Shown here: positions 1 to 64,000 of the stretch, one piece after another
How positions within the stretch are numbered: the first letter of the stretch is position 1
How the letters are laid out: the number at the start of each line of letters is the position of its first letter
NCBI GenBank assembly: GCA_026770025.1
Contig: JAMXDE010000024.1
Coordinates: 620,001 to 684,000 of the forward strand
DNA length: 64,000 nucleotides
Source: Craspedostauros australis
Taxonomy: Eukaryota > Bacillariophyta > Bacillariophyceae > Mastogloiales > Achnanthaceae
Direction: 5' to 3'
The notes under the pieces: generated by a model
What the model was told of the DNA's origin: nothing
Database searches by the model: none
Seen by the model: the letters and a program-made list of their open reading frames with translations, nothing else
Translations under genes and position numbers: made by a program

Positions 1-1618
1 CAGTGCAGCGTCCCATGTAGCTCCGCCACCCAACATAGCGACGATTTTGGAGTTGTAGTCTCCAACTTTCTCGTGGACTGGGTGGAACGCGAAGCTGTGT
101 GGATGTTCGGTGCTGGAATCTTTCAGTTTGGCATGCATAGCCTCATGTTCTTCTTGTGTAAAGCTGATGCCTGCTCCAATGTACTTGCGGACGTTTGAAA
201 TGATGGTTTGGTTCTTGAGCGCGAAGATTGCTTTGGACACCAGATCATAGTCAGGTACGGATATTGCGTTCCAGTTCACGAAGCCGTAAGTGAAAGCTGC
301 TGGAGCGTTCTCCCAGAGCGGGAAGTAGTAGTCACGCTTGATGTCCTCCACGAAACCAGCGGGGGACGGGCGCGTGACGTACGGGTGAAAGCCAACTGGC
401 TTCAGTTTGTCCAGGTTTCCGTTTTGTTCGATGTGGTCACCTTGGACCATTTTATCGTGTCTTTCGGTGGTGTAACTGGCCCACTCCTCCAGCTGGTCGT
501 GCTCCACACGATGAAAGCAGGCAACAACTTCCATGGGCGTTTGCTCCAGGAAGGTCTGGGCAAATGTTATGTAGTAGTCGATGGATACGAATGGCCATGT
601 TTGGTTGGTGACCTGTGCCGCCGCTGTTATTGAGTTCGCCAGTCCCCTGTACCCCGTGCGGAGAGCTCGTTGCTGATCGACAGCAGCATCTCCGACTGTT
701 CTGGAGAATTGCTTGAACTGCGCGCACGAAGGTGGAAGGTGTGGATCGTCGTGATCGCGTGGGTATCAGCCAAGTGCGATGATAAATCAGCATCCATACG
801 TTGTTACCAAGAATTGTGATGGTGAAGAGCGCACCATCACATGGTTGTCAAATGGTGAGGAAAGTTGGGACAAGATAGGGATGGAGTGAGATGACATGGC
901 GGGTGACATCGAGCCATGGAGTGTCGTTCATCGGCGAAGCAGCAGACGGATTATCTGAGCTAATTTTGCAGCGAGCGAGGATTTGCTCTTTTCTCTCGTG
1001 AGACACTTACGGCAGTTTCGAAGTTCTCGTCTTGTTCATCTTGGAGGAACTGTTGGCGACAGCGATAGATTGTGAGAAGTCAAGATGAAAGGATGCGTGT
1101 GGTAGACAAAATAGTGTATGAGCAGCAGTAAGGTTGCACGGAAGATTGGGTGGACGGAATGGTTTAGTGCATGAGACGCAAAGACTGAAATGGTCACGGT
1201 CGTCATGGGCATCGGTATCGGCGTGAACAGGATCGTTTTTTGTTGTTGCTATCGTCCTTGTCATCGTGCATGGTGGTGCGGTGACAATGAAGATGGAGAC
1301 GCGCGGGATCAAGGAGCCTCAAGCCTTCTCAGCGTTTGGTGTGTAGAGCATGCGGCGCATGTCACACGTAGTATGCTTCGTGGAACTTACTGTGTATGTA
1401 GTCCAGGTGACCGTGACTGCTGTTGCCAGAAGAGCACCTGTGACCATCAACCTCCACAATCGAATGTTCAGTGTATCTTTCTTGGCTACGTTGCGGACGG
1501 CCTGAAGTTCATCGCCCTCTTCGGATACGGAGTCCACGCGGCCTTCGCTTGCCGAGTGAGCGGTAGATTTGATCGACATCTGATCGTCCATAGTTCCGAC
1601 GCTGAAGCTTCTCCTCAT
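1..1618 (-). CDS. Membrane receptor, 5' part (three exons; partial)
   Basis: Exons on the minus strand are 1618-1391, 1049-1011 and 717-1, and the gene continues past the left edge. All three junctions keep frame. Exon 1 encodes an acidic, Ser-rich N-terminus of about 50 residues and then a hydrophobic segment (LMVTGALLATAVTV), which reads as a single transmembrane helix. Exon 2 is only 39 bases (FLQDEQDENFETA). Exon 3 gives 239 residues of a soluble, probably extracellular domain that includes RTVGDAAVDQQ and ANSITAAAQV. The layout is a short cytoplasmic tail, a membrane helix and a long extracytoplasmic domain. It resembles the N-termini of diatom receptor-type nucleotide cyclases, but the cyclase domain would lie outside the window, so that name is inference. 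The ATG at 1618 was chosen because it is the first one before the acidic tail. An in-frame ATG at 1591 is an alternative start. Confidence 0.72.
718..1010 (-). other. Intron 2 of the membrane-receptor gene
   Basis: The donor is GTAAGTGTCTC after exon 2 and the acceptor is GTGCGCGCAG before exon 3, both on the minus strand. The receptor frame has a TGA inside this 293-base interval. Splicing joins NFETA to FKQFSRTVGD in frame. Confidence 0.7.
1050..1390 (-). other. Intron 1 of the membrane-receptor gene
   Basis: On the minus strand the donor is GTAAGTTCC, directly after codons for WTTYT. The acceptor is a pyrimidine-containing stretch ending CCAACAG. The 341-base interval has stops in the receptor frame, and removing it joins the membrane helix to the short exon 2 in frame. 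Confidence 0.7.
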
Positions 1619-4308
1619 CTTTTCGGTTTCTCTCCTTTCCGGATGTTGGGATGTTGTGCGAGATGTTGAGATGGTGCGTTGTGTTGCGTTGCTTTGCTTT
1701 GCTTTTACTGCGCGAGAGTCTGCGTGAGATGCCCCGTGCTGTGCTGGGTATTTTATGAAAGAGTCGAGAGGGGAAATGGGAGATGTGTGCGTTTTGTTTG
1801 TGTTGCGTGCCTCTGTGTATGGAACCTGCGTGTTGCTTGTCTGCATTTTGTGGGGTGGAGGTGGTCATGAAGTGTTCGGTGTGGCCGTTGTGGAGTAAAA
1901 GGTACTGTTTGGCCTCTGTGTTTGATTGTTCTTCGATGGTGACACGTTGCGCAGTACTCGTGCAGTAGAAATCTGCGGAGGCTGCAGCACTTTCATCTAC
2001 AGACGAGCATTTCGGTCGTTCGATTGCCGCTGCGACCCCTGGCCATCCGGGGAACCCGCGCCGCTCTCTGTCCCATCAAGTTTCCTGGCAGCTGGTGTGA
2101 CATCGCTTCCTTGGATTGTTTGTGTCGTGCATGAGATGGAGTTCGCGGCAACGAAGATTGACAACGCACAAAGCAGTCTCCAATTGACGCAGACCATCTT
2201 CACCTCGGGGAGGGGGGCTAGTTGGTGAGGCCCTCCTCCCAGGTCAACTTCATTCTGTTGTGCGCCAGCTTTACGTTGGAACGGGGCGGAGGAGAGCGGA
2301 GGAGGGCAGAGTTGGGTGGATGGAGCTGAGCTGAGCAGAGAGGTTTCCTCCAAGGGAAGGGAAGCTATCTTGTCGTTTGACTTGCACAACATGCCTTGTG
2401 GTTGTGCTCCGTGTAGGTGTACAATTGTTCGTACACGCACGATGCGCACAATGCAGCGTGATTGCAACGCATCCGAAGTCCTTGGTGTCAGTCCCTTTTT
2501 CGTTTTCTCCGCGTGCCTTTTCGTTGGTGCTGATGACGCTTTTTTGCTCTCCTCATGAACAAAAAGGCGCCAGTCCCCGACGAAGGAGGGCAAAGAAAGT
2601 CCAGAGGATCACCCACGAAGGTGAAGGACCAGAAGGATTCGCCGCTTCACGATTGGCTACGATACGTTGCATCACTTTTTAAGCGCTGGCGGGAAAGCAG
2701 GGGTCACCTGCGCTTGTCACTACAGTCATCTCAATGCACAGTAAATAGCCAGTACTTTAGATAGTACGGACACGGTACCGATGCGGAGACTTACGCCGAA
2801 CCAATCCAACACACTAACGATGTCGTTCCCTGTTTGCGCGCAGCTGGCGGAAAAAGAGTGACCAGCGGCACAACCAGAGAACAACAGCGAAGCTTCAGAA
2901 ACGATACCCAAGGATCGAAACGACACTCTGCACACCCGGCGCGACGGCGCGAACCGTGATGGCCGCCACCATGCCCTCTCTGAAACAGTTGGCATGAATT
3001 GGCGCGAGGACTTTGCGACGATTGGAAACCTCCCAAGCAGGTCTCAAGCTCCCAGCGTCAACGGCGTGACAAGTTGGACACCTAAGACCTTCTTTCATGC
3101 AAACGCCATTTGGCTTTACAGCTTCATTGCTCCATTGCTTCATTGTTTATTTTTTCCCATTTCCGTCACGAAATGGGAGAAAGACGATGATGTCGACAGA
3201 ACTACAGACGTCGCATTTGGAGTGAAGCACAGTGCGCTTCAACGCCATATCTGCTGTACGAGTATTATCACATAATGTGGAATGAAGGGCGTAACGTTCT
3301 TCGTGCTGTGGTTGCGCGAAAAGTGGAGGAGCGATACAGTACCGACAAAGCAGCATGTCCGTATCCAATCCCCATGATCTATGGTCTTTGTGTGGAGTTG
3401 GTCGTACTTTGATCCCATGGTGAGTATAGCAGTGCGCAAAGAGAACCAAAAGAGTGCCCGGAGCAGATTGGCACGACCAGATTGGAGTCTCATCACCCCC
3501 GCCGCGGCGGCTATTGGGCCACTCGCAGACGCGCTTTACCCAACCGAAGACGTGGGGCCAGCGTAGTCGCACAAGCTAGATGAGGCGCCGGGCCTGGCGA
3601 AGAGCATTCTCTCTGGAATATTGTACCACCGCGATTGAAAGGAGGCGAGGGGCATCACACGAAAGAACTCATGGCTGGTCTGTCACGAAGCTTTCTGTCC
3701 ATACCAGTTCCCTCGAACCAAGACACATGGTTTGGCGTGGAAGTTGGAGGCCCCTCCCGCGTGGCCATGGGTGCACATGCATTACTCTGTCTCACTCCCT
3801 CCTGTTCTCTCTTCATTTGATGTTGTCAGAATCGCTCTTCCCAAGGCGCCCACGGCCGTCCCATCCTTCTCCCATTTCCTCCGATGCTCTCCGCATCCTC
3901 GTTTGGGGATCCCTGGTACTTGAGTACGAACGATGAAACAAGCCATTCATCATCGCCGCGAAACACTCCAAATCCAATCATTCTCAACACGCACCAAGCC
4001 AAACCGAACAGCACCTGCCATCTATTGGTGGGCAGACCCGAACGGGCGTTCTGCGTCGTTTTTGAGCGCCTCTGGATGCACCGGTTCCACGAGAGCATCA
4101 CCTCTTCTTCAAACGCCAAACTATCCTTGGACGAAAGTTCATTTGCGGAGACGGTTCCAGGGGCATTGTTGATCTGTGTGACAAGCCCCCTCTGGTGGGT
4201 AAGTATCGGCATGCAGTCACACCACGACCAATCCAGAACTCGTCGGATGCGGCAAGGGATGTAGAGTACGAGTGTTGGTAGTTCTCGTACTGTTCGTAAT
4301 GTGCGCCC
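1619..4308. other. Long gap without a convincing gene
   Basis: Apart from the weak signal-peptide frame at 2197-1997, the open frames here are short, overlap on both strands and lack recognisable domains. The stretch contains a possible receptor promoter immediately above 1618. No RNA gene or repeat of note was seen. Confidence 0.5.
1997..2197 (-). CDS. Possible 66-residue secreted peptide or first exon
   Basis: A 67-codon reading frame starts at an ATG at 2197 (minus strand) and begins with a signal-peptide-like segment, MVCVNWRLLCALSIFVAANS. It is followed by a polar tail rich in Ser, Gly and Asp. The same frame is open further upstream, but that extension looks like untranslated sequence. 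It lies about 380 bases upstream of the receptor start on the same strand. It could be a small secreted protein, the first exon of a spliced gene, or chance. No family is recognised. Confidence 0.22.
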   Translation of the reverse strand: MVCVNWRLLCALSIFVAANSISCTTQTIQGSDVTPAARKLDGTESGAGSPDGQGSQRQSNDRNARL

Positions 4309-4348
4309 ATATCCCTAATGATTTTGGCCTGGTACTGGCCTACGTACC

Positions 4349-4421
4349 TTGCGTCCGGACGCAAATTGGAGGTGCAATTTGCTTCCCCACGCAAATTGGG
4401 CCAATTTGCGTCCGGACGCAA
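4349..4421. repeat. Left subterminal palindrome cluster
   Basis: There are two perfect copies of TTGCGTCCGGACGCAA, at 4349-4364 and 4406-4421. A degenerate half-unit (CAATTTGCTTCCCCACGCAA) lies between them. Together with the right cluster this is typical of subterminal transposase-binding repeats. Confidence 0.75.
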
Positions 4422-4939
4422 GCGGCGACTCAAAGGACTAGCCCAAATACGCTTTACGAGAAGCCGTTTTTTTTTCAAACCCTTTTTCGCTGGCCATCTC
4501 GACTCACGACATGACTCATGTCTTATATCGATAATAATCGCTGCAGTTGTGGTAATTGAACAAACAATAATCATGATTCGTGCTCCACCCTCCTTGTTGT
4601 GTTACACCGTTGCCAGGATTTTGGTGTTGTTGTCAGGAGCGTGGTGGATGACATCGAAATCAAAAAGTAAAAGATCATTACCTTAGATCCCATGACGTCA
4701 GAAAAGCAAGACAGGCGCACGGAAAGGAACCCCTGAGACATGACCAATGACGCCGTGTTGCATCGCGACGTTTTTTTTTTTTGAAATCGCCAAATAAATG
4801 CGTTACTCGAAGGAGTCAGAAAAAAAACAGCCCATTTTCGGGTTTCGGAGCGAAATCCGTTTTTTTTTCTGCAACACGGGACATCGTGGAGAAACATGGG
4901 ACTTAAGTAGTACAAGTGGTATTTTCGGCGACCTTACAT

Positions 4940-5040
4940 TTGCGTCCGGACGCAAATTGGCCCAATTTGCGTCCGGGCGCAAACTGAGCGTTCAATTTGC
5001 GTCCGGACGCATGCTACGTAGAGAAAGTGTCCGGACGCAA
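4940..5040. repeat. Right subterminal palindrome cluster
   Basis: The palindrome occurs at 4940-4955 (perfect), 4967-4982 (one mismatch) and 4997-5012 (last base changed). A half-unit TGTCCGGACGCAA ends at 5040. The array mirrors the left cluster in inverted orientation. Confidence 0.75.
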
Positions 5041-5510
5041 GCAAAACGTCATTAGGGATATCTGACTGACATGCCTCTTGCGCTGCTTTGGGCGACTTTG
5101 CAATGAATCTTGTCCGTGGCGTTGAAGAGCGATTTTGGCACCGGCTCTCCACCTGCCAGCGGAAGCGCACGTGGTTCGCACATCAGGATGAGACCGCAGG
5201 AGCACAACGCAAGGTGTTGGCATCGTCGATCGGCCCGGCGGAGTCGTCGGAACAGGTCGCACGTCCCCCGAAGACGATCCAAGACCACTGAAGGAGGCGG
5301 GCTGGGCGAGGAGATGTCCTCCTTGATCGATTTCGGATATTTTCATCGCAATCGGACTTCGACTCGTCCGATCGCAGTCAAACCACCCAAAAATGGCGCG
5401 AAATCTTTCGCAAACAACGACACAAACAACCATGCAAACATGTGGGGTCGCCAAAACATGCACCGTCGGGACTGGTTGAGGAGCGCAAAGCGCGGATGTG
5501 GACATGCCTG

Positions 5511-5560
5511 CTATCATCATCATCGTCGTCGTCGTCGTCGACATCATCGTCAATGTCATC
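5511..5560. repeat. CAT/CGT trinucleotide tract in the PRMT 5' region
   Basis: Runs of ATC and GTC triplets lie just before the chosen PRMT start. Translated in frame they would give a His/Arg run, which argues that this is untranslated leader. The rest of 5062-5571 is upstream or leader sequence with no other gene seen. Confidence 0.7.
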
Positions 5561-5571
5561 ACACGACTACC

Positions 5572-8397
5572 ATGAGTCTCGATGAAGTGTCCGAAGCACT
5601 GAAGAAAGCACGATACAACGAGTATGTGGTCGTTGCGCTGGACAAGGACAACGAGAATGAGGATGGAGAAGACAGCGCCAAGGACGATGCAAAGCAACGC
5701 AGAGAGGCGGTGCTGGTGGCCTGCCTCGACGAGGACAATGGCGGCATCATGTGGAATGATGCGGTTTCTTTCGCAAAGGCATCAGTTCCCAATGATGCTG
5801 GTGCTTTGAATGCAGCGGAGAGGAGAGACGACGGAGCAAGCTCAACACACGCTTCGAGTAAAAATCAGTCAGCGCCATCATCCATCGCATTGCGCAGACA
5901 CCTGAGGACGAAACTGTGGATGTTTCCGATGCTGAATGACCACCGGCGCAACGTTCAGTACGAAGATGCCATCCGAATGGCCTGCAGGCAGGTTCAGCAA
6001 ATGACTGCATGTGGCGATGTGAGAGAGGCAGGAACACGCGCAGAATCAGAAGAGCAGGGAGAGGCCGATACTGAGCCTGCTCCGAAACTGATTGCTTTGG
6101 ACATTGGTAGTGGAACCGGACTCCTTGCCATGCTTGTCCACAGATACCTAACGAATGCGGTTCCAGGTTCGGCACAGCCTGGACGCGAACGCGGCCATGC
6201 GACAATCTTCCCAGCCAAAGTCCGGTCGTACGACATGTTCTCGGAGATGGCACAGATTGCACGACAGACGGTGCAAGAAAATGAACTGGAGGCGGACGGG
6301 ATATCTGTCCAGGAAGGACATTCATGTGAGATTCCTGCAATGATTCCACAAGCGCACATCTGCACGTCTGAGCTGTTGGAGAGCGGTCTGTTGGGTGAAG
6401 GTTGGATACCAGCCATGCGGGATGCGTGGGCCAGGCACTTGCACCGCAACGCGATCGTCGTTCCCCAACGCGCTCGTGTTTACGCGCAGCTCGTGGAAGA
6501 TACGGTGCAGTCACTGTCGCAAGAAGGTGCAGGATACATTCGCAGCCTGTGGGGACCGCATGACAACCGTCTGCCTGGCTTTGTGGGGGATCGGAAATTT
6601 CAGCTGCGCACATCACAATCACCAGATGGTGGGTCATCGATGCTGCGCGGTGGCACGGGAGGTTTTCACCATCCTCTGCATGCCGGTCATCTGATCTATC
6701 ACTCCAAACGGATCCGATGCTTATCACAACCAATGGAAGTTCTGCAGATTGACGTGACATCTCCCGAGAACATTCCAACGACCGATGGCAGGCAGGCACG
6801 TCACACAATCACCGCGACTGGATCTGGTGCCGTGCAAGCTGTGCTATTTTGGTGGGAATTGGATTTATTCCAGCAAGACTCGACGACGGTACAGAATGAT
6901 ACAAATTCGGCCATCACGTACTCGATCAATCCTCATGAATGCCATGCCAACGATGGCAGCTGGCAGGATCACTGGCAACCATGCATTTTTGTCCTCCCCA
7001 AAGTAAAGTACATCGTGAAGGGAGAACCGCTGCGGTTGACCTCATTTCACGACGATTCACGAATATGGTTTGAGGTTGCAGATAGCACAGACAGTCGCGA
7101 CCCAACACATCGAGGACTGGTGCATGCGGCAGATCAGGAGAGCAAGCCGGATGCGGTTCCATATATCCCTGCATCGACACCAAAAGAACGTGATCACGAT
7201 CCTGCTGCTGAGGAGCCGTCCATCAAACGACCGCGGACATCGCAAGACGATGGTATCGCGAATACATCAAGCAAATCTTCCGTTTTGTCAACGATACCAG
7301 AACCAAAAGAAGATCCGGCGGTTCCACCGCAGTGCAACACTCTGATCTCTGCCTATCGAGCAATGCAGCTGAATGATACGCATAGACTCCAGCTGTTTCA
7401 AACAGCCATCAAGAATACCCTCGATGACATTCACACGAAGCAGGAGCAACCCTCCGTCGTCCTGGACGTTTCGGACATGGGGCTCTGCGGCATGATGGCA
7501 TCGTTGCTCGGGGCCAACTACGTAACGTCGCTGGAATCCAGCTCGGGTGATTTGCCATTCACATCAGCCCGCATCGCTCAGCTTGGGAACAGCCTGCCGT
7601 TGCCGGCGTCGGCCTTCGCAGCATCACCATCCGACAACAACGATGGCGTAGGCTTGGGCGCGGGCGCAGGGCCAACCGTGGATCAACAGCACGACTACCA
7701 GATCGTGCAATGCCAGGCCGAGCACCTCACCAGCCAAGTGGTGGCTAACGACAGCGGGACGTCCATCAACTTGGTGGTCGCCGAACCGTACTACGCAGTG
7801 TTGGAAGGCTGGCATCTGGTCGAGGCGTTGAATTTGCATTACCTCATCCATGGCATGCGACGGCGCGGTTTGTTATCCAACGCACGCGTTGTGCCAAGAG
7901 CCGCGGTGGTGTACGCATGTGCAATCGAATCCACGCAACTGCACAGATCCTACCGACACTGTGCAAATCCGCTGCAAGGCTTCCGGCATGCCACCGTCAA
8001 TGCATTTGGTGACAACTACAGTCGCGAATTGTCGTTGCCCGTTGTCAACGAGTACGACTTTCGCCAACTGTCCGAATCATTTGAAATTGCTCGGCTGGGT
8101 TACAACGAGAGCAGCGCGAGAGAGCATGACGGCCAACGCAAGCATCCCATTTGCAACAGCGGCATCTGCCATGCGGTGCTGGTGTGGGTCGATTACGATC
8201 TGTGCGACGGCGTGCCCAGCGTATCGACGAAAACGGGCAACCACCACCAGCTCGTCCGATTGCTGGAAGAGGCCGTGCTTATCCCAGAACAGGCAGCAGA
8301 CACACCCACCCATTTCGTGAGCTGCGAAATCCAATTCGGCTCCGATGGAACGGTGGATCCTTATCAATTGCAGGCGCGCATCGAAACGGCGGATTAG
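5572..8397 (+). CDS. PRMT7: Protein arginine N-methyltransferase 7-like
   Basis: This encodes 941 residues with two PRMT modules in tandem, the hallmark of PRMT7, which in animals makes monomethylarginine. Module 1 has SAM-binding motif I (LDIGSGTGLLAML, near residue 177) and the double-glutamate loop (SELLESGLLGEG, near 267), so it should be the catalytic half. A polar linker (about residues 500-590) separates it from module 2. There motif I is degenerate (LDVSDMGLCGMM) but the barrel signatures remain (VAEPYYAVLEGWH, NPLQGF). This matches PRMT7, where the second half is a non-catalytic pseudodimer partner. Animal PRMT7 is about 690 residues, so this protein is long because of an acidic N-terminal stretch and the linker. 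The start at 5572 was chosen because the frame upstream to 5110 is His/Arg repeat sequence. The likely site of action is the cytoplasm or nucleus. Confidence 0.85.
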   Translation: MSLDEVSEALKKARYNEYVVVALDKDNENEDGEDSAKDDAKQRREAVLVACLDEDNGGIMWNDAVSFAKASVPNDAGALNAAERRDDGASSTHASSKNQSAPSSIALRRHLRTKLWMFPMLNDHRRNVQYEDAIRMACRQVQQMTACGDVREAGTRAESEEQGEADTEPAPKLIALDIGSGTGLLAMLVHRYLTNAVPGSAQPGRERGHATIFPAKVRSYDMFSEMAQIARQTVQENELEADGISVQEGHSCEIPAMIPQAHICTSELLESGLLGEGWIPAMRDAWARHLHRNAIVVPQRARVYAQLVEDTVQSLSQEGAGYIRSLWGPHDNRLPGFVGDRKFQLRTSQSPDGGSSMLRGGTGGFHHPLHAGHLIYHSKRIRCLSQPMEVLQIDVTSPENIPTTDGRQARHTITATGSGAVQAVLFWWELDLFQQDSTTVQNDTNSAITYSINPHECHANDGSWQDHWQPCIFVLPKVKYIVKGEPLRLTSFHDDSRIWFEVADSTDSRDPTHRGLVHAADQESKPDAVPYIPASTPKERDHDPAAEEPSIKRPRTSQDDGIANTSSKSSVLSTIPEPKEDPAVPPQCNTLISAYRAMQLNDTHRLQLFQTAIKNTLDDIHTKQEQPSVVLDVSDMGLCGMMASLLGANYVTSLESSSGDLPFTSARIAQLGNSLPLPASAFAASPSDNNDGVGLGAGAGPTVDQQHDYQIVQCQAEHLTSQVVANDSGTSINLVVAEPYYAVLEGWHLVEALNLHYLIHGMRRRGLLSNARVVPRAAVVYACAIESTQLHRSYRHCANPLQGFRHATVNAFGDNYSRELSLPVVNEYDFRQLSESFEIARLGYNESSAREHDGQRKHPICNSGICHAVLVWVDYDLCDGVPSVSTKTGNHHQLVRLLEEAVLIPEQAADTPTHFVSCEIQFGSDGTVDPYQLQARIETAD

Positions 8398-8844
8398 GTG
8401 AGACGAGTTGTACGAGTAGCTCGTCCTCGTACCGACGAGGCACTACCCTCGCGAACTACTATTTCTGTTTGTACGGGAGAGTAGCTCGTGGTCTTCGTTG
8501 GACGCTGGCCGATGATGGAAAAATGAGACTTGGCTCACACTGTGGCGGCAACATACGTAGACTGGATCGGCACCAGGCGGACGATGATCGGCGGAGACGA
8601 AATGACCTGCCTCGATTTCCCACCAAATCGGTCACCCGGACTTCGCCGGTCCGCCTGTCCATCTATCCGCTACACACGAGAAATCACCACTGTTCACTTC
8701 GTTCCATGTTGGTGAAGCCAGACGAGGTCACAAATCTGCGATGATCGACATCACAAGAGGAACACATGTAGTGCTCATGCTCCATGCACGCACGGGTACA
8801 CAACGCAACAGCAAGACATTGGGCAAGACATTGGGCAAGACACC
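8398..8844. other. Intergenic spacer with a short tandem repeat
   Basis: No gene was seen in the 447 bases between two methyltransferase genes on the same strand. Two direct copies of a 12-base unit (AAGACATTGGGC) at about 8813-8840 sit immediately before the next start codon. Confidence 0.6.
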
Positions 8845-9744
8845 ATGACAGACAGTACAACGACGACGACTCCCACAATCCAGCAACGGCAGGCGACGTT
8901 GGACTACTGGGATACGTACCACGCCGAGAATGACACGAAGGAATGGATCCTGCAGCCAACGCAAGCCTTGCTGCGCCAAATCTGCCGCGTCCCCACGCAA
9001 CGATCCTGGCTCGAAATCGGCTGCGGCACGTCCACCATGGCGCGCGAACTATTCCGGCACCTCGTGCGACAAGCTAACGGCGATGTGCACGTCTGCGCCA
9101 CGGACGTGAGCCCCGTCTGCATCGCGGCATGCCGGCAACGCGATGCATCGCAGACATGCACGTCGCACACATTGCAATACCGCGTTTGGAACGTGATCGA
9201 TCAGGCCATCTGCGATGACACGCGACGCTGGCACGTCGTCTTCGACAAAGGATGCCTGGATACCTTCTTGTTTCGCACGCGACAGCGCGGCAACGACAAC
9301 AAGCACTCGCCCATCGTCGCGCAACTGCTGGATCATGTGCACGCCAATTTATGTGACGACGATGGGACGTATCTCGTCGTGTCGCCGCGCGGCAAGATCC
9401 GGGCGTTGCGTGATTACAATGGATTCACAGACATTCGGCGCATCGCCATGGCGAACGACGAGGAAGACCGCATCTTGCACGGCAATGGCAAGAAGACGCA
9501 GTCGCAATGCTATCTGTACGTCTGCACGAAGAATTGCGCGTACGTGCCAGGCGAGATGGAACCGTACCGGTACGATGCCGCACGGCGCACAGTGCCGAGT
9601 GATGATGAGGTGTGCGGGAAGTGTGGCACGACGTTCGTGGCCTTGCGCAAAGACGAGTCGATGCAAGGGCGCGGCGAGGCATTTTGGACGCGGCAGTGGA
9701 GAGGCCATGTGCAACATTGTAAAGGAGGTGTCGATGCTAAATAG
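8845..9744 (+). CDS. Class I SAM-dependent methyltransferase with Cys/His tail
   Basis: This encodes 299 residues. Motif I is SWLEIGCGTSTMAREL (near residue 55). An acidic motif II region (VCATDVSPVCI) and a motif resembling post-I/IV (HVVFDKGCLDTFLF) follow. The order DKGCLD after a GCGTS glycine loop resembles the METTL12/EEF1AKMT4 lysine methyltransferase group, so a protein lysine methyltransferase is the best guess. The last 60 residues hold CGKCGTTF and a distal HVQHC, a possible zinc-binding CxxC/HxxxC unit not standard for that group. The start sits in a good context (CACC before ATG). The gene lies 447 bases downstream of the PRMT-like gene. A shared function is not shown. Confidence 0.75.
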   Translation: MTDSTTTTTPTIQQRQATLDYWDTYHAENDTKEWILQPTQALLRQICRVPTQRSWLEIGCGTSTMARELFRHLVRQANGDVHVCATDVSPVCIAACRQRDASQTCTSHTLQYRVWNVIDQAICDDTRRWHVVFDKGCLDTFLFRTRQRGNDNKHSPIVAQLLDHVHANLCDDDGTYLVVSPRGKIRALRDYNGFTDIRRIAMANDEEDRILHGNGKKTQSQCYLYVCTKNCAYVPGEMEPYRYDAARRTVPSDDEVCGKCGTTFVALRKDESMQGRGEAFWTRQWRGHVQHCKGGVDAK

Positions 9745-10280
9745 GGTATTCATGTGATCGGGAGCAGAGTGTGTGCAGTGAATCATGTGCAGTGAATCAT
9801 GTGTCGTGTTATGATTGCTGGAGAAGAGATGGTGAATGATGCACATGATTTTATTCTTGCGTCTATCGTGAAGCACGTGGTATGAAGTCAATGCACGACA
9901 CGACGATAATTGGAGTAGAGTGATTGGAGTTGGGTAGTTAGAATACGATCGCATCATATCATAGAATAGTATGGTATTATGGTACAAAACAAAGCAGTGG
10001 TTACTGTTGATTGCGTGGTACGGATACTGTCATACGTCTTGATTAGTGTGGATGGATGCATGCACGTATGTGCATTGTGTTCATGCATGGACTGGCCACG
10101 CATGCCAGTGTTTGTGTTGCGATACAGTTGAATACTCTCGAGCAGAGTAGACGTATGGCATGGTGGTGTGGCAGGTTAGCTGGTTCGCTGCGATTTAACG
10201 TGAGTGCGTATGGTGGACGTCCTTTGTATTGACTTGATATTGACTTGATATTGGCTTGGTATTGGCTTGCGTTGACTTGA
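9745..10280. other. Intergenic spacer with tandem repeats
   Basis: This spacer lies between convergent genes and is presumably the two 3' regions. It contains a direct repeat of a 14-base GTGCAGTGAATCAT unit around 9774-9801. Tandem TTGACTTGATAT/TTGGCTTGGTAT units occur at about 10229-10275, just past the stop of the next gene. No coding sequence is credible. Confidence 0.6.
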
Positions 10281-10805
10281 TTATTCGCGCGGAACGATGG
10301 CATCCAGCAGACGCGTCATTCTGGCACCATGCAGTTTGTTTAGTTTGTCGTACTGATCTGTGGAATAGGCGAAGTACCGAGGTTGGAACATCTTCTGCTC
10401 CATCGCCAGGTCACACAGCATTCGGTTCTGATATCGAAACGGCGTTGTCGTCGTCGTCGTCGTCGGTAATGATGAGGTCTCTGCTGTGCTGCTTGTGTCT
10501 GTCGTCGTTGTGGAGGTCGGCGTCGTCGGAATGTCTCGCGTCTCGGATGTGGTCGATGCCGTGTCGGACGATGTGTCGGATGCAACCGCACTCGACATGG
10601 ATTCTTGTTTGGAGGCAGTGTCGCGCGATCCCATGATCGACTTCAGCTTCCAGAACTTCTTGTCTTCCTTCTTGGTACGTGAGATGGACGACAGCGACGA
10701 TGATCGCTTGCCGGGCGATGACTCCTTCATGCTCACGGGCTCCTTCGTTGTCAAGGCGCGGACGGATCCGTGTCTGTGCAATCGTTTGCCGCCGAGTCTT
10801 CTCAT
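10281..10805 (-). CDS. Ser/Thr-rich hypothetical protein
   Basis: This 174-residue protein has a basic, Ser-rich N-terminus (about 1-60) and a Ser/Thr/Asp low-complexity middle with a poly-Thr run. The last 50 residues are better mixed and look folded (RMLCDLAMEQKMFQPRYFAY through the end). No family is recognised. The compositional shift to an ordered, aromatic-containing C-terminus is the main reason to believe it is a real gene. It converges on the methyltransferase gene to its left. Confidence 0.5.
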   Translation of the reverse strand: MRRLGGKRLHRHGSVRALTTKEPVSMKESSPGKRSSSLSSISRTKKEDKKFWKLKSIMGSRDTASKQESMSSAVASDTSSDTASTTSETRDIPTTPTSTTTTDTSSTAETSSLPTTTTTTTPFRYQNRMLCDLAMEQKMFQPRYFAYSTDQYDKLNKLHGARMTRLLDAIVPRE

Positions 10806-10918
10806 GATGTCGTCGTCGTTGTGTTGCTTTGTGTTGTTGTTTTGTGAAGTTTGGTCTGTTGGTATTGTGGCTGGCTGGCGCTTCTACACTGTCAATGTGG
10901 TCTCCTTGGGATGGCCTC

Positions 10919-10975
10919 TGTTGGTGCTACACTGTTGGTGCTGCGCTGTTGGTGCTACACTGTTGGTGCACTGTC
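10919..10975. repeat. Tandem repeat of a 15-base unit
   Basis: About four copies of TGTTGGTGCTACAC (with variants) lie about 115 bases upstream of the minus-strand gene starting at 10805, in its probable promoter or leader. Confidence 0.7.
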
Positions 10976-12359
10976 TCTGCAGAAACGACGAACCGATTTG
11001 ATCGCCTTCTTTGAACACAAACGATTCTCCAGTATCGTGTGGTACGATTGCGATTGGAGGCACAGGTCGATCGATGGATGGATGCTGTGTCGTGCTTGTC
11101 GGATCACGTTATACTCCAACTGCTCCACTCCAGTTGGATCTGATCGATGTCTCTTGTGTGGTACGATTGAAGGCCGCTCAGGTGATAGTGATTGTGATCG
11201 TGGAGATGGTTGTGGTGACGAATGAGGTTTCAACTGTGTTTGGCGAAAGTCAATGGACGTTGCTGGTGCTCCATCTGTTTCGAAATGATGATGACGATGA
11301 TCGGCTGCGCAAAGATGGTGTAGGTGACCGTTGCAATGGGAATCGTTTGCTATTGTTGTCGTCTTTGGTGACGATTGTTACGACGACGATGATGACGATG
11401 ATGATGCCAAAGCGGTGATGATGATGGCAGTAGTGCAGAGTGCAGAGATCGGGTCGAACTGTGGCACGTGTTTGTGTGGGAACCGCCCACAACAACCACA
11501 ACAACAAAGAAACACACACACAAACAACAACACTCCGCCGACCATCTGCGCGCGATTTCTCGCTTCTTGTTCTCTGTCTCGTCTTCTTGTCACCATTTCG
11601 CGCTCTTCGCGCGACACCTGTTGCATGTGCTGTTCGTGTCATGATGGATGATTATTTCAGCTATTTAGAGCAGAGCTCATTAAACAGTGCGGGCACTGCG
11701 CGCTGTTTGGATATTTGGTGGAGGGAAGACACCAGCATGCACGCTGTGTTTAGACGTCGTAGCACCAACGGATACCTTCCACATGAAGTTTCAAAAACAA
11801 ATGCACAGCAATCTCATTTTGTCGCACTCAAATCGTGTGGTTGCCGTTGAGGACTGTCTGTTTGGATTTGACGGAAGTACGTGTGATCACTGTTGTGCTC
11901 TCTGTGCATTCGGCGCAGAGGAAAAGCTGACAAAAGGTTACCGTTGCTCAAAGGAGAACCCATCCGCAAGCTATGTTCTCGCTAGTGAACAGTTGCGTTC
12001 GAGGCAGAATAGTATCATGATCGGAGAAGTATAGTACACTGCAGTGGATGGCCTTCGTCTAGTCGCATGCACCGCTCCATCTTGTTGATACTTTCAATCG
12101 ACCGAGGAGAGATCAACGGTCAAGTCAAGAAACGCTTCTTCAAGACACTCCACCATCGTTGTCAGTACATCACATAACAGCATCCATCATCTGAGAAAGG
12201 CAAGAATGATGGCTGTAAAATCCTCATTACCTTGCCATCTCTGTGACCGATCTATTGTGGAAACGCAGCGATGCCATGCATCCATGTGTCCAAACATCCA
12301 CACATTCAAGAACAACAACAACAACAACAACAACAACGCGGGCCAACTAACCAAAATAT

Positions 12360-12397
<38 letters not shown>

Positions 12398-13405
12398 GAA
12401 CCAACACAGAAAGACACAACCACTCAAGAAGCGTCAACGCAACGCAGTGCACAAGTATTACGGTAGGGACGCTGTCACTCTCTCCGTCACGACGTCGGAG
12501 GATTGAACTCAAACAACCAAACTATAACGCTTGATGCCAAAAATCGACTGCGACACTCCAACAACACTCCACGAATGGCCATTGTCCGCGCCACAAACTG
12601 CCAACCAAACTTCTGGACGTTGCGATCGGTGGAAAATGTGTCGCCCGCTTCTCTCCTTCCCAAATCCCGCACAAAGGCAACAAGATGACAAAGCCTTTTA
12701 CTTGCTCCCTATTTATTATCTGCGCGCCAAAACCAGTCTTTTTGCGATCACACGAAGTGACTCGCGAAGCGGGCACGAACGATTGACTGGATGGACTACG
12801 TGGTACATGAGAATGTTGGATACTACATTCGGACGTTCGTCAATCCTCTTCGCTCTATTTTATCGGACGATTGTATATTCACAAAACAAGAACTGTTTCA
12901 CGGACAATCAGTACGGCTGGAAGAATAGAACGAGTTGATAAGGTGGCTCCTTTTCGTCGAGGTGATTGTTTTGGCCTGCATCCGCGCAGAGTGATGGTTT
13001 TGAGTTCTGCGCCAACCCACACCAACTTCTGCAGTTGGGATTAGGCCAAGAGAGCGATTTGACCTCTATCGGTGGTGACTTTGTGCCGTTGCAATACATC
13101 ATGTGTTCGTTGTGGGAACGAGATGCGTCGCACAGGTATCTACGAAGTGCGCAGGTGGTGGATGATGCAATTAAGATCAGAGGCAGCGCATGAGGGGGAG
13201 AAACAGGTGCAAGGGAAGGAGGCATCTGAGGCACACTGTGCTCGGAATGTCTCTTCCCCTCTCCATCTCTTGATTCGTCTTTTGCAGTTGCCCTTTCCCT
13301 TCCCTCTCGCCGAAGCTAAATGATGATGTTTCGGAAGACATAGAAACACGTGTAGATTGATCATCAATCAACTATACTATTCTATTATATTATTTATTTG
13401 TGGAG
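10976..13405. other. Long gene-poor stretch with simple repeats
   Basis: Contents seen are triplet tracts near 11280-11420, an (AAC)n tract at 12311-12336 and a (CT)n tract at 12362-12394. One 115-codon plus-strand frame at 11687-12034 contains several Cys pairs (CTLC, CDHCCALC). That frame has no recognised domain, and its start is not supported by context, so it is not annotated as a gene. Confidence 0.45.
12362..12394. repeat. (CT)n microsatellite
   Basis: An uninterrupted dinucleotide run of about 16 units follows an AAC triplet tract at 12311-12336. Confidence 0.9.
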
Positions 13406-13415
13406 TATATAAAAG
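13406..13415 (+). promoter_or_regulatory. Candidate TATA box
   Basis: TATATAAAAG lies in an AT-rich stretch, 34 bases before an ATG at 13449. It is one of the cleanest TATA boxes seen by eye in the window, and it points to the right. Confidence 0.45.
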
Positions 13416-13448
13416 GGCACAGCACTCCATAACTCTTGACAGAGGAGA

Positions 13449-14036
13449 ATGGATCCAAAATGCTCCTGGTTGTGTGTTTACTTCACCGCTGCCCGTATTG
13501 GTCGTTGGGATCTCTGCGTGCACTGCTCTGCGGTGGACACTGCTGGCACGGCTCAATCACCTTTCGCCAAGTGGTCCGAGCTTCACTCTCCGAGGCATAA
13601 TAACTCGTTTGTACTCATGAGTCGTTCACAATGGCGTTCCTTGTTTCTTGACTCCGTCTTTCTGGTCCGTTCTTGGACCTCATTGGTGCTCCGCGAGCCA
13701 TGGGCATTCTATTTTACAGTTGATGGCCACAACCAACACACGATTAGCGTGTCTGTTTGTTCATGGACTCTGACTGCTCCTTGCCTGACGCATACGTACT
13801 TGTACGAATACTCCCAAAGAGAATCCACTGCGCAAAGTGTGCTCGTACTGTTGTCGACTTCGGACATTGGTTCACAACTAAAGGCAAGACACCAGTTTGG
13901 CACGACTACGAGTACGACTATGATGGCGCATCAAAAGCAATTCTTGGAACAGAATCCCGCCCAGGCGGCAAACATCTATTCTATGTTCCACAAGCGCTTC
14001 CATCCCGTGCACACCTGGGCGCTCTCCGGGAGTTAG
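13449..14036 (+). CDS. Orphan 195-residue reading frame behind a TATA box
   Basis: The frame starts shortly after the TATATAAAAG element. It encodes an unrecognised, aromatic- and Ser-rich protein with no clear domain. A second frame (13757-14098, 113 codons) overlaps it, contains CAKC and also looks protein-like, so the true product may be spliced or frameshifted. The TATA box is the main support. The product could be a decayed gene, and confidence is low. Confidence 0.25.
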   Translation: MDPKCSWLCVYFTAARIGRWDLCVHCSAVDTAGTAQSPFAKWSELHSPRHNNSFVLMSRSQWRSLFLDSVFLVRSWTSLVLREPWAFYFTVDGHNQHTISVSVCSWTLTAPCLTHTYLYEYSQRESTAQSVLVLLSTSDIGSQLKARHQFGTTTSTTMMAHQKQFLEQNPAQAANIYSMFHKRFHPVHTWALSGS

Positions 14037-14775
14037 AAAGGCACTATCTGCATACTATACTGCAGAAGAGAGGATATATGAGCATGAATACGAGCTGAGT
14101 GATCGAAAAAGTCTGAAGACAAGAGCGGAGACAAGACACAAGCGAACGAATAACAGTGCCGGTCTTCTTCACAGTCCTCGCACTTCTGCTCCTCCCAACT
14201 ACCCTGGTATGAGCTACGAGTAATGGGATGAGTGGCATGGAAGACACCAAAACATCCCATCTGTTACCTCTATTTCGCCATTGCCTCGCGACCTTCGGAC
14301 CAAGATGCAGCTGCAGTGACGTGGCACGCCCACGAGCCACAGGGTACCATACCACACATACAACCTACGTTACCAGCATGGCGGACCAATCGCACCAGTC
14401 CTGGAATGGATTGGGACAGGTTGCGTGGCCTGCGGTTGGCGCTTCCATCATCCAAACCTCGACCACCACCATTATCATCATTGTCATCGTCATCGTCATC
14501 ATCATAAAATCAGCTGACTCCAAACCCTGACCACACGATCAGCCACGAAGCACAAATACAAGTCAGCACCATCACTCTCTCGCTCGTAGACAGCACAGCA
14601 CAGCACTGGAAGCCAACGCAGACGCAAACGCACACTCCAACCGAACCAATAGAACAACAAACTAACGACCCATAAAAACGAAACAAATATGCACTTGACA
14701 ACCACTGTGGCGCAAGGGCATTCACAGCAGCGCCCATCCAAGACGGACATAAAAACTTCATCGTCGGCCATCACC

Positions 14776-15645
14776 ATGTCCTCCGAAGAGCACGTCCCAA
14801 GCCCGGAAGACCCCACAGTCGGCTCCGTGTCGTCGAAGGAAGATCACTGCAACGACGGCCAATGCGCGCCCGTCGTCACCGTATCCGGCGGCAAGCACAA
14901 ACAGACACCCGTCGAGGCCGTCCAGTACAGGTTGCAGGACAAGTACGGCAGGAAGATCCAACCGGAACGGCTGTACCGCATCCCGCTCGTCCCCATCGAC
15001 TGCCGATTCGGCGTCATCCGCGAGGACAAGTTGGCACGCGATGCCCTGAAGGCCACCATCAAGATGCAGCGCAGGATCCAGGCCGCCACCATGACGGTCG
15101 TCTTCTGCATCCGGCGACCAGGATGCGGCAGCTGTCGCGATCACGGCCAGCAGCTCGTGACGCTCGTGGAGGAGCTCAATACGAACGAGCAGAAGATGCT
15201 GCTTGACGCCAACAGCAGCCACGGCGGATCCAACCGAAAGCAGTCGAAGCAGCGCAGATCGGAAGGACAGAAGGTGGCGCTCGTGGGTGTCACGAAGCAC
15301 GGTGAAGGCGTGGACGACTCGGCGATGCTCAACTTCTACCAAACGTACTTCGGTCGCTACCCCCTCTTCAAGGATCAGCATTGGAAGACTTACAAGGCCT
15401 TGGGCGGACGCAAGATCTCGTACGTCAACTTCGCGCTGCGGAGACCCAAGATGAAGAGGCGGTACACCAAGATGAACATCGAGAATGTGTTCTTCGGTGG
15501 CGACATCTGGACGCAAGGTGGGGTCCTGGTCTTCGATCGCAGTGGGGAGCTGCGGCATGTGCAGTACGAGGAATACGGCAAGCGGTTGAACGTCGATGAG
15601 ATCAGGACGGCGCTGCAGCAGATTCAGACGGACCAACGCAAATGA
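14776..15645 (+). CDS. PRXL2/AhpC-TSA-like thioredoxin-fold protein
   Basis: This encodes 289 residues. After an acidic N-terminal tail, residues from about 65 onward form a thioredoxin fold of the PRXL2 (FAM213, SelU-like) group. The active-site motif is PGCGSC (Cys117 and Cys120), at the position where SelU-type proteins have U/CxxC. The segments FGRYPLFKDQHWKTYKALGG and FFGGDIWTQGGVLVFD match the family pattern of a partner strand and the Gly-rich return. Such proteins act as thiol oxidoreductases, some being prostamide/prostaglandin F synthases, and the substrate here is unknown. A stretch of about 30 polar residues with SKQRRSEGQK is inserted between the CxxC helix and the next strand. 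The start at 14776 (context CACCATG) is preferred over an upstream in-frame ATG at 14689. Confidence 0.75.
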   Translation: MSSEEHVPSPEDPTVGSVSSKEDHCNDGQCAPVVTVSGGKHKQTPVEAVQYRLQDKYGRKIQPERLYRIPLVPIDCRFGVIREDKLARDALKATIKMQRRIQAATMTVVFCIRRPGCGSCRDHGQQLVTLVEELNTNEQKMLLDANSSHGGSNRKQSKQRRSEGQKVALVGVTKHGEGVDDSAMLNFYQTYFGRYPLFKDQHWKTYKALGGRKISYVNFALRRPKMKRRYTKMNIENVFFGGDIWTQGGVLVFDRSGELRHVQYEEYGKRLNVDEIRTALQQIQTDQRK

Positions 15646-16013
15646 AGCGCTCGCAGCGCAAACGGATGAACTAGCAAGGGGGTGTTGCATTGATATTGTG
15701 GTATGCGAAGAGTGTGTCATTTGCGGTGTCTGCGACGGCAATTGCGCTGGCAACGCGAGCGCGAGAAAGAAACATACTCCAGAGAGAGCAATAGCCACTA
15801 TTGCAACATTAGACGGAGATTCACACTCTATGGAAGGCATCAACACAAAAGCGAGAGTGTGGAGGCACGGATATGAAACAACAATAAAGCACTATATTTG
15901 TTGTGTATTTGTTTGATGCTAGATTAATTCTAGTAGAATACAACGCCCTGAATACAATGTCCTCCATGCAGGTGCGCATGCGCGTGATCTTTGGAAGCGT
16001 GATGTACCGTACT
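15646..16013. other. Spacer between convergent genes
   Basis: No gene was seen in these 368 bases. They should hold the 3' ends of the PRXL2-like gene and of the minus-strand coiled-coil gene. An AT-rich ACAACAATAAAGC at about 15878-15890 resembles a polyadenylation signal on the plus strand. Confidence 0.5.
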
Positions 16014-16550
16014 TCAAGCGTAGAAGATGGATCGCAATCGCTGCGAGCGAATCATGCGTCTCCATTTCTTGGGTGATGTTGGTTGTCTGCGCTTGCAAAT
16101 GGACCTCTTCAAGGCTGGTGTCTTGGTGGAACCGCGCTTGGCCTGTGATGCCTTGGTAGAAGAGTGGATGCTGGTGGTGGTACTCGTGCTGGTGCTTGTA
16201 CTGACGCTTGTGCTGTCACCGTCTTCGTCGTCGCTGATTGGTTGCACAGCGGATGCGTCGTCCATGACTGCCACAGTCAATGGAAGTGCTTGGGTGGCTT
16301 GTGCTGCGGCTGCCCGTGCTTGCTTGGCGTCCAGAAGTTCTTGCTTCTTTGTCTTCAGAGAGCTCACTTCCTCCTTGAGCTTGTCGCAGTCTCGCTTCAT
16401 CTCCGCCATCTCGAATTTCAGGTGCTTCTGTGTGGATTGCAGGGAGCTCATCTGCGTTTGGATTGCGCTTGTGGCGAATTTGGCATCATGAATGCAGTTG
16501 ATGAGGGTTGCGAAGTTATCGTTGATAGTGGTGGTGGTAGTAGTTGTCAT
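16014..16550 (-). CDS. Coiled-coil protein with basic C-terminus, hypothetical
   Basis: This 178-residue protein begins with a poly-Thr stretch. Residues about 25-90 are rich in Leu, Lys, Glu and Gln with heptad-like spacing (KFEMAEMKRDCDKLKEEVSS), a probable coiled coil. An acidic Ser/Thr run follows. The last 40 residues are strongly basic (KRSICKRRQPTSPKKWRRM), a possible nuclear-localisation or nucleic-acid-binding tail. The frame is open upstream to 16754, but the start at 16550 is preferred because the extension is His/Thr-rich and looks like leader. No family is recognised. Confidence 0.55.
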   Translation of the reverse strand: MTTTTTTTINDNFATLINCIHDAKFATSAIQTQMSSLQSTQKHLKFEMAEMKRDCDKLKEEVSSLKTKKQELLDAKQARAAAAQATQALPLTVAVMDDASAVQPISDDEDGDSTSVSTSTSTSTTTSIHSSTKASQAKRGSTKTPALKRSICKRRQPTSPKKWRRMIRSQRLRSIFYA

Positions 16551-17041
16551 GTTGGCTATGGAGATGGGTATTGGTTGAAGTGATCTGTGTGTGTATGTGT
16601 GTGTCGTGTGTGTTGTCTGTGGCTCGTGGTTTGCGTTTTGTTTGTTCTTGTGTTGATTTTGTGAGGACAACACATCACATCCGCAAAAGAACTTTTCCGC
16701 GTCCCCTTCTGCGTTGAGTTGTGGTGGTGAAGCTGCTGGATTCAATTCATCCAAAACTTGATTCCGGCTGAATTTGATGCCATCCGGGCAGCCTATTCCA
16801 TCGAATATAGACCAATATCACGATGGCGGAACATCCAGTGAAACACGAGGCGTCCACCACAACAAGAAGCATAGCAGAGAGCAGGGAGCAAGCACGGAAC
16901 AGCACAAAGTGGTGGTTAGATTCACGTTTTTAATTATGCATTCTCTTCGATAGCTCTCTCTCTCTCTCTCCTTCTACGAGTAGTGGTGTTCCTCCTTCTC
17001 TTCAAACAGAAAACGTACCGACAGCCTACAAGTACTCTCCT
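16551..17041. other. Spacer with (CT)n and (GT)n tracts
   Basis: No gene was seen. A GT-rich stretch around 16586-16620 forms the leader of the coiled-coil gene. A short (CT)n run lies near 16951-16970, within the 3' region of the next minus-strand gene. Confidence 0.55.
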
Positions 17042-18589
17042 CTATCTCACGATGGCACTGAAAAGACACGATGACGACGAGTCTGTTTGCTCCGTGTCCT
17101 GATCGCTGTGGTCGGGACCGAAATCATCATCGCTGCATTGATCCGTTCCTGTCGTCGCGAATTCTTTCCGCACCTGTAACATGGCCTCCTGCAAGGTCGT
17201 GTGCAAAAGCGCGGAGTCCTCATCCGACATGCGCTTCTTGGGGCACACCGGCGGCGACAATCGCTTCTGCAACAGCCTCTGTTTGCTATTGCTGCTGCCG
17301 TTGCTGCTGCGCTGCGAGTGATGTCCGCCATCATCATCGTTGATGGTGACGGAGAACTCGGTGCTGCTGGCGTAGGCGTCATGCTGTGCATAGCCCAGAC
17401 TTCTGGGGCTGCCGTCCTGGTTCCCGAAACCAGAGTAGACATCGTTGTGTTCGTTGTGATCCACTTCGTCATCGTTTTCTTCATCGAGATGCATCTCGGT
17501 TTGGAATAGCTCCCATTTGCACATCTTGGCGAGGCTGTTCGTTTCTCCCACTGGTGAGAGAGGACTGCAAGACTTGATGGTGCTGGTCAGACCGCCGAGG
17601 CTTCCGCTTTCACCGTGGTTCATGCTGACATTCCGTTGCCGTTTGCGACGGCTTCCTTGCATCAGGTTGAGTTGCGTGATGCTGGGTTGCGCGATGGGCG
17701 TGGCCGCCGATGTCAACATATCGTCGTCGTCATCGTCGCTGTCGTCCATGTCGCCGAACAGCGCCAGATCTGACAGCGCTATTGCTACAGCGGATGCCAT
17801 GGTCGGTTGGTTGGGCAGGGCAGCAGCATCGCATGTCTCGTTGGCGTCGTCGTCGAGCACGATGCTGCTGCGCGATCGAATGTCCTTCATCATGGCGAAG
17901 ATGTCGGATGTGCAATCCATGTTGGCAGGCAGTGGCATGGGAGGCGGAGGCGTCACGTGACGCGCCAACCGTGGTGGTTTCATTGATAGCAAACTGTCTT
18001 CGTCGCTCTCGCCGCAATCGGCATCCATTCCGTTCGCATTGCTGCGCAGCTTGCCTGACCGTGCCTCCCACCGATTGGAAAGCGCCAACGGTGCCATGAT
18101 CTTTGGCGCGGGCGGCGGTAACGTGCGGCTCGACGTTGCATTGCGCCAGTCGCGGGGCTTGCTGAAGCCAAACCCTTTGGCATGGCCCTTGCGGTCCAAC
18201 GATGGTGATCGCTGCGGTGGTCTCGGCATCGCACAATCGCATGCGGCATTGTCGTATCGCTTCACGCGCTTGATGGGAGCGTCGTTGCCATCCCCGTTCA
18301 GCATCACGGCGGCTCCTTGCGCGCTCTGTGGCTCGTGCCCCGGAGCTGGGTCCGTGACGATCTCGAATGCGGCGTAGAACATTGGTTGGCTGTCATGATG
18401 CGTGCGGTCATGAGCCGGTTCGGTTTCGAAGAACGAGGTTCGGATGTTGCCATCGTCACAGGAGGCGCCAACGCGATGACGGCCATCTGTGGGTTGGCAC
18501 TGCGATTGCTGCTGCTCTTGGAAGTGGCTGCTGACCGGGCGAGATGCTAGCAGCTGCTGCAGGAAGCCAGTCAAGATCGAAGTCGCCAT
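17042..18589 (-). CDS. Large low-complexity acidic protein, hypothetical
   Basis: This 515-residue protein has no recognised domain. It has a Pro-rich patch (TPPPPMPLPANM, near 215), a poly-Asp run (MDDSDDDDDDML, near 275), a basic patch (GSRRKRQRNVS, near 310) that could be a nuclear signal, and a final Ser/Asp-rich segment. A more ordered segment near 455-475 (LLHTTLQEAMLQVRKEFA) is a possible amphipathic helix. The long open frame, its ATG with a purine at -3, and its consistency over 1.5 kb support a real gene. Composition resembles the 307-residue orphan at 21944-22867, so the two may be distantly related regulators, which is inference. Confidence 0.6.
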   Translation of the reverse strand: MATSILTGFLQQLLASRPVSSHFQEQQQSQCQPTDGRHRVGASCDDGNIRTSFFETEPAHDRTHHDSQPMFYAAFEIVTDPAPGHEPQSAQGAAVMLNGDGNDAPIKRVKRYDNAACDCAMPRPPQRSPSLDRKGHAKGFGFSKPRDWRNATSSRTLPPPAPKIMAPLALSNRWEARSGKLRSNANGMDADCGESDEDSLLSMKPPRLARHVTPPPPMPLPANMDCTSDIFAMMKDIRSRSSIVLDDDANETCDAAALPNQPTMASAVAIALSDLALFGDMDDSDDDDDDMLTSAATPIAQPSITQLNLMQGSRRKRQRNVSMNHGESGSLGGLTSTIKSCSPLSPVGETNSLAKMCKWELFQTEMHLDEENDDEVDHNEHNDVYSGFGNQDGSPRSLGYAQHDAYASSTEFSVTINDDDGGHHSQRSSNGSSNSKQRLLQKRLSPPVCPKKRMSDEDSALLHTTLQEAMLQVRKEFATTGTDQCSDDDFGPDHSDQDTEQTDSSSSCLFSAIVR

Positions 18590-21500
18590 TGCCTCCGCTC
18601 CGCGTTTGGTCTCTGCTTGTGGCTTTCGCTATGCTCTCTCTTCGAAGACTGTCCCTTGTGGCTGTTGTGTATATGTGTGTATGTGTTGTTTCGTGAGAAC
18701 GGAGGAATGTTGTTGCCCTGGTGATGAGATGTCTTTCGATGTTGTTATCTGGGATGGTTATGAGCTGTGATTGTTGCGGAAGGAAGGCGTGGGTCCAAGT
18801 GCAATGAGGTCGATTGCGATGGTGATGCCACTCTACTGATGGTGCCGCCAATGGAAATGATGCATGGGTATGTCGACGCGGCGCTCCCAGAATAGAATAC
18901 TTGACGCTCCGATGGACTGTTGGACGCAGTTGTGTGCAATGGACGACGTGATGGTTGCTCTTTGATCCTTCCTCGTGGGTATAATGCATACGTGTTCGAA
19001 CACAAGAAGAGCCTCGACCCATAAAAGATGTTGCAAAGTCGATGAGCCCAGAGGCAATTCAATCAGTACCAGGATGTCAAACTGCCCACGGAAATGCTTT
19101 GGTTGCGGAAGGATCGATCTCCCTTCCTTCGTGTCTCACACTCCTCACTGTTGTCTTCCTGTTTTGTCCTCTCTCACTTCGCGCTGGCAGCCAACCACCG
19201 CCGCTCATTCTCTCCCTCTCTCTCTCACCTACCGTGTTGGTGGGGATGGTCACCTCTTTCGTCGTGTGGCACAGTGCGTGTTTTCCGCCTTCGTGTTTTC
19301 TCTGTGTGGATTTGCACGAGTTCTGTTCGGGATCGATTTGTTCTGTCGTTGTTTGTGTGAGCGGTTTCGTTGCTGTTCCACATGTCCCAACACGCGGTTT
19401 CAACACGACAGCAAATGCCAAAGCTGGCCCATTGGTCCCGTTCACTCGGATATGTTGTTCTTGCATTCGCCTGGGTGCATTCAGAGGCCCATTGGGATCA
19501 TGTTGCGACAATGGCGTGACATCATGAAGAACGCAGAGTGTTAGTCATTATTTGTCATCGACATATCCAAGTACGAATAGCTCTCAGCGCAATAAGCATA
19601 CTTATTGCCCAGACATAGCGGCTTCAATGATGTATGATGCTAATGAGCCCAATGTTTGATCCTGGAAAGTGGACACACGATCTTATTTGTCCCTGTTGGG
19701 TGAAAAGACACAAACAAGACAACAGGAAAGTCGTTTCTGTATGCCGTTTTCCTCTGTTCTCGAGTCAGTGTCTTGTTCTGGTCGCGACTTTGCAAAAGTC
19801 GGAGTAGTCACGCATCGACCGGTCGGATCCGAAACTCGAGGGAACAATCGGCGTTGTCTATTTCACAAAGCTAGAGAAATCCTGGACCTCATCCGTGTTG
19901 CGTCATTTTTCAAAATTCTTCGACGCATCACCAAAAAACAGTGCCCACAACAGCAACACCAAGAAGCAACAGGGACAGCAACATCCAATTGCCACAAGAG
20001 CCTGCTCTGCCTATCTCTCCCTTACTCATGTTCGTAGAACAGGACAGCACATGTGGAGCCAATCCAACAACATGGCATCAATCAACCAAGCTTCGACGAT
20101 CAACCATTGGTGGCGGCGAAGCTTGCCACGTTCAACACCCGCGATACCAGTATGATACCATTTCAGATAGCCATGGAGGCACGGCATATCATCTCGCTGG
20201 AATGATCTTCTATCGACATGCTGCAGCATCTCCCACGCAATCATCGCCATCCATGTGACTATGGCGTCGTCGTCGTCATGATCAGCAACATCAGGAGTAG
20301 CAGGACGATTTGGCAGATGGTGCTTGCAATGTTGCATCGGCCAACCGAACAATGATGAGTGCCACGAACAGCTGGATCACCAGCTTGTTACCGGCAATTT
20401 GGCACATGGAACACAGCTGCATTGCAAACATCCGATGAGAGTTCTCACTCTCAGGATGTGGCCCACGCACAATGGTCTCCACTCTGGAGAGAAGAAGATG
20501 GGCAGTGGAGCAGACAGCACCATCATTCTCAAGCTTGGTGATTTCAACAGACATCCGTCCTGTGCTGAGACGCAGGGGCATCTCTGATAGACTCCGCCCC
20601 TATACAGCAGCGACACAAGTGCGACTGGCTTTTGTCTCATCCATCCAGCCATCGTATTCTTCTTCATTTCACAGGAAGCGAACGAAAAATTGGCCTGTGT
20701 GCGGGGGTCCATGTTGAGCACATCAAATGATGCTGTTAGAGATGGTGTGATGATGTTTGCGTCTCCGCCAGCTAAACGCGGCGATGATCAGGCGTGATCC
20801 GAAGCACACATTTGCCTGATGCGGCTTGTGATGAAAGTGCCTGTCACATCGGAGCCGAGGCAGTGAGAGTCTACAAGATTCGCATTGTTCGTCTCAGCTC
20901 TTCGACACACATTGGTGTGCGGAGGCTGACAATGGAGAATCCCAAACCGCGAGGCATCGTGGGAGGCATTCGAAGCATCCTTTTGGATGTGATCGGAAGG
21001 CCAAAGCGAGTGGATCATTACATCTGAGATCACCATCTGGCCGAAGGGCCAGCAATGATTGGCATCGCGAACAGAGCAATCATCATTCCAAATTGCAAAA
21101 GGGAACCTCAGATCCTGACGTCGGAACGGCTGTCCGCAGACTCGCCATGGCGCATCTCGACACGTGCATTCCAATCATCACCACCCTCAAAGTGAACAGG
21201 ATGTAGCCTTGGATGCAGGCTCATACCTGCGAATGAATGATGGAAGACGGCCGAATAGCGCATACCATGCCATCCCTTCTTGCTTTCCTTTCCTGCTTTC
21301 GTAGCCATCTCATTTCTTTCTCCATCCAAATATCATTCGTTTCTGTCCCGAACAGTCCAGAAATACAGATGTTGCACTTGAATGCCTGATCGCTCACCGT
21401 ACTTGATAACTTGATAACCGGCAAAGATGAGATCGTGTCAAAACTGAGGCAGGTTGTGATTGGTATGTGAGTGTGAGTGTGAGTGTGATGCGTATGATGT

Positions 21501-21943
21501 TAGCTGTTGTGGATGCATGAATTGGGAGGATCGCGGATGCACCAATCGGAATGCCTGCTCCTTCTCTGTTGCTGATGACGTTGTTGGTGGTGCTCGTTGG
21601 CACTTCCCGCCATGAGGATCGGACGGCGCTTCCGTTGACGACAACGGTTGCGGTCTGACGAAGACGGATACGATCATGATTTGGACTATGGTGATCAGGT
21701 ATCTACTCTACTCTGCTCAACTCCAACCAGAAACAAATGAGGTACATGTGAAAGTACGTAAATGATAACTGTGTTGCTGTTTAATACAATGTTGAAAATC
21801 GACATTGCCGTTGTGCAGTGTACTGCCATGCATGGCATTGCTGTGTATCTGTATTGCCTCTATCTGTGTCTGTGTGTATCTGTATGGTGTGGGGTGGTAT
21901 GTATGTGCGATTTAGAATGGCACGCACCATGCTATGTGCCATA
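18590..21943. other. 3.3-kb stretch without a convincing gene
   Basis: Open frames on both strands are short and overlap. A minus-strand stretch at 20581-20291 has a protein-like look, with a hydrophobic C-terminal segment (LVIQLFVALIIVRLADATL). It could be an exon of an unresolved spliced gene, but no splice pair or domain could be assigned. A short GTGA repeat lies near 21468-21490. Confidence 0.4.
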
Positions 21944-22867
21944 CTAGTATGGAAGGTTGTCTGCCGCTGCTGTTGTCTCAGCATGTTGTTGTTGATGGAC
22001 GCTGTTGCTGTCCTCTTCATCGAAGGAAATGCTGTTGGGGATGAACAGTCCTGTGGACTCGACACCACTGGTCTGCCCGAAACGTGGTCGAAGAGTGGTG
22101 AGTATACAAGAGAATCCGCTGGTGCTGTCCTCTTCGGCGTCGTTGGAGGCGCTGGCGGCATCGAGCTGGTCCAATGATGGAAGAACTGGGAGCGGACCTC
22201 TTGCTGACAGAGGTGATACCGCTGACTCCTCCATCGAGAGGGATGTCCAACGTTGTGGGCGCAACTGCATGACTGGTGCCATCGACATTGACACGATTGG
22301 GGAGTCGTACTTGCACACATTGTATTCGTTGTTGTTCTCAGTGCTGTTGACATCGTCGCGCTGCTCTGCCACTCGCTGCAAAGGTGCTGGCGTCATCGGG
22401 CTGTCGTCCATGTTGGACGATGGTGATCGCGGATACTGTTCCTCGGAATCGAAGCTGAGAAGGCGTGGTCTCATTCGTGGGAGGAAGTGCAAAGTCTGCG
22501 TGTTGAATCTCTGGCTGCTGGAGGCACAGGCGCTGTCATCTTCGTCATCATCATCGATGATTGGCAGTGTGTACGATGACGACGACGGCAGCGATGGGAT
22601 GCTTGTTCCCATTGAGGCCATGGCGAGAGGAGACATTGGGTGGAGTGGGATGATAGTGTCATCTTCGCGGCTGTCACCATCGTGATGATCATCATGATGA
22701 ATGCTGTCTGTGCGGCAGCGCTTGGCAAGTCGGAAGATGGATTCTTCACGTCTGCATCGTCGTTCTCTGTCGAGGGTTTGCACTGATCGCTTTCTGGTTG
22801 GTGCGATGGGTGTGGATGGCATGGATGCTGACATGGCAGGCATCATGTTGTTGGTATCGTTGATCAT
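21944..22867 (-). CDS. Ser/Asp-rich probable nuclear protein, hypothetical
   Basis: This encodes 307 residues. The N-terminus has a basic stretch (RKRSVQTLDRERRCRRE, then RLAKRC) that resembles a nuclear-localisation signal. The rest is Ser-, Pro- and Asp-rich with an acidic run (IIDDDDEDDSACA) and many SP dipeptides, as expected of a disordered, phosphorylated protein. A short ordered motif (GFSCILTTLRPRFG) lies near residue 255. The start codon follows a run of ACC triplets, a favourable context. No family is recognised. Confidence 0.6.
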   Translation of the reverse strand: MINDTNNMMPAMSASMPSTPIAPTRKRSVQTLDRERRCRREESIFRLAKRCRTDSIHHDDHHDGDSREDDTIIPLHPMSPLAMASMGTSIPSLPSSSSYTLPIIDDDDEDDSACASSSQRFNTQTLHFLPRMRPRLLSFDSEEQYPRSPSSNMDDSPMTPAPLQRVAEQRDDVNSTENNNEYNVCKYDSPIVSMSMAPVMQLRPQRWTSLSMEESAVSPLSARGPLPVLPSLDQLDAASASNDAEEDSTSGFSCILTTLRPRFGQTSGVESTGLFIPNSISFDEEDSNSVHQQQHAETTAAADNLPY

Positions 22868-24467
22868 GGTGGTGGTTGGTTGGTTACTCGGTTGGTTACT
22901 CAGTTGGTTGATTGATTGAATGGAGAGTTGGTTGACTGGAAGAGGTGGGATGAGGAGATCGGTTTAGTTTCGTTTGTGATTTGTGGGAAGGTGGGATGTG
23001 GAGATTGTGTGCCTGTTGATCTTTGTGGGAGATGGATGCCGATTATGTTTGGCTCTGTTTGGCTTTTGAATCGTAGATGAGATGTGTGTTCGGAAGTTGG
23101 ATTATGGAGGGTTGGTTGGAAGTGAGACGTGAAGGATGAGGTGCCGAGCATACCAGCCAACGTGAATGAATCAATGATTTGCAGGCGTGTGTTTGTATGT
23201 ATTTGTGACGCCTGTTTGGTCGTTTGTTTGGGTGGATACAGTGGTCGATCGAAGTCCAACCAGTAATCAAGCCAATCTGCGCCCAACGCCACCACCACCA
23301 ACAACAACCACGACGCACAACGACGCACAACCACGAACGAGAACACAGACATCCGTCACAGAGAGAGAGAGAGGAACAAAGAGAGAAGGAAGGAGGAAGG
23401 AGGGGCGAAAACGGAGAGGAGATCGCTTCGTGTCTGGGCTTCCTTTCATTTCCTTCTTTTCTCATACGCTATTTGTGCACGCGTCAGTTCCGCGTATTTT
23501 TGACGGTCCTTCGTGGCTTGCTGGAAATGTGATGGACTTCAAGCTCCAAAAGCCCAAACACAACATGGCGAAGGGAAGAGGGCAAGCACATTTGTCGCTG
23601 AGACAAAAGCACGGACAAGAAGCGGCACGTCCGCGAGCTCGCATTCCCCACGAACCGATGATCGATCCCACGAAATATACAATTGACGTTTAATTACGGT
23701 TATTTTGGCGGATGCACGAATGCGCCAAACTTGAATGAACCAATCATGTTGCGTTGATAAAGTGGGCTGTTGAAGCGGCTTCCGATTTGACGTGTTGCAA
23801 CGCCATTCGGTTCTTGATTGAAGTTCCACGATTGCAGGTCGACGTGCGCGTCACTTCGGAAGGCGCAACGCCGGCCGATGTTGAAATGACAGGGTGCGCC
23901 ATGAATCGGGAGTGGAGCTGAAACGGGAATGGACTTGGATGTTGTTGGTTGCGATCATTTTCACGACTGAATCGTGATATGGCACGACTCGTTTGACTAA
24001 CAAGTGATTCGTGACAACACGGAATGAAGTTTGGCTTTTGGATCAAACAAACACAACACACACAGAATCACACACGATCCACACCACCACGATCAACGAC
24101 ATGATCATGACCATGAACATGATCATGAACAAGGACATCGAGACAGGCGACGATAGTCATACCATGGCCAACATTGCGATGAAGGTGATGGTTGTGGACA
24201 GAAAGAGAGAGTGAAGTGAAGTGAAGAGAAGAATAGATCGTTGCACCATACTCTACGTGAACTGCATGGATGCAGACGATACATCCACAACACATCGACG
24301 ATTTTGTACAGCAGGCGCTTTTGATGGCGAGGCTCAACATCCATGCGAAGTTGGAAGAACAGAGGATGTGATGTGATGGAAGTTTAGTGATCTCGATCAA
24401 ATCAAAGAGCGTAAAAGAAGAAGCAGAAGAGGCCAGCAAGTGGCACGAGAGACAGGTAGATCGGACG
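22868..24467. other. 1.6-kb divergent intergenic region
   Basis: This lies between a minus-strand gene on the left and a plus-strand gene on the right, so it should hold both promoters. It contains GGTTGGTT-type short repeats at 22877-22910 (leader of the left gene) and a purine-rich tract near 23360-23420. Frames over 100 codons here are low-complexity. Confidence 0.5.
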
Positions 24468-26177
24468 ATGCCGTTGTCGGTCTTTGCTGGGCCTGGGCGC
24501 GTGGAACCGTGGATCGCATCTACGTGCGAGAAGTGCTGCCTTGCCAATGGCCGTCTGCCGCCGAAAGATCGCAGACCGAAGGTTGTCCAGGTGCTGAAAC
24601 GACAATCACCGACCTTTTGGAATCAAAACACATCAATACGCAGCACCAATGCGACTACTCCTGCCACTGCTGCTGGTACTGCGACCACTGTGGATGCTGA
24701 CAAGTTGGTCACTCTGGTGGTGCAAGATGGAAAGCACTGGACCTACGTCAGCCTTTCCAAGTCTTGCCAACAGGATCTGATTGAAGAATCCAAAGCCACG
24801 GATGTTCTGCTGGACATGTTCTGCAAACCAGGGGCGCTCCTGGCTCTCAAAGAGTGGAAATACGAGATCTGGCGTCCTCAGCGTCCGACGAATCACGGCG
24901 GGACACAGGATCAGGGTGTGAGTAGAGGTGGGACCAACGCTGTTCCGACTTCGCAGCCCGCCGCTGGCGCTTGTATCGAGACGCCCATACCTGCAACTAG
25001 TGCTGCTACTGCTGCGCATACAACCACGAGAGGATCAAGCAGTGATCAGCAGCAGCAAAGGCAACAGCGGCCATTTCCATACATATCTGTCAACAAGCTG
25101 AATGTGATGGATCACATGGGAGTTGAAGCTGGAGTGTACGTACCGCGCAACCTGCAGTGGGTGTTGGACGACGTTTGCATTCGTCAGTTCTGGTTTCCTG
25201 CCATGGAGACACCCAATAGCAGAAATGGACGGATTTGCGTCGACAAACTAAAGCGCCGATTTCACAACAACCAAGAGCCTGCGGAAGAAGAACACGACGA
25301 TGGTGATGTTGATGCTCAATCGCAGCGGCAACAGCAGCAACCAACCAGTCAATCTGCATCAATCCCCAGAGTTTTGACGGAGGCTACGGCCAGAAACGTC
25401 ACAGGCAGCACCACCGACAGCACCAGTATTGAGTTCTCTGGTGGTGTGGATCGAGCTGCAACACAGCCACAGGCGCGATCGGGGGAAGGCCAGACTACGA
25501 ATGACGAAGGCAGATCATCGGTCGACCAAGGAGAAGGAGTGACGACACAACCCATCGACGAGGCTGACAGAGGATCAGCAGAGGCTCTGAGTGACAACAC
25601 TGGCGCTGATGCTGCTCCACACCTCAATCGTAAGCGCCGCATTGCCGCTGTCACTGCCACTACCACCGCTTTTGTCGAGAACATCACGAAACACACTGGC
25701 GGTAGCGCTGACCACAACAAGAAGCAGAAGAGCGCTGTCGTTGAGCATCAAACGATCCCGATTGGCGATTTGGAGGCGCTGTTGATGTCGAACGACTATT
25801 CGCAACTTGACGAGTTGATGAAACTTGCTGATGCAGCGTGGGAAAATAGACCCACCAACCACGCACAGCATGCCAACTCTGGTAGAGAGCACGCGCCATC
25901 TCCAGCAGCGAGGACTGCAAACCAAGGCGTCCCCAACGTCGCAAGTGGTTCGGATTCAGCCACAACGACCTCAGTAGTTCCCGTTGGTGACATGAAAGAA
26001 CTGTTGGCGAACCAGGATGAACTGCAAGAGATCATGAAGATTGCTGACGCGGCACGGGAAGCAAGGTGGTATGTACTACACGCTGCGAGCGCGGATAGCG
26101 GAACGCAATGTGCTATGGCACCATGCGCCTCAACCGTTCTGTTTGATATGTTGATTCGGTGCAATTCTGTGAGCTGA
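24468..26177 (+). CDS. Orphan protein with an internal helical repeat
   Basis: This encodes 569 residues from the first ATG in the frame. The frame is open back to 24372 without another ATG, so an upstream exon is possible. A Cys-containing N-terminus (STCEKCCLANG) leads into a folded segment (LVTLVVQDGKHWTYVSLSKS to LALKEWKYEIWRP). A second folded segment (YISVNKLNVMDHMGVEAGVYVP to RQFWFP) comes after a Gln-rich linker. The C-terminal third is disordered with a KRR patch. Two similar 27-29-residue units of the form PxGDxxxLL...LxExMKxADAA end near residues 458 and 531. The last 35 residues after AREAR look unlike the rest and may be read-through past a splice donor at GGTATGT. No family is recognised. 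Confidence 0.6.
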   Translation: MPLSVFAGPGRVEPWIASTCEKCCLANGRLPPKDRRPKVVQVLKRQSPTFWNQNTSIRSTNATTPATAAGTATTVDADKLVTLVVQDGKHWTYVSLSKSCQQDLIEESKATDVLLDMFCKPGALLALKEWKYEIWRPQRPTNHGGTQDQGVSRGGTNAVPTSQPAAGACIETPIPATSAATAAHTTTRGSSSDQQQQRQQRPFPYISVNKLNVMDHMGVEAGVYVPRNLQWVLDDVCIRQFWFPAMETPNSRNGRICVDKLKRRFHNNQEPAEEEHDDGDVDAQSQRQQQQPTSQSASIPRVLTEATARNVTGSTTDSTSIEFSGGVDRAATQPQARSGEGQTTNDEGRSSVDQGEGVTTQPIDEADRGSAEALSDNTGADAAPHLNRKRRIAAVTATTTAFVENITKHTGGSADHNKKQKSAVVEHQTIPIGDLEALLMSNDYSQLDELMKLADAAWENRPTNHAQHANSGREHAPSPAARTANQGVPNVASGSDSATTTSVVPVGDMKELLANQDELQEIMKIADAAREARWYVLHAASADSGTQCAMAPCASTVLFDMLIRCNSVS

Positions 26178-26411
26178 TCTCAACTTCTCTGATCGGTGCC
26201 CTTCTTCACTTCTTTGGTTCCTCTCTTAACTGAACCCTCGTTGCGTTGACTGACAGCCATGAACAACAGAACCGATCTACGATCCAAACATCACTTCCAT
26301 AACACACCATCTCATTGCGTCCGACAAAGAACTCCAGGTGGATCGATACACGGGAGTTGATCAACTTCTCCACTCCGCCAGGTGTTCGATTCGAAGCGGA
26401 GTCCATCGGGC

Positions 26412-27443
26412 TACCCTCTTGTGACCAAAGCCAGAATCCGACAAAAAATGTTGCTTTCGCCCTGGACCACTCCCGCCCGACGGAAAAGTCAATCCCAAGC
26501 GGAGAGCATCATTGGCCCTCCTGGGTTCGCGACTCTTCCTGGCTGGGGGACCTAAATGCTTGTCTCGTGCGGGCTTCGCTGGCTATTCCACCCACGCAAC
26601 CCTCACGCAAGAGTCATATTCTACTTCAGAGTGCAGCCTACATACTCCAAAGAGTCCACAATTCATACCTTCTCGCAGATGGAGGCACCAGGTGCTCGTG
26701 GTTTGCCACGAGGAAGTGACTCCCAAGTGAATGTGAAACATCGCCGAATCCCAAGCCCAGCACTCGTTGTGGCATCAAGGTCGATTTCAGGCAACATCTA
26801 GCTGCCACCATTCGACACTCACGAACCTGGAAGAGGGGATGCGTTGTAGTCTGCTGCTGTGTTGCCGTCGTGGCGCCGCATTCTTGTTTTGCCTGGAGAG
26901 TTATAGTACCTCGTACTCTGCAACGGCTCGCACCGTGCTATCTCAGCTGTGTGATTGACCACCCCTCCTAATTTTGATGTTGCATCACGTCCGCACGCTT
27001 CCATCTCGTGGTCGCGTCGCCTCTGCGGGTGCTTGTGCGAACAATACGAGCTGATCGTCAGACCCCACCGATTTGTTCGCCGTTCTGAAAATTCATCTTC
27101 TTTCTGCAGAAGGGACCACACAGAACACCCAACGCAGGCGAACCCTTGAATCCCCAAAAAACTCGGATGCGGCCACGAATGACACTTCCGCGAAAAGTCA
27201 CCCAAACAGGAAAAAAGTCTCGCTCGCTTTTCTGTCGCGCGTGTATGTCTCAGCGGTATCGCACCTTGTCGCGAGGGGGCTTCACAATCAGACAACTCGA
27301 GGCTCTCGTTTCCATGAGGAGGTTGGCGCCATTCAGCGAGAACATCGTGCGAAGTACCATGACCCCATAATTTGTGCCACGAACAGTGAATGTTTCCCCT
27401 CTCGGCGGAATCGGCATCGACGAAAAAGCAACTCATCACCACA
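26412..27443 (+). repeat. Duplicated upstream region, copy A
   Basis: From TACCCTCTTGTGACC at 26412 onward the sequence matches the region upstream of the second ATPase copy (36460-36669 plus 60481-61660). Long stretches are nearly identical, for example around 26412-26590 and 27113-27200. This is the promoter and leader of the first ATPase copy, uninterrupted here. Left of 26412 the two copies are unrelated, so 26412 is the duplication breakpoint. No gene was seen inside. Confidence 0.85.
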
Positions 27444-30400
27444 ATGAACAACAACATCACCACGAACATCACCATGAACGCCACCATGAACGCCACCATG
27501 AACGCCACCATGAACGGCAAGAGAACAGATGGCTACGGCGGAGCATCATCGACGCAATCACTCAAATCATCAACACCTTCTGTCTCGACCTTGGTGGCCG
27601 GCACCACTGTTTCTAACGCTTCCTACAGATCTGTTGGTTCCACGCGCTCCAAGGTGTTGGCACAGAAGGATTCAAAATCGCCCGATTTGTTACCGTCATC
27701 GCCGACATCGACCAGAGCGTCATCCATTAGAACATCTTCGGTGCTTCATGACACCGTCCTCACCTCCGGCGACGACTTCTACGATGACGGATACAACGAG
27801 GTCGAGCTGGACACAGACCTGCCGAGCTCGCTCTTCAGCAGTCGCCGCAGTGGCAGCGATGATGGTACTGATGGTGATGATGGCAGAGATAGAATGTTTG
27901 GACGTGAGGAGGAGCTGCGAACACTCCATCGCACATTCAAGCAGATGATACACAATTCCAAATCAAAAAGAAATAGGGATAGGACAGGGACCACTCAGAA
28001 GTCCTCCACAAATACCACCCTTCCGTCTCAGACATCCATGGATGTGACCACCGATCGATCTTTCATTCCAGCCGCCTTCGTTTGGGGTACCAGCGGTACG
28101 GGCAAGTCCAAGCTCGTCGACGTCTTCTGTGATCAGTTGCTCCAAACGACCAATACCCGCAAGGGCAGAGGAGTCCGTGTGCTGAAGGGCAAGTTCCAGG
28201 AGCATCAGCAAGGCAACCCCTTCTCCGCCATCACCCAGGCGCTGTCCGATTGGTGCAAGCAGCTGGCTCCCTCGCATTCGCCACTCACACTCATCAAGGA
28301 GGTCGGCAGCGGGGAGAGATATGAAGAGATGAGCGATGACGATGATGGCGATGATGAAGATGACGAAGATGTGGATGTGGATATGGATGCAGATGGCCAC
28401 CCAGCGAAAACAGCAGACGATCATCTCAAGACGGACAAGCAGCAGCACCACAGCTCGAGCCACTCATCCGAGCTGCAACGTCTCCGATCCATCATCAGAT
28501 CAAGCAAGCTCACGATGCAACAGAAGGAAGTCCTTGTAGCATTCGTACCGGCGCTATCCATCCTCCTCAATGACGATGACGACAACAGCGTCGTTTCCAT
28601 CACATCCTCCAATGCACGATATTCTCACCTTCCACAGGCATCGTCGACAGACACATCATGGAATCAGTTCCAATACACCTTCACTCAGCTCTTGACTCTC
28701 ATCTCATCCAAGTACCACCCGGTGGTGATGGTGATGGATGATCTGCAATGGGCGTCACAAGAGTGCATGAATCTCATGTCCACAGCCATGTATCAACCCC
28801 ACTTCCTGTGGATTGGCACAATCCGACAAGAGATCGATCCGCAGTGTCTGGATGAGGTGATGGAGTTGGATGCTGGTCTTCCCTTCATGCGCCTCCTCGA
28901 TGATATGCGGTTGCAGTGTGCACCAGCACCATCGGGACCGATGAGGACGATGACGACACCATATACCGACATCCACCTGCAGAACTTCAGCAAAGAGGCA
29001 CTGCGCGACTGGGTGTCGCAGCTGTTTGATCAGGACGATGATGTCGTGGATGAAACCACCGAGCTCCTGCACGAACAGACCGCAGGCAACATCTTCCACA
29101 CCATCCACCTGCTACAGGACATGGAGCGCACCAAGGCTTTGACATACAGCCGCATCACGTTCCAGTGGGAGATCGATGCTTCCCGGCTCAGTTTCACTCC
29201 AAGTAACAACAACACCAACAACCACAACATCAGTGATGGCATGGGCGGCAGCGGTCACGTCGTAGCCAACGGTGTGGTCCAACTCATCACATCCAGACTA
29301 CGATCTCTGCCTGTTCCATTGCAGAGAGCACTCGTGCTAGCGTCGTACATCCGATCCTCATTCGAGCTGGACGTACTACAAGCGGTGTGGGACTACGAAG
29401 CACAGCACAGCTCCACCGGCGGTGACGTCCTTGCCACTCCTGGAGGCAAAGTCAACGAGGCCGACGCTGGCAAGCCGCTTGTAGAGTGGTTGGAACAAGC
29501 TGTTTTCGAGGGCCTCCTCGCAAACTCCATCGGCGCTGCAAGCTATCGCTTCGCACATGACCGCATCCAACAGGCAGCGCGTGATCTCGTGCCATTCGGA
29601 GAGGCGCGCATGAAGCTTCGTCTGCGGATCGGCCAGTGCCTGTGGGAATTCTGTACAAACACCATCAGCAGCGGCGGTGGCGGTGACTCGCCCAACACAG
29701 TCACTGATCGAGGAAGCGACAGTGGCATCTTCTTCATCGCAGCCGACCATCTCAACTGCGCCCCAACCAAGGATCATCTGACATCGACTCGACGCAACCT
29801 GCAAGTCGGCGAGCATGCACTTCAGATTGCCGCTTTGGCGCCTGCTGCGACGTACCTCCAGCTTGCGAACACTGCACTACGCAAGGTGAAAGGTAACCTG
29901 TGGCAAGACTACTACGATCTGACGATTCGATTGATGCGTGCTCGGTGTGACGTCGAGCTCTCTCTCAGCCGATTCGACTTGGGATATTCGTTGGGAAACG
30001 AGGTGCTTGAGCATGCACGTTCTGCCCATGACAAGCTCCCCACGTACATTGCCATGACGAAGGCCCTTGGTAGGCAAGATGATCATGCGGAAGGGTTACA
30101 GTTGGCCCAGGAAGGTGCCCAGATCTGTGGCGAGTATCCCAAGCGATGGTTTGCGTTCCATGGTTTATCGCAGCTTCTTTCCATCAGAGCCTACTTGAAG
30201 AGGACAACAGTGAAGCAGTTCTTCGAACAAAATCCGATCACAGACAACCCACAAACATTGCTCCCAATGCACCTATTGGCGCAACTTTGCGTCCGAGCAT
30301 ATTCATGTCAAGACATAATGGCATGGATGGTGGCAGTCATGCGGACGCTGCAGATGACGAGGCGAGATGGCATCTGCGAGGACACTGCCGGCGCCTTGGT

Positions 30401-31715
30401 TTCCTTCGGCTTGGTCCAAGCGGGTATGGGCAAGTTTGCGAACACACGCAAGTCCGCTCAACTTGCAAAGGAGATCACACGTAGGGTGGGCCGTGGGGCG
30501 AGGACGGAGGGATGGATATACTACGCCGTCGCCATGTATGTTGATTCGTTCTTCAAACCATGGAGTGAAGTCTCCCAGGATCTCCAGTATGCTTACACGT
30601 CGGCCATGGCAGTTGGCGATGTCGAGCTCAGCGTGCTAACCCTGAATGCGAACATAATGTTCTCGTTCTTCGATGGGCGCCCCCTCCCCTACGTCGTACC
30701 GGCAGCAAGGTCTCTCTTCAAGCACATGGAGATATACAAGATCGATGCGCGTCGGGGCACACTCGATGAATTGTTCTTGTTATACAACTGTATGCAGGGC
30801 AACATTGAATTGGAATGGGAGACAGTCATGGACGTCAACAAAGATGAACACACAAAGCCATTCGAACGAGGCGCCGCTTATTGGGGTCGCCTCTACATCG
30901 CGGTGTACTTCGGCAAGTTCGAACACGCGGAGAAGATGGATCATCTACTCACGACGAACGGCGTCAACGACCGCAGCTTTCCTTTTATGACGACCGTTCC
31001 CTTCCTGAGTGGTGTGATGGCTTCTCATCGATACCGACAGACAAAGAAGAAGAAGTACCTCAAGATGCTCCGGCAACGAAGGCGGGAGCTGAAGAAGATC
31101 TGCGATGAAAGAGGAATCAGCGTGTACTATCTGTACTTGATTCTGCGCGCTGAATGGAAGGCCATCAAGGTTGGAGCCACAAGGTCTGCCGTCGTGGACA
31201 CCTGCTACGACAATGCCATCATGCATGCCAGAGCCGGGCACCATCTTGGCTCAGCAGGGCTCGTGAGCGAGCTGGCGGGCAAGCAGCTGCTGAGGAGCAG
31301 CGGCGGCAAGGACCCTCGCATCCGTGGATACTTCACCCAGGCGTTAGGTTTCTACGAGAGATGGGGCTCCGTCTCCAAAGCCAAGAGCTTCCGTGAAGAG
31401 TACGGTGACTACGTTGATGAAGATCGTGTGCGCAAGATGAAGGTGGACAACAGCCTCGTCGGGCAAATCAAATCCATCGATCTTCGTGATCAATCGCAGG
31501 AGTATCACAGTCATACGGGCCACACCCAAGATCTGATGTCACACGGAACACCAGGCAATGGATTTGCCCAGTGTGTTTCCGACATCATTTCTAAAGGGCA
31601 GGCAAGCAAGGATCCAACAGCGAGAACGCCGAGCGATGATAACACGAGAAGCAACGGATCGGCGGAGAGTGCTGTCGATGATGACGACATGTCTCAGCTG
31701 ACAGACGCATCGTAG
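27444..31715 (+). CDS. AAA/STAND-type predicted ATPase, copy A (COG3899-like)
   Basis: This encodes 1423 residues. The disordered Asn/Thr- and Ser-rich N-terminus ends in DDGYNEVELDT. An AAA_16-type NTPase follows, with an entry motif FGREEELRTL (near 152), Walker A GTSGTGKS (from 215) and Walker B VVMVMDDLQWAS (Asp432 and Asp433). It has an acidic insertion (DDDDGDDEDDEDVDVDMD) between the Walker motifs. The winged-helix-like segment and signature FAHDRIQQAARDLVP (near 703) are typical of the COG3899 predicted ATPases found next to kinase or cyclase modules in bacteria. The C-terminal 700 residues are helical and TPR-like. No kinase or cyclase domain is attached. The role is probably signal-dependent scaffolding or regulation, by inference. 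The start at 27444 is preferred to 27390 because the second copy lacks the upstream ATG. Confidence 0.85.
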   Translation: MNNNITTNITMNATMNATMNATMNGKRTDGYGGASSTQSLKSSTPSVSTLVAGTTVSNASYRSVGSTRSKVLAQKDSKSPDLLPSSPTSTRASSIRTSSVLHDTVLTSGDDFYDDGYNEVELDTDLPSSLFSSRRSGSDDGTDGDDGRDRMFGREEELRTLHRTFKQMIHNSKSKRNRDRTGTTQKSSTNTTLPSQTSMDVTTDRSFIPAAFVWGTSGTGKSKLVDVFCDQLLQTTNTRKGRGVRVLKGKFQEHQQGNPFSAITQALSDWCKQLAPSHSPLTLIKEVGSGERYEEMSDDDDGDDEDDEDVDVDMDADGHPAKTADDHLKTDKQQHHSSSHSSELQRLRSIIRSSKLTMQQKEVLVAFVPALSILLNDDDDNSVVSITSSNARYSHLPQASSTDTSWNQFQYTFTQLLTLISSKYHPVVMVMDDLQWASQECMNLMSTAMYQPHFLWIGTIRQEIDPQCLDEVMELDAGLPFMRLLDDMRLQCAPAPSGPMRTMTTPYTDIHLQNFSKEALRDWVSQLFDQDDDVVDETTELLHEQTAGNIFHTIHLLQDMERTKALTYSRITFQWEIDASRLSFTPSNNNTNNHNISDGMGGSGHVVANGVVQLITSRLRSLPVPLQRALVLASYIRSSFELDVLQAVWDYEAQHSSTGGDVLATPGGKVNEADAGKPLVEWLEQAVFEGLLANSIGAASYRFAHDRIQQAARDLVPFGEARMKLRLRIGQCLWEFCTNTISSGGGGDSPNTVTDRGSDSGIFFIAADHLNCAPTKDHLTSTRRNLQVGEHALQIAALAPAATYLQLANTALRKVKGNLWQDYYDLTIRLMRARCDVELSLSRFDLGYSLGNEVLEHARSAHDKLPTYIAMTKALGRQDDHAEGLQLAQEGAQICGEYPKRWFAFHGLSQLLSIRAYLKRTTVKQFFEQNPITDNPQTLLPMHLLAQLCVRAYSCQDIMAWMVAVMRTLQMTRRDGICEDTAGALVSFGLVQAGMGKFANTRKSAQLAKEITRRVGRGARTEGWIYYAVAMYVDSFFKPWSEVSQDLQYAYTSAMAVGDVELSVLTLNANIMFSFFDGRPLPYVVPAARSLFKHMEIYKIDARRGTLDELFLLYNCMQGNIELEWETVMDVNKDEHTKPFERGAAYWGRLYIAVYFGKFEHAEKMDHLLTTNGVNDRSFPFMTTVPFLSGVMASHRYRQTKKKKYLKMLRQRRRELKKICDERGISVYYLYLILRAEWKAIKVGATRSAVVDTCYDNAIMHARAGHHLGSAGLVSELAGKQLLRSSGGKDPRIRGYFTQALGFYERWGSVSKAKSFREEYGDYVDEDRVRKMKVDNSLVGQIKSIDLRDQSQEYHSHTGHTQDLMSHGTPGNGFAQCVSDIISKGQASKDPTARTPSDDNTRSNGSAESAVDDDDMSQLTDAS

Positions 31716-33298
31716 TACGAGCTGTACGAAATGTAAAATGGGTCACGATACACTAGTTGTGGAGTTTTGGGGCAATGACTCGTGTTAAAGTAGACTAAAA
31801 TAGAGCACACCCAAAACCATCCAAACAACTGCTTATGATGTTATATCTCAACACCATATCGTTTAAAATTAAAACTAGACAGTTCATTCGGACGCTTGGC
31901 TATCGTTTATTCTGAATATCGAAGTTTAATTTGTATGAACTTTATTTTTGATGTCGTTTTGGCTTGCTGTCTGTCAGGTGGTGGACGCCAACAATTCTCG
32001 ATGGCACCATGCTGCCCTACCTTCAGCACCCATGATCATCATTATCATCCCTGGCATTTTCACAATCTGCGCACCACATTAGCTCTGGATACCCCCCATC
32101 TATCCACTCCATGAAGATCCTGCACAGATAGGCTCATCTCATACTCCAAAGTCTCCCTGCACTGAAACGCAGAAATTTCAAACAGCCGATTCCGACGCGG
32201 ATGCCGTTCGTATTTGGATCCGTATCTCGTCGATACGATCCTTGCAGCTCCTCCATATGCCCCTCATGTGTTTCCACGTTCTCTGGCGACACACTGATGT
32301 GTTCAGAATGGGTGGCAAGCTCATACCTCCAAAGGTACATCTCCATGTGATTATGCCACCATGGAGTTTTTGCGACACCAAAAAAACCATTTTGTGTGCA
32401 TCCCACCTTGCAGCCTCTTCCAGACCGTATCCGTGGAGAAGGCTCCGCCCTGGCCATCTTGAGTTGATTCCAAACACATCTGCAATGGGTGGTTTGGCGA
32501 TCTGGGTGACTTGTGAATGGCGCCCATCACCAGCGAAGTCACGTGATGTGTCCGCCGCCACACACCAAAAAACTCTTGCCCTCCACTTGTTTCTTGCGGA
32601 GGGCACCTTCCAGGCCACCCCCGACCCTCAAACTTCGTTTGCATCTTCATAGCATCCTCTTGGATGCGTCTTGCCCCTCAATAGTCGTTGGTATGGCCTG
32701 TGCATTCCAGGCAGAGACCATATCCAATGAGCAGATTTTGCTCGGAATCGTGTTGTGTGCGCGTGGGCCTGCCACGGCCCCAAATCGACCGAGATGACAT
32801 CCCCCTCTGGCTCATCTACCAAGCTTTACATGGCGGTTCCGCCCATGTGCTCAGATCTTGCACTGGACCGCTGGTTGCCGCAGTGCCGATGATGCCGTTG
32901 GACGGCGCTTGAGGAGTGTTGTTGTGTTTCTCCATTGTCGTGTTGTTGTGTTGTGTTTGGTGTTCTCAACCAGTTTTTGCTGTTGGGGGGCATGGAGATT
33001 AACCACAATTCTACCGAATGTGCCAACCAATGAGAACACTTTGCGAGTCCCGAATTGCGCCTCCATTCCACAACACCAACACTGTCCTCACAAAGTGGGC
33101 AACGGAAACACTGCGCATCTGGGACGAGCTGCTGTTGATTCTCTGCTGCTTGTGGTTATAGCTTGTACAACAATGTAGAATGACTGTGACCCTTCCACAT
33201 GAGAGAGAGAGAGAGATAGAGTGGACGATACAATGCACCTTGTGACCGTCCTCCAATGTTGCCCATGCCCCCTGTGATGCGCTGCGCCGTGCTGTGCG
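31716..33298. other. Spacer downstream of ATPase copy A
   Basis: An AT-rich stretch (31780-31960) follows the stop and is probably 3' untranslated and terminator sequence. The rest has only short, overlapping frames. A (GA)n run lies near 33201-33216. No gene was recognised. Confidence 0.5.
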
Positions 33299-35987
33299 TT
33301 GATGGCTGGTGATGCGATGCGCTGTGTCGCTGTCCTCGTGCTTCTGGTGTGTGTTGCGATGCGCCTTTCAACTCAACTGCAACCTCCATCAACACAGCAC
33401 ACACCATCCTACAATCACTGTACTCTTCACCTTGCAAGCATGCTGCGCGCTCGTGGCTGTGTGAAGGTGGCATCCCACCAGAACTCAAGTGGCAGGGTCC
33501 TCGATCTGGGCGTATGTCATGTCAAGTTCCCAACGAAGCTGACTGTTGAAGGTGCTACCATCAAACGCAATGAGCCTCTTGCACCAGGAGAGGTGGCAAT
33601 GGTCATGGTTGCTCCAGTGATGGGGCAGAGCCGAATGTACGTTGTTCGTGAGGATCTGTGCACGCCACACAGCCTCGCTACCTTCGCACGGACTCCAAAC
33701 GCTGGTGGCCTTGCTAAACCTTCCCTTCTTTCTCCCCAGCATTGCTCCATCGCTGCCACGTGTGACAACAACAAGCCTAAGCCCCCCACACCATTCCCAA
33801 CTACCACGGAATCGCAAGAAGCCAGCATCACTGCTTTTCTCGAGGTCTCACGCCAGTAGAAAGAAACGGCAATCGCCCGTCTCATGAAGCAGATGAAGAA
33901 AGGTGCAACAACAAAAGGATGGTTGCGAAAGGATGGAGGGCGTAGCAACACTAAGCCCACCAATAGAAAGAAACAACTTGGAAGAGATGAACAGCAAAAC
34001 TACATTGTTCTCTACTTCAATTTGGGTGGGATCCCAGCCAACATGAAATTGATCGCCCACGCATGGGATATTGGCGCTAGCACTGTCGATCGCAACATCA
34101 AGAAATTCCAACAGAACAAGCTGGAATGGAAGAAGCGCAGCGACGCAGGGAGCACCATCTTCACCTGCTCCAAGAAGCAACAGCAATGCTTCACGCCGCG
34201 TGCCATCTTTGTGAAACAACTGCGGCTTAAACATCCACAACAACGGTTGACACCCAATGACATCTCTTATGCCTTTGACCATGCTTCGCTTGAAGAGCTG
34301 GCATCCGCAAAAGCCCTGTCTGATTCGTGGTTGGAGCGTGGTCCCTTCCTGCAATTTGAGCTCCAGGATGTGTTGCGACGATGCAATGGCGCAATCTCGT
34401 GGGACGATGTTGCACGCGAACTAGCAGGAAGGGGCAATGTCCAATGCATTTGCGCAAACACCATTCGAACATACGTGATGGGATTGGAGGGCAGCGAATA
34501 CCATTCTACAACGATGCTCCTCAAGATCAAGGGTGTCATCAAGGTGAAGCGCGAAATCTGGGCCAAGGACTTCTGTGTGTTCTGGGAATCAGCTGAGCTG
34601 TTCCCGAATACGCAAGTTGTCCTTGTCCACATGGACGAGAAGTGGTTCTACTCTATTGTCGCTTGAAAGAATCTCAAACATGTGCCCCAGATGGGAGTTA
34701 AGCCTATCGAACACCCTGTGCACCACAAGTGCCACATTGAAAAGACCATGGCGATTGCATCAACAGCATGTGCCCCACCAAATAACTGTTTTGCGCAAGG
34801 AGGAAAGGCGTATCAGGTCAGCTTCCAACGTGTTGGGCGGATGGCTCCAGCGCAGAAGACCACGTACAAGCGAACTTGGGTCTTGCCAACCAAGTACAAG
34901 CTCCTTCCAGATCCCACCAAAATCTCTTGGGAGAAGGGTAAACTGTATTTCCAACCACTGGAGATCACAGGCAGCAAGGAAACAGATGGTCATCGTGATA
35001 AGCCCAAGCCAAAGTACAGCCTCAAGAAATTCTTACGCGAAAAAGAAATCCCCCGCACTGGATTCGCTCGCCAACAAAATCAAGGCCGAAACGGGCAAGA
35101 ACGTGGTGATTCGGTACCAGATGGATGGCGCGGGGCCACACAGAGACACGGAACTACTCAGGTTCATCAACGAAGAGTTCGACAGTCGCGGATGGCACTT
35201 ACGACTGCAACCACCAAATTCTCCCATCACGAATGTGAAAGACGATGCGACATTCCCAGCAATGTCGAAACAAGTGTCAGCACATCAAGGTAAGCACTAC
35301 GGGAGTCGCATGTTCACCACCGATGCGTTGTGGAACGCTTGTGGAATCTGTTGGGAGCAATTTGGGCTGGACAAGGTGGCGTGTGCGTATGTTCGCCACC
35401 ATCAGATCGCCTACGCAATTTGTGCTGCGAAAGGAGGTGACGAATTTGTGACGGAGTGCAAGGGACTGAGCATGAACGTGCGGAAACAAACGTTCACTGA
35501 AACTGACGAGGACAGCAACGAGATCGGCGTTTCCATGTCTCACACGGACTTCGCGTTGGAGGAGGAGGAGGCAACCAACGATACTGCCAAGAAACCAACC
35601 GCAACAGGCAACAAAGGCAAATCAGCTGACTTCAAATACGCCAAGCCCAACATCCAAGGTATGTACGATGATGCCCTCAAGGTGATGGCTGTCAGTGGAC
35701 TGCAGTGCCTGAAAACGAACCTGCGAACAACCAGCAGCCTCATTCTGTTGCTGGAGAAGCAAATCGTTGTGACCACCAAAGCCAATGAGGAGGCTGAGCA
35801 ACAGAAGCAAGACGAGAGGAGAAAGAAGCAACCAAGCAAGAGCAAAGCCGAGGTCATTGAGCCTCACAACAACAACAGCAAGACTGAGGCAGCACCCACC
35901 ATGAACACATTCGAAGTGGCCATGTTCGTTGGCAAGACCGAGCATCACAACAAGGCAGAGCAGGATACCAACACAGCAGAGATGTAA
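33299..35987 (+). pseudogene. Mariner-like (DD39D) transposase, decayed
   Basis: One frame runs from about 33299 with in-frame stops TAG at 33857 and TGA at 34664, then shifts frame near 35030-35060 and continues to 35987. Visible in order are a helix-turn-helix-like segment (ANMKLIAHAWDIGASTVDRN), the first catalytic Asp in VHMDEKWF, the second in YQMDGAGPH, and the third in QPPNSPITNVKDD. The second and third are about 39 residues apart, as in plant-type mariner-like elements. The first 180 codons (33299-33857) are unlike known transposase N-termini and may be captured sequence. A Glu/Lys-rich C-terminal extension is present. Terminal inverted repeats were not located. It cannot encode a full enzyme. 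The stop and the frameshift both break the catalytic domain. Confidence 0.75.
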
Positions 35988-36459
35988 CTGCAAATCGTAG
36001 TAGTAGTATTGTATGTGTGAGGTACACCTGTGATTCGAATGGTTGTGTGCACATCGTCTGCTTGATGGCATGGAGGATTGTGATGTGATGTGCGGTGTGC
36101 GATGCCTTTTTTTGTTTTGTGATGAGTGATGTGATGAGTGATGTGATGAGTGGTGTGATTTTTGTGGCGCAGACCGTTATTTTTGTGTCGTGAATGATGT
36201 GCGCCGCGGAGCCATCGCGTTGTGCCGCGGAGCAAGGGCCACGTGCTGCGAGACGCACTCACGTCTTGTGTTGTGAGTGGTTTCGAATGACGTCGAATCC
36301 GTCCTGTGACGTAGAAGACGGATCAGGGAGAGCCAACACAAAATAGCTCTAAATATTCAATCACCGTTTCTCCCCAAAGCAAGCAAACCAGTGGCAACAA
36401 GGGGCCAAAACTCTACAACTAGCGTTATCGTGACCCAGTTTACGGTTTGGCGCAGGTCG
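35988..36459. other. Spacer with a short tandem repeat
   Basis: Three to four copies of a GATGAGTGATGT unit lie at about 36121-36157. A doubled CCGCGGAGC motif lies near 36206-36234. No gene was seen. The region ends at the duplication breakpoint at 36460. Confidence 0.6.
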
Positions 36460-36669
36460 TACCCTCTTGTGACCAAAGCCAGAATCCGACAAAAAATGTT
36501 GCTTTCGCCCTGGACCACTCCCGCCCGCCGGAAAAGTCAATCCCAAGCGGAGAGCATCATTGGTCCTCCTGGGTTCGCGACTCTTCCTGGCTGGGGGACC
36601 CAAATGCTTGTCTCGTGTGTGCTTCGCAGGCCAGTCCACTATGACACACAAACGTTATATTCTAGAATA
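36460..36669 (+). repeat. Duplicated upstream region, copy B, left part
   Basis: This matches 26412-26630 closely (a handful of mismatches over the first 180 bases). It is the far end of the second ATPase upstream region, cut off from its gene by the LINE that begins at 36670. Confidence 0.85.
36653..36669. repeat. LINE target-site duplication, left copy
   Basis: CGTTATATTCTAGAATA is repeated exactly at 60464-60480, on the other side of the LINE. The last 12 bases are a palindrome. Confidence 0.85.
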
Positions 36670-36769
36670 CAGTCCCGTGACCCTTCCACCGTTGAAGACG
36701 TACGTAGGACCAGTACAAAAAAATTTACGTAGAACCTGTAGAATCACTACCAGAGCAAAATCTTTGACA

Positions 36770-39176
36770 ATGGTGCGCACAGACGCACAAAACAACACTG
36801 GCAAAGCCAACCAGACGCCTCGCAAGCAAGTGACAATGGCACAGGGACGTTCAGGACGCGGCGGTCGTCAGGCCCGTGGCAAAGGCGCAAGTGGGGGAGG
36901 ACGAGGAGGCAAGAGACAGAGCAGAGACTCTCCGCCCAAAAAGGCACAAAAAACCACACCTCCGGCGAACGCGAACCGTTGGATTTGGAGTCATCACCAC
37001 AAGAGAAACTGGGGAGACATCCTGCGCGAGCGCAACCTGTTCACCCGAGGATCCGACCCGTTCACCGCGGTGTCCGGAGCCGAGGGGTCCCTCGATGAGA
37101 CCATCGCATTCGTCAAAGAGATGAGAGAGGACCTTGCCGGAGGGGCGTCACTGGAGCAGTGGAAGAAGCTATTCGAAGATGCGTACGACAACAAACTCCC
37201 AGCGGATTCCAACCTCACCGTGGTGCAAGTCATGGTGCGCTTGATAGCGATGTCGAACACTTTCTCTTCGTCGATGTGGAAGCTCGGTCAGATCAGAGCA
37301 ACCCACGAGACAGCGGCATGGATCGCGGCGCGCACGGTGTTCATGGAGGTCAAAGGTATTCACTTGGACAAAGACGACGGCACAGAAGAGACCCAGGCAA
37401 CGTCTCCAAACCCATCCTCGAAAAAGAAATCCCGCAAGCCCAGACACAAAGTGGTCACGTACCCAAGGAAGCAGCCACAGGCCAGGGAACTCATCAGCGT
37501 GAACGATGCGCTCAGCGACTTCCACAAGACCTTTTTCGACATCCGACTACCAATGTCCAGAGAGGGCAGTGAAACCCCGCTGGTGTAAGTGACAGCCGGC
37601 CTCAACGCGCTACGAGCATTCATCTTCAGAGCGGATTCCAAGGCACAGATCTTGGCGTGGCGTATGAGCAAGGAGCTCCGCCCGTGGACAGTGGCGGACG
37701 TGGCGTGGACCAACCGCGAAACACTGAAACAGTTCGTGGAGAGCTTGTACGCCAGAACCGGCTTCATGACTTACACCCGCATCTGGGTGGCGCACAAGCA
37801 GGACTTGGACGCCTTCGAAGACGACGGGTCGCTTGCCTCTGCTGCAATCTCGTTCAAGAGATCGCAGATTCAGGAGCACAACATTGTGGCAGCCGGGTGG
37901 CTTTTCGGTAGCCACAGTTCGATGAACACCGATGACATGTCGGAGGTCATCAACGAGAACGAGCTGGTGAAGAACCACTGCGTTGTCCAGCTCCGCATTC
38001 GCGAAATCCAACTCGTGAAGTGCCGAGGAAGACGTCCTGACACGGATGACTTCCGCAACAGGCCCCGAGCCACACACATCCTGTGCGGGGAGTCGAAGTC
38101 CAGAGAGTGCCGCCTGGCGATGAAAGAAATGTTTAACAACAGAGCAGACACCGTTCGCCTGTTGGGAAAACAGATGAGATTCATGCCGGACGCCTTGGAC
38201 CAACGCTTCCACCACCCACCCTCGGAGCTGGCGAACCTGAGCTCGATGGTTGCTCACCAAGTCGCGTTTGAGAAGAAGATGGTAACGCAAGGAGTCTACT
38301 CCATCATGCAACTGGACGTGGAGGTGCCAATTTGGAATCTCACACTTCGCGAAGTCATCATGAACCTGCGATCCTTCGACAACCCTGACTACACCCTCTT
38401 CGTATCGGTCGACACGGACAAGATGGACCGAAACAGAACAACATTTGTCTTCCATCCAAAACGACAAGTGGAGGCACGTGAGCTGATCTCGAAGCTGCCT
38501 TTCTTTTGCAGCAAGAAACTGGATCACAAATGCCAGGGCTGGTTCACACCGGAAGCCTGGGCCCAAAACGAGTTCTACGAAGAGGACTGGGAAACCGGCC
38601 TGGTCAGGAGCAAAGAAGAGCTTGAGATGGGTCAGTTGGCCCAGGCGGGAGCCCACTTTCTGGACCTGGATGAGGAGGAGATGGTCGGTCTCACCGCGGC
38701 AGATGTGGGATGGGAAGGATACGTCGACGAGCATGGAAACATGAAACCGGTGCTGTTGCTGAAGTTTGAAGTGGAAATGGTTACAAACCCAAGAACACAG
38801 AACGGCGACAACGGCACGGTGGCAACCTTCGCGACAGCCACAGTCGCCCAACAGTCTGCGCACATTGGATCGGCCATCACGAGCACGGCGAGGAACAAAT
38901 CAGCAAACCCCCATCGCTTTGCAACGGATCCATCGGCAAAGACGGACTTCGACGTGGACAACCCAGGCATCAGTATCCCTGAAGGAGAAGAGAGCAACAC
39001 CGACGAGGCAGGCTCCCCAGCAGGAGAGAGCGCGAAGGAAGGAGACAGCGGAGAGAGCACGAGCGAGGACGAGGGCAAAGAGGAGGAAGTCGAAAGCGAC
39101 GAAGACATCAACATGAGTGACCCAATGGAAACCGAAACCACCACGAACATCGGCGAAGCAGCCGCACAGCAAGAGT

Positions 39177-39178
<2 letters not shown>
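36770..39178 (+). pseudogene. LINE ORF1 (gag-like), one in-frame stop
   Basis: A frame of 802 codons is interrupted by TAA at 37586-37588. Apart from that stop the frame is open on both sides. The N-terminus is basic and Gly/Arg-rich (GRSGRGGRQARGKG), as expected of an RNA-binding protein. A folded middle carries many aromatic residues, and the C-terminus is highly acidic (about 110 residues rich in Glu, Asp and Ser). No CCHC knuckle or RRM is apparent. ORF1 proteins package element RNA. A CAA-to-TAA change would explain the stop. Programmed readthrough cannot be excluded, because everything after it is intact. Confidence 0.75.
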
Positions 39179-39211
<33 letters not shown>

Positions 39212-40229
39212 AATGACGGTTGGGCTTCGCCCACTTTCGCACGCCAGCCCTGGCGTCATTGTGTCTAACGGTTATTTTCTGCCTCTTTGCGCGCCGTACT
39301 GCTGTGTACGCGCGGCAGCCAGCCAGCCTTTACTCTCCGTTTCCAAGCGTGCCATGCCCCTTCACATGGCCACTTGCCAGTTGTGACACGCCGGCCGCTT
39401 CTGGCGAGACGTCAGTTTCTTCCGTTGCCTCTTTGGCTCCGCCAAACTGTTCATCTTCGCCGCCTTTTGTGTTTCCACCGCCCTTTTGCGCCTTGCTCAC
39501 GCGCACTTTGGGCACTCTGTCATTGCTCCTGACGCAACTGACACAGCTCTCCTTTGGCTCACAACAACACCACTGATGAAGTGAAAACGAAAGCCCTCTC
39601 CTGGCTTTGGTTGTTGCCAACCATGCTGATCCTACGGGGTACAATAAACGCTTTAAATCCAAATCGATTTTACTCGTTTTCCGTTTTTGGAACAGTCCTG
39701 CACGCTGGCCTGCTTCTGGTGCGCTTGTGTTTGCGTTCAAACGCACTCACTTGCTCGTTCTAGTTCGCAGCTCAGACCTTCGGTCTTCGCCACTCACCCA
39801 CCCACACACACACACACACACAACGAGACAAGACAGAAACAGCCAGCAGGGCAACAACAATCAGCGAATCCACAAGGTGAACCAGACAGGGCGACGCAGT
39901 TAAGCAACAAGCCAAGGTCAACGCGACAGAGACGACACGACACAGACAACACGACAGACAGGACCCTATACAGACAACACAACACAACCAACACGACACA
40001 GAATAAGACAAAGATAGTACAACAAGACCAAGACAAAGACAACAAGAGGCAGAGAAACAACACCAAATGCAAGCAAAACACCAGACGGCTACAAGACAAC
40101 AATCCACATCACGCCGTCACGGCCCATTGCCAACAAGGGAGCACGCTAATAAATAGGACGCGCGTCCCAACGTGACACTCACGCCTACACAGCCATACCA
40201 CAGCTTCCACAGAGTAGCGAACGGACACG
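39179..40229 (+). other. LINE inter-ORF spacer
   Basis: About 1 kb between ORF1 and ORF2. It begins with an (AC)n run at 39179-39209, then perfect short hairpins (GGGCTTCGCCC at 39222 and ACGCCAGCCCTGGCGT at 39241). A second AC run lies at about 39803-39823. The last 400 bases are C/A-rich and low in G/T until the ORF2 start. This could be an internal leader for ORF2 translation or an internal promoter, which is inference. Confidence 0.6.
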
Positions 40230-40906
40230 ATGGCTGACCAAGACAACCCACCGAACGCGAGTAGGCTAAACGATGCTTGCGGAGACGCGATGGAAAGCAA
40301 GACAAACGCGACAATTCGCATTGTGTTCCAGAACGCAGCTCAACTTCCCATTCACACCTACCAGCAGAATAATGAAGAGATCTTCGAATTCATAAAGACG
40401 AGCGATCTCGACATCCTGTGCCTGGCGGAAACAAACATACGGTGGGATCACGTCCGACCCCAGGACCAATGGTCGGAACGAACCCGGCGCCAGTTGCCGA
40501 GATCGAAACACGTCTTCGCATACAACACACACGACGACAAACGAGACCCCAGGATGTATGGGGGTGCAGGAGTGGTAGTGACAGCCCAAATCGCTGCACG
40601 CACATTCAAGAGCGGGGTCGACGAGAGTGGGATGGGAAGATGGTGCTGGACGCTTACCAAAGGAAAAAGCGACAAAAGGCTACGCGTTATTGCCGCGTAC
40701 ACGCCTTGCCGATCAACGGAAGGGACGAACACAGTTTGGTCCCAGCAGACGCGAGCACTGACATCGGCCGGTAGAGATGAAGACCCACACGAAGCATGGA
40801 TCAAGGAGATCGCGAACGAAATAAGGACCTGGAAGGCCGCGGGCGAATCCATTATCCTGGGCGTGGACCTCAACGACAGCACCATGGACAGCCGAACCCT
40901 ACACCA
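40230..40906 (+). pseudogene. LINE ORF2, part 1: AP-endonuclease N-half
   Basis: The ATG at 40230 opens the frame. Endonuclease motifs are visible in order: RIVFQNAAQL, LDILCLAETN (catalytic Glu), GGAGVVV, RVIAAYTPCRS and ILGVDLND. The frame is cut at 40906 by copia element 1. It continues in phase at 48179 once the insertion and one CACCA are removed. Nothing in this piece itself is broken. Confidence 0.85.
40902..40906. repeat. Copia 1 TSD, left
   Basis: CACCA directly precedes the left LTR and is repeated at 48174-48178 after the right LTR. Confidence 0.9.
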
Positions 40907-41570
40907 TAATAACACATCGAGCACTCCAACTACACTCGTCTTGGTAGCATTCGAATGAGTCGTGTGGTATTCGTGTACCACAGGACGAATACTGATGCAG
41001 TCATGAGACTCTTCGTGTGTGATGAATCGTAACGTCTTGATATCCGCAATTGCCGCAACCCTCATGTGGGATCGCTTTCTCGTCTCACAGACTGACTCGC
41101 AATTCAGATATATTGATTCCTCAATTCCACACCATCTTGTTGACACCTTGCAATTCAGATATATTGGTTCATCCAATAGATCTGAATAAGAGGTCCTCAA
41201 TTGCACAGCTTCAGAATTATGGCAGTACTGGTCATCGTGGACCTGAACGTGCCATCTGATCTTGTCTTCACCTCTGTGCTTGCAAACATGCATTTCCTCC
41301 CACATGTGAATGCAACAGTGCAAGGCATCATTTTACAGCAGTATTGCTGTGTGCAACTTGTGCAATCTCATTGCATCATCATCATCATCTTGCATTGCAC
41401 TCTTCATGCTCACAATTCTGACGTCAACAGATCAGAATTGGGCCAGCTTTCATTAACTTAATCATCTACTTGAGCACACACACACAATACCAACCATCTA
41501 CATACTTCATTGTCGGATCTGATCAGTCTCTATTTGAAGTAAGTACCCTGTATTGTATTCTGTTCTATCA
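40907..41570 (+). repeat. Copia 1 left LTR
   Basis: 664 bp, starting TAATAACAC and ending TCTATCA. It contains two copies of a 17-base unit, GCAATTCAGATATATTG, at 41099-41115 and 41150-41166. No difference from the right LTR was found by reading both through. Confidence 0.93.
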
Positions 41571-41586
41571 GATTAACAGTCGCACT
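41571..41586 (+). promoter_or_regulatory. Copia 1 primer-binding site (tRNA-Asn anticodon arm)
   Basis: GATTAACAGTCGCACT abuts the LTR and is identical to the same site in copia 2. Its reverse complement contains GCGACTGTTAATC, the anticodon stem-loop pattern of tRNA-Asn(GUU). That is an internal tRNA position, not the 3' CCA end. Confidence 0.6.
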
Positions 41587-41979
41587 TCTCTACGTCCTGC
41601 GCTGAACGCGTGACCATCATTCCCAAAGACTTTGTGACATTCGATAACGACCATCCTGCAACTCTCGTGACGACGTGAAGTTGCCTTCATCTCTGTGATT
41701 CAGCCATCGCTGCACAGAACATAAGAGCCATTCGGCTTGTGCACACTCACCCCATTCACTATTAGACGTATCCGTCAGTGAATTCTCTCATTGCTTCTTC
41801 AGCATTCATCATCCCATCATTCGATATCGATCGCATTCGATCTATCGACATCACAAACAAACATACAAACACAAACAAACAGACACATCAACAAATAAAC
41901 AAACATACAAACACAAACAAACATACACACCAACAAATAAACAAACAAACAAATAAACCAACAAACCAACAACATCATC
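41587..41979 (+). other. Copia 1 leader with A/C-rich tandem repeats
   Basis: This is the untranslated leader between the primer-binding site and gag. At about 41855-41970 it consists of tandem ACAAACAAACATACA-type units, unstructured and G-poor. CGTGACGACGTGA at 41666-41678 recurs in the leader of copia 2. Confidence 0.75.
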
Positions 41980-44900
41980 ATGACTACTCCTTCCTCCACC
42001 ATCTCCGAAGCCGAGATCTTCAACCATGTCGTCAGGTCCGTGGGCATTGCTGACGATTCTGATGCCAGAAGCCTGCTTGACCAACAGGGCATACTCAGCA
42101 TTGCCGACCTTCTTCTCCTCTCCAGGGAGGACCTACAGGCCTTCCAATACCAAGGTCTTGATGAGGATGGCGAAGCCTTTGTGTACGAACTCGATGCTCC
42201 TTGCATTCGTCGTATCCTCGCCCTTCCTCGCTGGTGGCAACATCAGGTTGACCCAACCTTTGTCACCTGGTACACCATCTCCCGCCATTCTCTTGCCGAG
42301 GCCATCGCATCGCCAATTGTCGCTCCAGCGGAAGCTGCAGCCGCGCGCGCAGCAGCCACAGCAGCCACCACAGCAGCAACTGCAGCAGCCACTGCAGCAG
42401 CTACTGCGGCAGCATCTTCAGCTCCAACACCTGATCCCATCACCTCAACCCCGGTCTCTTTGTCAGAATCCCGTCTCCAAGACTTCCGAAAGGGGATGAG
42501 ACGCAACAGCGAGCATTTTCCCAAGCTCAAGGATGATCGATTCTTCCTATCCTTCCGTCGCACCTTCATGACGGTCGCAGCCTCCCAAGGTGTCTCCGAT
42601 GTCCTGAACCCGGAGTACAAGCCTGCAGATGAGGACATGGTCCTCTTCCAAGAGCAGAACACCTTTGTCTACTGCACCTTGGTACTCTCCCTGAAGACTC
42701 AGAAGGGTCAGAGATGCGTCCGGAAGTTTGAGGACACCATGGATGGACAGGCTGCATTTGCAGCCATGCTCTCTGAGTATACCACCGGCGTGACCGCGTC
42801 CAATGCCGGGAAACATCTTCGCTCCATCCTCAACACCCTCAAACTGGACAAGGACTGGCGCGGCACTCGAGAGTCCTTCCTTGACTCGTGGTCCAACAAA
42901 GTGTACGATCTCGAAGTCATCCAAGATGACGAGGTTGATGCTGATCGCAAACGCGATTGGTTGGAGGAAGCCATCTCTCCAGACACCGAGCTCTACCGTG
43001 CCCTATTTGAGTCCCAGTACCTCGAGGCATCCCTACATGCAATGAGCATTGACGGTGTCTCAGCAGAGTTCACACTCGACTTCGAGCGTACTTTCGCGCT
43101 CGTACGCAGCCATGCTCAACGTCTCGACCGTGTCAAGCCTCGCGGACGTTCCAGTCGCAAGGTGAATAATGCCAAGCACTCCGGTGCTCGAGGCCAAGCA
43201 CAGACATGGAGCAAGGATAAGGATTACTCCAAGGATCCTCGTCCTCGTATCCCACGCGAGGAATGGATGAAGATGGAGCGGTCTCAGCGTCAAGCATTCC
43301 TTGAAGCCAAAGGAAAATGGGATCCCAATCGCGGAAAGGGCGGACGTCAACGCGCTGCCAACAAGGCAACTACCTCCAAGTCGGATGGGCATTCTGCAAC
43401 TCCATCTGCCAATGCTGCCGATGCCAACACAACCACCACTCCTCCTGCTCAACCTGGAGATTCCATCAACCGCATGTTGGCGAATGCCAAGTCCACACCT
43501 TCCACTGACGAACCCATCCTGACCTACAAGGGTCAGACCTGGCGCCTTGCCAACCAGGCAATGGTCCGCTACGACTTCCACAAGACATCCAAAGCTCATC
43601 ATGGATCTCTCGTCGACAGCGGTGCCAATGGTGGCCTGGCTGGCGACGACGTCCTTGTACTGTGCAAGACTGGTCACACAGCGGATGTCAATGGCATTGG
43701 CGATTCTGCGATTGCCAACCTTGACATTGGGACTGTTGCTGGACTTGTCGACACCACCGAAGGTCCCATCATTGCCGTATTTCACCAATACGCTCTGTAC
43801 GGAAAGGGGAAGACCATCCATTCTTCCAACCAACTCGCTTCCTTCGGCATCGACGTCAATGAGCGGCCACGACACCTGCCAGGCGGTCGACAGACCATCA
43901 TCACAACCGATGGCCGCGTCATCCCCCTCTCGATTCGTCATGGTCTGTCCTACATGGACATGCGTTGTCCTACCCGTGATCAGCTCGGCAAGTACCCTCA
44001 CGTCGACTTCACAGCTGACTCTGTGTGGGATCCCTCTGCCCTCGACCAAGAGCTTGACATCTCCGATGTCAGTGGAGACGACAAAGGTTCTTCCACCCCA
44101 ATCTCTGGACAAGAGCTCGACGTGTTCGTCACTGATGGTGAACCAACACGTGGCGAGACCTCGGACCACTCAGGAGGCATTGAGCTCAGCTCTGCTCCTG
44201 TCGACTATGAGGCCCTTCGTCCTCATTTCGGTTGGATCCCGGCTCGCCGTGTCCGCGACACATTGCGATGCACCTCGCAGTGGTACCGGACGGCGGAGCG
44301 CTTTTCCATGCGCAAACACTTCAGGACACGATTTCCGGCTGCCAACGTCGATCGTCTCCATGAAGTTGTGGCTATGGATACTCTCTTTTCGGACACTCCT
44401 GCACATGATGACGGCATTGCTGGACACGGCGGATGCACCATGATGCAGATCTACGTCGCTCTGCAGTCTCGATTCACAGCAGGGTTCCCCATGTCTTCCG
44501 AGAAGCAAGTTGCCAACACCTTCCTCGACTTCATCCGACACCATGGTGCGCCCGACCTTCTCATGTCGGATAACGCCAAGTCCGAGATTGGCTCCAAGGT
44601 TCAGGAGATCCTCCGCCAATACGCCATCAAAGACCATCAGAGCGAACCCGAGCATCAGCATCAGAACGGTGCGGAACGGCGTATTCAAGACATCAAGCGT
44701 ACCACCAATGGGATCATGGACCGCACTGGGACACCCGCCAAGTTTTGGCTGATCTGCACCCAGTACATCATCTCTCTGCTCAACCACATCGCGCAGCGCA
44801 CGGTTGGCAGCATCACTCCTTTCCAGGCCGCCTACGGGCACCGGCCAGACGTAAGCAAGTTCCTTGCTTACCGATGGTGGCAACCCGTGTACTTCCGAGT

Positions 44901-47484
44901 CGACAAGCCAGGCTTCCCCAGCCATTCCAAGGAGAGGCTGGGACGGTGGGCCGGCCCGTGCTTTCACAAGGGTGACGATCTCACCTTTTGGATCCTCGAT
45001 GACGCGTCGCAACGGCTTCTTCCTCGATCCACCATTCGCCCAGCGGACGATCCATCCACCAAGAACTTGCGTGCGGACTTTCCCCTTCCCATGGTTGGGG
45101 AGGACGAGGATGCAGCGACAGAGGCATCAGACCATGGGGAGTACGAGGATGACATCCCTGACTCTCCTGAGGCCGATACTGTTGTTCACACTCTCTCCGA
45201 CGCCATTCTTTTCGACTCCATGAGCACTGCATCAGGAACCATGGACAAGGGAGCGGTTTCCGTCCCCAAGTTCACCCCAGAGGATCTCATTGGTATGTCC
45301 TTCATTCACCATCAAGATGGACACAAGGTCCGTGCCGAGGTCATCCGCAAGGTCAATGATATTGACGCGGACAACCACCAACGCATCAAGATGATTCTCT
45401 CTCTCAATGATGGGGAGACCAATGATCTGATGGCCTACACTGAGCTGTCAGACATCATCGAACAGCAACAGGCAACGGGTGAAGCCGATGGCACATGGAC
45501 CTTCATTGACATCATCGGTCATGAGGGCCCACTCTCATCCTCATCATCATCTTACAAAGGATCAAGATACAACGTCAAGGTCCAATGGGATGATGGATCT
45601 ACATCCATGGAACCCCTCTCTGTCATGATACAGGATGATCCCGCGACATGTGCTGCATACGGTCGGACACATGGTCTACTCCAAGAGCCAGGATGGAAGC
45701 GTCTCCAGCGTCTCTCCCAACGGCAGACTCGCATGAGACGTGAAGTCCATGTTGCCAAGTCTCGCACCTCCGGTTCGGTCCCTACCTACCAGTTCGGAGT
45801 CCAAGTGCCCAACAATCATCGTGAGGCCATGACCCTCGACCAACAGAACGGCAACACCTTCTGGGCTGACGCAGAGAGGAAAGAGATGGACCAACTCTTT
45901 GAGTATGGTACCTTTGAAGTCCTCGGACACCTCTCCAAGCCTCCAGATGGACACCAGAAGATCAGACTCCAATGGGTGTATGCTGTCAAACACGACCTCC
46001 GCCACAAAGCGAGATGTGTCGCTGGAGGGCATCTAACACGACCATGCAAGGACATGTCGTATGCGGGTGTGGTCAGCCTTCGATCACTGCGCCTCGCTCT
46101 ACTGGCTGGTGAGCTCAACGGTCTCACCACAATGGTGGGTGACATCGGGAACGCATATCTTGAGGCATATACGCAGGAGAAGATCTGCTTCATCGCTGGT
46201 GAGGAATTTGGAGAGCATGCCGGTAAGATGATGCGTATCGTCAAGGCACTCTACGGCCTGCGCACATCAGGCGCTCGGTTTCATGAAGCTCTTGCAGATA
46301 CCCTCAGAGATGTCGGATTCGTCCAATGCCGCTCTGACCCAGACGTATGGATGCGAGATGCTACTTCCCACTGGGAGTACATCTGTGTCTATGTCGATGA
46401 CCTGATGGTCACCATGAAGGATCCCCAATCCTTTTTCGACCTTCTGATCTCCAAGTATGGCTACAAACTCAAGGGAGTTGGGCCAGTGCAGTACCATCTC
46501 GGTGCTGACTTCAATCGAGATCCAGATGGAACCATGAAGATCAGCCCCCGATCCTACATCAAGCAGATTCTGATCAACTACGAGCGCATGTTCGGAGAGC
46601 TGCCAAAGAAGGCAAGCTGCCCCCTCGATAAGGCAGACAGCCCAGAGCTCGACACATCCGAAGAGCTCTCCGACGTGGACAAGAACAAGTTCATGTCCAT
46701 CATCGGCACCCTTCAATGGTGCGTCACCCTTGGCAGATTTGACATATCTGTTGCAGTGATGACACTCTCCAGATTCCGATCCTCGCCGCGCAAGGGCCAC
46801 CTCGATCGAGCCAAGAGAATCTATGGCTATCTTCGCAAACACCAAGATGGGGCCATCCGCTTCCGCACAGGCATACCACAACATGAGGAGCACTTCGAGG
46901 TACCACAGCAGGATTGGCTGTACTCCGTGTATGGCAACACATCAGAGGAAATCGCGAAGGATGCTCCTGTGCCAAGAGGCAAGATCGTCAGAACCACTTC
47001 ATTTGTTGATGCCAACCTCATGCATTGCAAGGTAACCGGTCGATCGGCCACTGGAGCTCTTCATTTTGTCAACCAAACACCCATCGAATGGTTCAGCAAA
47101 CGACAGGCCACCGTTGAGACCGCAACCTATGGGTCTGAATTCGTCGCGGCCCGTCAAGCCACCGAACACATCATATCTCTTCGTCTTGCTCTGAGAGAGA
47201 TGGGCATCCCTCTTGATGGTCCCAGTTGGCTGTTTGGTGACAACCAATCAGTCATAACTTCGTCCACCGTGCCCATGAGCATGCTGACCAAGAGACACAA
47301 TGCACTTGCATACCATCGTGTCCGTTCCGCCATCGCATCTGGAACCATCCACTTCATCAAGATCCCAGGAACACAGAATGTGGCTGACATCTTGACGAAG
47401 TTCCTACCGTGGGCAGCATTCTGGCCTCTCATCCAACCAATCCTATTCTGGAGAGGTGACACCATCCGTTCACACAACAAGTGA
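41980..47484 (+). CDS. Copia 1 gag-pol polyprotein
   Basis: One frame encodes 1834 residues. Gag has an Ala/Thr/Pro-rich low-complexity tract (about 110-155) and a basic Arg/Lys/Gly-rich C-terminus. No CCHC knuckle was seen. The protease has DSGANGGLAGDD (catalytic Asp near 546). The integrase catalytic triad is Asp800 (AMDTLFS), Asp864 (MSDNAKSE) and Glu899 (NGAERRIQD). A chromo-like segment lies near 1190-1235 (YNVKVQWDDGSTSMEPLSV). The reverse transcriptase has YVDDLM (first Asp near 1473). RNase H has FVDANL (near 1677), YGSEF and FGDNQS. All key catalytic residues appear present and the frame is unbroken. Gag and Pol are fused without a frameshift. The product would be cut by its own protease into capsid and enzymes. 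It shares domain order and long matching stretches with copia 2. Confidence 0.95.
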   Translation: MTTPSSTISEAEIFNHVVRSVGIADDSDARSLLDQQGILSIADLLLLSREDLQAFQYQGLDEDGEAFVYELDAPCIRRILALPRWWQHQVDPTFVTWYTISRHSLAEAIASPIVAPAEAAAARAAATAATTAATAAATAAATAAASSAPTPDPITSTPVSLSESRLQDFRKGMRRNSEHFPKLKDDRFFLSFRRTFMTVAASQGVSDVLNPEYKPADEDMVLFQEQNTFVYCTLVLSLKTQKGQRCVRKFEDTMDGQAAFAAMLSEYTTGVTASNAGKHLRSILNTLKLDKDWRGTRESFLDSWSNKVYDLEVIQDDEVDADRKRDWLEEAISPDTELYRALFESQYLEASLHAMSIDGVSAEFTLDFERTFALVRSHAQRLDRVKPRGRSSRKVNNAKHSGARGQAQTWSKDKDYSKDPRPRIPREEWMKMERSQRQAFLEAKGKWDPNRGKGGRQRAANKATTSKSDGHSATPSANAADANTTTTPPAQPGDSINRMLANAKSTPSTDEPILTYKGQTWRLANQAMVRYDFHKTSKAHHGSLVDSGANGGLAGDDVLVLCKTGHTADVNGIGDSAIANLDIGTVAGLVDTTEGPIIAVFHQYALYGKGKTIHSSNQLASFGIDVNERPRHLPGGRQTIITTDGRVIPLSIRHGLSYMDMRCPTRDQLGKYPHVDFTADSVWDPSALDQELDISDVSGDDKGSSTPISGQELDVFVTDGEPTRGETSDHSGGIELSSAPVDYEALRPHFGWIPARRVRDTLRCTSQWYRTAERFSMRKHFRTRFPAANVDRLHEVVAMDTLFSDTPAHDDGIAGHGGCTMMQIYVALQSRFTAGFPMSSEKQVANTFLDFIRHHGAPDLLMSDNAKSEIGSKVQEILRQYAIKDHQSEPEHQHQNGAERRIQDIKRTTNGIMDRTGTPAKFWLICTQYIISLLNHIAQRTVGSITPFQAAYGHRPDVSKFLAYRWWQPVYFRVDKPGFPSHSKERLGRWAGPCFHKGDDLTFWILDDASQRLLPRSTIRPADDPSTKNLRADFPLPMVGEDEDAATEASDHGEYEDDIPDSPEADTVVHTLSDAILFDSMSTASGTMDKGAVSVPKFTPEDLIGMSFIHHQDGHKVRAEVIRKVNDIDADNHQRIKMILSLNDGETNDLMAYTELSDIIEQQQATGEADGTWTFIDIIGHEGPLSSSSSSYKGSRYNVKVQWDDGSTSMEPLSVMIQDDPATCAAYGRTHGLLQEPGWKRLQRLSQRQTRMRREVHVAKSRTSGSVPTYQFGVQVPNNHREAMTLDQQNGNTFWADAERKEMDQLFEYGTFEVLGHLSKPPDGHQKIRLQWVYAVKHDLRHKARCVAGGHLTRPCKDMSYAGVVSLRSLRLALLAGELNGLTTMVGDIGNAYLEAYTQEKICFIAGEEFGEHAGKMMRIVKALYGLRTSGARFHEALADTLRDVGFVQCRSDPDVWMRDATSHWEYICVYVDDLMVTMKDPQSFFDLLISKYGYKLKGVGPVQYHLGADFNRDPDGTMKISPRSYIKQILINYERMFGELPKKASCPLDKADSPELDTSEELSDVDKNKFMSIIGTLQWCVTLGRFDISVAVMTLSRFRSSPRKGHLDRAKRIYGYLRKHQDGAIRFRTGIPQHEEHFEVPQQDWLYSVYGNTSEEIAKDAPVPRGKIVRTTSFVDANLMHCKVTGRSATGALHFVNQTPIEWFSKRQATVETATYGSEFVAARQATEHIISLRLALREMGIPLDGPSWLFGDNQSVITSSTVPMSMLTKRHNALAYHRVRSAIASGTIHFIKIPGTQNVADILTKFLPWAAFWPLIQPILFWRGDTIRSHNK

Positions 47485-47503
47485 TATCATCGACATACGA
47501 TTC

Positions 47504-47509
47504 GGGGAG
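47504..47509 (+). promoter_or_regulatory. Copia 1 polypurine tract
   Basis: GGGGAG ends exactly at the right LTR boundary and matches copia 2. It primes plus-strand synthesis in this class of element. Confidence 0.75.
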
Positions 47510-48173
47510 TAATAACACATCGAGCACTCCAACTACACTCGTCTTGGTAGCATTCGAATGAGTCGTGTGGTATTCGTGTACCACAGGACGAATACTGATG
47601 CAGTCATGAGACTCTTCGTGTGTGATGAATCGTAACGTCTTGATATCCGCAATTGCCGCAACCCTCATGTGGGATCGCTTTCTCGTCTCACAGACTGACT
47701 CGCAATTCAGATATATTGATTCCTCAATTCCACACCATCTTGTTGACACCTTGCAATTCAGATATATTGGTTCATCCAATAGATCTGAATAAGAGGTCCT
47801 CAATTGCACAGCTTCAGAATTATGGCAGTACTGGTCATCGTGGACCTGAACGTGCCATCTGATCTTGTCTTCACCTCTGTGCTTGCAAACATGCATTTCC
47901 TCCCACATGTGAATGCAACAGTGCAAGGCATCATTTTACAGCAGTATTGCTGTGTGCAACTTGTGCAATCTCATTGCATCATCATCATCATCTTGCATTG
48001 CACTCTTCATGCTCACAATTCTGACGTCAACAGATCAGAATTGGGCCAGCTTTCATTAACTTAATCATCTACTTGAGCACACACACACAATACCAACCAT
48101 CTACATACTTCATTGTCGGATCTGATCAGTCTCTATTTGAAGTAAGTACCCTGTATTGTATTCTGTTCTATCA
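47510..48173 (+). repeat. Copia 1 right LTR
   Basis: 664 bp, the same length as the left LTR with no difference found by eye. It ends TATCA and is followed by the TSD CACCA. Confidence 0.93.
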
Positions 48174-48178
48174 CACCA
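48174..48178. repeat. Copia 1 TSD, right
   Basis: CACCA, the second copy of the 5-bp duplication at 40902-40906. Confidence 0.9.
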
Positions 48179-51100
48179 GCTGGAGGCTGTGGGAATGAAG
48201 AATGCGGTACGCAACAGGATTGGGGAGCGCGCTCAGCAGGCAACACAGCAAAGAAACAGAAACAACGTTCCCATCGATGCAATCTTCGTGTCCGAAGGAG
48301 TACTCCTCGAAAAGGCAGGCTATCTGGGTTTTGGGATGGCGATACCGTCGGACCACAGAGCGGTCTGGGTGGACATCGACTTCGCACAGGTGCTCGGGTC
48401 CGGCATCCAGCCCATCAGGAAGCCCCAGCCAAGGTGCCTGGTCCTTAGCGATCCACAAGTGACCCAGAAGTACAACGATACGCTGCTAGAAGAATACGGC
48501 AAGCACAATATACTGGACCGAGTGAGAAGCGTGTGGCTGGAAGCGAAAGCGCAGGGGTGGAGTATGACCAATCTCCAACGAACCCAATACGACAAGCTGA
48601 TGAACCAGACCTACGAGATTCGACGATACGCAGAGAAGAAATGTCGCAAGCTGAAGATGGGAGCCGTAGCGTGGTCACCAGAGCTACAGCACGCGAGGAA
48701 CGTGATCAAGCACTGGTCCCTGGAAGTGAAGCATCTGTCCGGCGTAAAAGTCAGCTCGTCCTTACGACTGCGCACCAGGAAACTGGTAGGGCTGTCGGCA
48801 GGAGAGTCGCTGGATCAAGCGAAGCAAAGCAGGACCGAAGCCTACGCCTCATACTATGAGCAGAGGAAGGAACACCAACGAGCTCGGCAAGATCACCTAG
48901 TGGAGATAGCAAGACAACGTCACGACGCCCACGATCAGGAATACGAGGCGGCACTGCAGATGCTTATGAACCAGGAACGACAGCGAGAGCAAGCGGGTCG
49001 CCTACGGGCCATCTTTGGTCAAGACAAATCGATGACAACGAAGGTGCTGTTCACCGACGATACGGGAGAAGTGCACGAGTGCACAGAGCAGCACGACATC
49101 GTGACCGCATGCATCCATGAGAACAAGCAGCGCTTCTCACAAGCCAACCGTACCCCGTGCATGACGGGCAGAGACAAGAAAATCATGGACCGAATCTGGA
49201 GACCAGAGTTGGAGTCTCAGCTTATCAACGCGGAAGGCACCTCTCCCGAGGAGCTGGATCCGATGATAAGGATCCTCCTCGAATCGCTACAACCTATCGC
49301 CCAGGACGTGACAGAATTGTCAACCGAAGAACACCAGAAGGCATGGAAGAAGCAAACCGAGCTCACCAACTCGGAGCCGAGCACTCCCCACTTTGGCCAC
49401 TACAAGGCCTCGATGATGGTAGAGAGTTTGGCCCAAGCAGACGCGATGATGCGGGACATTCCTTACCAAACGGGCTACTCTCCGAAACCGTGGCAACGAA
49501 TCACAGACGTTGAAATTCTGAAGAAGGCGCAGGTGTTCAACATCGAGAAAATGAGGACGATTCAGCTCATGGATGCCCAGTTTAATTTGAACAACAAAAG
49601 GCTGGGTAAGCAGATGATGAGAACAGCCGAGGCAGCAGGATGGCTGTCAGGATTTCAATTCGGAAGCCGGAAGTGCAGATCAGCGATAAGCGCCGCCCTG
49701 AACAAAAGGATGAGCATCGACTTGGGGTTCCAGCGGAAGGTGGCTATTGCGTTCTGTTCGAACGACGCCAAATCATGTTATGACAGGATCATTCCGAACT
49801 TCGCAGCCACCGCCATGATAGCGGCAGGCGCGAATGGAGCAGCAACCCGGAGTATGTTCAAGACACTGCGCGATGCGGAACATCACATCAGTACAGCGTA
49901 CGGGGTGTTGGTAAGAACCTACAGTCGAGGACCGGACTGCGACATGCACGGCATAGGTCAAGGCAACGGTGCAGGCCCGGCGATATGGGCAGTCATCAGC
50001 TCGGTGATGTTCAACGCCATGGAAGCTCTGGGGCACGCATCCATTCTCCCCACGCCCGACGGTGAAGCGATCACAATGCTGGGATCAGCGTTCGTGGATG
50101 ACACAGACTTGGTTCGGCTGGAGACGGTCGACAACGAGGGGTCAGACACGGAAAGCTTCAAACACATGGTACAGGACTGGAGTCGCCTACTGAGAGTCAC
50201 GGGTGGAGCACTGGTTCTGGCTAAGTCGGCCTGGTGGGCTATCCAACCTGAGTTTGTCAGCGGTGAGTGGTCTTGGGAAAACGTTGACACGCCGATTGAT
50301 ATTCGGATCGAGGATGGCAACGGAGAGCAGGCAGCGATACCTTTCAGAACGATGGAGCAACCGTTGTTCACACTGGGGGTATTCATCGACTTTGACGGCG
50401 AACAAGAGCACCAGATGCGAAGGCTGCGTGCGAAGGCTGAGGACTTCGGCGGACGTATGCGGACGGCGCAAATTTCTCCGGAAGACGCAAGGTCGGCGCT
50501 CTCTCTACGTTTCATGAAGACGATCGAGTATTCACTACCAATGACTCAGCTCTCCCAACAACAGTGGCGACGGGTCATGGCGCCGGCGCTCCTGGCAGCG
50601 CTGCCGAAAATGGGTGTGTCAAGGAACTTTCCAAGAGACCTGGTCTACAGCCCGGCGTCGCTCGGAGGACTGGGGATCATCAACCCCGTCAACGCACAGT
50701 TGGTTTCGCAAATGCAGCTAACATTCGACGAAGTACATCGAGGAACTCAAACCGGTGAGATGATCAAGTGTTCCATCCTGGCCCTCAAGGAGGAGCTAGG
50801 GCTCGGGAAGTCCCTGTTTCAGTACCTATTTGACAGCATAGGCCACTGTGCCACCAGATGCTGGGTGACAGGGTTATGGAAGCAACTACAAGACACGAGC
50901 ATTGTGATCCACGAGACGACGCAAACTCCGGAAATCCAACGAGTGGGTGATCGATTCCTCATGGACATCTGGTTGCAACAATGCATCAAAGGTGCGCAAT
51001 TGCTTCACCTGAACATGGTCCGACAGAAGCTCGGCGTGTTGCGAATGTCGGATGTGGTGTCCGCCGATGGCACCAGGATTCTGGCAGGCGCCCACGATGG

Positions 51101-51840
51101 CACCCTGAGTTCGAACGTCCCCCGGCACTGGGCAAAGCAACCCAATCGACTTCCAAGTGGTTGGTGGAAAGAATGGCAGTGCTGGTGCAAGTCTATGTGC
51201 TTTCACGGCCTGCTTCTGCACGAACCGCTGGGTAGATGGCATAGAGACGACGGGACCTGGAGATGGTGGAAGTTCCCTTACAGCGACATCATCCTGGACA
51301 CGGCCTCCCAGCCTATCCGACGGTACCGACCACAGCGACGACGATGGACGCGCAGGCAGCCCTACGTTCGAAGTGGCACGGTACCAGCGCTCCCAGAGGG
51401 CGCCAAGAGGGTGTCGGTGATCATCACGGAGACTGGGTTAACATGGGACGGGCATTTGGGATTGACGCAGGCGGCCGAGGAGCCACCAGAGCCTTACGAA
51501 CCCATTGAGAACCTCCAGGGAGAGTTGCGATGGCGAGACGCAGTACAAGCGGCGCGCGAAGGACGTCTGCTTGTCGTGAGTGACGGTTCCTTCAAGGATT
51601 CCAGGGGCACGTCTGCCTCAATATTCTTCGATGCGGAATCGCGCGATCGATTGCAATGCCAGACGTTCGTGCCTGGGCCTGCCGAGGTTCAAAGCGCCTA
51701 CAGAAGCGAGCTGGCTGGCATATGGGCGTCGCTCTCGGTGATCGTCCTGATGCAGGACCTGGACTTGACGTGTGAAATCACTATCGCTCTGGATGGCAAG
51801 CAAGCAATGCTGCAGGCCCAAGAAGACGGGCTTCGCCCTG
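48179..51840 (+). pseudogene. LINE ORF2, part 2: endonuclease end, RT, RNase H start
   Basis: This continues part 1 in phase. It begins with the end of the endonuclease (PSDHRAVWVDI). The reverse transcriptase follows with SNDAKSCYDRI (first Asp), GIGQGNGAGPAIWA and AFVDDTDL (the catalytic Asp pair). The RNase H start has VVSDGSFKD, YRSELAGIW and IALDGKQAM, giving three of the four acidic catalytic residues. No stop interrupts the 3.66 kb. Copia element 2 cuts the frame at 51840, between the third and fourth RNase H catalytic residues. Confidence 0.88.
51836..51840. repeat. Copia 2 TSD, left
   Basis: CCCTG directly precedes the left LTR and is repeated at 59219-59223. Confidence 0.9.
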
Positions 51841-52449
51841 TATTAGCTCAAACTAGTATTCCTATTAGTCGTGTTAAGATTTAGTCTAGTTAGTCAAATG
51901 ACCGACTGCTCAGAGTTTGAGCGGGATTGAAGCGTGACTCAATGTCGGTGGGATGGGGTCCCACCCTCGAATCGTGCTCTACTTAAGACGATGTCGCGTG
52001 TCCGCTGAATTTGGGTTTGGGCGATCGTGCCATCCCACGCCACTTATGGGCGTGACATGACGTGTCCTGAACGGACAATCGGGTCAAACCGTTGGATGAA
52101 CCTTGTTCCCCCAAATTGATCGGAAGAGAGTGAACAACAAACTCTCTCTCCGACCGTCACGAAATTGATGTCTCCTCTCGGAAATGGCAACATCGACACC
52201 ACGATGATTGCACGTACGGAGACTCAACGCTCCACTATGTTACTACTAATAGAGATGTTGCAGATCCAACTATAATGGATGCTGCGCATCACATGCTCAC
52301 AATCCTTTTGAAAGTCTCATTTGGATTCGTACAGCTTTAAAGACTAAGACACACTCTCACTCTCAAACTCACCAACCTACTGCACTACCACGGATTGATC
52401 ACCCTTCGGCGTTCAGTAAGTTCACTTCGTTTTCATTATCGTTTTATCA
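51841..52449 (+). repeat. Copia 2 left LTR
   Basis: 609 bp, starting TATTAGCTC and ending TTTTATCA. A short inverted repeat (GGGATGGGGTCCCACC) lies near 51949. TTTAAAG at about 52335 is a possible TATA-like element. No difference from the right LTR was seen. Confidence 0.93.
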
Positions 52450-52465
52450 GATTAACAGTCGCACT
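52450..52465 (+). promoter_or_regulatory. Copia 2 primer-binding site (tRNA-Asn anticodon arm)
   Basis: The same 16 bases as in copia 1 (GATTAACAGTCGCACT) directly follow the LTR, although the surrounding leaders have diverged. That conservation is the main evidence that the site is functional. Confidence 0.6.
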
Positions 52466-52930
52466 CGCTCCACACCTGTGTTGATCGAGTGAATATCCTC
52501 TTCATCTGCTTCCAGCATCCTCAGCTACCTCACGTGACGACGTGACACTCTCTGCCCAGTCCTCTGTGCAGACACACTCTTCTGTTCGGATTCCACCGTT
52601 CAGCTCCACTCGGCTTCGGCCCTCGCGCGCTCACCACACTCCAGACATCACAGTCCAAGTGTGTAAACTCCTTCTTTCCAAACTGCTTCACACGCCAATC
52701 CTCTCTTGAATCGAAAACAACTCGTCACAGACGATTGATCAAGTGTGCTTTCCTGCTCTATTTCTTGAATCGTACAACAACATCGCCCACGGCGATCTAC
52801 GCGAGAAACCAGAAATATCAAGACAAACAAACACTCCGCCAACTACAACAAAACAAACACAAAACAAACAATTTCCATCACATCAATCACATCAACTATC
52901 ACCCATCACCCATCTCCGAACGCTTTCACC
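52466..52930 (+). other. Copia 2 leader
   Basis: A 465-base untranslated leader that becomes A/C-rich before gag (about 52800-52925). It contains CGTGACGACGTGA at 52533-52545, shared with the copia 1 leader. No coding sequence was seen. Confidence 0.7.
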
Positions 52931-55900
52931 ATGGCTACCAACACCAACGTCACCGACACCAACGAGTACACCATACTCAACCACGTCTTGTCCGTCATCG
53001 GCATTCAGGCCCATTCTTGGCAACGTCGCGCTCTCAACGAGGCCGGCATCGCTAACGCAATGGACCTGATTCATCTCGATAAGCCTGCCCTCTTGGCAAT
53101 CGAGGTGACCGACGACGACGACAACACATTCCGTCCCATGAATGTGCTTGTTGTCAACAAGATCCTCGCTTTGGTACGCTGGATCAATCTCCAACCACGA
53201 TTGACTCCCGATGAATGGATGAGTGTCGACATGTACGACATCTCACACCCATCTGTCATCGGGGCCGCGGGTCCTCGGACCCCAGCCAGCTACCATCCAC
53301 GAGGAGGTGTCGGCATCATTCCTCCCAGTACTCGCACTCGCCGTACTGTGGACGATGATGAGGATATCGAATCTGTGTCCCCGCCTGATCGGGCCAGATT
53401 TGCTACTCCTGTGACCAACCCTTCGGCACGCGTTGCAACAGCGGAAACTCCAACCGCTGCTGCTCCTGTGCCAAGTGTTGCATTCGCTCCGGCGAGCGCT
53501 CTCCCAGAGTCGTTCACCAAGGAGTTCAGCCGTGGTGTTAAGCGTGAGGCCCTCGCATTCCCCACCCTGAAGGATGACAAGCGTTTCCTTTCGTTCCGGC
53601 GCCAATTCGAAGCGATCGCGTATACTCATGGACTTGAGTATCACATCGATCCTTCGTGGGAGCCGGGTCCATCGGACATGTTGTTCTACAACATGCAGAA
53701 CAGGTACTTGTACTCTGTTCTGAGCCTCCATGTCAAGACTTCGCGTGGCGACCAACTCCTCCGCAAGCATCAAGCGAGCAAGGACGGTCGAGCTGTGTAT
53801 CAGAGTCTCGTAGAGATTTACACCAATGGTGTCAACGGTGAAAGCGCGGCAATGGCACTTCGTGCTCGCATCGCCTCTTTCACCTTGGATAACAGCTGGA
53901 AGAAGAACCGCGAGAACTTCGTGGACACCTGGCAGGGAATCATCTCCGATATCGAAGATATGGAAGATGACGCTCTGCCGGACAACACGAAGAAGACGTG
54001 GTTGCACAACTCGATTGCTCTGGACAAGGATCTCCTCAATGCTCTCACGAGCACTTCCTACGTCCGCGACGAGATGCTCGCAGCCATGCCCTCCGGTTTC
54101 GAGATCAAGGCGGCTGGATTCGACCACCATCTCAACTCGGTTCGGATCCATGCACAACGCCTCGATTCTTCCCACCCTCGTCAGACGCAAAAGCGTAACG
54201 TCAACAACGCTGCGACAGGGAAAGGAAAGGGTGGTTCTTCGGGCAAGTCTCCTGCCAAAGGCAACGGCAAGACTTACACCAACGACAAGCGCGGCCGCAT
54301 TCCAAATGAGGAATGGGCAACCATGTCTTGGGCCCAGAAGAAGGACTACATGCACAACAACCCCTCCCGTAGTGCTGGCAAGGGCGACACCTCGCATGCC
54401 GCTAATAAAGCCAAGTCCTCGGGTAACTCTTCGTCCACTCCGGCGACCAACGCTCCCGCTTCCTCCGACGCTGGCGGCAATGCGGATTCAAAGGGCGGTC
54501 CTCCGGGATCTGCTATCAACCGCATGCTCGCGCAGGCTCGTCAGTCTGGTCAATCGACCGCTGACTTCGTCGATTCTGAGGGCGGGGCGTGGCGACGGGT
54601 GAACTCTACTGTGGTCCGGTACAACTTCGAGACCTCGGTGGAAACGAAGACGGGTGCGCTCGTCGACAGTGGCGCCAATGGCGGCCTCGCTGGCGACGAC
54701 GTGCTAGTTCTGTGCAAGACGGGCACCACGGCAGACGTGAGCGGCATTGGTGATTCCACCATTGCGAGTCTGGACATTGGTACGGCCGCGGCCCTGCTTC
54801 ACACGAGCAGCGGCCCGATCATCGCCAAGTTCCATCAGTACGCTCTGTACGGGAAGGGCAAGTCCATCCACTCCACCAACCAGCTCTCTGCGTTCGGTAT
54901 GGATGTGAATGAGCGCCCGCGTGGTCTCCCTGGTGGTCGACAAACCGTCGTCACACCTGAGGGGCACGTCATCCCACTGTCCATTCGTGCTGGCCTGTCC
55001 TACATGGATATGCGCCCGCCAACCCCTGCTGAGATGGATCGGTACCCTCATGTGGACTTCACGTCCGATGATGTCTGGGACCCTTCCATTCTCGATCAGG
55101 AGTTTGGTCTTGATGATGTCCGCGCTCTCGCGGACGATGATGATGATGGTTCCGCGCTCGCCGACCTCGATCGCCTGCATGTATATGCGGCATCGACGGA
55201 TGAGGCGCGCGGCACTGTACCGCATTCCGGGTCCGCTGGCAAATCCGGTTCCGTTCGTGTTCGCAGCTCGCCCATCGACTATGAGGCACTGCGTCCGCAC
55301 TTCGGCTGGATCCCTGCTCGTCGGATCAAGGACACTCTCGGTTGCACTTCCCAGTGGTACCGCACTTCGGAACGATTCGCGATGCGCAAGCATTTTCGCA
55401 CTCGTTTTCCGGCGGCCAACGTCGATCGTCTTCACGAGACGGTCGCGATGGACACTTTCTTCTCTGATACACCCGCTCATGATGACGGTGTCCCTGGCCA
55501 TGGTGGCTGCACCATGATCCAGGTGTTCGTTGCGCTCGACTCTCGGTACACATCAGGATTCCCGATGGCGTCCGAGCGGCAGGTCGCGGACTCCTTGCTC
55601 GACTTCATTCGTCGGCATGGAGCGCCCGATCTACTAATGTCGGACAACGCGAAATCAGAGGTGGGATTCAAAGTGCAGGACATCCTGCGTCAATACGCAA
55701 TCAAGGATCACCAGAGTGAGCCGGAGCACCAACACCAGAACGGAGCCGAACGCCGCATACAGGACATCAAACGTACTGTCAACGGCGTCATGGATCGCAC
55801 GGGTACCCCGTCGCGGTTCTGGCTCATCTGCACGCTGTATGTCATTGACTTGTTCAATCACATCGCGCAGCGCACGTGTGGTAATGTGACCCCGTCACAG

Positions 55901-58576
55901 GCTGCCTTCGGGCAGCGTCCGGATGTCAGCAAGTACCTCGCGTACTACTGGTGGCAACCGGTCTACTACCGTGTGGAACGTCCTGGCTTCCCGAGTGAGT
56001 CCAAGGAGCGCCGCGGCCACTGGGCTGGTCCGTGTCTCCACAAGGGCGACGACCTCACATTCTGGGTGCTCGACGATGCGACACAACAACTCCTGTCTCG
56101 GTCTGCTATCCGCGCCGCCGATGATGCCTCTACTCGCAACTTGAGAGCCGACTATCCTTTTCCACTCGTGGGGGAGGATGCCGATTCTGCGACTACTGTA
56201 TCAGACAGCGATGACGGTGACTACACAGACAACACCATTCCCTCCGATGTTGAACCCATCGTTCACGCATTATCGGATGCTGTTTTGTTCTCACATCAAG
56301 AGACAGAATCACGCACAAGTGGAAAGGACGTCGTTTCCGTTCCAAAGTTCACACCCGAAGAACTTTTGGGCAAAACAATTTTGTTCCACCGCAATGGACA
56401 AAACGTCCGTGCCGAAGTGATCCAAAAGATCAACGATTCAGACGCTGAGAACCATCAGCGTATCAAGATGCTCCTATCACTTAACGATGGGGAGCTTCAC
56501 GAACTGATTTCGTATGTCGAACTTTCCGACGTCTTCGAGCAACAAACCACGGATGGTGCGACAAACAACCCGCAGGCAGGGAGCACATGGTCTTTCCAAG
56601 ACATCGTGGACCACGAAGGTCCCCTCGCTCAGACATCCCCATCCTACAAGGGATCAAAGTACAATGTCACTGTACTTTGGGATGACGGTTCCAAAACGTC
56701 CGAACCGTTATCTGTCATGGCGAAGGACGACCCGGTCTCTTGCGCTACTTATGCGCGGAAACACGATTTGCTTGGTGTTCCTGGGTGGAAGCGTTTCCGA
56801 CAAATCGGTATTCGCCAAACCTCGATCGCTCGTGCAATCGCCACCAACAAGGCGAACCGCAGCAACACACCCGTATTCCAATTCGGCGTTCAGGTACCGC
56901 ACAACCACAAGGAAGCGTTGATGCTTGACGCCAAGAACGGCAACACGCTGTGGGCTGACGCCGAGCGCAAGGAGATGGACCAGCTCACGAGCTACGAAAC
57001 CTTCAAGACCCTCGGATACCACGCCAAGGTACCTGATGGGTTCCAGAAGATTCGCCTCCAATGGGTATACGCCGTGAAGCACGATCTGCGCCACAAGGCC
57101 AGATGCGTCGCTGGCGGCCATTTGACCGCACCATGCAAGGACACAGCATACGCTGGAGTCGTCAGTCTCCGTTCTCTCCGCCTCGCACTACTCGCTGGGG
57201 AGATGAATGGACTGCAGACCATGGTCGGCGACATCGGCAACGCGTACTTGGAAGCCTACACCAAGGAACGCATCTGCTTCGTCGCTGGAGATGAGTTCGG
57301 AGACAAGGCCGGTCACACGATGCAAATCGTCAAGGCGCTCTACGGCCTCCGCACTTCCGGCGCACGCTTCCACGAAGCGCTCGCAGACACACTCAGGGAC
57401 CTGCAATTCTTCCAATGCAGATCAGACCCTGATGTGTGGATGCGCGACGGTGGTGACCACTGGGAATACGTCTGCGTCTACGTGGACGATCTCATGGCCA
57501 CCATGAAGGACCCGCAAGCCTTCTTCGACACCCTCACTTCGGTCTACGGATACAAGCTGAAGGGCGTCGGACCCGTCTCGTACCACCTCGGCGCTGACTT
57601 CGGTCGCGATAGCGATGGCACCATGAAAATGAGCCCGCAATCGTACATCAAGCGCATGCTCGGCAACTACGAGCGCATGTTCGGTTGTGCCCCCACGAAG
57701 GCCAGCTGCCCACTCGACCATTCCGACAGCCCGGAACTCGACAAGTCGCCTGAGCTCTCCGAGATCGACAAACGCAAGTTCATGTCGCTGATCGGCGCGC
57801 TACAATGGTGCATCACCCTCGGACGGTTCGACATCTCTGTCGCCGTCATGACCCTCGCACGCTTCCGTGCCGCCCCTCGCAAAGGTCATCTCGAGCGCGC
57901 ACAACGCGTCTACGGGTACCTGCGCAAGCATCCCGATGCCGCCATCCGGTTCCGCACGGGCGTCCCAAACCACGAAGAGAGTTTTGTTGTTCCCAAACAC
58001 GACTGGCTCTATTCCGTGTACGGGCACACACAGGAGGAAACTGACCCAGACGTGCCCACTCCAAAAGGCGCGATCGTCCGCACCACCACCTTTGTGGATG
58101 CAAACCTCCTCCACTGCAAGGTCACCGGCAGGTCGGCAACTGGCATCCTACACCTTGTCAACCAAACTCCCATCGAGTGGTTCAGCAAGCGCCAAGCCAC
58201 CGTCGAGACTGCTACCTACGGATCCGAGTTCGTTGCTGCCCGACAGGCCACCGAACAGATCATCTCTCTCCGCCTCGCTCTTCGCGAAATGGGCATTCCC
58301 ATCGATGGTCCCAGCTGGATGTTCGGTGATAACCAAAGTGTCATCACCTCATCTACTGTGCCTATGAGCATGTTGTCCAAGCGGCACAATGCTCTCGCCT
58401 ACCACCGAGTCCGGTCCGCCATCGCCGCCGGGGTCCTCTACTTCGTCAAAATCCACGGCTCGCAAAATGTGGCCGACATCATGACCAAGTTCCTACCATG
58501 GGCATCCTTCTGGCCCCTCGTCAAGCCTCTGCTCTTCTGGAAGGGCAACAGTCCCTCTCTGGATCGCGTCACCTGA
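52931..58576 (+). CDS. Copia 2 gag-pol polyprotein
   Basis: One unbroken frame encodes 1881 residues, starting at CACCATG. Gag has a central Ser/Ala-rich tract and a basic C-terminal region (GKGKGGSSGKSPAKGNGKT). No CCHC knuckle was seen. Protease: DSGANGGLAGDD (Asp near 579). Integrase triad: Asp841 (AMDTFFS), Asp905 (MSDNAKSE) and Glu940 (NGAERRIQD). Chromo-like segment: YNVTVLWDDGSKTSEPLSV (near 1245). RT: YVDDLM (Asp near 1519). RNase H: FVDANLLHC (near 1723), YGSEF and FGDNQS. Every catalytic motif seen in copia 1 is present. The chromo-like segment and the absence of a zinc knuckle are shared by both elements. Confidence 0.95.
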   Translation: MATNTNVTDTNEYTILNHVLSVIGIQAHSWQRRALNEAGIANAMDLIHLDKPALLAIEVTDDDDNTFRPMNVLVVNKILALVRWINLQPRLTPDEWMSVDMYDISHPSVIGAAGPRTPASYHPRGGVGIIPPSTRTRRTVDDDEDIESVSPPDRARFATPVTNPSARVATAETPTAAAPVPSVAFAPASALPESFTKEFSRGVKREALAFPTLKDDKRFLSFRRQFEAIAYTHGLEYHIDPSWEPGPSDMLFYNMQNRYLYSVLSLHVKTSRGDQLLRKHQASKDGRAVYQSLVEIYTNGVNGESAAMALRARIASFTLDNSWKKNRENFVDTWQGIISDIEDMEDDALPDNTKKTWLHNSIALDKDLLNALTSTSYVRDEMLAAMPSGFEIKAAGFDHHLNSVRIHAQRLDSSHPRQTQKRNVNNAATGKGKGGSSGKSPAKGNGKTYTNDKRGRIPNEEWATMSWAQKKDYMHNNPSRSAGKGDTSHAANKAKSSGNSSSTPATNAPASSDAGGNADSKGGPPGSAINRMLAQARQSGQSTADFVDSEGGAWRRVNSTVVRYNFETSVETKTGALVDSGANGGLAGDDVLVLCKTGTTADVSGIGDSTIASLDIGTAAALLHTSSGPIIAKFHQYALYGKGKSIHSTNQLSAFGMDVNERPRGLPGGRQTVVTPEGHVIPLSIRAGLSYMDMRPPTPAEMDRYPHVDFTSDDVWDPSILDQEFGLDDVRALADDDDDGSALADLDRLHVYAASTDEARGTVPHSGSAGKSGSVRVRSSPIDYEALRPHFGWIPARRIKDTLGCTSQWYRTSERFAMRKHFRTRFPAANVDRLHETVAMDTFFSDTPAHDDGVPGHGGCTMIQVFVALDSRYTSGFPMASERQVADSLLDFIRRHGAPDLLMSDNAKSEVGFKVQDILRQYAIKDHQSEPEHQHQNGAERRIQDIKRTVNGVMDRTGTPSRFWLICTLYVIDLFNHIAQRTCGNVTPSQAAFGQRPDVSKYLAYYWWQPVYYRVERPGFPSESKERRGHWAGPCLHKGDDLTFWVLDDATQQLLSRSAIRAADDASTRNLRADYPFPLVGEDADSATTVSDSDDGDYTDNTIPSDVEPIVHALSDAVLFSHQETESRTSGKDVVSVPKFTPEELLGKTILFHRNGQNVRAEVIQKINDSDAENHQRIKMLLSLNDGELHELISYVELSDVFEQQTTDGATNNPQAGSTWSFQDIVDHEGPLAQTSPSYKGSKYNVTVLWDDGSKTSEPLSVMAKDDPVSCATYARKHDLLGVPGWKRFRQIGIRQTSIARAIATNKANRSNTPVFQFGVQVPHNHKEALMLDAKNGNTLWADAERKEMDQLTSYETFKTLGYHAKVPDGFQKIRLQWVYAVKHDLRHKARCVAGGHLTAPCKDTAYAGVVSLRSLRLALLAGEMNGLQTMVGDIGNAYLEAYTKERICFVAGDEFGDKAGHTMQIVKALYGLRTSGARFHEALADTLRDLQFFQCRSDPDVWMRDGGDHWEYVCVYVDDLMATMKDPQAFFDTLTSVYGYKLKGVGPVSYHLGADFGRDSDGTMKMSPQSYIKRMLGNYERMFGCAPTKASCPLDHSDSPELDKSPELSEIDKRKFMSLIGALQWCITLGRFDISVAVMTLARFRAAPRKGHLERAQRVYGYLRKHPDAAIRFRTGVPNHEESFVVPKHDWLYSVYGHTQEETDPDVPTPKGAIVRTTTFVDANLLHCKVTGRSATGILHLVNQTPIEWFSKRQATVETATYGSEFVAARQATEQIISLRLALREMGIPIDGPSWMFGDNQSVITSSTVPMSMLSKRHNALAYHRVRSAIAAGVLYFVKIHGSQNVADIMTKFLPWASFWPLVKPLLFWKGNSPSLDRVT

Positions 58577-58603
58577 TCTGCTACCTACATCGAGACACAC
58601 TTT

Positions 58604-58609
58604 GGGGAG
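58604..58609 (+). promoter_or_regulatory. Copia 2 polypurine tract
   Basis: GGGGAG abuts the right LTR, identical to copia 1. Confidence 0.75.
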
Positions 58610-59218
58610 TATTAGCTCAAACTAGTATTCCTATTAGTCGTGTTAAGATTTAGTCTAGTTAGTCAAATGACCGACTGCTCAGAGTTTGAGCGGGATTGAA
58701 GCGTGACTCAATGTCGGTGGGATGGGGTCCCACCCTCGAATCGTGCTCTACTTAAGACGATGTCGCGTGTCCGCTGAATTTGGGTTTGGGCGATCGTGCC
58801 ATCCCACGCCACTTATGGGCGTGACATGACGTGTCCTGAACGGACAATCGGGTCAAACCGTTGGATGAACCTTGTTCCCCCAAATTGATCGGAAGAGAGT
58901 GAACAACAAACTCTCTCTCCGACCGTCACGAAATTGATGTCTCCTCTCGGAAATGGCAACATCGACACCACGATGATTGCACGTACGGAGACTCAACGCT
59001 CCACTATGTTACTACTAATAGAGATGTTGCAGATCCAACTATAATGGATGCTGCGCATCACATGCTCACAATCCTTTTGAAAGTCTCATTTGGATTCGTA
59101 CAGCTTTAAAGACTAAGACACACTCTCACTCTCAAACTCACCAACCTACTGCACTACCACGGATTGATCACCCTTCGGCGTTCAGTAAGTTCACTTCGTT
59201 TTCATTATCGTTTTATCA
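58610..59218 (+). repeat. Copia 2 right LTR
   Basis: 609 bp, apparently identical to the left LTR. It ends TTATCA and is followed by CCCTG. Confidence 0.93.
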
Positions 59219-59223
59219 CCCTG
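59219..59223. repeat. Copia 2 TSD, right
   Basis: CCCTG, the second copy of the duplication at 51836-51840. Confidence 0.9.
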
Positions 59224-60350
59224 GGCAACGGGACTGGGACATTCTTACCGAGATCCGTGCACTGCGCCATGAAATCCAAGCTACCCTGAAGTGGGAGTGG
59301 GTGAAAGGCCACCAAGACGACACCGGGAAGCAACTGACGACTCTGGAGCAGCTCAATGTTGTGGCCGACGAACAGGCCAAACTGTTCTGGACCGACACAG
59401 CGGATCGAAGGCTGGTGAAGCGCTGGGAAACTGATATGGAAAGATGGCGCTTGCGCTTACGCAATGCGGACTATTCACACGTCGACGCGAGAGAACTGCA
59501 TGAACTTCTGCAATCGGCGGCGGCTGCAACCTATTGGTCGTCGAAATTCCAATGGGACGAAGCCCAACTGACCCAAGTGGACTGGCATACGTACAAAAAG
59601 GCCCGGTCGTCGAAGAAGAACAAAGAGATGACGTGGTTCATATCGAAGTGGTCTTCAGGCTTTGTCGGGGTGAACAAGAAGCTGCACCAGATGGGCCAAA
59701 AGGACTCACCAAAGTGCCAATTTTGTGCGCAGGAAGAGACGACGATTCACGTCCTGCAGTGCAGCGAGCACCAGGAGGCGTGGCAGGAAGCCACGGCGGC
59801 GCTTTTGGACCGAATGGTGCGCATCGGTACTTGCCCACGGTTGGTCGGCAACATGCGAGTGGGGTTGGTCAGATGAAGACGCAACCGGAACAACGAGGGG
59901 CCGCAAAGCCACGTTGGGTGGTATCCTCTCCTCGTCGGATTCGTCCACAGGGACTGGAGGCGACAGCAGAAACTATGGATGCAGACCCACGAGTGTCAGT
60001 AACCGGATGCCAAAGCCTGGGCACGTGAGATGGTGCGTTGGATATGGAAGGTTCCATGGGCGGTGTGGAACGCTCGAAACGCGAAGGTACACGAGAGCGA
60101 TCAGCACCCGACGACGAAGGACCTGCGCCAGCAGGTGCGACGGATGCTCCAGAGCAACAGTCGGGACATGAACGAGTCAGAGCTCCACCTCCTCCGAGAC
60201 GGAAGAAACATCGAGTATGGCACGGAAGCGCAAATGCGACAATGGGTTGGCGCTATGACGGCGGTACAGGCGGCGGTGAAGGCCAGGCGACGAACACGGT
60301 CGATGCAGGCAGAACGGCAGACCATGGCAGCATGGCTAGGATTAGTATGA
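59224..60350 (+). pseudogene. LINE ORF2, part 3: RNase H end and Cys/His tail, two stops
   Basis: This resumes part 2 in phase after removal of copia 2. It has WEWVKGHQDD and NVVADEQAK (the end of RNase H with the last catalytic Asp), then a zinc-knuckle pattern CQFCAQEE with distal HVLQC. TGA at 59874 and TAA at 60000 interrupt the frame, yet homology-like sequence continues in the same frame to 60350 (GWYPLLVGFVHRDW before the second stop, WAVWNARNAK after it). The element therefore lost the last 160 residues of its ORF2 product to two point changes. Confidence 0.8.
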
Positions 60351-60463
60351 GTGGCAACACTTGACAGCTCGCTCAAAGCCGTGCCCTATGGGGCCGGTGG
60401 CGGCGAGGGTAAAGCCTCGAGGCACATCTATGATGTAATCACTGAGTTATTATTATTATTATT
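60351..60463 (+). other. LINE 3' untranslated region and (TTA)n tail
   Basis: A 113-base 3' end ends in five TTA repeats (60447-60463) instead of a poly(A). A short simple-repeat tail is typical of I-type LINEs. The right TSD follows directly. Confidence 0.8.
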
Positions 60464-60480
60464 CGTTATATTCTAGAATA
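60464..60480. repeat. LINE target-site duplication, right copy
   Basis: Exact second copy of the 17 bases at 36653-36669. Confidence 0.85.
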
Positions 60481-61660
60481 GAATAGAATACTTCAGAGCG
60501 AAGCTTACATACTCCAACGAGTCCACAACACGTACCTTCTCGCAGATGCAGGCGCCTGGGTTGCCATGAGGAAGAGACTCCCAAGTGAATGTGGAACATC
60601 CCCGAATCCCAAGGCCCAGCACTCGTTGCGACATCAAGGTCGATTTCAGGCAACATCCAGGTGTTGGTGCATCAGGCCAAATTGTGAGAGCAGACGGGGC
60701 GAAACCGCAAAAGGCCCATGATGTCACTAAACGGTGCGAATCAACAGCAGGCAGCCACCACCAACACCATGCAAGCAAACCAACGGAGAACAGCAGAGAA
60801 GCCAAAAGCAACAACAAAACGGCCATAAAACCAATTTCAAAGTATCTGATTATACACCCACATCAATCTCACTGTCCTGCATCTGGATTGACCTTCGGTT
60901 GAACACCGGGTAGCATCCGGTGCTGAGCAGTTGCTCCAACACCAGGTACTGCCATTCGGCACTCACGAACCTGGAAGAGGGATTGTATTCTGCTGCTGTG
61001 TTGCCGCCGTGGCGCTGCATTCGTGTTTTGTTGGGGAGTTCTGTATCTCATACGCGCTGTGCCATCTCAGTTGTGTGATTGGCCACTCCTCTTAATTTTG
61101 ATGTCACATCACGTTCGCGCGTTTCCGTCTCATCTCGTGGTCGTGTCGCCTCTGCGGGTGTTTGTGTAAACAATCAGGCCCCACCGATTTGTTTTCCGTT
61201 CTGAAGAAGAGGACGGGCTATCTAACGCAGCGCGAACACACCCGGGCGTCCCCGAGAGTCACAGACCACACAGAACACCCAACGCAGGCGAACCCTTGAA
61301 TCCCCAAACAAGTCGGATGCGGCCACGAATGACACTTCCGCGAGAAGCGCCTCCCAACAGGAAGAAGTGGATCATTTGCTTGTCGCTTTCGCGAGTGCAT
61401 GTGTCGGTGGTATCACACCTTGTTGCGAGGGGGCTTCACGATCCGACAACTCGAGGCTCTCATTTCCACGAGCAGGTTGTGGGAGGTGTGGTTGTGCGCC
61501 CGTGCCAAACCTGGGGATGGCCCAGTTGACGTGGAGGCGTGACACCGCTCAGCGAGGACATCGTGCGAAGTACCGTGATCCCATAATTTGTGCCACCAAC
61601 AACATCGAGGATTTTCCCGTCGCCAGAATCGGCACCGACGAAAAGAAACTCATCACCACC
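60481..61660 (+). repeat. Duplicated upstream region, copy B, right part
   Basis: This continues the match to 26630-27443, up to the ATPase start codon. It holds nearly identical blocks such as ACCACACAGAACACCCAACG near 61264 (27115 in copy A). It differs by one clear insertion at 60663-60947 and by scattered small changes. It holds the probable promoter of ATPase copy B. No gene was seen inside. Confidence 0.85.
60663..60947. mobile_element. Small MITE-like insertion in copy B upstream region
   Basis: Copy A lacks this 285-base segment. CCAGGT occurs at both edges (60657-60662 and 60942-60947), a possible 6-bp target duplication. The ends are inverted (GTTGGTGC on the left, GCTCCAAC on the right). 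An internal hairpin CACCGG...CCGGTG is at about 60904-60922. No coding capacity is visible. Confidence 0.45.
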
Positions 61661-64000
61661 ATGAACGGCACCATGAACAACAACACCACGAACATCACCA
61701 TGAACGGCACCATGAACAGCAAGAGAACGGATGGTTATGGCGCAACATCATCGACGCAATCGCTCAAATCATCGACGGCGCATACCCCCGCCATGGCGAC
61801 CGGCACCACCGTTTCCAACGCTTCCTCCAAATCTGCTCGTTCCGCTTTCTCCAAAGAATCGACACAGAGTAAATCTGCATCGTTCGATCACAAGCCATCA
61901 TCGCCAGTACCAATCCAACCGTCGTCCATCAGAACATCGTCCGTCCTCGATGACACCGCCCTCGCCTCCGGCAACGACTTCATCGATGACGGATACAACG
62001 AGGTCGAGCTGGACACAGAAGTTCCGCACACTCTGTTTGATGGCGGCGGTGCAGCGGTGTTCGGTCGTGACAAAGAACTCGAAACACTGCGCGCCGCCTT
62101 TGATCAGATGGTAGTGGCTGGAAAGACAGCCAGAAGAGGCAGAAAAGCCAAGGCGACAGCATCGGAGGAGTCGGCGCCTGAACCAGTGCCCACTGGAAAA
62201 ACATTGCTGCCAGCTGTGTTCGTGTGGGGCATCAGCGGCACAGGAAAGTCCAAGTTGGTCGATACCTTCTGCAATCAGTTGCGTGACGATCTCGAGAAGG
62301 AGAACAGGAGGAGGCACAGAAAGAAAAAGAGCACGAAGGTCATCGCGCATCGTGATGTGCACATCCTGAAGGGCAAATTCGAAGAACATCAACAGGGCGA
62401 TCCCTTCTCTGCCATCACCCAGGCGCTCTCGAACTGGTGCAAGCAACTGGCTTCTTACAACAAGCCCTCAGGAGCGACTGCGCAAGACTCAATTCCAACA
62501 CCACCGACATCGACATCGCAAGTACAGGGAAACAATCCCACTCAGATTGGTGCGAAGAACAACGAAGAAGCGGCAAAGCAGAGAACCACAGGCAACCCTC
62601 TCCTGCAACAACTTCGAACCAACATCAAGTCCAGTCTCCTCACATCCCAGCAAAGAAGCCTACTCCTCACCTTCGTGCCAGCATTGTCCATCCTCTTCAG
62701 CAATGATGACAGTGACAACGCTTCCCCGACCTCACGACAAGCCAATTCCAGCCCCAGTGCACAATCCAATGCGCCGCAGGTTTCATTATCGAATACATCG
62801 TGGAATCGATTCCAATACACCTTTGCGCAGTTCTTGAGTGCCGTCTCCTCGAAGGATTGTCCTGTCGTGATGGTGTTGGATGACTTGCAATGGGCATCGC
62901 AAGAGTGCATGGAGCTGATGTCGTCCATCATGCATCGCTCCCACTTTATGTGGATCGGGACCATCCGACAAGAGGTCAATCCTCATTCACCGGATGAAGT
63001 ACTGGAATTGGAAGTCGACATGCCGTTCCGCAAGCTCTTGGCCGACATCAACTTGAACAACCCCGCCAATCCCAACACCAACAACAGCAATGGAGTCATC
63101 GACAAAGCAACAGCAACGCCCGCGTACACCGACATCCACCTCAACAACTTCGACAAGCAGCAGCTGCGTGACTGGGTATCCCAACTGTTCCAACAAGACA
63201 ACGACGCTGTGGATGAGGCAACCGATCTACTTTTCAGACAAACGGATGGTAACATTTTCCATACAGTTCAGCTTCTGGAAGACATGGAGCGAAGTCAGGT
63301 GTTGGTGTACAGTCGTAGCACCTTCCAGTGGGAGATGAATACTGCTGCTGGTGCCTCTTCCAACGACCAGGGTGGCACCGATAATGGTGGTTCTGTGGTG
63401 GAGTATGGAGGCTACAGCGGATCCAGCCACATCATCCAGCTCATCTCATCAAAGCTGCGGTCTTTGCCAACCCAGTTGCAAATGGCACTCGTGCTGGCAT
63501 CGTACATCCGATCCTCGTTCGAGTTGGAGCTGTTGCAAGTCGTGTGGGACTATGAACAGCAACACAATCCCACCAATGATATCCTTGGTGGGAATAGCAA
63601 CATGGACAACGTCAACCCAAACAAGCTGCTTGTGGATTGGTTGGAACAGGCCGTCCTCGAAGGTCTGCTCGCCAACTCCATCGGAGGCACAAGCTACCGT
63701 TTCACCCACGACCGCATCCAACAGGCTTCACGCGAGCTAGTCCCATTCGGGGAGGTACGCACGATGCTTCGCCTGCGCATAGGCGAATGTCTGTGGAATG
63801 TGTGCACAGGCAACACAAGCGGGCATTCGACGAACAAGGCAGTCTGTGACAAGGCAGTCAACAATGACAACGGCCTGATCTTCATCGCGGCCGACCATCT
63901 CAATTGCACCCCAAGTAAGGATCACATGTCGTCGACACGGCGAAACCTCGTGGTCGGTGAGCACGCTTTGCATATGTCGGCACTAGTGCCCGCCGCGACG
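61661..64000 (+). CDS. AAA/STAND-type predicted ATPase, copy B (3' partial)
   Basis: Open for 780 codons to the right edge without a stop. It is paralogous to copy A along its whole visible length. It shares the Asn/Thr-rich start, SSIRTSSVLDDT, DDGYNEVELDT, FGRDKELETL, Walker A GISGTGKS (from residue 190), Walker B VVMVLDDLQWAS (Asp407 and Asp408) and FTHDRIQQASRELVPFGE. It lacks the poly-Asp insertion that copy A has between the Walker motifs. A Gln/Asn-rich segment lies there instead. No stop or frameshift was seen, so it is not an obvious pseudogene despite the transposon nest upstream. The start is the ATG after ACCACC, aligned with the start of copy A. Confidence 0.88.
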   Translation, partial: MNGTMNNNTTNITMNGTMNSKRTDGYGATSSTQSLKSSTAHTPAMATGTTVSNASSKSARSAFSKESTQSKSASFDHKPSSPVPIQPSSIRTSSVLDDTALASGNDFIDDGYNEVELDTEVPHTLFDGGGAAVFGRDKELETLRAAFDQMVVAGKTARRGRKAKATASEESAPEPVPTGKTLLPAVFVWGISGTGKSKLVDTFCNQLRDDLEKENRRRHRKKKSTKVIAHRDVHILKGKFEEHQQGDPFSAITQALSNWCKQLASYNKPSGATAQDSIPTPPTSTSQVQGNNPTQIGAKNNEEAAKQRTTGNPLLQQLRTNIKSSLLTSQQRSLLLTFVPALSILFSNDDSDNASPTSRQANSSPSAQSNAPQVSLSNTSWNRFQYTFAQFLSAVSSKDCPVVMVLDDLQWASQECMELMSSIMHRSHFMWIGTIRQEVNPHSPDEVLELEVDMPFRKLLADINLNNPANPNTNNSNGVIDKATATPAYTDIHLNNFDKQQLRDWVSQLFQQDNDAVDEATDLLFRQTDGNIFHTVQLLEDMERSQVLVYSRSTFQWEMNTAAGASSNDQGGTDNGGSVVEYGGYSGSSHIIQLISSKLRSLPTQLQMALVLASYIRSSFELELLQVVWDYEQQHNPTNDILGGNSNMDNVNPNKLLVDWLEQAVLEGLLANSIGGTSYRFTHDRIQQASRELVPFGEVRTMLRLRIGECLWNVCTGNTSGHSTNKAVCDKAVNNDNGLIFIAADHLNCTPSKDHMSSTRRNLVVGEHALHMSALVPAAT

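Follow-up and report, generated by a model that had tools for sequence, protein, structure and literature searches.

A LINE interrupted by two recent-looking Ty1/copia insertions in the diatom Craspedostauros australis

Results

The window, a stretch of 64,000 nucleotides from contig JAMXDE010000024.1, contains a transposon nest that almost certainly arose by unremarkable nested insertion in the genome of a diatom: first came a LINE, and two Ty1/copia elements then inserted into its ORF2. The boundaries of the nest, its target-site duplications (TSDs), the identity of its LTRs and the empty sites in sister copies are directly observed. An earlier note on this DNA had described the nest as three-layered; both copia elements lie side by side in the LINE, and the depth of nesting is two.

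The outer element occupies positions 36670..60463 of the forward strand, with the same 5' start as the genomic copy L009. It is flanked by CGTTATATTCTAGAATA at 36653..36669 and 60464..60480 (both forward), and this exact 17-mer has only these two occurrences within the window, which bears out the 17-bp TSD that had been claimed for the LINE. The element is full-length, about 8.5 kb without its inserts. The absence of LTRs, the 17-bp TSD, the (TTA)n tail at the 3' end and the domains described below identify it as an APE-type LINE with RNase H. Its 3' end has at least 45 matches in the genome, the window copy included. Two of these copies, L009 and L011, are about 93% identical to the window copy (90-95% depending on the piece) and about 97% identical to each other.

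ORF1 (36770..39178, forward) has about 800 codons and one in-frame stop at 37586-37588; its start was taken as the first ATG of the frame inside the element, the frame being open from 36473, upstream of the LINE. It matched no Pfam domain, and no protein homologs were found with a query of 890 residues, the L009 frame from stop to stop, which includes about 55 residues from repeats beyond the element. ORF2 is in three pieces, all on the forward strand. The first (40230..40906) includes the start codon and the larger part of the APE-type endonuclease, with a match to PF03372 below the cut-off; the second (48174..51840) holds the end of the endonuclease, the reverse transcriptase and the start of the RNase H; and in the third (59219..60350), which has in-frame stops at 59874 and 60000, lie the end of the RNase H and the C-terminal region. 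The first five bases of the second and third pieces are TSD.

The domain assignments draw in part on relatives of the element. The endonuclease/exonuclease/phosphatase family PF03372 is found above the cut-off in L011 (E=2.4e-6). No Pfam match to a reverse transcriptase was obtained for the window LINE or L011; RVT_1 is present in three of the four ORF2 homologs that were scanned (29-35% identical; 116 homologs in all), and the VDD block of the reverse transcriptase is nearly invariant across the homolog alignment. The RNase H region has no Pfam RNase H match, and ORF2 of L011 has no match among PDB sequences at E<=0.1. Nevertheless, residues D26, E68, D96, H141 and D160 are invariant when the L011 fragment is aligned with 27 of the 116 homologs, and the predicted model of the region (pLDDT 85.9) finds RNase HI as its best PDB match (E=4.6e-8). 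A zf-RVT match in the LINE is weak (E=0.0026, below the cut-off). The dN/dS ratios of the window copy against the two sister copies, 0.081 and 0.102, show purifying selection on the LINE.

The two inserts are Ty1/copia LTR retrotransposons of different families, and the TSDs of 5 bp that had been attributed to them are exact. Element A (40907..48173, forward; RVT_2, E=4.2e-25) is flanked by CACCA at 40902..40906 and 48174-48178, and its LTRs (40907-41570 and 47510-48173) are identical over 664/664 positions. It has a single open frame (41941-47484, 1847 aa stop to stop), in which a weak match to the integrase family rve (residues 837-901, E=0.049, below the cut-off) lies upstream of RVT_2. Element B (51841..59218, forward; RVT_2, E=6.1e-24) is flanked by CCCTG at 51836..51840 and 59219-59223, with LTRs (51841-52449 and 58610-59218) identical over 609/609 positions and a single open frame at 52769-58576 (1935 aa stop to stop) in which no Pfam integrase match was found. 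The exact repeat of element B runs one base further left, a base that is the last of the TSD on one side and belongs to the polypurine tract on the other. A pattern search found neither an HHCC nor a zinc-knuckle motif in either element, and GGGGAG precedes the 3' LTR in both.

Other members of both families carry TSDs of the same length. For the family of element A, where 30 of 49 matches were retrieved, the 5-bp TSDs match by eye in all nine complete elements; eight of these nine have identical LTR pairs and the ninth differs at one base. Among 12 solo-like LTR loci, also judged by eye, seven have a matching TSD and five have no clear one, the seven including two pairs whose flanks are shared and one locus where the TSD matches after the LTR end is moved by 3 nt. 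For the family of element B, a script found the TSD in six of seven further elements, and in the seventh it appears after a 2-nt shift of the LTR end.

The LTRs of both elements end in TA...CA rather than TG...CA, the ends that are usual, though not universal, for Ty1/copia. The primer binding sites (at 41571 in A and 52450 in B) have 15 nt complementary to an internal site of tRNA-Asn, nt 26-40; in the other eight complete elements of the A family the complementarity is 14 nt. Because the complementarity is to nt 26-40 and not to the 3' end of the tRNA, minus-strand synthesis is probably primed by the 5' half of tRNA-Asn.

The sister copies of the LINE show the state before the copia insertions. 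In both close copies, L009 and L011, sites A and B are empty, and the alignments overlap by exactly the 5-bp TSDs. L011 has a single open frame over both empty sites (4230-8867 of the reverse complement), and L009 has one frame over both, save for a private stop near site A. Three further copies (L074, L075 and L013) align along ORF2 from residue 172 to beyond both copia sites, the alignment of L013 consisting of two abutting pieces in different frames. Thus the insertions are absent from all five copies examined, out of at least 45 matches, and the search for another copy sharing them, by which the earlier reading could have been overturned, found none among these five. The proposal that removal of the inserts restores the ORF2 frame (40906 to 48179 and 51840 to 59224) is upheld at both junctions by L011, but the window LINE carries three other in-frame stops. 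All three are absent from L009 and L011, which have different stops.

If these three private stops and the copia insertions were all of the same age, the chance of finding three stops and no LTR difference would be 0.0019, a value which presumes stops that post-date the LINE insertion and LTR pairs that gene conversion has not homogenised. The empty sites in the sister copies, together with the contrast between stops and identical LTRs, place the LINE first and the copias later, and both copias look like very recent insertions. The claim of a readable insertion order therefore holds for the LINE relative to the copias; it does not extend to A relative to B, since both show zero LTR differences.

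The target site of the LINE also has an unoccupied counterpart. A tandem gene paralog at 26412..26798 (forward) contains the target region without the LINE, as judged from sequence pairing: 26412-26591 pairs with 36460-36639 and 26622-26798 with 60489-60657. The LINE's own site is thus empty in this paralog. As a separate observation, silicon transporters are present in the host genome.

Discussion

On this almost certain reading, a duplicated gene received the LINE upstream of one of its copies, with the 17-bp TSD as the trace of the event; from what is known of the family, this would have occurred by target-primed reverse transcription. The element then decayed for a time before two copias of different families entered its ORF2, each leaving a 5-bp TSD, presumably by means of their own integrases, again judging from their families.

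As had been noted, both copias lie in sense, on the same strand as the LINE, and in catalytic domains of ORF2; the domains are the endonuclease (PF03372) for A and the RNase H fold for B. One could assume that copia integration favours the catalytic domains of LINEs, or insertion in sense; however, we consider this very improbable. Two sense insertions have a chance of 1/4, and neither the orientation nor the position in these domains carries a supported meaning. The 40 flanks of 28 other LTR loci of the A family match LINE proteins at one place only (on C26, at a distance of about 0.6 kb on the downstream side of a duplicated solo-like LTR) in a search with the proteins of this LINE and six relatives, which other LINE families would escape. 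Seven other B elements, with 300 bp on each side, have no match to the proteins of this LINE, and no common motif is visible among the TSD sequences. Even less probable is an assembly artefact in which copia sequence was misjoined into the LINE: both families are multi-copy, but the sequence evidence argues against misassembly, because a chimeric join is not expected to yield exact 5-bp TSDs at both junction pairs, TSDs of the length found at other members of both families, and empty sites in two sister copies.

The two copias resemble diatom Ty1/copia elements of the CoDi groups, as presented in PMC2806351, in their host and their copia-type reverse transcriptase. They also share with them a high identity of LTR pairs, given there as 94-100%. 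According to the same text, Blackbeard and Surcouf have inserted into other transposable elements, and one element lying within another shows a 5-bp duplication, ACAAG. The TA...CA ends of A and B differ from the TG/CA of 23 of its 26 families; primer binding sites are mentioned once in that text, and the word tRNA does not occur in it. A single ORF2 of the LINE encodes endonuclease, reverse transcriptase and RNase H, as in APE-type LINEs with a C-terminal RNase H, and the element likewise combines a long TSD with a short-repeat tail; it differs from them in an ORF1 of this length without Pfam family or protein match. As a worked case the nest illustrates cleanly how sister copies reveal the order of insertion within one genome. 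By itself it changes little, as this is ordinary transposon biology.

The lead worth following is an additional segment of the LINE, insert X (about 39212..39798, forward, or about 39205-39803 at its widest), which had gone unremarked in the earlier note. It lies in a (CA)n tract of the spacer that separates ORF1 from ORF2 and is absent from L009 and L011. With seven other loci in the genome X has only a 67-nt hammerhead-like motif in common (39552..39618, forward, with the CTGATGA core at 39573). CA tracts are found on both sides in five of these seven loci, and two of the loci are in tandem on C2. The unit between CA tracts measures about 590 bp in X and 660-680 bp in the five others.

X is most likely a separate insertion into the CA tract of the LINE spacer. 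An alternative explanation is that X is ancestral LINE spacer, deleted between CA tracts in the ancestor of L009 and L011. These two copies resemble each other more than they do the window copy, and therefore one deletion suffices; moreover, direct CA repeats flank X. However, motif loci also lie beside or between CA tracts at places unrelated to the LINE, and X-like elements therefore exist independently, which makes the deletion a possible but doubtful account. More distant LINE copies cannot polarise the change because their 5' half differs.

The 67-nt motif is, tentatively, laid out like a minimal type I hammerhead ribozyme. The CUGANGA and GAAA core is invariant in seven aligned sequences (the window and six of the seven loci). 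One extra A follows CUGAUGA, and stem II has two pairs; a viroid hammerhead with an extra adenosine after the core exists. In the proposed pairing 96.7% of cells are paired, against at most 43.3% when the pairing is slid, and one pair has changed on both sides, a degree of covariation equalled in 83 of 500 shuffles (six distinct rows). In none of four sequences was the full hammerhead the minimum-energy structure of RNAfold (z-scores -2.39, -1.19, -1.72 and -0.55), although the third stem was formed in all four. A descriptor of the motif matched none of 200 shuffles, which gives no unbiased probability because the descriptor was written after the motif had been seen. Neither the window nor eight loci gave a match to a hammerhead family of Rfam at E<=1; the matches listed belong to other families, fall below the gathering scores and were taken as low-complexity chance.

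X and the seven motif loci could be short, non-coding mobile elements that form a loose class, the stramenopile counterpart of retrozymes. Each would contain a minimal type I hammerhead with one additional adenosine in the core and would have (CA)n microsatellites as its landing sites; its RNA, self-cleaved or circular, would be copied by the reverse transcriptase of another element, and one such element would have been caught in the LINE spacer. We regard this proposal as rather unlikely. Should the motif prove real, the range of ribozyme-bearing non-autonomous elements would include diatoms, and the link to CA microsatellites, if true, would be a testable handle on the integration of X-like elements. 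Penelope-like elements can occupy CA repeats, and such an element was considered as a driver for X. There are three GIY-YIG matches, and the idea was rejected on the two frames other than that on C5, which resemble, by eye, a UvrB/UvrC-type and a MutS-type protein.

No literature report of a diatom hammerhead was found among titles and opening lines of abstracts. The X-like loci resemble retrozymes and Penelope-like elements with minimal type I hammerheads, as described in PMC7229834, PMC7761336 and PMC6155905, in being short repeats with a CTGATGA...GAAA core of type I layout. Neither of the two GIY-YIG frames that were read, of the three, looks like a Penelope-like protein. The X-like loci are set apart from both kinds of element by their CA-bounded units of about 590 or 660-680 bp, the extra A, the two-pair stem II and the silence of Rfam.

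Nested structure and natural empty sites

The LINE at 36670-60463 is framed by a 17-bp repeat with no further occurrence in the window, and its own empty site is found in the tandem gene paralog 10 kb upstream. Direct repeats and flanks delimit the two Ty1/copia elements within its ORF2 as copia A (40907-48173; LTRs identical over 664 bases; target site duplication (TSD) CACCA) and copia B (51841-59218; LTRs identical over 609 bases; TSD CCCTG). A search of the genome (74.8 Mb in 90 contigs; the window is contig C22, 620001-684000) with the LINE 3' end, in which 40 of 71 candidates were scored, gave at least 45 match rows, including the window LINE itself and several pieces of one copy; among the matches listed, only two other places, on contigs C61 and C34, reached 93% identity.

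The earlier note had proposed comparing the joined LINE with other copies and had claimed that the ORF2 frame is kept at both copia junctions. The surroundings of the two 93% places, L009 and L011, hold sister copies that match the window LINE segment by segment between the copias. At each copia site in each copy, neighbouring segments share exactly five bases, those of the TSD, and the sequence continues without an insert. The sites in the sister copies are natural empty sites. L009 shares the 5' start of the window LINE and has its own TSD; the alignment of L011 begins only at 36877. L011 has an open frame across both empty sites, so that frame continuity at the junctions requires no reconstruction and the claim holds in a natural copy. 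Insertion of one transposable element into another has already been published for diatoms (PMC2806351), and the present case is an ordinary nested insertion, correctly read by the earlier note.

Order, age and selection

The window LINE carries three in-frame stops absent from both sister copies, while L009 has one private stop and L011 two (an L009 codon flanked by a pair of compensating gaps was set aside). Because about 4.5% of random substitutions in the LINE frames would create a stop, three stops suggest about 66 substitutions in the window LINE, against zero in 2,546 LTR lineage bases; at equal age the chance of this is 0.0019. The LINE is therefore older than both copias, an order that nesting alone already demands, and A and B are not orderable with respect to each other. 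LTR pairs are identical in eight of nine complete copia A elements, which indicates very recent transposition of this family. The window LINE gave dN/dS of 0.081 and 0.102 when its codons were compared with those of the two sister copies, as expected for lineages that selection keeps active.

Insertion sites and copia anatomy

The statement that both copias lie in catalytic domains is correct, since site A (about residue 229 of L011 ORF2) falls within the endonuclease match (PF03372, residues 50-289) and site B (near residue 111 in the fragment L011:1134-1754, which is 207 residues long) lies between the RNase H invariant residues D96 and H141 in an alignment of 28 sequences. The model of this fragment (pLDDT 85.9) matches RNase HI structures. 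Two sense insertions have a chance of 1/4, and the other copia A and B members examined showed no tendency to insert into LINEs of this type; nothing shows that domain location or orientation has meaning.

Both copia LTRs start with TA and end with CA. Directly 3' of the 5' LTR in both elements is GATTAACAGTCGCACT, a primer binding site with 15 bases complementary to nucleotides 26-40 of the genome's tRNA-Asn (14 bases in the eight other complete copia A elements), which suggests a half-tRNA as the primer. For the fungal FunCo1 copia elements, PMC5445492 describes a primer binding site that matches an internal part of tRNA-Lys. Copia B also occurs at C15:31546-45684 as three LTRs with spacings of 6767 and 6766 bases, which make up two elements with a common middle LTR, probably a recombination product.

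An insert with a hammerhead-like motif

About 600 extra bases (39212-39798) lie in a (CA)n tract between ORF1 and ORF2 of the window LINE, absent from both sister copies and missed by the earlier note; the genome yielded no further copy of this insert. Sixty-seven of its bases (39552-39618) match seven genome places at 82-84%. Five of these (L045, L047, L048, L049 and L050) are flanked by CA tracts 660-680 bases apart, and L046 and L051 have a CA tract on one side only. The CA-bounded units are similar among themselves, but outside the shared stretch they do not resemble the insert. On contig C2 two motif units stand in tandem, 785 bases apart.

The sequence of this stretch is CTGATGA A GU GAAA AC GAAA in the insert and CTGATGA A GA GACA UC GAAA in most other loci, with one stem II pair altered on both sides. 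On our reading of the alignment, stems I and III also form, and the cleavage position between them is correctly placed. When the genome was searched with the pattern, 14 matches came up, eight of them this motif, the insert included; the reversed pattern had no genome match. Against a hammerhead, Rfam gave no hammerhead match, folding favours other structures over the hammerhead, and just one pair changes on both sides, a covariation equalled by 83 of 500 shuffles. We give the motif about an even chance of being a present or former hammerhead. That the insert and the motif loci are mobile retrozyme-like units is unlikely, and the insert may merit a bench test.

Genomic setting

ORF1 of the LINE (36770-39178; L009:6136-8805; about 800 codons) matched no Pfam family, and no homolog was found. 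The members of a related LINE family (L074, L075 and L013, on C2, C3 and C34), these three about 97% alike, retain only ORF2 from residue 172 onward and have a different 5' end of about 770 bp; this family is chimeric and probably non-autonomous. Upstream of the window LINE, a dispersed repeat (35650 to 36224-36482) occurs in at least 39 other genome places, 78-91% alike. The duplicated genes at 27390-31715, with an AAA_16 ATPase domain, and at 61226-64000, just downstream of the LINE, align piecewise.

By its silicon transporters the host is a diatom. The domains of this family are strikingly numerous in the genome, with 88 match rows and no stops in 28 of 32 near-full-length matches, although the rows may include allelic contigs and multi-domain genes. 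According to PMC10328945, diatom genomes have 3-8 silicon transporter genes each, and those of their sisters, the Parmales (31.0-43.6 Mb), have 1-2. One light-harvesting protein best matches chains named LHCI, followed by several fucoxanthin chlorophyll a/c proteins.
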